The notes beneath the pieces were generated by a model that saw only the letters and a list, made by a program, of their open reading frames with translations, ran no database searches and had not been told where the DNA came from. Shown one piece after another: positions 1-64,000 of a DNA stretch of 64,000 bases; the first letter of the stretch is position 1, and every line of letters starts with the position of its first letter. The stretch comes from Owenia fusiformis. Taxonomy: Eukaryota > Annelida > Polychaeta > Sabellida > Oweniidae. The position numbers were made by a program, and so were the translations under genes. Where the stretch lies: contig CAIIXF020000001.1 in the NCBI GenBank assembly GCA_903813345.2, forward strand, positions 22,403,915-22,467,914, written 5' to 3'.

Positions 1-1154
1 ATATTACTAAAAAAATTGATTGTTATATAAAATGCCTACCAACCTGATAAATGTACCAGGTGACCATGCCAGTATTGGTTTTATTCTATTCCGTATTAAA
101 GTTAAGTTTATTGGCCTAACAAAACATGTCTTACCAAATACAAGGTAACATTTATGTATGCATTATTAAGTATGAAATTGACCTTGATATTAATTCATGA
201 TTATTGACTTTGACAATGCATGAGATTCAATGTTACTTAAGGTATGATAATGTACAAGTATAAAACAATGCCTTGAGGTATAATATACATGGAATGATAT
301 ATAGGCTAAGTGTATTTTATATTTTCTAGTTCACCGACATCATTTTCATTGATAGAATTCATGTGTAACGCAATTTTCACAAATATCAAAATCATATATA
401 TTAGTACAGCATACAATAATAAGGATATTTCCATTCTATGAATTATCATGATTTGATAGCTCATATAGCTCATTTTTTAGAGAATTGAGTAAGCCTGCTC
501 AAAAATATGAATATATCTCCCTCCATGACAATAAAATATTTGATGAAATTACTAAATCAATGTGGAAGAATCGTATGAATACAATAGTGGCAGCAGTTCG
601 TGTTACATTATAATAGTATATTTTAATCATAAGTGGTATAGGGAACAGCTGATCTTAATACTGATCAATTGCTTTTTTATTCCATCTGTGTTAAATATGG
701 AATTTCCTAGCTGTATTGATTTTAGATTATGTGGTGAATCAACATGAAGAATACACAACAAAACCCTGGATTCTGATAGAGATGTTTGGTCTGGAAAAGT
801 GTATCTTGTACTTTTATAGTGTCAAAAGATGTCTCTGGTGTTACATGAACCAATATATTTTTATCCTGAAATATATACGTTAACGAGTACATGTGTTATA
901 GTAAACTTACAAGGGACCACATTTGTCTATTTACATCAACACGTTTGTAAAATAACCACTGTTCTACAGCTGGATAACTCTAACTGCAGTTAGCGTCATT
1001 CAAGATGGTGGTCAAAATTCTTTCATTTTCACTAAACCTCTAATTTCAGCTAAACTAAGTTGAATCTGAATTCCAAATGTTTTGTCATGCAAACTAATGG
1101 AGTAATGATTGTAAACAGTCACAATAAAACGTTCAAACACTCGCGATATTGGAG
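1..1154. other. AT-rich sequence without recognised gene
   Basis: Both strands were read and no exon with convincing splice sites, RNA gene or transposon terminus was found. The short open frame at 562-747 has no protein-like composition. Confidence 0.4.
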
Positions 1155-1534
1155 AAAGGACGATTCTCGGTTTGGAGAACGAACTCAATCTAAATGAGCA
1201 TTATCCCTGCTTCGGACAAATTTGATTTTTTTAAATAATATAGATTTGAATGTCTTCTTTTAAATAGTCATAATTTAATTTGGGTAATATTTCTAGATTT
1301 TTCACAAAAAAATATTAGCATAGTGCACTGATGAACTTCTTTCCCTAAATCGAGACTTGTATTTTATTGAATCGGTCTAATTGAGCGTTATCCCTGCTTG
1401 TTATTTTACATCTTGTAGATTTAAATGTCCTCTTTTGAATATTCATAGTTTAATTATTGGGTAATATTTCTATATTTTTCATGAAAAAAATTATTAGCCC
1501 AGGAGACTGTTCTCCAAACCGAGAATCGTCCTTT
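1155..1534. mobile_element. 380-bp MITE with 26-bp terminal inverted repeats
   Basis: The ends are inverted copies: AAAGGACGATTCTCGGTTTG at 1155 and its reverse complement ending at 1534, with the match continuing through GAGAAC. The interior consists of two diverged direct copies of about 120 bp (from about 1196 and from about 1383), each starting GAGC(A/G)TTATCCCTGCTT. There is no coding capacity, so it is a non-autonomous DNA transposon of unassigned superfamily. The target-site duplication is not clear. Confidence 0.75.
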
Positions 1535-1784
1535 AAAGGAAACGACCTAATTAATTTATAATACAGGTACAGTTTATTATTTTTAGTGCTAATTTTAGTG
1601 TTAATCTTACCCTTTGCATTCATTCAACTTTGCTTCTTAAAATAAAGTTTCATAGATTATAACTTGACTCTGCGCTCAGGGGAAGTTAATCTTTAAAATA
1701 AACCTGATATTGAAGTAAAGGAGGTTATTCTGCAAAGCTCTCTACTTATGAGAAAACTCTTTAAATTCTTATGCAGACCTCTCG

Positions 1785-1945
1785 TATAAAAACCTTTTCT
1801 ATGAAAACCTCTCCTCTGAAAACATCTATGAAAACCTCTCCTATGAAAACCTCTCTTCTGAAAACCTCTTCTATGAAAACCTCTCTTGTACAGTATATCT
1901 CTTCTATGAAAACCTCTATTGTACAGTATCTCTTCTATAGAAATC
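1785..1945. repeat. 15-bp minisatellite
   Basis: About ten imperfect copies of a 15-bp unit close to CTATGAAAACCTCTC. Because 15 is a multiple of three, the array stays open in several frames and gives repetitive MKTS-type or RGFHR-type peptides. On the minus strand each unit carries TTTTCATAG, which resembles a 3' splice site. Confidence 0.8.
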
Positions 1946-2045
1946 GCTCCTATTAAAACATCTTCTTTCAAAATCTCCCTTCGGAAAATCTCCCTCGTGA
2001 AAACCTTTCTTATGAAGCCCCTTATAGTTATCATTAGCAGCTTAC

Positions 2046-2182
2046 CTATACTGTTGTATATACCAAAAGGAAGACTGCATACATACTGATGCTCTAAGCT
2101 GACTATCTGTACCTGCATACCAGATTGTGTATAAAGTATAAGGTAGCATGCATCAGTAATCAATGAATCCTTTGTTAGCCAG
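2046..2182 (-). CDS. possible isolated exon, unknown protein
   Basis: On the minus strand, an open stretch reading WLTKDSLITDACYLILYTQS and onward to LPFGIYNSIG ends at a good donor (ATAG|GTAAGC, exon edge at 2046). The composition is protein-like and the 15-bp minisatellite lies just inside the intron that would follow. No partner exon was found, and the upstream edge near 2182 is a guess. It could belong to a gene lying mostly left of the window, or be chance. Confidence 0.25.
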
Positions 2183-2199
2183 CTTCTCTCAATCATAGG

Positions 2200-4598
2200 G
2201 ATTTAAGCCTCTGTTTCTACCAATATGCAAGATTAATTAGTAATGCTCATATTGGAATTAATATTTCTTATTAACCTTTATTAACATCTGTCGTGCGAAT
2301 CACAGTTGATAAATGTAGTAGATGTAAGATGCTGGACCCTATTAGAGGTTAATTTGGATATTGAACATGATTATTGATGAAAATGCAATATTTAGTTTGT
2401 CTCTAAAGATTTATTTATAAAACTCTGCAGCTAATTTTTTGCTTTAACAATAATTTATTTTTGACAATATTGGAAGGAATAATGATCTTATAAATTTGAT
2501 CTCAATATTGGGAAACATTTATGAAGCATTGTTTCTGTGAATAATAAATGTAAAATTTAATGTTAAGAGATCAATGAGGTGTCGCTGACCTTATGTGTTT
2601 GTATACTTTTTAATAGGGAGTTTAAGCTAGCATATAAAATCGAATGCCAACCTGTACGTAAGACAAATCGTCCATTCAAATGCATCGCTTAAATATTTTC
2701 TGTTCACAGTAAGGTTGTGAAAAACATCCCAAGCTTAAGCTCCCTAATAACTGAATGTAACAGATGCATTGATATTTTTTCTCAACTTTCCAAGCATTCA
2801 TAATTACTACACGTGCATCAATATTGTCAGCATTCTCAAAATCAATACCCTAACCAATATGCAATACCCTAACCAATATGCATTGAATACTTGCATTACA
2901 TCGACTATTTAATGGTATGCTAGTATTATACAGGCCCGTAGACCCCCTCCCCCACCTGGCCAAAAATTCTTTCAAAATCATGCAGTTTTTCACTATTCTG
3001 AGCATTTCTTAGGTGATTTTGGCCATTTTTTGGAACAAAATCGTCAACAGCCTTATTCTGCTCATTAGACTCATTAGAAAGTCAGTTAAATTACAGTATT
3101 GTAGAGAGTATAGAATGTTTGAAGCAATCTTCAAATAGCATATAGCTCTGATTCTGCCCCTAAGATGCAGAAATGTCCAAATTCATAAGTATAGAGTCAT
3201 TTAGTTACTATGCTGTGTTAACTACTGTATAGTAGTTGTTAAAGTGAACTAAATCATGATGATGGTGAACTACCAGCAATGTAATGTGACTATGAAGATT
3301 CATATACATCTTCTGAAGTACTTGTATCAGTCATCACTATTTGTTAAACATTCAGACCCACCTATAATGTACTTATGTTAAACGGTCAAGTTTAAAAGCA
3401 TCTATAAATAGTAAGGTATTTGGCAATTTCATAGCTTAGGATCTTATGTTGATAAAAAGGTCATTCAAACAATTTTAATTTAACTTTGACATTTTTTCTA
3501 AAATAACCAATTTGAATTAGAAAAGTTAACTTTTATCTTAGTTATTTGCTTGAATTGAATTTGTGTTGATGAAGTTGATTATTTACAGCATTCAAAACAA
3601 ATAATAACAGCCATGAGATCCCACCCGACTTCAGACATTTTACAGCTAAAATACTAGAAAAGGAGAATTTCCATTCAGCAAACTCACCTCTATCTGTACC
3701 AGAATATATATATTGTTCAGTATACTATTAGTCATCTGTAATTCTGTTCAAGCACACATGTTTTAAGGTGACAAATAATGTCAAGTTCACCTTTACTCGA
3801 CAGTGAATAAACTATATGTTCGTCTCTGTATTTACTGTATTCCCTATTTGTAGGTGACTTGTATTGACACGACATGCATCTTAGTGTCCGTTTGTGTTTC
3901 ATTCAGTTCTTATCATTATGCTTTAAAAGATGGCAGACTTGTTCTGAAACCAGAATTCAGATTTCTATACATTAACCTCTTGACTACCTGGAGTGACGAG
4001 ATTTCTCGTCACCTCAGAGATGACCTTGAAACTGAGTAACAAGAAAATTTGTCACAAAAATTTTCACATAGAAATGCTCTGAACAGTTTTCATCCAATTT
4101 ACACAAAAATTGTTTTAAAATCTGTAGAAGTGATCTCTGCTGTCTAATTCTACTATATAGTGAAATGTCAAAAGGTGGCAAAATGAAAAATTCTCTGGTT
4201 TCAACCGATTTTAGAGCCTGGGATACATGAGGTTAAGTGAACTTCTTCTAAATTATGAACTGATGAAAAGGATGTTTAAGTTCAAACAAAATGAAAAATT
4301 AAGATTGGAAAGAAAATTGTTTCAAACCATCTTCAGAGACCTCTAGTGTTAAATTATGGAAGATCATTTTTTCATATTTCATTATCAATTTTATCATATT
4401 GGAACAATCTATGATAGAGTTTTACTAACCTTCTCCTTTACATAATTTGATTTAATAAACTATTTGAAAATTAACGTGCTATTAATACTTTGAATCAGCA
4501 TTTAACTTCTATTTACAAGATCTTTTCTCCTTGATGTAGTAGGCTCATATGTTGACGGTAAACCAAAATAGTTTGATTCAGTAACATCAGCAGGTGCC
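2200..4598. other. no recognised gene; probable 3' flank of the LDLa gene
   Basis: AT-rich sequence downstream of the minus-strand stop codon at 4599-4601. It should hold that gene's 3' untranslated region, but no convincing minus-strand AATAAA could be tied to it. A 19-bp direct duplication lies near 2845-2882. Around 2934, CAGGCCCGTAGACC resembles the end of a dispersed DNA transposon. Confidence 0.35.
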
Positions 4599-7500
4599 CT
4601 ATTCCAAATCTGGTATGAAATGGGTGCTGCTGCACAGCCTGTCCAAACTCTTTCCAGTATACATATTTGTAGTACTCTTGTAAGATCCAGTGTAGTATGC
4701 CAGGAAGGATTCCACCTTAAAGTGATACTCATCATTTTTGAACCAGACTGTTGAGTTCCTTGATGCAAGTGATAAGACCTTCTTATACTGTAGTTCACCT
4801 GTGACCCTCCTGAAACATTGGACAACTGGATTAGTATTGCATTAGTGTGTGTATGTTCTTCTGTACAGGATGGGGTAAAAAGTTACTTTGTATTTATTAA
4901 GTTATTCCAAGTCCTTATTTTTTTGCTCTGATTCAAAGATAGATTCTTTCTTAACCCTTATCCTCCCAAAGCGCGGTCAGCTACAACCCTATATAGATTC
5001 TCCACTCGTGAACAGAGATTCATGTTCGCGAACCACACACCTGATCGTGGTTCACGAGCACGGATCTCTGTGTGCGAGTGGAGAAATATTTTCAGGAGCG
5101 AGAAAATGGTGGTGTGCGATTAAAGATTTTATATGCGCGATGTGAGAATTGTGGTTTGAGTGCAAGGAACGTAGTTCGCGAGATAGATGATAGTCAAGTG
5201 GTGACATATTGTTATGGTCTCCAACTTTTTTGTGGATGGTGTTTGGTGGCTGATGTTCAGCATTTGGTGGTTAGTGTTCTAAATGGCAGGTGGTGACATT
5301 TTGCATGTTGATGCCTGGTGGAATATTAATTCACCCTTTCTTTATAATTTTCACAGCTTAGCAAATAATCATAGACCTCTCCATTCTCTTGACTAGTATG
5401 GGAGCAAAGGTCATTCCGTGTCCTTTTTAGAGGCGAGCTAAGCGACATATATTTTCATGAACTATACTTGATACTTACCAAGAAAAATGATTGTGGCAAT
5501 TCTGAATCTGCGACGGCGTTGCTATGGTAACCAAGTAAATATGCCACGCCCACTTTTAGGGGCTCTTTTCGGTGTATGGCCCCTATCTCTGTCATTTTTG
5601 TTCAGATTTAGATGAAATTCACACCAAATGGAAGCTAATGGATAATGCAATCAGGAAATATTAAGTTGGCAATTCTGGATCCGATATGGCGTTGCTATGG
5701 TAACAAAGTAAATATGCCACGCCCACTTTTCGGAGCTATTTTCAGTGTTTGGACCATAACTTAGTCATTATTGCTCAGATTAAGATGAAATTTGCACCAA
5801 ATGAAAGGTAATAGATAGAGCAATCGGACAGTGTTTAATATATGCAAATATGGTGATTTGCATATCAATTATGACGTCATAACTGTTTGTTCTTGCATAT
5901 TTTATTTTAATCATAATGTATAGATCTGGTAAATTATTGTCTTTAAAATGGTCCGTATAATGTTTTTAACTAGTCTTGTTTATTTCTTTTAGTTAAGTTT
6001 ATTAGTTTATTCCATTCACACATGTATGATCATAATAGTTGAATAAATATAATGGAAGTGTCCAATTTACACTGTTGCTTTGGTGACAGCATGCAACAAA
6101 ACCATCTGCTGTAAACAAGAATTCTTTAGGAAATGTTACATTTTGACCAGTTGACTGATATGTATTCTTTTTAAAATTTGATGACAGAAAATAATCTAAT
6201 AACCATAGTTATTAAATTTGGATTGTGTTATATTATGATGTCATAATGGCAATTTTTAATTAGGGGCGCAGCCAGCTTTCAGTCAGATGGGGGCCTGCGA
6301 TCGTGGCACAGGCAACAAAAATGTATTTGAATTTTACAAAAATTGATCCAACTTCCTTCAAAATTTAGCAAAAAGCTTCAAGTCGAAAACCTTCTTTTAT
6401 CTAATGGTTCTATTTTTATCGGATATGAGGGGGTAGGTGAACCCAGCGCACCCCCCTCCCCCCCCCTCTAAGCACTGCCTATGTTAATCCAACTTGATGT
6501 TGCTATGGTAACCAGGTGAATTAGACAATACATGAATAATGTAGATTGGCTGACTGACATACTTAGTACCTGTCATGGTATCATAGCTGATTTTTGTGAT
6601 TATTTTCTTGAAATAAGGTAAAATTGCTCAAAATGATTCCTCTGTAACAGACATTGGTACTAACTATCCCATTAATCGCCTAAAACACTTGACAAACAAT
6701 TTACAAAACACAAATTGTAATGCTAAATATCAGAAATTCCCGGGATTTAATTGACAATTTCGCAAAGATTAGTTTTCGCTTTTTTATCAAGCACGAAACT
6801 AAATTGCAGGCGAAAAATACCAGGAGTACAGTACCTGTTATGGTATCATAGCTGCTTTTTGTGATTATCTCTTGAAATAAGGTAAAATTGCTCAAAATGA
6901 TTCCAAATTGGAACCTTGTCCTTTGACATTCACCATAAAATGAGGTCAAAGCTGAAAACTATGATTGATTCCATTTCTTTACTAGTATGGAGTATGGAAG
7001 CCCCTGATTTAAGATATGCTTTTGGTTTTGAAATCTGACATCCAACCATTCGGTTCAAAATTGGTACAGTTATGTCTACATGACCTAAAAGATGAAATAG
7101 GCTAAAGTATTGACCTATACCATAAAATGATATTATTTTTTTATAGATTGACTAAGAACATATTTCGGAGTTCAAAACCATTAGCAGCTATTAATGCCAC
7201 GATGGGTATGCCAGTCAGTCAATATACATAATCCATGCATTGTCTGACTCTTTAGCTTCAATTTGGTGAATATTTCATACACACACTCAAGCTGTAATCA
7301 TGACAAAGATAGAAGCGAAACTTTGAAAAAGCCCTGAACAATGGGGATGGCATATTCACCTAGTTACCATAGTAACATCATATTGGATTAACATAGGCAT
7401 TGCCAGGGGGTGCGATGGGTGCGCCCCATAAACAAAAAAAATAGAACCATTAAATAGAAGAAGAGCTTTAAAATCATTTTGACCTGAAGCTTCTAGCTCA

Positions 7501-10500
7501 GTTTTGAAGGAAGGTGCATCAATTTTTGTAAAATTCAAAACAAATCTTAAAAACATTTTTGGGTTGCTTATGCCACAATCGCAATCCCCCTCTCCTGACT
7601 GAACGCTGGCTGCACCCCTGATTTATAATTGCCATTATGACATCATAACATAACACAATCCAAATTAAATAATTTTCTATAGTTATTAGATTATTTTCTG
7701 TCATCATATTTTAAAAAGAATACATGTGTCAGTCAGCTAGTCAACATGTAAAATTTCCCAAAGAATTCTTTTTACATCAGATAGTTTTGCTACGTGCTGT
7801 AACCATAGCAACAGCATAAATTGGACACTTTCATTACATTTTTGATTCATTCAGTTTTTATGACCATGCACGTATGAATGAAATAAAATTATAAACTTAA
7901 CTTAAAGAAACAACCTAATTAATTAGTTAAAAACATTGCTGACTATTTTAAAGACAATAATTTCACAGATTAATACATCATGATTAAGATAAAATATGCA
8001 AGAACAAACATTTATGACGTCATGATCAATATGCAAATCATCCTATTTGCATAGTTTACTTACTGTCTGATTGCTCTATCTATTACCTTTGATTTGGTGC
8101 GCATTTCATCTAAATCTGAGCAATAATGAAGAAGATAGGGGCCAAACACTGAAAAGAGCCCCTAAAAGTGGGTGGGGCATATCTACTTTGTTACCATGGC
8201 AACGCCATAGTTGATTTAGAATTGTTAATATATCCTGATTGCATTATCTATAACTTTCAATTTGGTCTGAATTTCATCAAAATCTGAGCAATAATGGTGG
8301 AGATGGGGGCCAAACACTGAAAAGAGCCCCTAAAAACGGGCGTGGCATATTTACTTGGTTACCATAGCAACGGCATCGCAGATTCAGAATTGCCCATAAT
8401 ATTTCTTGATCATACTTTATATGTGTAAAGAAATAGAATGTAAATCAATCATTGTTTTCAGCTTTGACCTACTTTTATGGTGAATGTCAAAGGACAAGAT
8501 ACCAATTTGGAATCATCTTGAGCAATTTTACTTTATTTCAAGAAAATAATCACGAAACCAGCTATGGTAGTCATACCATAACAGGTATATCAGTCTGTCA
8601 ATCTACATTCCCCATGCATCGTCTGATTCATTAGTTTCCATTTGATGAAAATTTCATATACACCAGAGATATCATCATGACAACTGATAGAATCAAGACT
8701 TTGGAAAAGACCTGAAAAGTGGGGATGGCATATTCACCTGAATACAACAGCTAACATAGGCATAGCCAGGTGGTGTGATTGGGGCAACCCCCCCCCCCCA
8801 TTTACCAATAAAAATAGAACCATTACAGCAGGAGAGCCAAGACGTCATTTCCATTGTTCTTTCGGCAGAAGAGCTTTAAAAATGCTTTTGACTTGAAGCT
8901 TTTAGCTCAATTTTGAAGGAATTTTTGTAAAATTCAAGTCAAATTAAACTTTTTTGAGTTGCTTATGCCGATATCGCACGCCCTCCCCCCTGATTGAAAG
9001 CTGGTTGCGCCCCTGATTAATAATTGCCATTATGGCATCATAATATAACACAATCCAAATTAGATAATTTTCTATCGTTATTAGGTTATTTTCTGCCAGC
9101 CATCAAATTTTAAAAGGAATACATGTCAGTCAAATAGTCAAAATGTAACATTTCCCAAAGAATTGTTTTCACAGCAGATAGTTTTGCAACATACTGTTAC
9201 CATAGCAACAGCTTGAATTGGATATTTTCATTACATTTTTTCAATTTTTATGACCATACATGTATGAATGAAATAAACTAATAAACTCATCGAAAAGAAA
9301 TGAACTAATTAACTACTTAAAAGCATTACTGACCATTTTAAAGACAATAATTTCCCAGATTTATACATCATGATTAAAATAAAATATGCAAGAACAAACG
9401 GTTATGACGTCATAATTAATATGCAAATCACCTTATTTGCATATTTTATAAACCGTTTGATTGCTCTTTCCATGACCTTTCATTTGGTACAAATGTCACC
9501 TAAATCTGAGCAATATTGACGAAGATAGGGACCAAACACTGAAAAGAGCCTCTAAAAGTGGGTGTGGGATATTTACTTTGTTACCATAGCAACGCCATAT
9601 CGGATTCAGAATTGCCAACTTAATATTTCCTGATTGCATTATTCATTATCTTCCATTTGGTGTGAATTTCATCTAAATCTGAGCAATAATGACAGAGATA
9701 CACAGAGATACACTGAAAAGAGCCCCTAAAAGTGGGCGTGGCATATTTACTTGGTTACCATAGCAACGCCGTCGCGGATTCAGAATTGCCAACATCATTT
9801 TTCTTGATCAGTATCACTTCTAGTTCATGAAAACATATGTCGCTTAGCTCGCCTCTAAAAAGGACACGGAACCTCTTATTTGGACTTTTGCTCCCACACT
9901 ATGACTATTAAAATAAAATGATATGTTTGTTGTTTACCATGACAATTTTAGGTCTCTTGATGTGGTTTATTTACAATATTGAACAGTCTATCTTTAGAGG
10001 ATTGATAATTATATGCTCTACTAGTTTATGAAACACTACCTCCTGTGTGAGTCCTTGAATGTATATTCAGCAAAACCATCTGACATGACAAATTGTGGTA
10101 GATAGTGACTCTGCTTAGTCATGGTGGAGAGGCCTGTCATAATCACAGGTGTAATAGCTGTAGGGAAGCATGTTTGTGACTTGGGAAGAATTGCTTTCAC
10201 CATTACTCCAACCTTCATTGGATTCACTGAATGAAAGATTTGTAAACATTTACATTTATTTATTAGGTCATCGATTTGATTTCTTTGACTCAGGCATAAT
10301 ATCCCTCCAGATCTTTGTTCAAGACTTCCCAGATCTTTCCTTAATTCTCCAAAATCTTTGATCAAAGATCTCTTGACTTGCCACATATGCAAACGAAGAT
10401 CTCTTAGCTTACCACATATGCAATCAAAGATCTCTCAACTCACCACATATACAATCAAAGATCTCTCAACTCACCATATTTACAATCAAAGATCTCCATC

Positions 10501-13500
10501 TCAACACATATGCAATCAAAGATCTCTCCACTCAACACATATGTAATCAAAGATCTCTTAACTCACCATATATACAATTAAAGATCTCTCAACTCAACAC
10601 ATATGCAATCAAAGATCTCTCAACTCACCATATATACAATTAAAGATCTTTCAACTCAACACATATGCAATCAAAGATCTCTCAATTCAACACATATGCA
10701 ATCAAAGATCTCTCAACTCAACACATATGCAATCAAAGATATCCCAACTCAACACATATGCAATCAAAGATCTCTCAGCTCACCACATATGCAATCAAAG
10801 ATCTCTCAACTCACCACATATGCAATCAAACATCTCTCAACTCACCATATATACAATCAAAGATCTCTCAATTCACCACATGTGCAATCAAAGATCTCTC
10901 AGCTCAACACATATGTGCTCAAAGATCTCTCAACTCACCACATATACTATCAAAGATCTCTCAGCTCAATACATAGTACTATGCAATCAAAGATCTCTCA
11001 ACTTACCATATATACAATTAAAGATCTCTCAACTCAACACATATGCAATCAAAGATCTCTCAACACATATGCAATCAAAGATCTCTCAACTCACCAAATA
11101 TGCAATCATAGATCTCTCAACTCACCATATACAGGGTGTCAAATAAGTCCCGTCCCCCCCCCTACAGCCAAAACAGGAAAAGATGGTACATAGTGTGATA
11201 TACCATTGGAAAGATCGTCCAAAGTTAAGTTGATTGGCATATATCTGACACTTGTCAATCAATGTCACAAATTGCTACATTGTTGCAATTAAGGTGCCCG
11301 TATATATAAAAAGGCGGCAATTCAGCAGATTTTTGAAAACCAGGCATCAGTAATGCCATTCAAGAAAAGTCTGTCAAGATGGCAACATATGTATCTGATA
11401 GTGAGATACAACAATTTGTAGATAGAGTAAGATGTGTTGCATACAGAGAGGCAGTGGACAGTGGTGCAGACTTTATTTGTAAGAAATGGATAGCGAAGAA
11501 GATTAAAAGATCTGACAAGTTTGTTCAAAGATGCTGGAAAAAGCCGTATGATGAACTTGTTACACAATCAAGATGTGGTGCTCCCGAAGTCCTTTCTCCT
11601 GCATCAAAGGAAGTTATATGGGATGGATCAGCTAAAAAGAGAAAGAGTTGTACTGAAGTGGCCAGAGATATCAAGATGAAGCGTGGCAAGGTGGTGTCAA
11701 GACAATTGGTGCACAATTATCGTGTTCGCGAAGGCCTTAAGGCATGGCACATTATTCCTAGACCATTGAAGAATGAATCCCAAAAAGCAGATCGCCTTTG
11801 GTTTATTAACTTTTTGAGAGATTGGGATGAGGATGACTTCCTCCATTTGGCTCCTTCTGATGAGTTTTTTTGTGTATACAATAAGAAAGCCAAACCATCA
11901 GAATGACCGTGTATGGGCTAAACGGCGTGATGATTGTAGTGATTTGCTAGTGCGAGAACAGTTGGCATGGCCCCAATGCATAGGGATTTTCCTCTTATTT
12001 ACGGCAAAGAAGATGATGTGGATTATTAAAGAGGATGGTCAGAAATGGACCGGGGATTACTTCCGTGATACAGTTTTAAGGGGGAGGGTAATACCCTTTC
12101 TAAGAAATCCTCAGAATGTGATTGAGCCATCCCAAGTGACTTTGTTACATGATAAGGCCCCTTGTATGAAGGCATTGGCTACACAAGATCTCCTCAAGCA
12201 GTCAAAAATTGACTTTTTTGGGAATGATGACTATCCTAGTAATAGTCCGGACTGTAATGCGTGCGAACATATGGGATCCATAGTTAAGGATAGAACAGAG
12301 GCACTTATGGATGAGGAACCCATAGAGAACAGAAATTCAAAGGATGCTTTATTAAAAAACTTGAAGAAAGTACTAAAAAGTCTTGAAAATGCACATGAAC
12401 TTTTTGACGTTTTGCTTAAGTCATATCCGTCTCGTTTTGACGCCATAAAAGCTGCTGGAGGGGGACATACCAACTATTAAAGAAATCATCAGAATAAAGG
12501 TAAATGTCATCTAAACTACTTGAGAGTTGGTGAGTTAATGTAACTTTGGATGATCTTTCCAATGGTATATCACACTATGTACCATCTTTTCCTGTTTTGG
12601 CTGTAGGGGGGGGGACGGGACTTATTTGACACCCTGTATACAATCAAAGATCTCTCAACTCACTACATATGCAATCAAAGATCTCTCAACTCACCACATA
12701 TGCAATCAAAGATCTCTCAACTCACCATATATACAATCAAAGATCTCTCAACTCACTACATATGCAATCAAAGATCTCTCAACTCACCACATGTGCGATC
12801 AAACTTACTCACCACATATGCAATCAAGGATCTCTCAACTCACCACTTATGCAATTAAAGATGTCTCAACTCAACACATATGCAATGGAAGATCTCTCAA
12901 CTCACCACATATTCAATCAAAGATCTCTCAACTCACCACATATACAATCAAAGATCTCTCAACTCACCACATATATGATCATCTTCATCTGAGCCATCTT
13001 GGCAGTCCACAATGCCATCGCAACCCTACAATCAAGAAAAGCATATCTATCATATGACATATATACTTCTGTCACTACTACCAGTATAGTAAATATTTTT
13101 CATGTTCTTAATGAGTTACATGGGTTAATGATTTCAAACGTAGTATTTCATACCAACATTGAATGTATGCATTCTCCTGAGTCCCTGCAGCGAAACTGTC
13201 ATTTCCTTGCACAATGGTCAGCTGAAGTCAGGAAGTGTAGATGCAAATGATCACTTCTCAGGTGTTAACTTCAAAAGTTATTCATACTGAGAGGTAAATT
13301 TTGTCACTGTATTCCAATAGGAGTTTTCTCTAGAATCAGTATTCTTCTCAAATTTGAAATTTTACTATCAAAATATTTATCTTGTAAGAGCTTTGAGTGA
13401 GATTATAGCAATGTATTTTAAGTTGTCCTTCAATATAACAAGGAATTCCAAAGCAGGAAGTACCCCAAATCCTTGCATATCCGTTCATATAATTTTCGCT

Positions 13501-16500
13501 TGGTGGCCAGTCAGTTTTTACTATTTCAGCCCTGGTAATAAACAGTGGTAATAATACTAATAAAGTCATTAAGTCATTTCTGTGTGCAAAATAATGAAAT
13601 ATTGGACCTTCGGTCTTCAGCCCTTGGTCCAATATTTCACTATATTGCCCTTTAAAATGACGTTATTTTGCTATTGGTTATGATGCTTATTCTCTTGTTT
13701 TAAGAACTTACACATTTTATAAGATTCTTCTGCTAGGCCCTCCGAAGTTCTCTTTGAATTCTGCAGCCGCTCGAGTTTAAACATATTGTCTTTATACAAT
13801 CTTTGAAACCTTTTTTCAACACTAAAAACAAGATTATCAAGATTGATCTATCTACTGTTTTTTTTTATTTCATTTAACAAACATCTGTCTTAGTTTCACT
13901 TATTGGTGGCTATTTTTAGCTCACATGGTGAGCTTTTGCAATCACTCACTTGTCCGTCTGTCTGTCCGTCCGTCCGTCTGTACGTCCGTCCGTCTGTACG
14001 TCCGTCCGTCTGTCCGTCAACAATAGTGGCACGTTTTAAAACCTCTGTTGATAGGATTCCTGTTTTAAGTTATTTCTGATCAACATCAATACAGAAAACC
14101 CCCCTATGACTCCTGGTTCAAAAGCTCGCCTATTTTCAAAATGGCCGTCACTTTTGTCTCGCGAAATTCACTTTTAGCCCATTTCCTAGCTAACCTCTGT
14201 CGATAGGATTCCTGTTTTAAGTTATTTCTGTTCAACATCAATACAGAAAACCTCCCTATGACTCCTGGTTCAAAAGCTCGCCTATTTTCAAAATGGCCGT
14301 CACTTTTGTCTCGCGAAATTCACTTTTGGCCCATTTCCTAGCTTTACAAATAATTTCAGGTGTCCTACATTGTAAAAATCCATGTCAATGTAAAGATTAG
14401 ATATATGAAATAATTTTGTTACAAAAAATCAGCGAAAAATTGTATCCATTTTTTTATTTTCAGCCATTTTAGTTAACATTGATTTGTCTATCTGACTCGC
14501 GAAATCCACTTTCTGTCAATAACAGTGGCAGTGTGGCACGTTTTAAAACCTCTGTCGATAGGATTCCTGTTTTAAGTTATTTCTGTTCAACATGAATTCA
14601 GAAAACTCCCCTATGACTCCTGGTTCAAAAGCTCGCCTATTTTCAAAATGGCCGCCATTTTTGTCTCGCGAAATTCACTTTTGACCCATTTCCTAGCTTT
14701 ACAAATAATTTCAAGTGTCCTACATTGTAGAAATCCATTGCAAAGTAAAGAGTAGATGTATGAAATAATTTTGTTACGAAAAATCAGCGAAAAATTATAT
14801 CCATTTATTTATTTTCAGCCATTTTAGTTAACATTGATTTGTCCATCTGTCTCGCAAAATTCACTTTTGGACCATTTACCTTAAAACCTCTGTCGATAGG
14901 ATTCCCATTTTAAGTTATTTTTGTTCAACATCAATACAAAAAACTCTCCTATGACTCTTGGTTTAAAAGCTCGGCTATTTTCAAAATGGCCGTCACTTTT
15001 GTCTCGCGAAATTCACTTTTGACCCATTTCCTAGCTTTACAAATAATTTCAGGTGTCCTACATTGTAAAAATCCATGTCAATGTAAAGGGTAGATATATG
15101 AAATAATTTTGTTACAAAAAATCAGCGAAAAATTGTATCCATTTTTTTTCTTTTAAGCCATTTTAGTTAACATTGATTTGTCTATCGGACTCGCGAAATC
15201 CACTTTCTGTGGCACGTTTTAAAACCTCTGTCGATAGGATTGCTGTTTTAAGTTATTTCTGTTCAACATCAATTCAGAAAACTCCCCTATGACTCCTGGT
15301 TCAAAAGCGAAAAATTGTATCCATTTTTTTTCTTTTAAGCCATTTTAGTTAACATTGATTTGTCTATCGGACTCGCGAAATCCACTTTCTGTGGCACGTT
15401 TTAAAACCTCTGTCGATAGGATTGCTGTTTTAAGTTATTTCTGTTCAACATCAATTCAGAAAACTCCCCTATGACTCCTGGTTCAAAAGCTCGTCTATTT
15501 TTACCCTGCGTGCAGAGTCTAGTTAAACTACACTCTGCCTAGTAGAGACCATATTACAGTTTAATAGCCCCACCCCCTCGACGGGTACCGGTGACAGTTT
15601 GGGTAAAACACTTTTGACCTACGCGCTGCCCTTCCACCAATCAGCGAGCTTCAAGAAACATACGCCAAATGCGTTCTAATTAAATATTCGCATGGCATTG
15701 GTCAATTCCGGGCTCAATGATGACGTCAGAAGGAATGACCATATAAAGAATGTCGGTCAAATTTGGCCAACGAAAACTGATTGGCGCGGTGAGTTCACAG
15801 GTTTATTTTAGTTTGAAAGAGTGAAGACGAAGCTCTCTTTTAAGAAGTGAAGTCAAACGAATGCAAAGGGTAGCCTATTTTCAATATGGCCGCCATTTTT
15901 GTCTCGCGAAATTCACTTTTGACCCATTTCCTAGCTTTACAAATAATTTCAAGTGTCCTACATTGTAAAAATCCATGTCAATGTAAAGAGTAGATGTATG
16001 AAATAATTTTGTTACGAAAAATCAGCGAAAAATTATATCCATTTATTTATTTTCAGCCATTTTAGTTAAGATTTGATTTGTCCATCTGTCTCGCAAAATC
16101 CACTTTTGGACCATTTACCTTAAACCCTCTGTCGATAGGATTCCCATTTTAAGTTAATTTTGTTCAACATCAATACAAAAAACTCTCCTATGACCCTTGG
16201 TTCAAAAGCTCGCCTATTTTCAAAATGGTTGCCATTCTTGTTCCGCGAAATTCACTTTTTGCCCATTTCCTAGCTTTACATTTTAGCTTTAATTTCAGCT
16301 GTCCTGCATTGTAAAAAGCCATGTCACTGTTAAAGGTAGTTCTATGAAGTAATTTTGTTACAAAAAATCAGCAAAATATTATATCCGTTTTTTTATTTTC
16401 AGCCATTTTAGTTAACATTGATTTGTCCATCTGTCTCGCGAAATCCTCTTTTAGACCATTTGCTCAAAACCTCTGTCGATAGGATTCCAGTTTCAAGTTA

Positions 16501-17122
16501 TTTTTGTTCAACATCAATACAAAAAACTCCCTTATGACTCCTGGTTCAAAAGCTTGCCTGATTTCAAAATGGTCGCCATTTTTGTCTCGCGAAATTCAAT
16601 TTTGGCCCATTTCCTAGCTTTACAAATAATTTCAGGTGTCTTGCATTGCAAAAAGCCATGTCACTGTAAAGAGTAGTTGAATGAAATAATTTTGTTGCAA
16701 ATTATTGGCAAAAAATTATATCCGTTTTTTTTTCAGCCATTTTAATTGACTGAGAGACAGATGGCTTGAAATAATTTTGTAACAAAAAATCAGCAAAAAA
16801 TTATATCCGTTTTTTTCTGTCACCATGTGAGCCCAGTACCCATGGTACTAATTTTTAAAATAGCAGCCATGGCCATTTCATGGGATTTGCTACGCCTTGA
16901 TGTTGTTTTTATCACAATGTTGTTTTTATCTAATTTTCACATTTACCTGTCAATTCTGCTCTCTTGGTAGTCTAGTTTATGATCTATGATCTTAGGAGAA
17001 ACCTTGAGTTGAGATCCACTAAGTTCACAGTCACATGTTGCCTCAAGTCTTCGTATTATGTAGATGGCCACAATCAGGACCAACAAGTTCCTTGCTATCA
17101 TTCCCAGACAGTTTAACAACAT
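4599..17122 (-). CDS. LDL-receptor class A domain membrane protein (6 exons, in-frame TGA)
   Basis: Exons in transcription order are 17122-16947, 13531-13464, 13221-13154, 13025-12968, 10226-10040 and 4809-4599. All have AG/GT borders and their phases fit at every junction (768 nt, 256 codons with stop). The ATG at 17122 is the first after an in-frame TAG 33-36 nt upstream. Residues 13-23 (LLVLIVAIYII) followed by RR form one membrane segment, suggesting a type II protein. Residues 85-116 are an LDLa domain: all six cysteines are present, with FRCRDSGECI and CDGIVDCQDGSDE, the usual calcium-binding pattern. Codon 89, between the first and second cysteines, is TGA. The 139 residues after the domain are not recognised. 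The introns hold a satellite, a 31-bp donor array with a transposon, and a 4.5-kb foldback element. The gene is either broken by this stop, miscalled at one base, or read through. Its ligand and role are unknown. Confidence 0.72.
5197..5330 (+). repeat. short member of the GGTGACATATTG repeat family
   Basis: It begins GTGGTGACATATTGTTATGG and ends GGTGGTGACATTTTG followed by a CATGTTGATGCC-like tail. The same ends bound the large array at 49818-52360, and a worn copy lies at 37799-37975. This copy is internally deleted. Confidence 0.6.
5394..9901. mobile_element. 4.5-kb foldback DNA transposon with 4-bp TSD
   Basis: The termini are inverted (TAGTATGGGAGCAAA at 5394; reverse complement of TAGTGTGGGAGCAAA ending at 9901), flanked by TGAC at 5390-5393 and 9902-9905. 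A second conserved block, TTCCGTGTCCTTTTTAGAGG, follows. Three copies of a roughly 1.45-kb module can be traced: 5394-6960, about 7000-8440 and about 8450-9901. The first is inverted relative to the other two, so the element is a long hairpin with an extra module in the loop. Each module has subrepeats ending in GCCACGCCCACTTTT-type sequence, a TGACGTCA palindrome, octamer-like ATGCAAAT, and a GGGGCGCAGCCAGC-like block. No transposase was found. It lies in the last intron of the LDLa gene. Confidence 0.75.
5830..5880. promoter_or_regulatory. octamer pair plus CRE palindrome in foldback module (copy 1)
   Basis: Within 50 bp there are ATGCAAAT, ATTTGCAT and TGACGTCA. The same trio is kept at about 8010-8055 and 9400-9445 in the other two modules although the surrounding sequence has drifted. 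A regulatory role is an inference from motif identity. Confidence 0.35.
10359..11131. repeat. 31-bp splice-donor minisatellite, distal block (about 25 units)
   Basis: The unit contains CATATGCAATCAAAGATCTC on the plus strand. Read on the minus strand, the direction of the LDLa gene, each unit contains CATATGTG followed by GTGAGTTGAGAGATC, a copy of the donor at the end of LDLa exon 4. About half the units in this block have changed GTGAGT to TTGAGT. Because 31 is not a multiple of three, the array is open in all three plus frames, producing spurious repetitive proteins. The block was split from 12637-12967 by a transposon. Confidence 0.9.
11132..12636 (+). mobile_element. DD37E-like Tc1/mariner transposon, 1505 bp
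   Basis: The element starts CAGGGTGTCAAATAAGTCCC and ends with its reverse complement, flanked on both sides by TA (11130-11131, 12637-12638). The terminal inverted repeats are 96 bp (11132-11227 and 12541-12636) with one mismatch, so the copy is young. The single gene inside has one frameshift. The target is the 31-bp array in intron 4 of the LDLa gene. The family name is deduced from transposase spacing. Confidence 0.93.
11379..12480 (+). pseudogene. Tc1/mariner-family transposase, single frameshift
   Basis: Two overlapping frames (11379-11906 and 11827-12480) form one transposase of about 360 residues. The N-terminal part carries basic DNA-binding sequence (CKKWIAKKIKRSDKFVQRCW, then SCTEVARDIKMKRGKVVSRQ). 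The catalytic triad is visible as PSDEFF, then LLHDKAPCMK, then SPDCNACEH. Thirty-seven residues separate the second aspartate from the glutamate, the DD37E spacing. The motif NHQNDRVWAK after the first aspartate is typical of this group. The frame changes in a run of seven T after GATGAG near 11866-11872; one T fewer would leave it open. The ends are nearly perfect, so the loss is recent or a base-call error. The reaction would be cut-and-paste at TA. Confidence 0.85.
12637..12967. repeat. 31-bp splice-donor minisatellite, exon-proximal block (about 11 units)
   Basis: This continues the array of 10359-11131 and directly abuts LDLa exon 4 (12968-13025). The real donor, ATATGTG|GTGAGTTG, is the first repeat unit. 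Most units here still read GGTGAGT on the minus strand, so this half keeps more intact decoy donors than the distal half. The transposon inserted at a TA of a CATATACAATC-type unit, and removing it restores the repeat exactly. Confidence 0.9.
13199..13201 (-). other. in-frame TGA inside the LDLa domain
   Basis: Exon 3 reads GAC CAT TGT GCA AGG AAA TGA CAG TTT CGC TGC once joined in phase to exon 2. The TGA sits where LDLa domains tolerate almost any residue. A CGA to TGA change by CpG deamination would explain it, as would a base-call error. The next base is C, the context most often associated with leaky UGA codons. Confidence 0.65.
13583..13677. repeat. hairpin-forming inverted repeat
   Basis: GAAATATTGGACC and GGTCCAATATTTC form a stem around 13595-13644, extended outwards by GCAAAATAA / TTATTTTGC. 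It resembles a very small MITE. It lies in intron 1 of the LDLa gene. Confidence 0.55.
13917..16840. mobile_element. 2.9-kb repeat element of about 350-bp units with inverted ends
   Basis: The outer ends are AGCTCACATGGTGAGC at 13918 and CACCATGTGAGCCC near 16821, inverted copies of each other. Inside are a (TCCG)n tract at 13949-14020 and about eight variable-length units. Each has CCTCTGTCGATAGGATT, AAAGCTCGCCTATTTTC, AAATGGCCGYCA, CTCGCGAAATTCACTTTTG and CAAATAATTTCA. A segment near 15302-15497 is an exact local duplication of the preceding part. No coding sequence. The whole fills most of LDLa intron 1. Related units occur at 17249-17540 and 40856-42197. Confidence 0.7.
15502..15872. mobile_element. 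371-bp insertion with 9-bp target duplications
   Basis: It interrupts one satellite unit. The flanks are GTCTATTTT (15493-15501) and GCCTATTTT (15873-15881). The uninterrupted units read GCCTATTTT, so this is a 9-bp duplication with one later change. The ends are TACCCTGCG and the inverse of TACCCTTTG. Nine-base duplications are typical of Mutator-like elements, so a MULE-type MITE is inferred. The interior is richer in GC and has two CCAAT boxes (CACCAATCAGCG; CTGATTGGCGCG), a TGACGTCA and CATATAAAG, resembling a polymerase II promoter. Confidence 0.7.
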
Positions 17123-17248
17123 CTTGTGCGAATATATAGAGTAAACTAAAGAATTATTCTAAACAAAACCTTTTTCTAATGTGAATATCTTGCAAATACC
17201 TGAAGTCTGTGATAAAACTCATGAACATTTGTATTATTCAATGATGTT

Positions 17249-17540
17249 TGGGAGGGATATAGAGAAGCTATCTATTTGTCCGTCAGTTAGTGTATCAAGG
17301 TCATAACTCAAATACTGTTTGTCAGATTAAGCTCAAGTTAACGAAGCTGATCCCTAGTGTGCATAAGTCCTCTGCTGAAGAAAAAATTTATTGTATGGCT
17401 GCATTGAAAATGACCACCATTTTTGAATAAAACCGCTTATAATAAGGTTAACAATCTCTGTTTAAGAGGGGATTTTCAATATGGCCTCCAAATTCAAATA
17501 ATCAACATCTTTTTTCAAAATCTCAGTCATTTTTCCTTCA
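17249..17540. repeat. truncated dispersed repeat (GGGATATAG / GTCCGTCAG family)
   Basis: The start GGGAGGGATATAGAGAAGC, a following GTCCGTCAG, then TCATAACTCAAATACTG and ATGGCCTCCAAATTCAA match the nested element at 40856-42197. Its far end is lost. It lies just upstream of the LDLa start codon. Confidence 0.5.
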
Positions 17541-17790
17541 ACTTCAATGTTGTTGGATAGATTGATTATAAATATATATGATAAGAATAAGTGAATTGAT
17601 AATATATAATTATATTATGGAGAAACTATGAGTACCGGGTTTTAGGAGGATTAATAGCCGAGGGCCAATAGCCCCAATGCTATCAATTTGATTTCGTTTG
17701 TATTGACTATGAGGTAAGTGTTTTGAGAAGTGAGTGGGTGTAATTAGTTCAGCTTCAGTGCACTGCATGTAAGAGGTCAGGAACAGTTTA

Positions 17791-17973
17791 CAGTGATCTC
17801 CACAGGATTTTTCTAAAGTGGGTGCAAAATTCTCATTTTCACAATTCAGACCAAAATTGGTCAAAATATGCCCACTTTTCATAATTTTTTTATTTTCAAG
17901 TGGGTGCAAATGAATTATCAGGTGGGTGCAACCTTATTTTTAAAATCTTACTTTAATGCTTGGGAGATCACTG
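17791..17973. mobile_element. 183-bp MITE (CAGTGATCTCC ends), copy 1
   Basis: The termini are CAGTGATCTCC and its inverse GGGAGATCACTG. The interior has GTGGGTGCAAA blocks in both orientations. A related copy in opposite orientation lies at 22905-23109 beside the first LOTUS exon. GTTTA flanks both sides and may be the target duplication. The CAGTG ends suggest hAT, but this is not certain. Confidence 0.65.
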
Positions 17974-18207
17974 GTTTAAAATTTGATTTATTTTGTGTTT
18001 ACTATTCAACTATTGAGTGAATGAAAGGGTTTTAGTAAGATGCATGTGACAGTACAGGTGTAAACATGAGACAAAAATTGTCAATCTTTTTTTTTTATAC
18101 CAAACTGGGTTTGGATAGCTATGCCAAGTGTCCATTCTTTGAAAATAATAGAAAGAGAATACACTCTTTGTTACAGCTGTATATTCTTTAAATTATTATT
18201 ATTGGGA

Positions 18208-18373
18208 TATAGTCATCATACTGGTCGTGGTCGTGATCGTGTTCGTGATCGTGATCGTCCCGCTTTTTGTCATCGCCGTTTAAGGAAAACTGCTCATCAG
18301 ATTTTCTCCAAATTCGCAGAGATGATAGAGCATATGAAGTACTAGAGCTGATTAACTTTTGGGTTGCCATCTT
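18208..18373. repeat. dispersed repeat shared with 60249-60432
   Basis: GGATATAGTCATCATACTGG, a run of GTGATC/GTCGTG hexamers, then TTAAGGAAAACTGCTCATCA and GCTGATTAACTTTTGGG match the first unit of the tandem array at 60249-61165 almost base for base. This is a single unit without the array. Confidence 0.75.
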
Positions 18374-19064
18374 GTTGGTGTTACTTACTGTTTAGTATAA
18401 AAGGCATGATCCCGGAATAAAACTCAAGGGTACACAGGATTGAGGTCAGTGTGTCAACACCTTTTCTTGTTTATCTAGCAATAATATAGTATAGATGGTC
18501 ACACATTTATAAAAGGGAGATTTTTATTTTATTTTACTTTTTTTATGGGTGAAGTTTAGGATCTTCTTTTTGTGTGTAATAGAAAAATATTGACATCTAA
18601 ATTTGATAACCATCAGGTATTAGCATATAGTATAGCTTCTGAAATGATCTACAAATGAAGCAAAGCAGTTTGGATGAATACAAGGATATATTGGCTGTTT
18701 TACATGCATCCTTTGGATAACTCACTCACTCAATGCTGACAGAATCATTGTAAACAGATTATTTTATCTCCATGACGATTTCAATAAACTAGAATTTAGA
18801 AACTCAACCTTATCTCATAAAAATGGACTAATCCATTTGACTCGCCTGGAGCCACCATATTGTTTTTGTACAGGAAACTTATCGTAACCCTTTAATCATA
18901 GAAAACATTAGAGTCAACATACAATTAACTTGCTGTTATAATTCATCCTCTCATCAAATGAAAATATCAGTATAAGAATCATCAAGGACAGAACTTTCCT
19001 AAAATGAATAAGAACTAATTAATGAGCTGGAATGTTTATAAGATTCATTTCTACAGATAAAATT
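18374..19064. other. 3' flank of the BTB gene, no other feature
   Basis: AT-rich sequence after the minus-strand stop at 19065-19067. A plus-strand TTTATT near 18525-18535 gives a minus-strand AATAAA that could serve for polyadenylation, but nothing confirms it. Confidence 0.35.
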
Positions 19065-21091
19065 CTAATATTCAGGTTCTTTAGTATTTGCTTCATATTC
19101 TTTTTTTCGTTTTTGAACCATTGTGTGAATAACTCCGCTGCACATGCTTTGTGTCTTTTCTGTCATAATTCGGGCACATTTTGTACATTGCCAGTTTACT
19201 TTATCATCCTCAGCTTCGTGATCTTTACACCGCGCAGAATCATCCCTGGATGAACAAACGTCATCAATTGTCAACATCGTTGATTCTAACAGTGTGCATC
19301 GCTCCTCCAAAATCATGATTCTAGTTTCCATCTTTAATTGAGGATAAAGTTTGTCCGTTTTTAAATCACTTAAGGTATTTTTACGAAGTTGATTGATGCA
19401 AGCTTTTCGCAGATTTTTTAGTTTGTATTGTTGAGCCAATAGGAGTCCCTCGACTGTTAAGGTAGTCGCCAAAAGGAAATCTTCGCAGCGTTGTGTAATT
19501 TTCTTTATTTGATATTCATCAGCTAATGGAAGGAGGAATCGAACATTTGACTCTGGAAGTAAAAATTCAGCACTAGTACTACTTACTTCTGATTGGTTAT
19601 TTCTAATACAACTGGAGTTACTATTCAGTTTGACAGAAAAACTAAAAAATTGTAAGCTATGGACATTTTTTGATTTCTGAATAAAAAGAAATGTCACTTA
19701 ATCTATATACAGATGGATCATCATATATTCAGTAAGGATAAGGGTAATTATTAAATATCATGAACTAAGTTGCATTGAACCCCTGTACCCCCCCCCCCAC
19801 CCCCAGCATACTGATGAACATAAACTATGCACTAGGTAGTACATACAGTTATAAGGTTTTGGTATCCCTTCTTCCCTTAGTATACTCCAATACATGATTT
19901 AAATATTTACCTGAGATTATGTTTTGTGTTGGATATATGCAATGCAGCAACTCAAGGACTTCAACTCGTTTCTTGCCATTTAGACTAATCTCCTTTGACT
20001 TCTGGTCATTCACAAACATTTTCTTGAATACGGGCGACCATTGGGCTAAGTAGGATTTGTGGACCTGCATTTAACAACCAACATTTAGATCCTACATATT
20101 AATCTCATATCAAAAATGTGATATTTACACATTATCTTTATGCTTAGATTTCCTCACTGATTTTTTAAAGATTGATAAATATAAACAAACATTTTATTTG
20201 TGTTAGCTCACCCCTAAGAATCAGTGTAAACAAAGATAGCTACTTTTCTTTTGTATGTATAGTTGACGAATGTTTAAGTACTCCATATTCATTTTTAACA
20301 CTAAAGTTTAAAGGTACACAACACAAACTGCACGAATCGTTAAAATACATCTAAAGAAAATGATGTTTTTTATAATTAAGTTGCCAAGGGTTGTTGAAAG
20401 ATAAGAAAAGAGCAAATCAGTCTTAAATCTTTTTAAAAATTAATCAATGGGGAAGAGTGGACCACTGATAAAGTTCACTTACAAATTGTTAAACTTTTAC
20501 TCGACATTTAAGGACAGTTGTACACTGTATTTTTAAAACTCACCTTTTGAAATACTAATAAGACATACAATAAGATTCTAGATATAGACACTCCTCTTTC
20601 TATTTCTATTCAAAATATTTGTGTTTTTATTGAAAAATGTTACATAATTGATTTCCTGGTTTGTGTGCCATACTTTAAAAAAACTATGTTCAACTTACAT
20701 GTAATTTTTGATCTTCGACAATCAGTGTAATGTCGCTGAATTCATCCTTCTTAGTGAAATCAATGACATCATTCATGGTGTCGTCCATTGACTTGTCCTC
20801 CTCTCTAGTATGCTCTGTACCCATGTGATGTAGCTCCTGGCCTGCCATACAATCAATACAGTTGGTCCTCTTAGGCTTGTGTACCTTTGCCAACTTACCA
20901 CAAGGTTTAACTGTCAATATACTGTAGATTTGCTTGATTCCTATGTAAGTTAACACACCTGTGAGCAGTAGATAACAGGTGCGTACAGGTGAGTTTAACT
21001 GTATAATGACAGGTAGTAACTTCACCTTAGAGAGTAAGTCAAAACCCATTGACATATTATCTTGATAAATGATCAGTGAAAATCTTCTCAT
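19065..21091 (-). CDS. BTB/POZ domain protein, 344 aa, 3 exons
   Basis: Exons in order are 21091-20699, 20064-19911 and 19552-19065. Borders are CAT|GTAAGT, GCAG|GTCCAC, TCAG|GTAAAT and CCAG|AGTCAA, and the phases fit. The ATG follows directly after an in-frame TAA. Residues 1-90 include a hydrophobic segment (CYLLLTGVLTYIGI) of uncertain meaning. The BTB domain spans about 105-215: EFSDITLIVEDQKLHVHKSY is the classic entry, followed by FKKMF and FLLPLADEYQ, the usual last BTB helices. After it come helical residues and a short coiled coil (METRIMILEERCTLLESTM). A cysteine cluster, WQCTKCARIM plus MCSG, could bind zinc. BTB domains dimerise and often recruit cullin-3; the lack of MATH or Kelch repeats leaves the substrate unknown. 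It resembles the expanded BTB families of invertebrates. Confidence 0.82.
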
Positions 21092-21437
21092 TTATAGTAA
21101 TATTATGATACATTATCAAAACAATTCAAGTCAAAGTAATTTATCCTTTTCAAGCCATCTTATTAACCTTTTGTTTTGATAAATTTTTCTTAAAAAAGAG
21201 GTAACCCAAGAGATCTTGACTAGTGTCTAGTTATGAAGGTTCACCTACTTATATCTCAAGATAAGTATTTTGATGGTGTCAATCTTCGAATATCATCTTT
21301 TCGTGTCAGTGGGTTAATCTCAAGTTAGCTTTTAGTAAAGTGACAGTTATGGGATTAACATTATTTATAACTCAACCACACTTGCATTTGGCTATTCACC
21401 ATGCCTATGAAACTACAGCAGGAAACTATATAATATA

Positions 21438-21574
21438 CAGTGAAACCTGTTCATTGAAACACTTCAGAGTCCCAAGACCAACCTAATGTTGATTAACCTC
21501 TTTAAGTGAAACACCTCCCAAGCTGAACACCTTTTAGAGGTACCAAAGGTGTTCCACTTAGACAGGTTTTACTG
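21438..21574. mobile_element. 137-bp TA-flanked MITE (CAGTGAAACCTGT)
   Basis: The ends CAGTGAAACCTGT and ACAGGTTTTACTG are inverted and are flanked by TA on both sides (21436-21437, 21575-21576). The interior contains GAACACC and GGTGTTCCACTTAGACAGG. Worn copies lie at 31965-32050 and 46950-47110. A Tc1/mariner-type non-autonomous element. Confidence 0.8.
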
Positions 21575-22286
21575 TATTTACAAAAAAATAGAAATACTAA
21601 AAATAACGTATAGTTTAGTTATCTCATGAGGTTAAAACACCTTTGAAACATTTAAATGCAGTATAACATTTGTAGACTCAAATATAGATATTAACATGGA
21701 CTTCAAGTGGCCAGTCATTGAAATGTCAAAACTAGCATGTTTTAAGCCCGGTTTTAAGAAACTACTACATTGATGCAAATATGTTAAGGGATTGTGTCCA
21801 ATTATCAATAGTTGTGGAAGAACAGTTTTATTTTCATTAGGGGAAGAGGTAGTAACTGATGATTACATCAGCAGACTAAAATGTTGATTTTATTAATATT
21901 CAAGTGAAAAACCTATTTCCAGCATTAAATTTATTTTTAGGATAAGAGGGGGAGGAAAACTAGAACAAAATAGTTGTAATAGCAAAATGTTGATAATAAG
22001 ACACCAAGTCCATTCCTTTAAATTTATAATTTTTTACATTTCATAAGCAAAGATTAATACTTATTGATCATCCCTCGTACATGAAATAGGAACTTGTGTG
22101 TTATTGTAAATATACTAAAGATAAGTATGATGCTTGATGAATGAGAATCCATTGATATTTAAAAGGAATTTAAGTTTTTATTAAGCTGAATGGCTTTTCC
22201 TCTCCTTCTCCTTCAGTTGACCATGGAATATAGTTGATGTAGCTGTTGAGCTGTGGTATCACATGGTATTATCCATCCTCCTAAGC

Positions 22287-22480
22287 AGGTGTCCAGAATC
22301 CGTACCTCCTTCTTCCCCCTGCTATAACCAATTTGGACGCGCCCGATTTAACTGAATCACGTGATCTAATTATGCGCAATAACGTATACATGATTTCTGT
22401 AGCAGTGTTGCGACAGCCAATCAGATTGTGAGCTCTTAATCGGGGAAATGGTAACTGCTTATCGCAGGGGGTAAAAAGAA
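22287..22480. promoter_or_regulatory. GC-richer stretch with CCAAT and E-box motifs
   Basis: This stretch contains CCAATTTGG, GCGCCCG, CACGTGAT, a second CCAAT (CAGCCAATCAG) and ends in inverted CCCCCTGCTATAA / TTATCGCAGGGGG. It lies about 200-390 bp upstream of the earliest possible Tudor-gene ATG (22676). It could be a promoter, or a MITE bounded by the inverted repeats. The two readings cannot be told apart here. Confidence 0.35.
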
Positions 22481-22675
22481 AGAATACTGGATTTTGAAGC
22501 CCTGTGATCGGAGGATGGGACTTAATGAGGTTTCAGGTACATCACAGGATCATACACATAGAAAGAATATCTTCCCATGTCTAAAACATGTCATAACATA
22601 ACCCCATGTTATATATTGCAGAGTGAGTTCAGACCCATCATATTGGAATGCAAAACCTCATTATTCCAAGAATAA

Positions 22676-25600
22676 ATGGTAATAGATGAATTATCTCATG
22701 TTGTTAAGCATAGCAATTTTCATGTGTTTCAGATTGTTTCTAAAAAGCCAAATGGTCTTTTCCTAACTAGACTACCATTTGAGTACAAGTCAATCCACGA
22801 TGAAGTGTTTCCACCTGATGCTATAAAGTTATTGGACCAATGGGCAGATATAGTCAGAGTAGAGAGGTATGTTAAACAATATATTGATACTGGAACTAAT
22901 GTATCAGTGATCTCCCCAGCATTAAAGCAAGTGGGTGCAGCACCCACCTGAGATTTGAAAAACAGGCTTGCACCAACCTGAAAATCCATTTGTACCCACT
23001 TGAAATGAGAAAAATTATGAAAAATTGGCATATTTTGACTTATTTAAGTCTGTATTGTGAATATGAGAATTTTGCACTCACTTGAGGAAATATCCTGTGG
23101 AGAACACTGTATTATCTAGAAATTGAAGATTGCCAGCAATGTCACAGAGAGGCCATGTGAGAATGAATCCTACTTTGATAGTCTGCTCTTAGAATAAAAA
23201 AAAATTAGATTACTAAGATCTGGACATGATTGTAAGGAGTTTGGGTTGTCTGTTAGTTTGACCAATTTCTGCTCACTTTATGTTTACAGAGGTCAGTTCG
23301 CATTGATAGCTTTCATATAACGGGTCATATATAGAACTTCACTGGAGAAATGTTTTTCAATATGTGTGCTCAATTCAAGATAACTGCCATTTCTCATATA
23401 AGATTTATCTTTGATACCACCCCTTGACATATTTAGTTGACGTTTTATACACTGATACCTTAAGGACATATGACTACTGCTCTTGTAGAAATTTTTTTTT
23501 CAAGACATGATTTTTTGATATTTAACAGTTATCAGACTTGGTCTTAATTTTACAGGTCAATTATATGCCTTATGGTCATAGAAGTATGTATTTTGATTTA
23601 TGACAATTTATCTGATTTTTTCAGTGGAGTTGGAGATATGAAAATTTTGTTTCCTGTTGCTGGTAGTTCCCCTGTAGTAGCCCCAACCCCCGCCACCCAG
23701 CCAGCCCCCCAGAGAGCACCTCAAGATCCAGCCCCCTCAGCCAGAACTGTTGTGATGCCAGCAAAGGAGACTAATGGACATGCTTACATAAATATTACTG
23801 AAGACGTGAGGGTGCCTCCCCCTCATCTTCCTTTAATCAGGTCTGTATCTTGTATCTTAGTTTGCATTTGAATTTCATTCAAGTTGAATATACATGTATA
23901 CATGTACATACATGAATTTATCGTATGATCTGTAAAATGAAGCCTTCTGATTGGTCAGTTCTTGTGCTGTACCAATCTGTATTGGTACTGAGATTGTCCC
24001 CATTGATCATCTCCGTCGCAATACAGAAAATATTGGTACGGAGGGGACATTCTCAGTAGTAATACAGAGGATCACACAATAAAAACGTTATAGAATGATT
24101 TGAAGTGCAATACAGGATATATTCTGCTCGAGAAATTCTGTATTGGAACGAGACGAAGTCGAGTGCCAATACAGAATATCAAGATCGATAACTTATCAAT
24201 CAATAACTTATAATACATGTGCACCCGGAGGTGTGGATATTACAATATTGTCCAGTTTTCTTATTTTTAGATACATGTACTGACTTTGAACTATTTTATT
24301 TATTCTTGGTATGACAATTTCTCAATACCTTTCTTAGTTTTATAGTCAATTTTGATCAGTTCTGATACAAAATGTACATCCTTCAAAAAGATAAGAGTGC
24401 TCCCTCTAAAATAAATTTGATTTCATGAAAACATTTTTGCAAGTTACAAAGTATTCTAAATTAAAAGTACCTGTGTTTGTATAATATAATTACAAGTTAT
24501 TATTCCATAATAGCATAGGGAATAGAAGTGATATTTGAAAAATCCTGTATCAGATTCCATATTCATATTCCATCCCTCCATTAAAGAACCTCTATGTTTA
24601 ATGTTTATCCAACCTAATATCAACATCCTATGATTCTTTGTTATTTTCAGATCTAACTTTAGGGTGCTGATTAGCAACACTGAGTCTATAGATGACTTCT
24701 ATGTTCAGATCAGCGCTAATTCTCAACTTCTCACAGAGTTTTCTAAGCAATTAAATGATATTTATGAAGTAAGCATATTTGACTAGTTGATATTCAATAA
24801 AAACATAATGATAAATACAGAATAGTAGGCAGTAAATGATATCACTCAAAATGGTACATTGCACAGATTTTATATGAGATTTTATTGTACAGATAACACA
24901 ATGATAGTGAGATAAAATACAATATTTTTAATTGATTTTCATTTAAATTTTAACTTGGGCTATTTCCAATTTTTTTTTCTGCCTTTTAAAGTATTGACCT
25001 TAAATATCGCCCTAATTTTAAGTAGCTTTTTGAACATGTTTAAACCATTATGGATTTAAATCTGATGTATTTTCTGCGTCTATTACTTACTTTAATTCTA
25101 TTCTTGCCTATTCAGGCCAGTGTTCCCCCTAAAGTGCTATCAAAACCAGAGGTTGGGACTTACTGTGCAGTATGCTTTGAATACGAGGGTGAGCCTGGTT
25201 GGTACAGGGCGAAGATCACAGATTGCACATCGGGAATAGTAAGAGTCCTTTTATTTACCTTTCTTTACATTACAAAGTACTATTTTCTACAAGCTGTTTT
25301 TCTCAGATTTCATTAATGCTGATATTTTGTTTTGAGTTTGAAGATTCATTCAATATCATAGTTACTGTTTTATGGGTTCACCTCATTGTTTACTGTATGC
25401 ACATAATAGTACCATTTCTCTAGAAATGGAAACATATTTTATACCACCAGACACAAAGAGGTGCCCACAAAGCATCTTTGCACTTTACACAGACTTTGTA
25501 TTGTAAATGTAAAGAGATTTTATGGACACCCTGTATAATATTGTTTCACATTCCAGGAGGGCAACAGAGAATACACTGTGCTATTATGGACACCCTGTAT

Positions 25601-28600
25601 AATATTGTTTCACATTTCAGGAGGGCAACAGAGAATACACTGTGCTATTATGGACACCTTGAATAATATTGTTTCACATTTCAGGAGGGCAACAGAGAAT
25701 ACAGTGTGCTATTATGGACACCCTGTATAATATTGTTTCACATTCCAGGAGGGCAACAGAGAATACACTGTGCTATTATGGACACCCTGTATAATATTGT
25801 TTCACATTTCAGGAGGGCAACAGAGAATACACTGTGCTATTATGGACACCCTGTATAATATTGTTTCACATTCCAGGAGGGCAACAGAGAATACACTGTG
25901 CTTTATATAGACTTTGGTAATTCTGAAAAGATAAAGGCAAACAGACCTAGGAGGCTTCTCCCCAAGTTGGCTGAGGTCCCAGCACAAGCAATTAAATGTA
26001 CACTTGATGGGGTATTCCCAAAGGGGGTATGTATTTTCAAAGTATGTCATTTGATCACCATTCATATGCAGTAGTAAAAGTTGCTTGTAGAATATTTTAG
26101 TTTACAAACACCCAATAGCAATATGTCTTAATCATGTTTTGTATTACTTTTGGGACATTCTGTATTTTGAATGAAATTAAAAGGGTTTTCATATGCAGAA
26201 GTTAAATTTTTAGACAAAATAGATATATTTTATAGACCTATACTGACCAGTAAATATATGTAGATCCATATTAGACCCTCAATAGGCCCATGATATGAAC
26301 CCTTAAGACAGCCAAAAGACAAATGATAGACTTTGGTGTTTATTTGTGCCTTTCATTGATATTTTTCATGGTTAAAATTGTTGCATAAACAATCTGAGAA
26401 CAGCCATAAAATGGGAGAAACCAAGCTTTTCTGAAGAAGGTATGAAAGGATAATCTGGACATTAGGCTGTACTTCTCCCAATTTAGATGTGGAACAATTT
26501 CCTAAATTTACTTCACCATTCAGACAAATTTGATGTAAATTGTGATATATATCTGCGTACAAAATTACAAAAAGTCCATGTAAATAAGTTTACAGAGTGC
26601 AATAATATCCCTCCAAGATTATTTCCAAGCTTGTCAAGCATTCATTGTAGATTGCATTGTGTATTGCTTAGCTTACATCATATGCAGTTCATGGGTAAGT
26701 ATATAGTATAGCAAAATGAACATGAGCCAAGACTTATTTACGTGTATTCTTAATTAGCTGTTGTACCCAATTTTATATGTCTCCTAACCCTACTATCATA
26801 CCAAACTAGTTCTCACTACGTTCTCGAAAATGGGCTTCAACTGTGTACGAACGGACTGGACGTACTAAGAACCGTTTGGGATCTATTTACAAACTTCATC
26901 GAACGTACTTGAACGGGTAGGTCCTCTAGAACTTAGACAATGCTCAAAATGTTTTCGTGGTCGTCACGTTCTACAATTAGAACGAGTGACAACGTACTAA
27001 CGACGAGCTGGACGTACTACGAACGGAACCGTCGTACTTCAATCCTACTAGGGACGTTTTAACAACGAGTGGAACTGTCTGAGGACGTGTTGAGAACGAG
27101 GTAGAACTCATTGCAAACGGGTTTAAACTGATTAAGAACGTATCTAACACTGCTTATGAACGAGTTAGCAAAAATATAGCTATCACACCAAACAGGTTGC
27201 CACTTCGTTCTTGAAAACTGGTTCTAAACTGTGTGCGAACGGAATGAACGTAGCTGCAACTTTCTAAGGTCTATTTACGAACTTTATGAACGTTCTCAGA
27301 CGGGAATGTGATTTTAGAATTTTGAATCGATTCAAAATTCGATTGCGACCATACCGTTCTGTTAACAGGTCATGATGACCTTCTAGACTAAGGGACGCGT
27401 TCTACGGCGTTGCACACCGACGTGGTGCGACCTGAACGAACTGCGAACGAGATGGACGTATTGAAGACTGTTTAAGAACGAAGAAGCTAATTATTTCAGA
27501 CATATTTCCAGACCACAGCCAGTTTGAGCCCGTCTTACGACGTTTTCGTAGGACTGGCAAGAACGGGTAAGAACGAGTTTGGTGTGATAGGGGGGTTAGC
27601 CTACTATGAAAAGAATCAGATTCGTCACATGTGGCATAAATGATAGGATGCTCGAATGTTCTTTAATTTTCAAAAAACAGAGGCGCCATCATCAAATTAA
27701 GATTTTGTACTTTTTATCTTGTTATCTTGTATTTTATGTAGACATGCTAGCGTCTAATGTCTTAATGTTGTATTTCTAATCAAATTTGTCATTTTCATTT
27801 TTGATCAGTTTAATCAAAATCAGCGATGAGTACGACTAGAGTGACTTGATATTATGTACCAGCCAAATAACTTCCTCTTTTACTAAAAGAAGTATAAGAG
27901 GGGTGATCAATAAGTAATGGACTCTTTTTTACACCGATGCTTTTTATCGACCAATCTCTTCGATTTTCTTACCAGTGATACATCATTCAATTATCTATCA
28001 ACTCTGAGGATTTGAAAACAAAACATGTAATGTACAGGGTGGGCCAAAAAATTTTGCAACTTTTTTAAAAGGCTAGAAAAGTATCAAAACATAAGGGTAT
28101 TGCCATAAAAAATTATTTACAGAAACTTGAGGATAGGCATATTTTACCAGTCAAATGCTAAAGCTAAAACTGGCTTAAATTTTCTTTGTCAGATCTTTGA
28201 ATATCAATGGTCAATTGTTCATGTGTCCGAGATTTTCCATTTTTCCTAGAAAATGTGACTTTCTATGATTTTATGTGATCAACAATAACACATTCATAAT
28301 GTTCACTAAATCTGCTACAATCTTTGATAACTGTTTAAACAATGCCTACCTCAATGTCTAGTTTATATCAGTATCTAGTCACTATGGTATTATGTTATAT
28401 TGTATTTATTAATTATCTATTAAACAAATGTTCTATGCATCCCCTTTCACCTTCCCTATCGCTCCCAGCCATCGGGCAAAAGTCACTTTGGAATATCTGG
28501 AGGAGAGTAAGCCTTTATTCATTACTCCTGATGAATGGCTGCCAAATACCCCAGATGCCAACTCCTGTGACTATCACTATTGGGGGCACCTGGAGCAGCT

Positions 28601-31600
28601 TATTGCAGTTAATGGTAATCCCCCACAAACTATTTTTAAACTACAATAAGTTCTGCAAAAGAAGTGGAGAGAACTACCACAATAATCGCTGGATCGCACC
28701 ATTGACCAATTCCGCCCATGTCTCCTTGCGCACTGTAGAGAAGGTGAAAGGTGGATGCATAAAATTTGTTTAATAAATAATCAATAGATACATAATATCA
28801 TAGTGACTAGATGCTGATATAAACTGTACTAGACATTGGTTGAACAGTTATCCAAGATTGTAACAGATTTAGTGAACATAATGAATCTGTTATTGTTGAT
28901 CACATAAATGAAACATTTTCTAGGAAAAACGGTAAATCTCGGACACATGAACAATAGACCATTGATATTCAAAGATCTGATAAAAAAATTGAAGTCCAGT
29001 TTAGCTTTAGTATTTAAATGGTAAAATATGCCTGTCCTTAAGTTTCTGCAAATAATTTTTTATGGCAATACCTTTATGTTTTGATACTTTTCTAGCCTTT
29101 TAAAAAGTTGCAAAATATTTTGGCCCACCCTGTATTTTTATATATCTTTATTTCCATGAAGGATGTATAGGTACCCCGGGACCGACATGACGTCAAACAT
29201 TCTGAAGCTATTTTAGCTTGTTTAACATACAATGCAGTTGAATGCAGACTGAACAAAACAAACCATTATGGTCATGAATTACCCCATTTTGTTATGCCAT
29301 AGTTGATTTCGAATATTATATCATCACTATGTGGTATTGATCATGCCAAATTCATTCTACAGGGCCCTCTACATAGGTTCCATCAAGTGCTACATGTACA
29401 CAATTCCTCATCCTCTTAACTCAAGATTGTAAGACAAGGCTGAATGCATTCTCTGACATGGTAGCAAGATGCAGTTGCAAGGGTTGTCTTATTTCATCAA
29501 TGTCAATAAACCTGCGTCCTTTCTCTATAGAAATAAGTAGTATAGAAATTAATAAGTCAAATGTGACCAGATCCGGACAATATAGTCTAATATGGTGAAT
29601 TAGCCAAGAGCTCAATTTTGAGGTCCAGGGATATTGTTTTCTGAACATTTTGAGATATGTGGGCAGGTGCATTGTCCATATGGAGTAGGGTGTTCCCTTC
29701 TCTCACCACCCCTTTCTTCCACAATGCTTTCTCAAATTGACCTGCAAACCCCTTCCATACAACACTCTGATATCACAATACTTTCTGTTTATGTGTAACC
29801 AGTCAGCAAAATATTTCAAACAACACAACACTTGTTGCATATAAAAAGTTCAAATCTAACTGAAATTTGCCGAACTAGCTAAAAACTGAATATGTGACGT
29901 TAATGTCGGTCCCGGGGTACCTGTACCTCCTTCATGGAAATAAGGATATATCAACATGTATTATATATTTTGTTTTCAAATCTTCAGAATTGATAGATAA
30001 TTGAATGATGTATCACTGGTAGGAAAATCAAAGGGATTGGTCTATAGATAGTACCTGTGTAAAAAAGCGTCCATTACTTATTGATCACCCCTCGTTTGTA
30101 AATATTAAAGGCATCCTCATTTTTAGTATAATATGATATAACAGAGAAATATGCTGTTCAATATTCGACACAAAGAGCACCTTTAGCCTACATTAGCGCC
30201 CTTTACTTTATTTTTGACATTATGTTGTTTTTGTTACAGGGGGATAAATGGTCTGATGAGGCAATAGATGAATTTACAAAGGCAACTGTTGAGCAGGAGC
30301 TGATCATTGAAATTATAGACATTGAGGGTAAGTGGGTTATTGATAAGATAGTAATTAACACATAATTGCAGAATTCTATTCCATTATTGATAAGTTAAAT
30401 CAGAATTTCATGTATAGAACTGAAACGCATATAAAGGACACATTTCTTGTAACAAAGGAGTACTTTTCATGTCACAATCCTTTTACAAGTGCATTTGTAT
30501 GGTGACAGCTGTGTATATCTGGTATGATAATTTCAGAGATTTCCTATGTATTAATGGTATATTTTAGTGTAACTTTAGCACAATTATGATTTGATAAAAG
30601 AGCACTTGTGTGATAATAACCCATAAGTAATCTCAGTCATAAACAAAATATTTGTTATTTCTTGTATAGATGGCGTGTGTGTAGTTGAGATGTATTTACC
30701 AGACTCCGATACATACATCAGTGATTTACTTCATGAAAAAGGTTATGCTGTCAGAACTAAAGAGGTCACTTTACAAGAACCAGGTGAGACTTAATAGCCA
30801 CATTGAAATACTGTAAATTGCAAGCTCTTGGGAGTTTTTAACCCTGGGTTTTTAACTATGTTTACCACTCACTTCCTACCTGACCTTCAGTGTAGATTTC
30901 CAGTAGAATATGTTTGTAAACTACAAAGTCCCAACAATTTTATAATGAAGTAAAATGTGGTTAATTTATTGGAAGGTTGCTTTTAGAACGTACCAACACT
31001 CCATAAACTTAAATTGCCTATGATTAATATTGATATTATTACTTTAACACCCATTGGATATATGGATAACTGGATCACTATAATGTCACTGGTTGTGTTT
31101 GATTGTAGCTCCACTAAAGCTCCCTGAAGACAACATGTGGGACGTCTATGTCACCTATATATCCAATCCCACCAGTATTATGATCAGACTCATTGGAGAA
31201 GAATATTCAGTAAGTTGATAAATTCAGCATTATCTAGTTTTGCATGGGTACCCCCCTCCCCTAAACTTATCAAAAAACTTGTTTTGTTATGATATTCATA
31301 GATATATAGATAAGTAAAGTTGTTCAAGAGTATCTCTTTCATGTACATGTAGTACATTACCCATCTAACTGTGCCCTCATTTCAAGGGCATTCAAGATCA
31401 TTTCAAGGATTTTGAGTAAGCTCTGAATTCTGTTTTCAAATAATTTCCTAAAATGTATGCTTTTATTACTGTCTTATATTAGGACAATGGTTATTTATTG
31501 CAAATTGAAATCCTGTGGAATAGGCATTTTCCATCCAGCATTAATTAAACCTGCAGAGTGTAATTATGGTATATTTGCAGGACAAACTGAGCACTCTTGA

Positions 31601-34600
31601 GGAAGAGATGGATGCATACTATGCCAAGAACCCCCATGAGAAACTCACGAATCCACCAGAAGTTGGCAATGTATACACATTCTTTGATGAGGACAGCTTA
31701 TACAGAGTACGGGTCCTCAAGAGCCCAACTGATGAGGTAAGAATGATGAGGTGGATGTGAACATGAGGTTAACTTTTACATGCGGTTAAGTTTTACATGA
31801 GGTTTACACAAGGCTGAGGTTAACATAATGTTAAAATTTACTGTATTTGAATATCAGTTTTCCATGCTGTGGTCTAAAATGTGGATGATATGTCAGGTGT
31901 GTTTCACTATGTATACTAATAATATGTACATGACACAGTTTGGTCTATAATGTGTTCTATATTACAGTAGAACCTGTGTAAGTGGAACACCCTCTGTTCT
32001 GCCAAATAGCATTCTACTTTGGAGGTGTTCCACTGACGGAGGTTTTGGGTTTGTACTTGATGTGTTATATCATTATTTGATGTGGTCTGTACTACAAGTT
32101 ATGTTTTATGTTACAGGGGGTACAGTGTTTTTTCTTAGACCATGGTGACACAGACTATGTTGAACTGAAAGAATTCTATCACATGAAACCAGAATTCCTC
32201 AAGCTGCCATATCAGGTATTTCTGCATCCTTGCATCAAAACTCTTCTTTAACTGTCAACTGTCAATATGTCTTGTACATGTACGTATCTTTATTTCTTCT
32301 CTAGAGCATGGATCAACTGTGTTGCTTTTAAAATTATTCTAAAACTTGCCCCGACATGTGTATTTGAATTGTATGGATGTACTGTTTGCATGTACATGTT
32401 CAATACTGTACAGGGTGAGCCATTTTATTTTGCTTTTTCTAAACTGATGTAAGTATGGTCTCATCCTCTTAAATGAATTTATGTATGTCCTTTACATGTA
32501 CTTTATGTTTGGCTTGATATTGTAAACTGTTATAAGTCTTGAATCCTCCATGAGTCAGTATTCTGACATGTTGTTTTCACAGGCGAAAGAGTGCAGTCTT
32601 TGTGGCCTAAATCAACTTACCAACAATGAGAAAGTCTTAGACAAACTAATCAGTATGGCCCTTGCTAAATGCTGCATTGCTGAAGTGGTGGAACGGTAGG
32701 TATCATTTGCCCTATTTGAAATTACTCATTTCTGAAAACCCCAATGTTTAATATAGATATGAAAGCACAGTGTTTTAAGAGGACAGATCAAAGAGTAATT
32801 ATGAAACAGGCCAAGTAAAGGAAACACCTAAGAGCACAAACTGTCATCCAGAAGACAAAGCATTGAGCTTATTTCTGGGAAGCACCCTGTAATAGGGTAA
32901 AGTAAAATAATGCTTTTTGCAACAATGCTGAAATGTATTTAAACTAGAAAAAACTATTGATATGACAAAATGGCAAATCGGAGAGTGTTATTTCAATGAG
33001 GTGAATAATATTTTATTTACTACATAAGGATGAGCAAATATCTCTGAGGCACTCACTCATAAGAAAGAGCACGGCTGAAAAAAAACTGCTTTTTGCAACA
33101 ATACTGAAATGTATTTAAACTAGAAAAACTATTGATATGACAAAATGGCAAATCGGAGAGTGTTATTTCAATGAGGTGAATAATATTTTATTTATGACAT
33201 AAGGATGAGCAAATATCTCTGAGGCACTCACTCCTAAGAAAAACAAACTATTGATATGACAAAATAACCAAACAGAAAGTATGATTAATATTTTATTTCT
33301 TGCATAGGGGTGAGCGTATTTCTGTGAAGCTCTTTGATACATCAGGAGAAGAAGATATATACATCAATGATGCAGTCACTGTTGATGTTCTTGATACAGA
33401 CCTCGCACCACAAATACCAGAGGTAATTAAAGTGACAATGCTAGCTGAATGCTAAGTAACTGATATCTCAGATTTAAACATGATATATATTACCAGAGTG
33501 ATGAATTTACACAGAAATGAAATATAGTTTTTGTCATTTACAGGGTGTCTCGAAAGTATGGGGCCCTTCTAGACAGGCATATAGCAGTGTCTTCATAGAA
33601 TGCGTCATATGTCATTTTAAAACCTATCCAAAGTTACATTGATTCACCAAGTGTCATGGTTCAACTCTGAAATGTGAAAAAATTACAGGCATTTCAAAAT
33701 TTAGTGTTTGGCCAAAATTAAGTTCAATTTTACACCAAATTACTCGTTAATGTGTCCTCCCGAGCCATCAGAACAGCAGCAATTCTTTTCGGGTCAGATG
33801 GATATTGATTTGGAAAAAGAGAACGGTGAGGGTAGAAACTCTAAGGAAACTCTCCTAAAGTGCTGTAAAAGGTTTTAAGAGGAAAAATTCCACACCCCTT
33901 CTATTTGAAGGGCTTTTAAGGTCATATCTGAAAAGAATTGATGCTTTATTTTGGCCAAACACTTAATTTTAAAATTACTGCAACTTTTTCCCATTTGAGA
34001 GTTGAACTTAACCATAATACTTGGAAAATCAATGTAACTTTGGATAAGCTTTAAAATGATATATGACACTTACTATGATCACTGATCATGATTACTTTCT
34101 GATTATTGTTATAAGACCATTATTGCAGAGTAGCTAGAGCAAGTGACATTTTTGGCAATAAGATATACGGTCACCTATTTCCCATAAATTATAGAATCGA
34201 GTTCTTTGTTATATTCCAGTATGATAAACATTAACCAGAAAAACAACTATTTGCATCTATGAAATTTGATTAATTGGTTTGTCATACATACCCCATTATA
34301 GACAAGCAAAACAATTTTTATTGTGATGTCACATAGCATCGTTTATATTCCTTAGGTTGGTGGTGTTATTGAAGGCTATGTTAGCTACATGACAGAGAAT
34401 GGTCTCTTATATTTCCAAATTATCGGGCCTGGCTTAGACCGTTTGGAGGAACTGATGGTGAAGATCACAGACCATTATTCAAAGGTAAGTTTATAATTAA
34501 GAATGTCAGTTAAAACATTTTTATTATTGTGTTACTTTGAATTTTCTGAATTGGAAGTTAAAAATTAAACTGAAAACCTATTAATCCCCAATAGAACTAT

Positions 34601-37600
34601 TTAAACTATTTTTAATTTTAAAATCCTTGGTTATCTATGGTGATCAGTTCTTACTTCAGTTCATGGAGTGACTTTATTGAATGTTTTTCATCATAACATA
34701 TCATTAGCATGTGCATGTACATCAGTTTTAATGTTGTGACTTTTGTACATGTTGAAGCAGAATCGTCAAAGCAAAGGGAGTATGGTCAGTAAATGGTGAT
34801 AGGGACTTCTTAATCATTATTTCAGTTCCTAGATAATTATTTAATCAGATGTATAATATAATATTAATTGGTAAAGGAATGTTATGTTCTTTTATGCTGG
34901 TAGTAGGAAAACAAGCCATTTGCAAATGTTTTGATTCCTTTGAATGCAATGATTTGGTGTACTACCTTATATTAAGCATTACACTAAATACAGTTACAGA
35001 TGCTGCACATATGTTTATGTTGGTTGAATGTTAATGTTGATTTAAAGCTTGTTGCTGTTCAGTTAGAGCTCTGCTTATTTATAACAGCTTCTACTGAAAC
35101 TGAATTACGGGTTTAAGGGACTAGAATGGATAGAGACTAACTTGGAGAGTTTCGAAAAATGTTCTCAATTCTGTCTTTATTTCAGGATAATTTGTCAAAG
35201 ACCCCCTTTTTGATTTGAATGAATTTGAACATTCCTGCACCTTAAACCTTAAATAATTTCTATATAAGATCAGGTATATCTTATCTTTATTTCTCTTTTC
35301 ATAGCTTTAAATCAGGATTTTTAGGAAAGCTTTGGCATGATTTTTTTTTGAAAAGATGACTATGTTTTCAACAATTTACATTCTCTATCCATTCTAATTC
35401 ATTTAAAGCCTCAATAGCACATTTTGACTCTCAAGTAAACATTTCTTGAACATCTGAGACATTTCAATGATGAAGCTTGTCATAAAAATATAAATAACTT
35501 TTGTAGATAGCCATACAATATGCTTAAAAATTTAATGTCAGTACCTTCTCTTTAAACCTTGGATATCCAGAGTACACCACCTTACCCTGTCGATAATACC
35601 CAAACTTTATCCACTTCTTCATCCATATCATAAGCTCCACACTTGTTCACTTATAAACTTATAAACACATCCATGAAGAACACAAAGATCCATTTTGTAG
35701 AATACCCTTTTATTTGTCCACTTCACCATCTGTCTTGCCATTTACATTCTATGTACTGTTATAAAGATAAATGCTTAGGGAGACGTGCAAAAAGCACGAT
35801 CATGTCCACATAAATAAGACATTTGCTTTTTGTTGGTTATTGTACTATATGTTCTAACAGTAAGATTTTATCCTTTCATTATCTGATCTGATATTGATGT
35901 CTCTCTTAACAAAATAAGATTCAGAATAATTTTTAAGGCATGGAATCTTCTCACAAACTGATGATGTCACAACATGAAATCTACACAGAAACTGATGATA
36001 TCACACTATAGAATAGACACATAAACTGATGATGTCACAACCTCTTACATAAATGATGCTGTATGTTTCTATGTTTGTATTCCAATAGCATACAGCTGCC
36101 AGTGAGTTTGTGTCTAACCCACAAGTGAACCAGATTTGCTGTGCCAAATACAGCTTGGATAACAACTGGTACAGAGCCAAGATAACAGAACTACTGCCTG
36201 ATAGACAAGTAAGTGGCTTCTATGGAGCTTTTCTAAAAAAATATTGTGAACTAAAATTGATAAGTTGTTTGATATTGCTCAGGCCCGTAACCAGGTTAAG
36301 GGGTGCAAACCAACCCCAAGACAAATGATGTGATTTAAAAATGATTTTTGTGATGATAATAAATCAAATAGTTTTTAATCTTGCAAATCCTAGAAAAATT
36401 CTACAGCCCTTAGTGCCGATCTTAATTTACCCATTTTTTGGATTTAATGATTTGTCTGTTATAGGTTGCTGTTCACTTTGTTGACTATGGTAACTCAGAT
36501 ATTGTCCCATATCACGCACTTAGAGAGATGACTGAAGAAAATGGCCACCTGAAGACGCTGCCTTTCCAGGTATGATATTACATGTATTATTATTGTTTTC
36601 TTTTATGATTATTACAAATTTCCAAAAAATACATTGCACAAAATATGCCACAGATTCAGTGCATTCCTGAGGTATTATGGCTCATTGAGGGAATAGCGCG
36701 TGTTACCCCATTGGCAGACTGAATGTACAAATACAATTTTTTTCTAGATCCAAGCTTTTCTTTGTTAGACTATTTGTAATTTTTCAAAATATTTTCGATA
36801 TATACATGGCATTCAATAATTGCTGTTTTCATTACTCTTCTTTTCATTGCATTTTCTAGGCTGTTCCATTCACTTTGCATGGATTGCCCCCCTCTGGTGG
36901 AGTGTGGTCAGAGGAAGCTATATGTAGGGTAGAAGGTCTCACCCCTAGTGAAGATGTCCTAACATTACAGGTACACTGAAAACTAATCAGTTCTCTAATA
37001 TCTATGAAAATACTTAATTTGATTAAACTTTAACCTTTTAAATGAAGATTTAAATTAAAGAAAAAAATTTAAATATTTTTTGTTTGATACAATTTTACAG
37101 AAATTATGAATATCACTGAACAAATCATGTTTGAATGAACAAATGGTTATTACAGGGGGATGCCAAATGGGACTGAAATGTTTAAAAAAGCATATTTAGG
37201 CTGCCAAGAGAGCCAGATGAGATTTCAAACGTCACATCATTTTGTGAAGAACAAAGGCCAACTTGATTATAGAACGAATTTGAACATAACATAGCGTGGG
37301 TGATAATTGGATAATCCATTCATTGATTTAAGGTTTAACAAAGAAGAAAAGCAGAATTTGATTCTTTATTCAACAATTATGTAAATCGAATTGAATAAGG
37401 TGTGCCAAAAATTTAATCATAGCATATGTTTTTCTCTAGGTTGTTGCTAGTGCAGAAGAGAAGACTCGACCTATGTCAGCCATGCTGTTTGTAATTGAAG
37501 GAGAACAGAAGATTTCACTCTTAGAGATCCTCTCCAATGAACCACAGCTATTCATGTAAGATTATTACATTTATCTTTGCTAGTACTATATTTATTGCTG

Positions 37601-40600
37601 TATTGATTGAAATTGAAGAAAACTTGAATAAGTAGAAACGTTGTAATTGTGTGACTGTTCTTGTTGGCATAAATGTAACAAACAAGGTGTTGCAAAATAT
37701 TCTTACAGAATAGGCACGATCCTTGTAAAAATGTTCTATGACAACAAGCATCAGTTGGTTTGACTCTCATTATACATTGTACTTCATTACACTTGTTGTT
37801 ATGTCACTACCAACAGAAGTTGTAACATATTGTAATAGTCTCCAACTTTTTTGTGGACAGTGTTTTGCATTTTTAATGGCTGTTTGTGTTTGGTGTCTGT
37901 AACAAATTTGTATGGTGTCGTACAGTGCCTGTAACAAATGGCAGGTAGATGTTCTGCATAATGCCTTGTTGTTTTTGTTGGTATCCCTGTGGTGATTTTA
38001 TGTCACCTGATAGTCTCTTTGTGCTGGACTACACTGAGCCTGTAACATCAAACATAAACACCAATTGATGTTTCTTTCAGGCCCCCTGTTCCTTCAGATA
38101 ACAATCCAATAGATGATATATCCAATGAAATGGCTCACAATTTACACCTTGACACTGTTGACTCCCCAGTACTTACCCCTGAACCCCCTGGCCCAGATGG
38201 TGATGGAATAAAGAACAAACAAAAACAGAATCCTAGTCGATATATTGCAAGTATGCCTGGTTCTTGCGATGACAATGACAATGTGACAAGTGAAATTATA
38301 GAACTGGACCATAGTGCAACAAATGATACCATTGAAGTTATTAGTCTAAACTCAAGTGCATCAGATAAGGATGAGTCTGTGATATTTATTGAGGAGAGAC
38401 CTCCATCTAATGAGGCTAGAACTGTGACTCCTACATGTATTATAGAAAAATCTCCACCTCTTGATACTACGCCTGATAAAGCTACATGTATGGGTGCCAA
38501 TATAATTAAATTATCCATACCCATGCGTAGCGGGGAGATCCCTATCAAAGGAAAATCAGACATATCTGGGGAAATCAATAGTTTACCAGTACCACCTAAG
38601 CTGGTGCTGCCACCTCCTGGTGAATACTGGGACTGCAATGTTACTTATGTTTGTGATCCTTCAAATTTTATAGTAAGTGTATTATTTTTTGGTTGATAAT
38701 AGTGAATTTTTTAAATTTTGAAATAAAAAATATGATGATTTTTAATTGCTTAATCAAAGGCTGGTATCGAAAGATTTGTCCGCTGTGACGGAGCATGTTA
38801 TTTTTCATAAAAACACTAAGAAAACCACACAAATTATTTTTAACTTTAATATGTTTTTTTATACCAAAGAAAAATACTTACTCCATGCAATGGATCTTGC
38901 GGGTAACTCTCACTTCTGTTTGAAGTTTGAAGAAATAACACTGGGAGGAAAAGCTATTGAAAGTGGGGCCGGAGTATCATACTCCAAAATATACCATTTC
39001 TTGTTTAACTTTTTAATGGCACGATATATAGTGACACAACAGTATTTACATGTTTTCAGCATAACTATGAAGGTATAAATGAGATATTGATGTATTGGGT
39101 CTTTTTAATTCTTTTATAAGAAATAATGTTCACATTTTTTTGTCCGCTGTGATGGAGCAGTTGCAAATGTGAACTATGAAACTGCTCCGTCACTGCGGAC
39201 AAAAAAATGTAAAAATTATTTTTTATAAAAAAACTAAAAACACCCAATACATCAATAACTCATTAACCCTTTCCCGACGTGAATATAAGAGGAAAATGTT
39301 GGCTCTGGTGACGGATAAGTAAGAGCAGTTTTTAGGGGAAAACTGCAAAATACCTACGCCCCGGGACCTATACCCTGAATTTTATCACTGAAATACAATT
39401 TTTAGTAAGGATTATCACATTAGAACAACTTGTCAAAATTTGGTGTAAAAATACTGAATAGAACTGGAGATATTGTCATTTCATTGATGTATTTAGATAA
39501 AAATAATGGTGCCAAAAGGAGCCTATCGTCCTGAAAGGTATTACATAATAGGGCTCCATATGGAGCCTATCGTTGTGAAAGGGTTAATACATTCAGAGTT
39601 ATGCTGAAAACATAATTATGTTAATATTATTGTGTCTTATTATGCCATTAAAAAGTTTAAAAAGAAATGGTACATTTTAGAGTTCGATACTCTGGCGCCG
39701 TTTTCAATAGCTTTTACTCCTAGCGTTATTGGACTTCAAACAGAAGTGAAGGTTACCCGCAAATGATATATCCATTGCTTAGAGTAAGTAATTTTCTTTG
39801 ATATAACTAAACATATGAGTTAAAAAATAAATTGTGAAGTATTCTTAGTGTTTTTATGAAAAATAGCATGCTCCGTCACAGCGAACAAATTTTTCGTTGC
39901 CAGCCTCATGTTAATGTAGAACTGACTACACTACTAGAGGGAATATGCACAAAATGGTTTAAACCAGGAAAGTTCAATTCAAATAAATTTCACATATGAA
40001 TTCATGTTTGTTTTAGTGCATACCATTTGAGAGCATGTCTGACCTAACAGTGATGATGAAGGGTCTCAGTGATTACTATAGCAACCCAAGTGACCTCACA
40101 ATGGGGGAACTCCAAGTGGGTCAACTCTGTGCTGCGTTCTATGAGAACCTCTGGTACAGGGCTACCATACATGCAGTCCTTGGCAATATGAAGCAGGTAA
40201 TGGCTTACTTATATGGGTACACATATAGAGGATATTCTTGGGGGGGATTGTATATTGGGTTTATCTTGATGAAATGTTATCTTATTCATGGTAAAATTCT
40301 TGTGATCTGATTGCAGTCTACATTGGTGTCTGTCTACTTTGTGGACTATGGTGACTTTGGAGTTGTACCAAAGAAACACTTGAAACCCCTGGTGACTCAA
40401 TTCAGGCAGCTACCATATCAAGCAACAAGAGTACAGTTGCAAGGTGAGTAGCTTGAGTTTTACCAATGTAAGAGTACAGTCGCAAGGTGAGTAGCTTGAA
40501 TTTACCCAAGAGCACAGCTGCAAGGTGAGTAGCTTGAATTTACCCAATCGTAGTGTTGTCGCGATTAATCGATACATCGCGATATACATCGCCAAAACTG

Positions 40601-43600
40601 ATTCTGGCGATGCATCGATGTCTGAAACAAAACATCGATGTTTTTAAAAAAAATTAATTTGCGATAAATCACCCTTTCTTATCTTATTTTGACGCAAATC
40701 GCTTACCTTTCTCATGACTTATTTCATTTTCCAATGTTTTCTGATGTTCTTTCCCTTTAAAACTGTTTTCGCTAGTCGAAATGAACCATTAATCTAAAAA
40801 ATTACTTTCATTTTGTTATTAGAAGTTCCCGGATGTACCACGCACTCTTATTATCCCACCGAACGAAGTTCGAGGGGGATATAGAAAAGCCGTCCATAAA
40901 TTCGTATACTAAGAAAGCTATAACAAGAAATAAATGGATATGTACTAAATACAATATGCAGGAGAATATCATCATGAAGCACTGGAAAATTAACGAGAGA
41001 AGAGAACATTAACAAATGAATATGAAACAGTATATTCTCCGCAAAGAGGGTAAACTAAGAGGACAAATCAACATAAGACCAACAGTAAGGGGAAGGGGAG
41101 AGTTTTCCGGCCGGATTAAAACGTTTAACCCACCTATGCGCAGTCTCAAGTCTGTGGACCCTGAAGAAAGATAACTAACATCGCAATCAAATCAAGACAA
41201 AGAAAGAAGAAAATAAATGAAGAAACCAATGCAGCAAAAACAAATGACGTCCGTCCGTTCGTCCGTCCGTCCGTTCGTGTGTCCGGGCAATAACTCAAAT
41301 ACCGGTTGACGGATTTCATTCAAATTTTATAGGCTTATGCCTTATGGGTGTAGGACCTCTGCTCGAGAAGGAATTTTCAATATGGCCGCTTAATTCAAAA
41401 TGGCGGCCATTTTTCGGAAAAAATATAATCTTTATTAACTCAAATACTAGTGGATGGATTTGGATCAAATTTTATATGCTGTTGCATTGGTACAAAGGAG
41501 CTTTGCTCAAGAAGACATTTTCAAGATGGCCACCAAATTTCAAAATGGCGGCCATTTTTCGTAAAAAAACGTTATCTTTGATAACTCAAAGACCATAAAA
41601 TGGATTTGGTTCAAATTTTAGATGCTGATGCCTATGGAGTATGGACATTGGAGCTCTGCTCAAGAAAGGATTTTCAAGATGGCAGCTAAATTTCAAAATG
41701 GCTGCCATTTTTCATAAAAGAACGTAACCTTTGATAACTCAAATACCAGTTGACGGATTTGGTTCAAATTCTATATGCTGATGCCTAGAGACAAAGAAGT
41801 TCTGCTCAAAAATAAATTTTCAAGATGGCCACTGAATTTCAAAATGGCCGCCATTTTTCGTAAAAAACGTAATTAATGATAACTCAAATACTAGTGGATG
41901 GATTTGGTTCCAATTTTATATGCTGATGTTTAGGGGAAAAGGAGATCTGCTTCTGAAGAAATTTCAAAGGCGATAGCTGAATTTCAAAATGGCTGCCATT
42001 TTTCATTAAAAAAGTAATCTTTGATAACCCAGATACCATTGGACGGACATTCTCTGCTAAAGAAGAAATCTAAAGATGACAGCTGAATTTCAAAATGGCA
42101 ACCATGTTTCATAAAGACATAATCTTTGATAATTCAAATACCAGTGGATGAATCTGGCTCAATTTTTTTATCAAAACATGTTTTGTTCGGTGGGATTTGC
42201 TACTCCGTGGAGTTGCTGTTTTTCTAGTTAATTGTTCTGTTCGGTATTTTAGTGCATTAGCGTTCGGTATTTCAGTGCAACTTGCTCGGACTTTTTCTCG
42301 ATGTACATCGCGATGTCCATCGATGTTTACTACTGAAAATTGCCGATGCATCGATGTATGATAATGGCACATCGCGACAACACTAACCCAATGTAAGGGT
42401 ACAGCTTCAAGGTGAGTAGCTTGAATTTACCCAATGTAAGGGTACAGCTGCAAGGTGAGTAGCTTGAATTTACCCAATGTAAGGGTACAACTGCAAGGTG
42501 AGTAGCTTGAATTTCCCTAAGAGCACAGCTGCAAGGTGAGTAGCTTGAATTTCCCCAATGTAAGAGCACAGCTGAAAGGCGAATACAATGTAATTTGAAT
42601 TTCACCAATGTCAGACTACAGCTGCGAGTGGTGTATATTGAATTTCCCCAATGTTAGAGTACAGCTGTAAGGCAAGTATCTTGAATTTCCCCTAATTTTC
42701 CTTAATCTGTCAATGACTTAGTTTATCTGTTCAAATGAAATCAAAGTTTCGTAGTTTTTCTGAATTTTCTACTACTACTAGCAGAAAATATTCAGAATGG
42801 AAAAGATTTTAAATATGATTTGCACGCCCAGTGATCGTGAATTTGGGATGGAGGGGGGAGCAGGCAATTTCTGCTAGGAAATTCAACAAATCTGGAAGAT
42901 TTATTTTTTCAAGAAAAAGTTTACTATTGAATTGGTAAATGGATAGGTGCACGGTATGGTAAAATATGTTAGGTTTTCTGGGATTTTTTCTGAAACACTA
43001 CGCATCTAAGGTATGAGATCTATTAAAAAAGGCGCAAGGCCATCAACAGGCACAAATCAACGTTTTTGCTATAAATCAAGCAACAATGGTCTGGACGACC
43101 TGTAATAAATACTTGTAAGTGATTTTATCATAACTAAATTAATGTCATTGCTGAATTTATAAAATAAGTTTCCATATGTGAAATAAAAAATAATCGAAAA
43201 TAATGAATTTGGGACGGAGGGGGGGGAGGGGACGGAGGGGGGAGCAATATGTATATAAGACATGATTAGAGATGTTTCGCGACTTTAAGTCCTTTTACTC
43301 CAAATGTCCCCATTTTTCAGTCTCCAGGGGTAGTGGTGTCAATTAACCGCTTGAGCATTAACCGGTTAACCGGGGGTTTTTACCAGTTAAAGTCTGTTAA
43401 CCGGTGGGAAATTTGAACTTATAATTTCAAATGAAATCTTCATCTTCGATCTTGAAAGTTGAAAAAATTGGAAAAATGATATATCGGCATTTATTTTTTA
43501 CGTTCGTCAAGCTTTACGCTATTCTATGTAAGTAAGCGCGGGAAAGCAATGTGGCAGGGATTAAAGTTGCTGATTGGATGTTTGTAAGGAATTATTGGAC

Positions 43601-45623
43601 CTATCACATGTATGAGTAGCTCACATGAAACTGACGCTTGAAAAACAAACAGATTAAAATGCAAAGTAAGCGCGGGAAAGCAATGTGGCAGGGATTAAAG
43701 TTGCTGATTGGATGTTTGTAAGGAGTTATGGGACTTATGACATGTATGAGTAGCTTACGTGAAACTGACACCATAAAACCAAACGGATTAGCATGCAAAA
43801 TAAGCGCAGGAAATAACAGAATTATACACGGTCAACTAACCGCCCATAAAAACTCAGACCGGTCAAGGCATTATCGGCGGTTAACCGGTTAACCGGTTAA
43901 TACTTGACACCTCTATCCAGGGGTATATCATCCAGTTTCTTACTAAGTTAATGAGTTCATTTTTCAAATACAAGAATTCGTGTGAAGTTGTTTCACTTTA
44001 TAGAATTATTACTCCCCCCTCTGTCCCCTCCCCCCCCCCCCTCCGTCCCATTTTAATTATTTTTGATTATATTTTATTTTACATATGGAAACTTATTTTA
44101 TAAATTCAGCAATGACATTAATTTAGTTATGATAACATCACTTACAAGTATTTATTACAGGTCGTGTAGTCCATTGTTGCTTGATTTATAGCAAAAACTT
44201 TGACTTTTGCACGTTGGTTGCGTTGCACCTTTTTTAATAGATCTTATATCTTAAAAGAGTATCGGTTGAAAAATAATCCTAGAATACCTTACATATTTTA
44301 TCATACCGTGCGCTTATTCAATTTGCAATTCAATCGTAAACTCCGTCTTGAAAAAATAATTTTACCAGATTTGTTGAATTTTCTAGCGGAAATTGCCTGC
44401 TCCCCCCCTCCGTCCCATTTTCACGATCACCGGGCGTGATTTGGGAAATGTATATATTTTTTAATTAAAAGGAATGCTACTTATTTTGTTTCTAGTTTTC
44501 ACTTTGTATGATTTCTGTAATATTATTGAATACCAGTAGCTATTCTCATTATTATTTAGCAAGTTTACAATATTTCCTTGACTGCACTTTGTGGATCAAT
44601 AGAACCAAATGCAGATAGGGATGGCTTTCTTTAAATTCAGTAGTTGTTTTAATTTTAAATAGATCACATTGACCTTTATATGTTAATCAAATATTTTTTT
44701 CATATGTGTACAAAATTGAAGTCTTCAAACATTCTTATAAAAATATATATTCAGATTCTGAGGAAAATGAAATTCAAGATCAGCTCATCAAGCTAAAATT
44801 AACTTTCTCCCTGATATAGCTCATGATTTGATTGACAGGTCTATTTTTGCACTTTCCATATTTGGGTGAAATTGATGACCTGTGTTATAAATTCAAGGTC
44901 AGGCTGATCTGGTCACTCTCTAAGGCAATTTTAAAACTACTTTTGACGGAAATTCATCAATTCTATCTTCATATTTCTAAGTTATAACACATTTATAGAA
45001 AAATTGTTCTTTCAAAACATTCTTAAATTTCTTTTATCAGCTTATATGTGAAGTTTTAGTTCCAATAATTTCATTTTGAAATGAGATTTTTGTTGCATTC
45101 TATGGGACTGTTTTGTGAAAGAATAACAAACTTTCATTCTCTTTACATCTACAAGGTTTCAATTGATTTTATTGTCTGATGGGATTAAATCACAAAAGAT
45201 ATTTACCTTGGTTCATGCATTTTAGAGCTTCTTTTTTCAAAATGGTACCATTTTGTTTGACATTTTTTGCTATATCTTGAATACTGCTAGGCAGATTTTG
45301 GTCAGATTTGAAATGTAATTGGATAGAATATTATATCAGACATTGGAACTCTGTAGTCATACTATAATATACACTATTGACTTTCTTTTATTCCAGGAAT
45401 TAAGCCAGTTACAGGAGACACATGGACTGAGGAGTCCAAGATGAGATTTCAAGATATCGTTATGGAAAAGGACTTTGTTGCGTTAATCAAAAAGTTTCCA
45501 TCCGATGAACCAGAAGACAATAAAGTTCCTAAAGTCTCCGTCCAACTTATCGACACGAGTGGAGACTCTGATATCATCATACACAATATTTTAGTTGAGG
45601 AAGGATATGCTGTGCTATCATAG
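22676..45623 (+). CDS. LOTUS plus four-Tudor protein, TDRD7-type (21 exons)
   Basis: Exons: 22733-22866, 23625-23840, 24651-24768, 25116-25238, 25877-26026, 30240-30327, 30670-30783, 31109-31209, 31581-31736, 32117-32215, 32583-32695, 33308-33422, 34356-34484, 36089-36208, 36465-36569, 36860-36970, 37440-37555, 38081-38672, 40017-40196, 40317-40443, 45397-45623. All have AG/GT borders and fitting phases; they total 3234 nt (1077 residues). Exon 1 is open back to ATG 22676, directly after an in-frame TAA. Either translation starts there (1096 residues) or an acceptor at 22731-22732 joins an unseen upstream exon. Order: LOTUS (1-58), Pro/Ala linker, Tudor 1-3, acidic linker, Tudor 4. Only TDRD7 combines LOTUS with several Tudors; known TDRD7 has three of each, so the single LOTUS and fourth Tudor are differences. 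Family members sit in germ granules, bind dimethylarginine tails of Piwi proteins and support transposon silencing. Confidence 0.88.
22733..23840 (+). CDS. Tudor gene exons 1-2: LOTUS domain and Pro/Ala linker
   Basis: Exon 1 (22733-22866) reads IVSKKPNGLFLTRLPFEYKS, then EVFPPDAIKLLDQWADIVRV, a LOTUS/OST-HTH winged-helix core (P-N-G-L turn, L-P..Y helix, D-I-V-R-V strand). Exon 2 (23625-23840) completes it with GVGDMKILFP and continues into a low-complexity segment rich in proline and alanine (PTPATQPAPQRAPQDPAP). LOTUS domains in this family bind RNA G-quadruplexes or Vasa-type helicases. The junction codon AG|T (Ser) fixes the phase. No second LOTUS exon was found upstream. Confidence 0.8.
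22905..23109. mobile_element. 205-bp MITE (CAGTGATCTCC ends), copy 2, inverted
   Basis: It starts CAGTGATCTCCCC and ends GGAGAACACTG. The interior carries GTGGGTGCAGCACCCACC and TTGGCATATTTTGAC, the reverse of copy 1 at 17791-17973. It lies 39 bp inside the first Tudor-gene intron. Confidence 0.6.
23950..24190. repeat. imperfect inverted repeats around AATACAGA
   Basis: Several copies of CTGTATTGG and its inverse CCAATACAG, plus CTGAGATTGTCCCC facing GGGGACATTCTCAG, indicate a decayed hairpin element in intron 2 of the Tudor gene. The boundaries are unclear. Confidence 0.4.
24651..30783 (+). CDS. Tudor gene exons 3-7: extended Tudor domain 1
   Basis: Exon 3 gives NFRVLISNTESIDDFYVQIS, the usual entry strand of an extended Tudor. 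Exon 4 gives VGTYCAVCFEYEGEPGWYRA and exon 5 YTVLYIDFGNSEKI, which together form the barrel with W-Y-R-A and the I-D-F-G-N motif. The aromatic residues and asparagine needed for a dimethylarginine cage are present. Exon 5 (25877-26026) is joined through the last of six repeated acceptors. A 4.2-kb intron with nested transposons follows. Exons 6 and 7 (30240-30327, 30670-30783) finish the SNase-like half (DKWSDEAIDEFTKATVEQEL, then YISDLLHEKGYAV). Confidence 0.85.
25521..25902 (+). repeat. 64-bp tandem array of a 3' splice site plus exon start
   Basis: Six copies of TTTCACATTYCAG followed by GAGGGCAACAGAGAATAC occur, with exon-start equivalents at 25557, 25621, 25685, 25749, 25813 and 25877, exactly 64 bp apart. 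The last is real Tudor exon 5; the others diverge after CTGTGCT into ATTATGGACACCCTG. Splicing to any of the first five meets an in-frame stop in the frame of the upstream exon, checked by reading from copies 1, 3 and 5. Similarity between copies is nearly complete, so the array is recent. Confidence 0.95.
26784..27599. mobile_element. 816-bp element with CTAACCC...CAAACTCGTTCT ends
   Basis: The left end CTAACCCTACTATCATACC matches the inverse of the right end, CTAACCCCCCTATCACACC. Both continue CAAACT(A/C)GTTCT. A partial internal copy of the left end (CTATCACACCAAACAGG) occurs near 27180. The interior is unusually rich in AACG/CGTT compared with the AT-rich surroundings. No coding sequence was seen. 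It lies in intron 5 of the Tudor gene. Confidence 0.65.
28035..29132 (+). mobile_element. inner Tc1/mariner-type element with about 370-bp inverted arms
   Basis: CAGGGTGGGCCAAAAAATTT at 28035 is mirrored at 29132, with TA on both sides (28033-28034, 29133-29134). The arms match to about 28425 on the left and from about 28770 on the right. The 340-bp loop holds the last part of a transposase gene. The structure suggests internal deletion and fold-back rearrangement of an autonomous element. Confidence 0.82.
28450..28765 (+). pseudogene. C-terminal remnant of a mariner-type transposase
   Basis: DEWLPNTPDANSCDYHYWGH corresponds to the P-N-S-P-D-x-N-P-x-D-Y-x-x-W-G motif around the third catalytic acidic residue. 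After a frameshift, the reading continues with a helix resembling KKWRELPQ-SLDRTIDQFRP. The first two catalytic residues are absent, so the fragment is inactive. Confidence 0.7.
29420..29800 (-). pseudogene. mariner transposase remnant (outer element)
   Basis: On the minus strand QFEKALWKKGVVREGNTLLH, then MDNAPAHISQNVQ, give the second catalytic aspartate region (H-x-D-N-A-P-A-H). Further on, in shifted frames, CPDLVTFDLL and KGRRFIDIDEIRQ match the S-P-D-L-A-P-x-D block and the following helix of DD34D mariners. Frameshifts and stops make it inactive. Confidence 0.72.
31109..33422 (+). CDS. Tudor gene exons 8-12: extended Tudor domain 2
   Basis: Exons 31109-31209, 31581-31736, 32117-32215, 32583-32695 and 33308-33422. 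MWDVYVTYISNPTSIMIRLI opens the domain. VGNVYTFFDEDSLYRVRVLK and CFFLDHGDTDYVEL form the barrel. The usual Y-G-N of the cage is H-G-D here and the W-Y-R-A motif is L-Y-R-V, so methylarginine binding is probably lost or altered. Exon 12 (ERISVKLFDTSGEEDIYIND) closes the SNase-like part. Exon 12 has decayed upstream copies of its acceptor. Confidence 0.83.
31965..32050. repeat. fragment of the CAGTGAAACCTGT MITE family
   Basis: ACAGTAGAACCTGTGTAAGT and GAGGTGTTCCACTGACGGAG match the intact MITE at 21438-21574. The right end is degraded. It lies in intron 9 of the Tudor gene. Confidence 0.6.
32911..33340 (+). repeat. decayed triplication containing the exon-12 acceptor
   Basis: Two copies of a 175-bp unit, then a third partial one ending in real exon 12. 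Each has CTATTGATATGACAAAAT, then TAATATTTTATTT, then a CATA(A/G)G junction. In the real copy the junction is GCATAG|GGGTGAGCG; in the older copies it is ACATAAG|GATGAGCA at 33029 and 33204. The exon-derived bases continue in both (TATCTCTGAGGCACTC versus TTTCTGTGAAGCTC). Confidence 0.8.
33541..34085. mobile_element. Tc1/mariner-type MITE, right end truncated
   Basis: It begins CAGGGTGTCTCGAAAG directly after TA (33539-33540). Subterminal sequence from 33590 is repeated inverted up to about 34085, but the right terminal 40-50 bp are missing. ATCCAAAGTTACATTGA lies 85 bp from the left end, as in the DD37E-like element at 11132. Confidence 0.65.
34356..37555 (+). CDS. Tudor gene exons 13-17: extended Tudor domain 3
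   Basis: Exons 34356-34484, 36089-36208, 36465-36569, 36860-36970 and 37440-37555. GVIEGYVSYMTENGLLYFQI opens the domain. VNQICCAKYSLDNNWYRAKI and VAVHFVDYGNSDIVPYHAL form a complete canonical barrel with W-Y-R-A and V-D-Y-G-N, so this domain most likely keeps a working dimethylarginine cage. The SNase-like part follows (LPFQAVPFTLHGLPPSGGVW). Splice junctions are clean and mostly in phase 0. Confidence 0.86.
35119..35403. mobile_element. MITE with ACTAGAATGGATAGAGA ends
   Basis: GACTAGAATGGATAGAGACT near 35119 faces TCTCTATCCATTCTAATTC near 35383-35403. The interior is AT-rich and non-coding. It lies in intron 13 of the Tudor gene. Confidence 0.5.
35940..36045. repeat. three short direct repeats (AAACTGATGATGTCACA)
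   Basis: ACAAACTGATGATGTCACAA, AGAAACTGATGATATCACAC and ATAAACTGATGATGTCACAA occur in tandem with spacing of about 45 bp, shortly upstream of Tudor exon 14. The unit does not contain the exon edge. Confidence 0.6.
37799..37975 (+). repeat. worn copy of the GGTGACATATTG repeat family
   Basis: TTGTAACATATTGTAATAGT, CTCCAACTTTTTTGTGG and the tail CATAATGCCTTGTTG parallel the short copy at 5197-5330 and the ends of the array at 49818-52360. Confidence 0.55.
38081..38672 (+). CDS. Tudor gene exon 18: long acidic, disordered linker
   Basis: A single 592-nt exon encodes about 197 residues between Tudor 3 and Tudor 4. It is rich in Asp, Glu, Ser, Thr and Pro (SEIIELDHSATND, DKDESVIFIEERPPS). Two short hydrophobic patches match the SUMO-interacting pattern of aliphatic residues next to acids (EVISLN; SVIFIEE). 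It ends with the entry strand of Tudor 4 (PPPGEYWDCNVTYVCDPSNF). A strong donor, ATA|GTAAGT, closes it. Confidence 0.82.
38758..39906. mobile_element. 1.15-kb inverted-repeat element (AGGCTGG ends)
   Basis: AGGCTGGTATCGAAAGATTT followed by GTCCGCTGTGACGGAGCATG at the left is mirrored at the right end (39906). The arms continue inwards for several hundred bases. A short internal palindrome repeats GTCCGCTGTGATGGAGCAG near 39138-39205. A piggyBac-type MITE is inserted in it. It fills most of intron 18 of the Tudor gene. Confidence 0.72.
39267..39583. mobile_element. piggyBac-type MITE, 317 bp, TTAA duplications
   Basis: TTAA (39263-39266) precedes CCCTTTCCCGACG, and CGTTGTGAAAGGG is followed by TTAA (39584-39587). 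CCCTTT ends within TTAA are the signature of piggyBac elements. There is no coding sequence. Confidence 0.82.
40017..45623 (+). CDS. Tudor gene exons 19-21: Tudor domain 4 and C-terminus
   Basis: Exon 19 (40017-40196) has VGQLCAAFYENLWYRATIHA and exon 20 (40317-40443) VYFVDYGDFGVVPKKHLKP, a barrel with the W-Y-R-A and V-D-Y-G-D motifs. Exon 21 (45397-45623) completes the SNase-like half and ends ILVEEGYAVLS, stop TAG at 45621-45623. The intron between exons 20 and 21 is about 5 kb and holds the donor array, a hAT-like element and a foldback element. Phase-1 joining (CAA G|GA ATT) is consistent. Confidence 0.86.
40426..40550 (+). repeat. about 43-bp splice-donor minisatellite, proximal block
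   Basis: The unit is the end of exon 20 plus the donor: GTACAG(T/C)TGCAAG followed by GTGAGTAGCTTGAATTT. The first copy is the real junction (donor at 40444). Decoy donors follow at 40487 and 40525. The array is broken by the hAT-like element and resumes at 42386. Reading through any downstream copy gives CAA GGT GAG TAG, an immediate stop. Confidence 0.93.
40551..42385. mobile_element. hAT-like element, 1.8 kb, with a nested repeat element
   Basis: The termini TAGTGTTGTCGCGAT and ATCGCGACAACACTA are inverted and fit the TAGNG start of hAT elements. The flanks share ACCCAAT on both sides, near the expected 8-bp duplication. The subterminal sequence is made of ATCGATG/CATCGAT motifs. No transposase is present. 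Most of the interior is a second element (40856-42197). Confidence 0.72.
40856..42197. mobile_element. nested tandem-unit element with TCCCACCGAAC ends
   Basis: TCCCACCGAAC at 40856 faces GTTCGGTGGGA at 42197. It holds a GTCCGTCC tract at 41249-41285, then about five units of 170-180 bp with AACTCAAATACC, GGTTCAAATTTTATATGCTG and TTTCAAAATGGCGGCCATTT. It is related to the elements at 13917-16840 and 17249-17540. Non-coding. Confidence 0.68.
42386..42690 (+). repeat. about 43-bp splice-donor minisatellite, distal block
   Basis: It continues the exon-20 donor array. Intact CAAG|GTGAGT copies have their GT at 42412, 42455, 42498 and 42536. Three more distal copies are decayed (AAGGCGAAT, GAGTGGTGT, AAGGCAAGT). 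Decay therefore increases with distance from the exon. Confidence 0.9.
42823..44438. mobile_element. foldback element with about 430-bp arms, 5-bp TSD
   Basis: CACGCCCAGTGATCGTGA at the left faces TCACGATCACCGGGCGTG at the right (44438), with ATTTG on both sides. The arms include GGGACGGAGGGGGG and AATTAATGTCATTGCTGAAT and run from 42823 to about 43255 and from about 43990 to 44438. The loop holds a hAT MITE. It lies in intron 20 of the Tudor gene. Confidence 0.78.
43331..43915. mobile_element. hAT MITE, 585 bp, perfect 8-bp TSD
   Basis: TCCAGGGG stands at 43323-43330 and again at 43916-43923. The ends TAGTGGTGTCAATTAACC and the inverse of TAGAGGTGTCAAGTATTAAC are inverted, followed by several TTAACCGG copies. 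A tandem duplication of about 135 bp is inside (AAGTAAGCGCGGGAAAGCAA at both 43531 and 43666). Non-coding. Confidence 0.9.
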
Positions 45624-46240
45624 TGAAGGAAACAGAAAGTCTTAACTCTAGTCTCAAAACTGAGACAATATGTTTAACCTGATATGTCAGAGGAATTATT
45701 CTATATGTGTAATAAGAAGACTAGTTGATGTATATGTGAAGCTTTTGTGGTCATGTTAAATAATTATCAGAGGTTTCTGATCTGAAATCCAAAGATCATG
45801 AATACACATTATATTATAAGAAAATAATTATTCATTGTTAAAATGAATTATAAACAATTTCTACACTTAAAGTGTAAATCGTAAATAGCAATATGCAATA
45901 ATAATGCTACATATTATTGTATACTAGGGAGTTTGCCTTGTGTGCACTATTCTATTACAGTATTGTAACCTAAGTTAAAACCTAAATTGTATTCAGATCC
46001 CAAGAGACTGACTGATAAAGCAGTTATAAAACTGTTTTTGATTGATTTATCATAAAATCAAAATTCATCGATTTATTATTACGACACGAGTGGAGACTGA
46101 TATTATCTCTAATATTATTAAACCAAAATTCATCACTGTCTTGTATAAATGGTAAAAACCATCATATTTGCACAAATGATCATCACTATGTGTTTGATTA
46201 AAAATCAATTTGAAATAAATATATTTCATTTTATATATCA
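45624..46240 (+). other. probable 3' untranslated region of the Tudor gene
   Basis: AT-rich sequence after the TAG stop. AATAAA at 46214-46219 is a plausible polyadenylation signal, giving a 3' UTR of about 600 nt. The sequence ACGACACGAGTGGAGACT at about 46081 repeats a piece of exon 21 (45551-45570), a small local duplication. Confidence 0.5.
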
Positions 46241-47594
46241 ATTTAATTCAGTTTTTCTTGATGTGCGTATTACTTACTATTGACAAGGATACTAGGAATG
46301 TATTGTAGTACATTAGAGATTATAGAGATTATTGGGGTGTAATATAGATGTCACTGATTTATCAATTGGGTTGAGAAAACACAAGGTCAATATCTGAACA
46401 ACAAACTAAACAATCCCTTAAAATCATGGTCGACCAGTATTGAATGTCTTGAAAGAGTATTGGCCTATTTTGTGTATATGGTCTTACTAAAGTTCTTTGA
46501 CATCTTGTTTTAATAGTTCACAAATATAGATGAAAAGTATAAATTCAATTGTTTTTATTTCATAGACAAAAGAACGGGTAAGATTATTGATGTTACTACA
46601 AACAAACTTCTTAAGTCGATTATTGGAGCAGCTGAGTTTTCAGATATCCTTTCATAGAAAATCAATTCCCATTTAGATGATAAACACCAAAACACTTTAA
46701 TTATTTCACAATATTTTATTTTCTTTATTTCAAACCATACACTACACTGTAAAGTTATTTTAAAATTGTGAATTTTCTTCATCTTCATAACATCATTGTG
46801 TCAAGTTGACACTCGTCATAAATTATAATGTCTACTGTAGCATTCTGATTTAACATGAGGGTACACGTTGATGCTGGCTCCATGTGGCTTTCACGCACCC
46901 CCATGTACATTCAGTATCTCAAAATCTAGTGTCAAACAAATGATCATCATTGTCACCTGTCTAAGTGGAACACTTTTGGTACCTCTTGGTTTCACACTTG
47001 GGAGGTGTTTCATTAAAAGAGGTTCGTTAACATTAAGTCAGTTGATCTTTGGACTCTGAAAAGTGCTCCACTAACAGAGGTGTTCCACTTTACAAGTTTT
47101 CGCAGGATTGTAGATTGATTATCCATGAATTGGAAATGTTTCAGCTTTCATTGTCATGAATTAAGACTAGGATCAAGGTGAACTGAGGGCACATTCGAAA
47201 GGGAGAAAAAAATTTGTCTGTCAAATCCTTAATAATAAGCAATCGAATGAGCACAGTGTGGTCAATTAAAAAGAAATTGAAAAAATTCATTTGAAAATAA
47301 AACATTCATATTTTAGATGCATAATGTGGATTTGGAAGGCATTTGTCTCCTTTCTAATTCCTTAATCTACATTCTACAATTATATTTAGAAATATCCCCA
47401 TGTATATCAGATATAAAAAACAAATTGTTAGAGATTACGAATTTTCGATACAGTTACTTTGGTATATATCTTCATCAGGTAAGCCTGTTTCTTCATCAGG
47501 TTTCTTCCTCTGTTTACCTGATGAAGATATATAATATAGACATATCGAAATTTTGTAATCACTCATTAACTATGACATCACATGTATCCTATGT
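46241..47594. other. intergenic region with MITE remnants
   Basis: No gene was recognised. At 46950-47110 there is a worn copy of the CAGTGAAACCTGT MITE family (CTGTCTAAGTGGAACAC; AGAGGTGTTCCACTTTACA). At 47433-47566 lies a long imperfect hairpin: ATTACGAATTTTCGAT faces ATCGAAATTTTGTAAT, with ATATCTTCATCAGGTAA facing TTACCTGATGAAGATAT inside. Confidence 0.55.
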
Positions 47595-48445
47595 CACCCT
47601 ATGCAGACAGAGCCTGTGGGAAATATTGGGTGCGGATCAAATGAGCGGAGGGTGCGGAGCTAACGGTCATTTTTGAATTTAAATTTGGGATATTTCTGAA
47701 ACTAAGCCGTTTTGGGACTTCAAATATACCAAGATATGTGTATTTGACACCAAATATCAATACAATTGTGAAAATAGTAGCGCAATTCATTCTATAGCGA
47801 CGGAGTGTGCCTTAAACCTTTCCCAGACCTATATATTTTGAAATTATCCCTTTAATACTGAGTCCCCAGCATTCATAAAAAATGGTGTTCAAGGTACACT
47901 ATCTATACAAATTATTTTTGCATCTTGGAAGCCAGGCAGTATCTGTGTGATTTTATAAAAATTCGGAAATGTTTTTCAGATATGAGCCCCCTCTAAATAT
48001 TGGGTGCGGAGGAGCTCCATAAACGTACCTCCGCACCCAATATTTAGAGGGGGCTCATATCTGAAGAACATTTCCGAATTTTTATAAAATCACATAGATA
48101 CTGCCTGGCTTCCAAGATGCAAAAATAATTTGCATGGGTAGTGTATCTTGAACACCATTTTTTATGAATGCTGGGAACGCAGTATTAAAAGGATAGTCTC
48201 AAAATATATAGGTCTGGGAAATGTTTAAGGCATACTGCGTCGCTATAAAATGAATTGCACTACTATTTTCACAATTTTATTGATATTTGGTGTCAAATAC
48301 ACATATCTTGGTATATCTGAAGTCCCAAAACGGCTTAGTTTCAGAAATATCCCAATTTTAAATTCAAAAATGACCGTTAGCTCCGCACCCTCCGCTCATT
48401 TGCGCCGCACCCAATATTTCCCACAGGCTCTGTCTGCATAGGGTG
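47595..48445. mobile_element. 851-bp near-perfect palindrome, 5-bp TSD
   Basis: CACCCTATGCAGACAGAGCC at the left is mirrored at 48445. The two arms of about 410 bp meet near 48015 in a short asymmetric centre (GGAGCTCCATAAACGTACC). TATGT lies on both sides (47590-47594, 48446-48450). Both arms keep a 63-codon open frame, one per strand, but this is a mirror effect and not evidence of a gene. Confidence 0.85.
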
Positions 48446-49316
48446 TATGTGAATATTATTGATTACCAGGGAGTAGTCATTCCCTGGTATTGTTGAGGCA
48501 AAATATGGGACATCCAGAATGTCAGATATTTGATAGCATTATTCATGAATCATGAATTTATGTATATGTTTTGTATTCGGAAAATCACTTTGAATTGATG
48601 CTCCATTTGTAGCACGATTTGTACTTTTGTTGAAAACAATACATAAATCTGGTATTAAATCAATAATTCACATATTGCAGTAATGCGTGATCCTGATATC
48701 CAATAGTCATCCATGTTCACAGGTTTCCACACAGACATAGATGAATTTTTGATCACTCAGGAAATCATCATCACTTAAATAAGCATCCTGATAATAACTA
48801 AAGCATGTCAGAGGATGGAAGTTTTAATTGCATGTCACAATAGGCTATTAACTAGGGTACCATATTTGTTTCATAAGAGTAAGAGGTGGTAAAAATACCA
48901 TAAGTTCCCATACATATCTCTAATACTAATCTACTAGTGTTATGATTGCTCTAGTATATCAACACAAGAATATTGATGGATACCTTGAAAATCAGTAAAT
49001 AGCTGTTATTTTAATGATAAATTATACCTCCTCTTTGCTCTTAATGTATCGTAAGGTACATACCATTTATGGTGTCCATATTAAGTTGTAATACCTGTAC
49101 TTGTATATTTACACCCCCAATCTGCAACATCATCTTGCAGCGCTGTAAACAGTACTGAACAGAGCTGTTTAAGCACTGCGCTGTACAGCACTGTTTCAGA
49201 AAACAGCGATGTACAGTACTGTTTTTACAATGCTGTCCAGTACTGTTTCATAAACAATGCTCTATGGTGCTGTTTGAGATTGGCAGTGTATTGATCTCAA
49301 TATTGTCTTTTATTAG
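48446..49316. other. intergenic; CTGT-rich tract at 49137-49280
   Basis: Mostly AT-rich sequence between the convergent Tudor and coiled-coil genes. From 49137 to 49280 there are many copies of ACAGTACTG, GCTGTACAG and CTGTTT in both orientations, able to form several small hairpins. It probably includes the 3' UTR of the minus-strand gene. Confidence 0.4.
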
Positions 49317-52300
49317 CTAAGCAATAGAGACAAGTTCAGTGGCTGCCTCCTTTTCTTTCCGTTTCTTCTTCTTTTTCTTCTCTTCATCAATAACAGTCTC
49401 AATAACCTCACCATTTTCCTGCTCTCCTTTCTTGTCCTTCTTCTTCTTTTTCTTCACCTTTTTCTCAGCATCTTCTTCGATGTTATTGTTATCAATTTCT
49501 ATAATTTGGTATTTTTCCTCAAGTTGTTTCTTTTTCTTCTTTTCTTTCTTACTGATAGGTGGCTCTGATGGTTGTTCAGTATTTCTTGATAGAACCATGT
49601 CATCTGGGGCCTGATGAAGCTCAACTTCTGCACGATTTCTTGTCGCTGATTTTTCTCGCTTCTGGGCTATTTTTTCTTTCATTTGCTCACGCTGCCTTTC
49701 CTGCTCTTGGACAATACTGGAATTTCAAAACAGATTTAACCCTTAATATATTTTGAAATTAGTTGCATAATGTAAAATGAATAGATTGGATGAATGTGTC
49801 ATCTTTTTATCATTGTTATGTCACCACCAAAAGTGGTGACATATTGTTATGGTCTCCGTTTTTTTGCGACGGCGTCCGGCGGTTGGTGGTTGGCGGTTGG
49901 CGTCCGGCGGTTGGCGTCTGTAACAATTTCTTACAACTTCCTATAACTTAACAAATACTGTTTAGACTGACTTCAATTTTTTTCTAAATCATCTACATGT
50001 TCTCAGAAGTTCAAATCTGACTTTAGATTTGACATTTGACCTTCAATGACCTTCTCAAGGTCAAAAAGGTCTTTTTTCAACTTGCTTCACATTGACTAAA
50101 TTTTTTTTCAAAATCATCTACATGTTCTCAGAAATTCAAATCTGACTTTAGATTTGACATTTGACCTTCAAATCTGACTTTAGATTTGACATTTGACCTT
50201 CAATGACCTTCTCAAGGTCAAAAAAGGTCAAAAAGGTCTGTTTTCAACTTGCTTCAAATTGACTAAATTTTTTTTTCAAAATCATCTACGTGTTCTCAGA
50301 AATTCAAATCTGACTTAAGATTTGACATTTGACCTTCAATGACCTTCTCAAGGTCAAAAAAGGTCAAAAAGGTCTGTTTTCAACTTGCTTCAAATTGACT
50401 AAATTTTTTTTTCAAAATCATCTACATGTTCTCAGAAATTCAAATCTGACTTAAGATTTGACTTAAGATTTGACATTTGACCTTCAATGACCTTCTCAAG
50501 GTCAAAAAAGGTCAAAAAGGTCTGTTTCCAACTTGCTTCAAATTGACTAAAAAAAATTTTCAAAATCATCTACGTGTTCTCAGAAATTCAAATCTGACTT
50601 TAGATTTGACTTAAGATTTGACATTTGACCTTCAATGACCTTCTCAAAGTCAAAAAAGGTCAAAAAGGTCTTTTTTCAACTTGCTTCAAATTGACTAAAT
50701 TTTTTTTTCAAAATCATCTACATGTTCTCAGAAATTCAAATCTGACTTTAGATTTGACATTTGACCTTCAATGACCTTCTCAATGTCAAAAAAGGTCAAA
50801 AAGGTATTTTTTCATCTTGCTTCAAATTGACTAAATTTTTTTTCAAAATCATCTACATGTTCTCAGAAATTCAAATATGACTTTAGATTTGACATTTGAC
50901 CTTCAATGACCTTCTCAAGATAAAAAAAAAGGTCAAAAAGGTCTTTTTTCAACTTGCTTCAAATTGACTAATTTTTTTTTTCAAAATCATCTACATGTTC
51001 TCAGAAATTCAAATCTGACTTTAGATTTGACATTTGACCTTTAATGACCTTTTCAAGGTCAAAAAAGGTCAAAAAGGTCTTTTTTCAACTTGCTTCAAAT
51101 TGACTAAATTTTTTTTTCAAAATCATCTACATGTTCTCAGAAATTCAAATCTGACTTTAGATTTGACATTTGACCTTCAATGACCTTCTCAATGTCAAAA
51201 AAGGTCAAAAAGGTATTTTTTCATCTTGCTTCAAATTGACTTAATTTTTTTCCAAAAATCATCTACATGTTCTCAGAAATTCAAATCTGACTTAAGATTT
51301 GACTTTAGATTTGACATTTGACCTTCAATGACCTTCTCAAGGTCAAAAAAGGTCAAAAAGGTCTTTTTTCAACTTGCTTCAAATTGACTAAATTTTTTTT
51401 TCAAAATCATCTACATGTTCTCAGAAATTCAAATCTGACTTTAGATTTGACATTTGACCTTCAATGACCTTCTCAATGTCAAAAAAGGTCAAAAAGGTAT
51501 TTTTTCATCTTGCTTCAAATTGACTAAATTTTTTTTCAAAATCATCTACATGTTCTCAGAAATTCAAATATGACTTTAGATTTGACATTTGACCTTCAAT
51601 GACCTTCTCAAGATAAAAAAAAAGGTCAAAAAGGTCTTTTTTCAACTTGCTTCAAATTGACTAATTTTTTTTTTCAAAATCATCTACATGTTCTCAGAAA
51701 TTCAAATCTGACTTTAGATTTGACATTTGACCTTTAATGACCTTTTCAAGGTCAAAAAAGGTCAAAAAGGTCTTTTTTCAACTTGCTTCAAATTGACTAA
51801 ATTTTTTTTTCAAAATCATCTACATGTTCTCAGAAATTCAAATCTGACTTTAGATTTGACATTTGACCTTCAATGACCTTCTCAATGTCAAAAAAGGTCA
51901 AAAAGGTATTTTTTCATCTTGCTTCAAATTGACTTAATTTTTTTCCAAAAATCATCTACATGTTCTCAGAAATTCAAATCTGACTTAAGATTTGACTTTA
52001 GATTTGACATTTGACCTTCAATGACCTTCTCAAGGTCAAAAAAGGTCAAAAAGGTCTTTTTTCAACTTGCTTCAAATTGACTAATTTTTTTTTTCAAAAT
52101 CATCTACATGTTCTCAGAAATTCAAATCTGACTTTAGATTTGACATTTGACCTTTAATGACCTTCTCAAGGTCAAAAAAGGTCAAAAAGGTCTGTTTTCA
52201 ACTTGCTTCAAATTGACCAAATTTTTTTTTCAAAATCATCTTCATCTTTTCAGAAGTTCAAATTTGACTTAACAAGTTATCAGAAATTCAAATCTGACTT

Positions 52301-55300
52301 AAGTTTGAACTCATAATATTGTGAGCAACTAGGTGGTGACATTTTGTCATGTTAATGCCTTGTTAATTTAGAAAGTGTTTGTGTAGATTTTTGTGCTGTC
52401 TCCTTGTATCTTAGGCAGAACAGAATTTTACATGGGATGATATACATGATAGTTGGTTCTACTGCTTCTTGAATTGCTATACCATGTGGTCTCTTTTGAC
52501 TATATTTAACAAGCAAACAAAGAAATAAAATTTCATTTACGTATTTTCTCTCTGTGCAGCTTGATGAAGAAGTTCATAGGCCTTATCCCTCTTTTCCTGT
52601 TTCTTGGCCCTCTTCTGTTTTATGATCTCTGCCTGCCTTTGCCTCTCATTCTCAAACTGCACATTGTGGTTGTCCAGGCTGCTCATCATTTTGTCCCTCT
52701 CCTACGAGTACATAGATTAAATGGATAAAGTGTTTATCCTGAAGGAAATAAATTTATTTCCTCTTCATTCTCAAACTGCACATTATGGGTGTCGAGGCTT
52801 CTCTTCCATAATTTTTCCCTCTTGTCCAAATACATTTCAGAGGAAATAAGTTTATATCCTCGGCATACATACACATTTTTCATCATATCTTCAGGCTGAA
52901 GTATAGTTTGAAATAGGGTTATAGACTGGCAAGTTATGGATATAGGGGTTATTCTAAGTTTGGTTGAGATAAAGATATGTACCTCACTGCTCACTGAGAT
53001 CAGCATTGCTCATTGTTTTGCCTATATGAACAAAAACCATAGTAACAGCATGAAAGCCATGTTAACTGCTATTATAGAATACTTTGATATTGTGCTAAGA
53101 ATGTTTTGGATGCAACAACGTAGCATTTTAGTCTCTTCTTGATTGTGAGTTTATTGCAGTAGTTTATTGACATGTCTTTCGTCATTAAGTTGTAAAAGGA
53201 ATGTATTTATTGATCTGACCATGTTAGTTGATACGGAGCTATTGATTACTATAGCGTTGGTTCTAGAAGTTTACAGATATTCCCAGAGTTATTTATCTGT
53301 CAGTAGGTAAAATCATGGGATTTCAAGATAAAGCCCATGGTAAAATCATAATTCAGAACTGTTTTAACGCTTCTCATACAGAAAAATTTAATGCTTTTTA
53401 TTATTTTTTAATGCACCAAATAATGTTCATGTTGAATCCTACATTTTTTGATATGTATCATAAAACATATGGCCCAAAACAGTATCATTAATTCCTTTAT
53501 GCTATCTTTTTTGGCTGAGGACATTGGGTTAGAACATACAGGGCTGTCATCATGCATGTTTAATTGTGGTTTAGGAGTGCTCATACTTCGAGAGCTTACA
53601 TGTTAATATCTTATGTACTTAGAACTGCTTTGTCTACCAGTTTGACTGATGCTCCCAGGGGTGCGTTTATCTAAATTAATTCGTAATGATCACTTTTGTA
53701 TCTTTGGTATTCCAGACACATTGTTTGCCTTCAAGTTGGTATTGCACTATAAAGTTATTAGTTGGCCAGAGTTGATAGTTTAAGATAATGCTGTTAGGGT
53801 AGAAAGGGAAAATATTGATGATGTAAATGTGAGAAAAAAGAAAACTTGGAGGTTTATTGATCCAAGCTCTTGGCTAGAAATGAGGAATAAAAGGTCTATT
53901 ATTTATAATGTTTTACTTTTGTTAGCCCTGGGCAAATAAAGCGTTAAACATTCCTTGTTTTTCCGGAATTGTTTAGGGAATGAGGCGGCTTATTTTGCAT
54001 GTGGGAAATGGATCAAAGGAATGTTTTTATTTTCAATTTTTTTGACTGATTTATTGGGAAATTTTGTTGACATGCAATATGTTTGATATACAATCTAGTT
54101 TTGGTTTGGGTATGCCTGATAAATTAGAAAGGCACCACTTTTGGTTTGGCAAAAATGTTGTGATTATGTTCTCAGATTTACATTTGAATTACTCAATTCA
54201 GAAGTTTTTCTCTCAGTTGGACTCTGTGGACTTGTTACTTCTTTTATCACATTATGGATAGCAACATCATAGACTTATTATCCACATTGATCTGAATCTT
54301 GGTTCCAGCGCATAACAATGAGATGCATAAATGAAGTTTTATAAGATATTGATCATTTTATTGACAGGTAAATGGATCATTATTCACTTCCGGAAGGTTC
54401 CACTGAGGACAATGGGAAATCCGGATTTGATGGATATCAGATCAATAATAAGAAAATTGTTTGTATCACTTAGACATTAGAATTAGCAAAGAAAACATTG
54501 AATTGGAATATGGAACATTATCACAAAAAATAGAGTATACTCAGCCTAAAACAGATTTAGGAAGCTTGATTGAAACATTTTTCTTTACTGCAAAGTCATT
54601 CTCAGCTACATCATGATTTGCACTGAATTAAACGTTGGCCCTTACCTCTTCATAATATTTATTGACATCGGCAGGTGCTTTGCGTTCACCTCCAGGTATA
54701 GGTGTCCCTGGTATAGCCATCTCTAGTTCCACTGCCCTCATACTTAGATTGGTCCCGTCCCTCTGGGGCATACCATTATATGGTGACAGCGTGTCGGCAC
54801 GAAGATATTCTGGATTATGGAATGTCATTTCATTATGGCTACGACTGAGTTGCCGATTGTCTCCACGTGAAGTTGGATTTGCATTTGCACTTCCTGCATT
54901 AAATACAGCAGTGTGGGTGGAGTTAGAGGTACGATTTGGTTTACTTCCTGGTTCAGTACTTGCCCGGGCGTGACCTGGCTTAGCTTGTATAACTGGCTCG
55001 TGTATTGCATGCTCTGGTTTAGGTAGAACTGGTGTTATTGTTCGTTCTGGTTCTACTACTTCATTGTCATTTTTATTTTTTGATTTTAAAGGTTTCAACT
55101 TGCCAACCAGTTTAACAGGTGGTTCAGTTCGACTCCTAGGTCTTCTAGGACTTCTTGTTTTTGGTGATTCTTCTGATTGGACATGGAATGTGGCCGCCAC
55201 CTTGTGTTCATTTTCAGCATTGCGAGAATGTCGAGCTGAGTGACGCTCATGGGGAGTCATTCTTCCAGGATATGGACGTTTAGGTTCTTTGCCTTGTTTA

Positions 55301-58300
55301 GGTGGTAGCTCCAGGCGGGAGTCTGGACGTGGGGCTGGGGACTTACCACGACTACTCATTGGGCGACTCGTCTCTGAGCCTGATGATTTACCGCTGGAGA
55401 GTCGTTCACGGGCTGGAGGGAAAGAGTTCAAAGTTACTTGTTGAAGCATAAAATTATTAAAGTTGACTTTCATTTCATATATGTACATTGTACGTGTATT
55501 GATCGAATAATGACTGATACTTCATTGTTGTTGTTATTGTTATAATAACATTACCACAGTTATTTAGTCATACTATTTAAGTACACTACTCCACTGGGGA
55601 TGAACTGGAAACGAGGGAGGTTTGACTTCGTATCAAAATGGCCGCAAATGAAACAAGAGCATTTGGTAAGACCTTTCTTTTCACAATTTCGTGCATTTAT
55701 CTTTCAAATTACAACTAAATATTTGGCAGGTACATAGTTCATAAGTCCCGGTTTCAATATGATTACAACTTAGAAATCAATCCAGTCATTGCTGAGATTT
55801 TAACAAATCAATTCCCTAGCTTTGGAAACGGACACATTTTTCAATGATAAGAAGAAATGTTTAACTTGCGAAAAACTTGCCTCATGAAGGCATCAATTTG
55901 CAAATATCAAAGCAATGACTGCATTAATTTCTAACATGTAATTATATTCTGAAACCGTAACTCACAAACCACTTACTTGCCAAATATTTAGTAATAATTT
56001 GAAGGACAAAAGCATGAAAATCGTAAAAACAAAAAATCTTTCCAAATCCTCCTTTTTCATTGCGGCCATTTTGATGCAAGGCAAAACCTCGCTCGTTTCC
56101 AGTTGTTGCTGCTGTCTTTTCCAGACCATCTCCAGTGTATACTCACAACATTAATATAATGTATGCCTTCATCTTGACTAAATTGATGCAATATTTTATA
56201 ACATTGCTACAATCATATAATCTTGTCATGGCATTAATTCTCAATTCTTCATTCGGAAATTCATGACAGTGATCTCCTTTCTTAAAAAAGACAATCTAGC
56301 TGTTTTAAGAAATAAGATATACTGAGTATAAGGAGTTATCTACTGACACTGTTGTTGTATCCGCACATGTAGTACAAAGGAAGATTTAACCATTTATTAT
56401 AATGTTAACACCACCTCAGAGGTGCTACATGCTGATATATTCATTATGGTTAATAATACTAAAATGGATTTAGAAATTTTCATTATGGATGTCTACCCAT
56501 GCAGTACACAAATGAATGATGCCTTGTACTGATTTCTCCCCTGCCTGATAATATAATGATAATGCAAACATACAGTAAAAACATTAACATTGCACTCATT
56601 AATTTAATTAAAAGCGATAGAGATATCTCAATCATAACAATTTAGTGAATAGAAAATGAGACATTACACCATATGAAAAAATGCTGCTACTTTCACTCCA
56701 GAGCGTTACATTCGTTTGTAAACGCTGCGGAGCTAAATAAAATGGTGGGTGAATGACTGGTGGCTGTAAATATACCTATCGCTGCAGAAGTACCACGCAG
56801 TTTTTCTTGTTCGGCTCTTATCTCATTGCCAGTCATTTTTAGTTCATTCCTGCTCTCATGTATGAAGCCGAGCATCACCACACTCTCTTTGGCATATAGC
56901 TGCTCCACTGCATGTAGAAAAGCCTCCTAAAATTCAGAATTCTTTTTTTTAGTTATTGTACATGTTCTGTAGAATTATTTTACATAAAAAGGTGTTTGCA
57001 ATTTAAGTATACTGTACATGTATTCGCAATTTTTTCGGTTTCATAAAAATATTTAAATGTAATAGGTGTTCAAAGAAGGTATACTTTGCATGTATTCATA
57101 TTTTAAATATTTTACATCTATAATGTAATAGAATGCTTATTTCAAGGCACAACATGTACTAACCTAAGACAGATATTTCTTGAGATTACTAAAACAAGTA
57201 CTTGTAAAATTACGTATCTAGGTTTTCTGTTTCAATAGACTAGATGCGAGTAGAAATAATCTTCATTAGGCCTATTGTCATAAAGGTAACTGGTCAACTC
57301 ATACCCAAGACAACTCGTACCCAAGTCAAGTCGTACCCAAGACAACTCGTACCCAAGACAACTCGTACCCAAGACAACTTGTACCCAAGTATATGTTTTG
57401 TTTTGAATCAAGTGTTGGGCTGGGAATGGGTATAGATATACATATTATAATGGTTACATACAGTTCAGAATAGTTTGAAGTATGTAGAAGAGTTTTTGGA
57501 AGAAATCGATTGAAATTTGTGACCAAATATATTGGTCACAGATTCAGATGTTCGAGGGAAGAGATTTATGTTTATTCCACATATTCATAATCATTGTTCA
57601 CAATATTAGTGGTATTTTTGTATGTTAATGATTGTTTGGAACAAGTATCAGATCTAATTCATCTTGAAATATGGTATTATCAAAAATATAAAGATTTTCA
57701 AAACTTGCGCCTATTTCTTATTAAACAGATAATCTATTTAGGATTTCATATTATCAGATTAAAGAATGATAATTCTAAGAAGTCACCTTCATAAAATTAA
57801 GCAATAAAAAATATTCTAAATAATATGAATATCAAATATTATTTTGATACTTATTCATACATGATATAATACACTTTGCATGCATGTGTTCAAATATAAT
57901 CCAATTAAGTTCAAAATGGAAAAGAAATTAACAGATTAAAGTTCCCTTATTAATTTTCTCTGAATGCACTTAGCTAAATTAATTGTTTGATTCATTTGTT
58001 GAAAAGTTACTGTTGTAATTATATTCATTTATATATATGTATTACAAAAAAGTAGAGAACAAGCCCTTCAAAGCACTTCAAAGGTAATCCAAGTAAAAAC
58101 AAAATGCTTTGCTTAATCCATTGAGAAAAAATGTCTTCTAAATTCAGAAAAAAATATTGAGGCACATTATAACATTAAACATTTTGACACAGACTCAGTT
58201 TGTTTTCTTATATGCACCCATAATACAGAAAATAAACGTGGGTACGAGTTGTCTTGGGTACCAGTTGACTTGGGTACGAGTTGTCTTGGGTACGAGTTGT

Positions 58301-59389
58301 CTTGGGTATGAGTTGTCTTGGGTACGAGTTGACTAGGAAGCGTCATAAAAACTCAAAAGTCAGTTTTCTTTGAAACTGTGACTTCTAGGCCGGGGAGATT
58401 CCCCATTGACCCCATGTTGTAAAATCACAAAAGTGAAATATATTTTCTTGTGTTGCGCAGATAATATTTTCTTTTACTGGACATATTTTAATTTGTATAA
58501 CTATTAGATACATAAGGGTAATATGAAACGTGAAACACTTAAACTGATGAATATATGTGTTAAAGGGAACTTCTAATACCCTGCCATATTATTTCCCCCC
58601 GAATTAGCCACCTGGTGGCGAAACTGGTAACTACCTACTTGCATCTGAGTAATTAAATGGTGATTGAACTCATAAAATACTATTTGTCAATAATGTGTTT
58701 ATAAAATGTCATAAAATGGGGCCATTGGCATATAGCTTATCTCATTATTATATTGCTTTATTCTGTTCTGCACAATCAATTGCATCATAAAAAACTATAG
58801 TGTTTCCGACTTATGTAGAATGCCTTATTATTAATTACAAATGGAGAGATTGCCAGTGTGAAACGCATCATGATTCTGTTTGAAGGTTAACAACACATAA
58901 AATGTATTCTGAGATTTCAATCCATATTAAAAGGGTGATTTTTGTAATGAGAATTTTTTCCCTAAGGGAAAGAAAACATAACATTTTATGTATATACCTG
59001 TACATGCAGCATTTGAGGGAAAGCATTTTATCCTAATGCACTCATAAATGCTCTATACAGGTAGACCTGAGACCTAATTAACATATTGGAACATTTCTCC
59101 TAAAGTGTATCAATGTTGAATATACCCAAAGGGCACCTAAAAACCGAATATCATGTAATATATTTTAGTGAAGAGGACAATATATTGACCGAGCAATCTT
59201 TCATTCTAAGCACTTTCACTCTTCTCATAATGTATTCATCACTCCCAGTGAACTCCTGATCATTGATCATTGCTATTTATTAAAAGGTAATCAATTGTGC
59301 TTTAAGCAACTGAGGGCACTGACCTGCATTTCTGGCTTGAGGGTCCTCATCTTTTCTATGAGTTCATCGTTCTCCCAGATGTCACTCAT
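49317..59389 (-). CDS. coiled-coil, Lys/Glu-rich protein, 514 aa, 5 exons
   Basis: Exons in order are 59389-59324, 56926-56776, 55412-54646, 52701-52541 and 49716-49317, with AG/GT borders and fitting phases (1545 nt with stop). The start MSDIWENDELIEKMRTLKPE is the first ATG after CCATCAAC and opens a helical region (EAFLHAVEQLYAKESVVMLG; ELKMTGNEIRAEQEKLRG). Exon 3 encodes a disordered basic, Ser/Pro/Arg-rich segment (SSRGKSPAPRPDSRLELPPK; SPRRPRSRTEPP). Exon 4 and the start of exon 5 are strongly helical and charged (RQRQAEIIKQKRAKKQEKRD). The end alternates KKKKKK and acidic runs. No known domain is recognised. The layout suggests a structural, cytoskeletal or nuclear adaptor, but function is not assigned. 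Confidence 0.8.
49818..52360. repeat. tandem array of about 150-bp AGGTCA-rich units
   Basis: The array is bounded by TGTCACCACCAAAAGTGGTG at the left and GGTGGTGACATTTTGTCATG at the right. About 15 units each hold AACTTGCTTCAAATTGACTA, AAAATCATCTACATGTTCTC, AAATCTGACTTTAGATTTGA, CATTTGACCTTCAATGACCT and TCAAGGTCAAAAAAGGTCAA. A higher-order block of about 692 bp is duplicated: CAAATATGACTTTAG occurs at 50872 and 51564, and CTTAAGATTTGACTTTAG at 51291 and 51984. It lies in the last intron of the coiled-coil gene. Short family members are at 5197 and 37799. Confidence 0.88.
52757..52823 (-). repeat. diverged upstream copy of the coiled-coil gene exon-4 start
   Basis: On the minus strand, ACAAG|AGGGAAAAATTATGG and then CATAATGTGCAGTTTGAGAA parallel real exon 4 (CGTAG|GAGAGGGACAAAATG; CACAATGTGCAGTTTGAGAA). 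The copy lies about 120 bp upstream of the real acceptor in transcription. Its translation, SLDTHNVQFENEEE, against SLDNHNVQFENERQ shows exon origin. Confidence 0.8.
53010..54645. other. intron 3 of the coiled-coil gene, no feature recognised
   Basis: AT-rich sequence without clear inverted ends or conserved coding signal. The open frame at 54064-54261 on the plus strand has no supporting splice sites or family resemblance. Confidence 0.4.
55592..56137. mobile_element. 546-bp foldback MITE
   Basis: CACTGGGGATGAACTGGAAA at the left parallels the inverse of the right end (CACTGGAGATGGTCTGG, then AACTGGAAACGAGCGAGG). The arms of about 190 bp share ATCAAAATGGCCGCAA and ACTAAATATTTGGCA. Non-coding. 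It lies in intron 2 of the coiled-coil gene. Confidence 0.7.
57285..58345. mobile_element. foldback element with tandem 16-bp repeats in its ends
   Basis: The left end (57290-57390) is six copies of ACAACTCGTACCCAAG or variants. The right end (58238-58340) is the same array inverted. Outside them, GTCAACTCATACC and the inverse of GTCAACTCGTACC mark the tips. The layout recalls Drosophila FB elements, whose ends are also short tandem repeats. The 850-bp centre is AT-rich and non-coding. It lies in intron 1 of the coiled-coil gene. Confidence 0.7.
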
Positions 59390-60248
59390 GTTGATGGAAT
59401 CAAACTAGTTCAGTCAATATAACCAATATAATCAATAAACTAGTTCAATTGTTATGATTGATTTTATAATCCAGATATTATATCTAACATCGGTCTATTT
59501 TCTACTTTTCTTGATTTAAATTACTTTTTCCAGGTTTCTTTATCAAAATGCAATTCTCGGGTTCATCTATGTACATGTAGCGTCATTGAGTGGAAATGAT
59601 TTTATAGTCCCATGCTCTGTATTCCTTTTCTTTTTATTATTGAACTTTAATCTTTCGTTAGAATCCAGGCAGTATACTTCCTTTAATATTCGAGTTGTCA
59701 GGAGTTGTCTTCCATCTGTCTTTGCATCCTATGACTGGCTGAAAAACAGAAAAAGGAAATCATTATTCAAATAGAGAGACGTGACTGTATCACATTTTTG
59801 TGATGGAAGTGTCTGCAATTAGCAAATCCATAAATTCATAATTTATTTCGTTTGAGGCAGCAATTGAAAATTCAATACTGATGAGGAAATAAAAGAAATA
59901 TAGAAATAAAAGGAATCCAGGGACGTAGAAAATATTAAGAATTTTTTTTATCACTTGATCATCTGTAATTTATTTTTTACATGTACCAACTTTGCAACGT
60001 TCCTCAACATTATTGTCCAAGGAAATGAATAAATATTGTTGGTCAGATGTAAATATTGTTTGTCAGGCGTACACAGTGCAGTGTACAGTGTATATCCGTG
60101 GGACATAGATCCTTCAAGATCAGATTTCAATGAGCCAGCTCATGGAAAGAATTGAAATACCCTTGGACCAAGAATGCAATTGTTTGATTGCTTGCTTCTT
60201 GGTTCAGATCTGATCACGCACTAGCAGAATTTTTTTATCACACCATCG

Positions 60249-61165
60249 GTGGGATATAGTCGTCATACTGGTCGTGATCGTGGTCGTGATCGTGGTCATG
60301 GTGATCGTGATCGTCCCGCTTTTGTCATCGCCGTTTAAGGAAAACTGCTCATCAGATTTTCTCCAAATTCGCAGAGATGATAGAGCATATGAAGTACTAG
60401 AGCTGATTAACTTTTGGGTGGCCATTTTGTTTTCTGGCGGCCATTTTGAAGGTTTTCGAAAAATCTTGTCATCGCCATTTCAGGAAAACCGCTCATCGGA
60501 TTTCCTTCAAATTTACACAAATGATAGAGGATATCAAGTACTAGAGCTGATTAACTTTTGAGTGGCCATCTTGTTTTCTGGCAGCCATTTTGAAGATTTT
60601 TCAAAAAATCTTATTATCGCCATTTCAGAAAATCCGCTCATCGGATTTCCTTCAAATTTACACACATGATAGAGGATATCAAGTACTAGAGCTGATTAAC
60701 TTTTGGGCGGCCATCTTGTTTTCTGGTGGCCATTTTGAAGGTTTTTCGAAAAATCTTGTCATCGCCATTTTAGGAAAACCGTTCATCGGATTTCCTTCAA
60801 ATTTACACAAATGATAGAGGATATCAAGTACTAGAGCTGATTAACTTTTGGGCGGCCATCTTGTTTTCTGGCAGCCATTTTGAAGATTTTTCGAAAAATC
60901 TTGTCATCGCCATTTCAGAAAATCCGCTCATCGAATTTCCTTCAAATTTACACACATGATAGAGGATATCAAGTTCTAGAGCTGATTAACTTTTGGGCGG
61001 CCATCTTGTTTTCTGGTGGCCATTTTGAAGGTTTTTCGAAAAATCTTGTCATCGCCATTCAGGAAAACCGCTCATCGGATTTCCTTCAAATTTACACAAA
61101 TGATAGAGGATATCAAGTACTAGAGCTGATTAACTTTTGGGCGGCCATCTTGTTTTCTTGTTCTT
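60249..61165. repeat. 145-bp tandem array (about 5.5 units) with hexamer head
   Basis: The head (GTGATC/GTCGTG run at 60265-60318) and first unit match 18208-18373. Units then repeat with GGCCATCTTGTTTTCTGG at 60420, 60564, 60709, 60854, 60999 and 61143, that is every 144-145 bp. Each unit has TTGTCATCGCCATTTCAGGA and GAGCTGATTAACTTTTGGG. Open frames crossing the array are products of the repeat. Confidence 0.88.
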
Positions 61166-64000
61166 GAAATTTGTAAACATAATAGGAGAACAGTTTTCCT
61201 GGTTCATAGTGTCTGCCTATTTGATGGTGTGATCTCGTTCACGTCCTGTGCCTTGTTTAAACATTTCGTTATGCCTCAAAAAATGGGCCTTTTTGGGTTG
61301 TAGGCCAAATTATTAAAGAATGGGCCTTAAATTTTCAAATTTGGGCCCAATTTTGGATTTTAGGGGCTAAAAATATTTTCGTAGACATTGAAATCTGCCC
61401 CCACCCCCTTGTAAGCTCCTGGATCCGCGAATGCCACGTCACTTTTATTTGCATTGCTGCGTCTTTATCAATCAAGATATTTAATATTGTGACTAAAGGA
61501 ATGCACTGGTTCAACAGTATGCCATTGATGCAGAATAATTGAATCTTTGTAAGGAGAGATAAAGACAGGAAAATTAGAATGTCAACAAACGCAAGTAGCT
61601 GTAATAAAAACTTTTATGGATTAGTTGTACAATGTATTCGTTGTACTGTGTAATGTCCCTTTCTTCTATTATTTGAATCTAGCATGATATAAGATGTGTT
61701 TTCAAAGGTTTTATGCTGAAGGATGGATCTTGAAATAATTGAAAGAGAAAGATTGGCAAATCAATTTCTATTTTTTGAATAATTCTGGCCCTCTGCGTAC
61801 TCTTTTAAATTAACTACCTGTAAATATATCAATACTAACAAATAACATATATGATATATTCAAATGTAACAAACAAATCCTGGTTATGGGCCTGGTCTCA
61901 TTAAAATATTTAAAATATTACTCTCCCTTTGTTCTGCTTCATTAGAATATACCTTGTTGAATTAGCACTACAATAATAAATACATCTGTGAAAATGGCAT
62001 GTGTTAACAACAATTCTATGTATATACAGTTTACACTAACACTGTGTTTACAATAATTCTACATGTAACAATAAATATTTTGTTTCGGTCTACCTCCACA
62101 TTAAGTAGCATAAACAGTTATAGTGTAATGAATGTGTTGGTGATGTAATTTAATCAATTAACGAGTTTGTCAGTGACTGGAAGTTGTTCGATTGGCTGAA
62201 GTGTATTAAGTGTCTTAATCTCTGCTGTAAAATGTCCAAAGTTAGGTTTTCTGGGTTTTTTTGTGTTAAAACACATTTTATTTTATTATCACAGAAGGTA
62301 AAAAGATACATTAACCTGTTTGGTTATTTGGGTTCAAGAGATATTAATTTGATGAATTTGTCTTTAGAATTTAGGCTACATTTTGGCAGATTTATAATAG
62401 CCTGACTCTGCTTTAGGTTCGTTCTTTACAATAACAAACTTTTTGATTCATCCTTTTACTCCAAGGAATTTATCCTTGTCCATGATGACAAAAAAGCATG
62501 CATCCCTCCCTTTTAAACAAAACATACAACCTTTAAGTTTAATATGCAATATTTGTTGTTGTTTTTTCTTCCTCAAATACGTATATTAGTGAAATATTGG
62601 ATAGACAAGCAGATTTTTTATTATTAAGAATATTCTATTTGTCTATGTTTTCATCATATAATGATTTATACAAATTGTAGTAGTTATAATGCATAATACA
62701 AAGGATTGAACAAGATGCAGATTTAGCTTTCCCAGCAACTGAGTTTTCTCATTTGCTATAGCAATCAAAGCCTCAGTTTACTTAATCAAACCATTGATTG
62801 CGTTGAACATTTATCACTTTTTTCAAGCTCGTTAAGTACAATTATGATCTGAGATGAATGTCATAGTGCCATGAGGTAAGATGTTAAATCAATATAGATT
62901 ACACATAGGTTCTTTTCGCCCTCCTATATTACACAAAGAATGCTTGAGGTATGGAATGGAGATCTCAATGATCCCTGTGTTGTTAGATGCAGCTCTCTGC
63001 CGTTTTTCTGGCTGACAAGAAGAATGTTGAGTTTGTAAGCAAATATGCCAAATGGAATAATACTGAAGAAAAGGAAATTGCAAGTTTAATATTCATTAGG
63101 AAACAAACCCCAAACATCCCCAAAATTATCTAATGTGAAAAGAAAGAGTTTCTAACACCCCTATAACACATCATTCCATAACTTAAAGAAAGAACTAATA
63201 AAAACATAAAGATTGATGTCGTACTTCATAACGACTGGTTTTCCTTTTTGACGTGTGTATAAAAAATGATGCTGCATAGAGGTTTAAATTCTAAAAACCT
63301 GATGACCAGAAACATATTTATCATTGTCCTGGCCTAAGCAACAGCAAATAATGATGCAGGCAGGATTAGAATCCGGGTTCTGTTGATTGTTTCGTACTTG
63401 TTATTTGCTATTATTAAGATGTATACAAATTACCTTGTTTCAATAATACATTTTTATATACTTGAAATTGTAAGTTAGATAAACAACATTCTTACATTAT
63501 AATACATTATTAATAAAGTATCAACGCAAGACAAATGGAGTAAAGTTGTTTTCCAATTTGTCAAACAATTGTAAATGCAATTTATCTCTTATTTCAATCA
63601 ATCCATAATATCCCAAAGATATACGTTTATTAAACAGTGTATTTCCCTTCAGTTCATTATTCAATTATATCATTTTTATATTTTTATGTACTGTGTAATA
63701 TAATGTTCACATGCAGTATAACATTCATATACAACGTAATATAATTTTCATCCGTATCCTGTTCAAATAAAATTAGTGATCTGAGCAATAGAAAATGTAA
63801 ATGAATGAGATGTTCAATATAATTGATACAAGATATAGACCTATATTATAAATTAATTTGTATGTAGTTAAACAGAAAACGTAATGGAATTGCAGACACA
63901 AGGAATTATGATATTTACAAAATCTTACCTGAATAGATGTTATATCGATTCAATATTTGCCATATCTTTAATTTTCCACCGTGAATTATATTCCACACTA
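61166..64000. other. no recognised gene
   Basis: A repeat-like stretch at 61260-61430 (GGGCCTTTTTGGG, AATTTGGGCCCAATTTTGG) is followed by AT-rich sequence. No exon with paired splice sites, RNA gene or transposon end was found. It probably includes sequence upstream of the minus-strand coiled-coil gene. Confidence 0.4.

Follow-up and report, generated by a model that had tools for sequence, protein, structure and literature searches.

The window analysed here, 64,000 nucleotides of the 498-Mb genome of Owenia fusiformis, carries LDLa, Tudor and coiled-coil genes in which four arrays of tandem repeats and a single diverged duplicate lie across exon edges, with the site of the exon body as the outermost copy (Table 1). 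Taken as repeats, they are far above chance. A sequence-only reading of this DNA had described five intronic repeats that contain an exon edge and its splice site, and all five were found in the sequence. That reading also held that the working site is the copy next to the exon while the extra copies extend into the intron. The first part stands, in that the outermost copy joins the exon body; the second is built into the definition of an exon-adjacent copy and is therefore not independent evidence. Ab initio gene models of the window proved too permissive and served only for listing exons by eye. Several exon peptides that end or start at the exon-adjacent site have homology, and splicing is predicted there; we infer that it is restricted to that site.

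Table 1. Exons, junction repeats and inserts in the window
Feature	Position	Strand	Details and basis
LDLa donor array, distal	10361..11131	-	31-bp unit, 24.9 copies (TRF)
Mobile insert splitting LDLa array	11130..12638	.	inverted ends TACAGGGTGTC/GACACCCTGTA adjoining TA
LDLa donor array, exon-proximal	12637..12974	-	31-bp unit, 11.1 copies (TRF)
Tudor acceptor array	25520..25906	+	64-bp unit, 6.1 copies, 96% matches (TRF)
Tudor-domain exon using last acceptor copy (predicted)	25877..26026	+	Pfam TUDOR, E 5.3e-10
Two decoy copies of 175-bp unit with acceptor and start of next exon	32904..33241	+	96% alike over 163 columns
Third, exon-adjacent copy of 175-bp unit	33241..33345	+	68-69% to both decoys; acceptor before 33308 (predicted working)
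Tudor-gene exon downstream of 175-bp repeat	33308..33422	+	predicted exon
Tudor-domain exon with donor opening 38-43-bp array	40317..40443	+	sequence; donor at 40443
Tudor donor array, exon-proximal copies	40426..40547	+	38-bp unit, 3.1 copies (TRF)
Mobile insert splitting Tudor donor array	40551..42385	.	ends TAGTGTTGTCGCGAT/ATCGCGACAACACTA
Tudor donor array, distal copies	42386..42692	+	43-bp unit, 7.1 copies (TRF); donor motif broken in last three
Coiled-coil exon, acceptor adjoining 52701	52541..52701	-	gene models by eye
Start and junction of coiled-coil exon, one diverged copy upstream	52757..52860	-	alignment

The LDLa exon ends in atcatatatgtg, followed by gtgagttg, at 12968, the putative working donor; its peptide matches Ldl_recept_a at E 0.00079 and 20.0 bits, under the 24.1-bit cut-off. 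The insert in this array we take to be mariner-like, judging its ends and TA by general features of that family. Among the Tudor repeats, about 26 of the 64 bases of the 64-bp unit are exonic, the putative working acceptor lies before 25877, and the match level holds across the whole array, so that escape of the boundary copy from homogenisation is not evident. In the 175-bp repeat, by the identities given in Table 1, the boundary copy appears to fall outside the homogenisation of the inner copies; it still aligns with a score of 88, against a maximum of 49 in 500 shuffles. The exon that follows, joined with its neighbour exon, gave no Pfam match. The exon at the third Tudor repeat, taken together with 40017-40196, matches Pfam TUDOR at E 8.3e-21, and the insert in its array, presumably hAT-like by general features of that family, itself contains a 145/299-bp tandem array (TRF). 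The exon part of the coiled-coil copy scores 71, against a maximum of 33 among 2000 Markov-simulated pairs; a gapped alignment crosses the junction with a score of 103, for which there is no null, and the acceptor AG reads AC in the copy. The coiled-coil exon has no Pfam match.

Arrays of this kind might be selected for a role in splicing, for example as decoys that adjust which splice site is chosen or how often an intron is retained. Many decoy copies do retain a good donor, and in the Tudor donor array the donor motif is intact in the exon-proximal copies and broken in the three most distal ones. In the LDLa array, however, the donor GT ranks near the bottom in conservation, being intact in 63% of 35 copies that are not independent of one another, with one of 30 dinucleotides lower. 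In addition, in the exon-centred sample described below, repeats are no more frequent at edges than in the background, and the comparable lancelet repeats are described, in the parts of the reports used here, as leaving regular splicing undisturbed (PMC3087553, PMC3902484). We consider a splicing role quite improbable.

The arrays were said to differ in unit, age and gene; this was borne out, and they recur elsewhere in the genome. We fetched 22 loci for a perfect tandem donor motif, plus 13 control loci. A modelled exon scoring at least 10 ends near the 5' end of the array in 12 of the 22, versus none of the 13 controls (maximum exon score 6.4), although exon score alone is not decisive, as reversed sequence gave 10.4, 10.6, 11.6 and 11.8 in four cases. 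Eight of the 22 loci show Pfam or PDB homology for an exon located at the array: UDP-glucose dehydrogenase, I-set, P450 (the weak one, at E 0.0029 and under the cut-off), Got1/Sft2, Rieske, fasciclin, NCS-1 (L012) and PSME4 (L015). At L019, L022 and L025 the homology-supported exon differs from the best-scoring model. L009, L024 and L016 gave no Pfam match, and L014, presumably DIP2, gave neither a Pfam match nor a significant PDB match. L010 and L021 have possible exons at the array; at L007, L013, L017, L020, L023 and L026-L028 no convincing exon was found there, L027 having no array above the TRF threshold. Within this donor set, L007 (10.9) and the second array of L014 (14.0) are candidate acceptor readings.

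Across the window arrays and fetched loci, unit length varies between genes from 25 to 175 bp, and either boundary can be affected: the donor in LDLa, Tudor (40443), L011, L012 and others, the acceptor in Tudor (25877 and 33308), L062 and L008. The array starts 1-2 bases before the donor at L015 and about five at L103, and therefore little or no exon is repeated at these two. Tandem arrays are difficult to assemble, and artefacts of assembly or collapsed haplotype differences might account for such patterns. Against this, copies within an array differ from each other, two arrays are interrupted by different mobile inserts and the same pattern is found on several contigs; we regard this explanation as very improbable.

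The sequence-only reading had proposed a dedicated process that amplifies DNA across splice junctions, such as slippage, or repair of breaks directed by structures in nascent RNA. Consistent with such a process, the arrays recur in many unrelated genes, and the UDP-glucose dehydrogenase exon of L008 has arrays on both sides, one at its acceptor and one at its donor. Within the window, four of 58 edges lie inside direct repeats, which exceeds the coverage of positions 60-200 bp from edges (3.3%) but falls below that of intronic positions across the gene spans (9.8%); this count comes from 29 hand-chosen exons under an ungapped repeat criterion that misses the fifth feature. The window was chosen for the feature, and 4/58 is therefore no unbiased rate; placement at edges beyond chance does not follow from the window repeats.

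A less selective view comes from an exon-centred sample chosen regardless of repeats, consisting of RRM genes (one family) with edges set by a simple rule. Seven of its 189 edges, a number that excludes L057 with its array at the donor of a neighbouring exon, lie in direct repeats, versus 291 of 5253 nearby intronic positions (5.5%). The bootstrapped ratio of edge to intron has a median of 0.65 (0.26-1.33; 188 flanks). By eye, four of the seven count as junction repeats (L062, L103 and L140, with L083 less certain), two belong to one whole-exon duplication (L050/L063) and one is a coding repeat (L139). In this sample, exon edges thus occur within direct repeats at a frequency similar to, or lower than, that of nearby intronic positions. 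Edges in tandem units no more frequent than under random placement were what the proposal itself had named as evidence against it.

Counts of donor motifs bear on the same proposal. Raw tandem pairs favour it: CAGGTGAGT forms pairs at 190 of 4855 occurrences versus 22 of 1602 in the backwards control (2.8-fold higher), and AAGGTAAGT at 101 of 7133 versus 102 of 11820 (1.7-fold higher), with a few large arrays dominating these counts. Counted as clusters, the pooled donor 9-mers show no excess, with 20 in about 8,066 occurrences (0.25%) versus 38 in 13,422 for the control (0.28%; Fisher p = 0.69). For CAGGTGAGT alone the donor is ahead by clusters too, with five in about 933 occurrences on contigs C1 and C2, a denominator estimated from the span of the contigs, versus four in 1602 for the control genome-wide. 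Because the 9-mers also occur at many places other than real donors, true donors may yet have a modest preference, for which the raw pair counts also leave space.

The junction may fall anywhere in the unit, and its spread fits a uniform distribution and hence random breakpoints. In 19 arrays the exon share of the unit runs from 0.06 to 0.92 (KS versus uniform, p = 0.64), a set in which T43 was entered as 0.06 at a wrong shift (about 0.42 by eye), the values for L009 and L062 seem underestimated, the comparison being ungapped, and T175, the twentieth array, was dropped for want of a TRF period close to the edge. With junction positions that fit a uniform spread, and no excess of edges in the RRM sample or of pooled donor clusters, the claim of a process aimed at splice junctions found no support, and we think such a process unlikely.

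We consider it likely instead that the intronic arrays at exon edges are mirages, that is, minisatellites whose unit spans an exon-intron boundary by chance. In a genome as rich in repeats as this one, short tandem duplications would arise all through noncoding DNA, probably by slippage or end joining with random breakpoints, and the duplicated pieces would later expand and homogenise as ordinary minisatellites do. A duplicate across a donor or acceptor would be tolerated while the exon-body copy remains the spliced one; purifying selection would presumably keep the exon-attached copy and leave the remaining copies to the intron. On the RRM sample, random tandem duplication with selection on the exon-adjacent copy suffices, and no special splice-site process is needed.

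The occurrence of mirages in many conserved genes of a protostome, at about the ordinary rate of intronic repeats, suggests that they are a side effect of high minisatellite turnover and not peculiar to lancelets. The mir-2 cluster of this genome also has a protostome look, while the phosphagen kinases did not point to one phylum, and searches with GFP (PF01353) and COX1 (PF00115) gave no hits, the GFP control likewise staying silent. The O. fusiformis rate may also serve as a null for judging whether duplication or recruitment is directed at junctions, where this is claimed. A broader idea, which we find doubtful, is that some protostome and chordate genomes commonly and persistently carry junction arrays, perhaps at 1-5% of their exon edges and with true donors mildly favoured, and that these form a reservoir for recruiting new splice sites, exons or introns.

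In intron gain by tandem duplication, a duplicated exon segment provides both ends of the new intron. The cases described for potato RdRp (PMC4974935) and Drosophila (PMC2891723), in the parts consulted, likewise duplicate splice-site sequence; the O. fusiformis arrays, unlike these, duplicate an existing junction, their units already hold intron sequence and none reveals a new intron position. With ordinary intronic minisatellites, such as the ones from the first intron of metallothionein genes in earthworms, they share intronic tandem units and presumably array growth and instability, whereas the O. fusiformis unit includes an exon edge, on which the earthworm passages cited are silent (PMC12783039).

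The closest parallel lies in lancelets, and the claim that no system of this form had been described falls with it: tandem duplications of exon-intron boundaries were published there as 'mirages', reported for Adh3, the globins BflGb6 and BflGb9, PGBD5 and TnC (PMC3087553, PMC3902484). According to the portions of those reports drawn on here, units of 10-160 bp repeat over a 5' or 3' exon boundary, the gene copy adjoins the exon with decoys in the intron, and in BflGb6 the boundary copies are left out of homogenisation; the reports treat genes individually and propose mirages as a route to intron gain (PMC3087553, PMC3902484). The O. fusiformis arrays share this boundary-spanning anatomy, with an exon-adjacent copy and intronic decoys, and differ in lying in a protostome, in having a per-edge rate estimated and in including one exon with arrays on both sides. 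Junction-spanning repeats were thus known already, and what our analysis adds is the taxon, an annelid and so a protostome, and the numbers.

The junction-spanning repeats claimed for the window are all present in its sequence: four tandem arrays and one old, diverged duplicate span an exon edge together with its splice site. Two of the exons flanking the arrays match Pfam TUDOR (E 5.3e-10 and, for the second joined with its neighbour exon, E 8.3e-21), the LDLa exon piece has a weak Pfam match under the cut-off (E 0.00079), and neither the exon behind the 175-bp repeat nor the coiled-coil exon has any Pfam match.

Junction repeats, other repeats and mobile-element features (window positions unless a contig is named)
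Feature	Gene	Position	Remark
Donor array, 31-bp unit	LDLa (minus strand)
Acceptor repeat, 64-bp unit	Tudor	25520-25906	GACACCCTGTATA in intronic half of most units
Acceptor repeat, 175-bp unit	Tudor
Donor array, 38-43-bp unit	Tudor
Single diverged acceptor-junction copy	Coiled-coil		AG lost in copy
Presumed mariner-like insert		11130-12638	ends in GACACCCTGTATA, also in its flank at 12628 (12628-12640)
Second end of that mobile-element type, TACAGGGTGTC		33539
Paired 16-bp arrays		57295-57389; 58239-58331	~850 bp apart, nearly mutual reverse complements; resemble mobile-element ends
Array, 136-bp unit, 2.2 kb		50057-52270	stops ~270 bp short of coiled-coil exon
Similar 168-174-bp tandem duplicates		5494-5825; 8067-8392; 9477-9808	apparently one dispersed repeat carrying an internal duplication
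Two arrays at a single exon (L008)	UGDH	G000:C2:33703000-33705000	130-bp array x 6.7 over acceptor, 45-bp array x 12.7 over donor

The recurrence of such repeats in several genes, as the sequence-only reading had it, extends beyond the window. When donor motif copies 12-42 bases apart were sought genome-wide against a backwards control (the donor motif read in reverse order), CAGGTGAGT gave 190 tandem-pair matches against 22, and AAGGTAAGT gave 101 against 102. The 22 donor loci comprised all 15 AAGGTAAGT clusters formed by the 100 matches that were listed out of 101, together with seven CAGGTGAGT places taken from those of the 190 matches that were listed; the 13 control loci were clusters of the backwards motif TGAATGGAA holding at least two matches, out of about 34 clusters. 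A modelled exon scoring at least 10 ends near the 5' end of the array at 12 of the 22 donor loci and at none of the control loci (highest score 6.4); reversed sequence scored 10.4-11.8 in four cases, so the exon score alone is no proof. Homology backs an exon at the array in 8/22 donor loci, with likenesses to UGDH, I-set, Got1/Sft2, Rieske, fasciclin, NCS-1, P450 (E 0.0029, under the cut-off) and PSME4, where the array begins at the donor itself. Because this set was picked by splice motif, it tells the identity of those arrays and not their frequency.

A fair test of junction preference takes exons chosen without regard to repeats. Of the 289 candidates in an RRM search, 150 were scored; of the 121 matches listed, 104 were used: 21 came from 30 loci that the search cut, and the other 83 from 80 short loci retrieved regardless of repeats. 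Nine of the 30 cut loci were excluded before the count (L044, L045, L047, L049, L051, L054 and L058 for large open frames or overlaps, L071 as the twin of L070, and L057 for a match containing a stop), as were 8 of the other 91 matches, for large open frames or as exons within or beside loci already taken. A simple edge-calling rule gave 189 edges (93 acceptors, 96 donors). The sequence-only reading had expected repeats to overlap exon edges beyond random intronic placement, an expectation not borne out here: 7/189 edges lie inside a direct repeat (shift 12-350), as do 291/5253 intronic positions 60-200 bp from edges (binomial p = 0.34; bootstrapped edge/intron coverage ratio 0.65, 0.26-1.33, 188 flanks). 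Inspected by eye, the seven comprise four junction repeats (L062, L103, L140 and, probably, L083), a single whole-exon duplication that was counted at both L050 and L063, and a coding repeat at L139. The resulting rate, 2.1% of edges (4/189; 0.6-5.3%), is lower than the intronic rate (binomial p = 0.037, a value that takes no account of clustering and compares edges checked by hand with positions that were not).

Since the number of matches is driven mainly by large arrays, a second test counted clusters. Donor clusters numbered 15 per 7133 for AAGGTAAGT and 5 per an estimated 933 for CAGGTGAGT (C1 and C2 only), against 34 per 11820 and 4 per 1602 for the backwards motifs; the pooled rates, 0.25% and 0.28% (Fisher p = 0.69), reveal no strong preference for donors in these counts. 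A modest preference of true donors for tandem arrays is still compatible with the data, because raw pair rates are higher for both donor motifs (3.9% vs 1.4%, 1.4% vs 0.9%) and the motifs disagree by clusters, AAGGTAAGT falling under its control (0.21% vs 0.29%) and CAGGTGAGT over it (0.54% vs 0.25%). The exon share of the unit in 19 arrays, 10 of them from the perfect-donor-copy set, ranges from 0.06 to 0.92, with three values technically too low (the 43-bp Tudor donor array, L009 and L062), and fits the uniform distribution that random breakpoints predict (KS p = 0.64). Together with the pooled clusters, this speaks against the proposed process aimed at splice junctions.

The mechanism with the best support combines ordinary tandem duplication within introns, which would generate the arrays, with selection that would retain the exon-adjacent splice site. 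Across the array copies, the donor GT of the LDLa array is intact in 63% of 35 and is among the least conserved dinucleotides; GGTGAGT is kept by the first seven of ten rows of the Tudor donor array and lost from the last three; and GT is retained in 89% of nine copies in the L057 array, at the exon neighbouring an RRM match. Copies within one array are not independent, and we therefore make no claim of selection on decoy copies. A mobile insert interrupts each of the two donor arrays (LDLa, Tudor), and from their ends we take one to be mariner-like and one hAT-like. Since GACACCCTGTATA is common to most 64-bp acceptor units and the end of the mariner-like insert, the amplified unit may enclose an old mobile-element end.

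The genome carries a mir-2 cluster on C3 (three matches above the Rfam cut-off and one under; a prokaryote control had one match, under cut-off). As mir-2 is not known outside protostomes, the genome is most likely not that of a lancelet. GFP, which occurs in lancelets, yielded zero candidates in a search of the genome, but the GFP control had no match anywhere either. Intronless open frames of the creatine-kinase family, of 432 codons (L001, on C10; best match, mitochondrial creatine kinases) and 440 codons (L002, on C1), occur alongside other members of the family that match one exon at a time. The assembly comprises 498 Mb in 525 contigs, with the window on C1; C1-C12 are 32-62 Mb apiece and sum to 477.5 Mb, and C244 is 25 kb. 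The genome of the annelid Owenia fusiformis is reported at 505.8 Mb with 12 chromosome-scale scaffolds (PMC9977687).

Among the open-access titles and abstract openings listed, there is no report of junction repeats in a protostome, which leaves their absence in print unproven. Passages on earthworm metallothionein genes describe minisatellites in introns and untranscribed exon-4 duplicates, and do not describe repeated junctions (PMC12783039); the passages of a Conus paper hold nothing resembling them (PMC3862624). The view that no system of this form had been described was mistaken: boundary-spanning repeats, named mirages, are published from lancelet genes (PMC3087553, PMC3902484), among them Adh3 and the globins BflGb6 and BflGb9, and PMC3902484 adds PGBD5 and TnC. 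The feature in the window is real and is an instance of this known kind, in a phylum apparently new for mirages.
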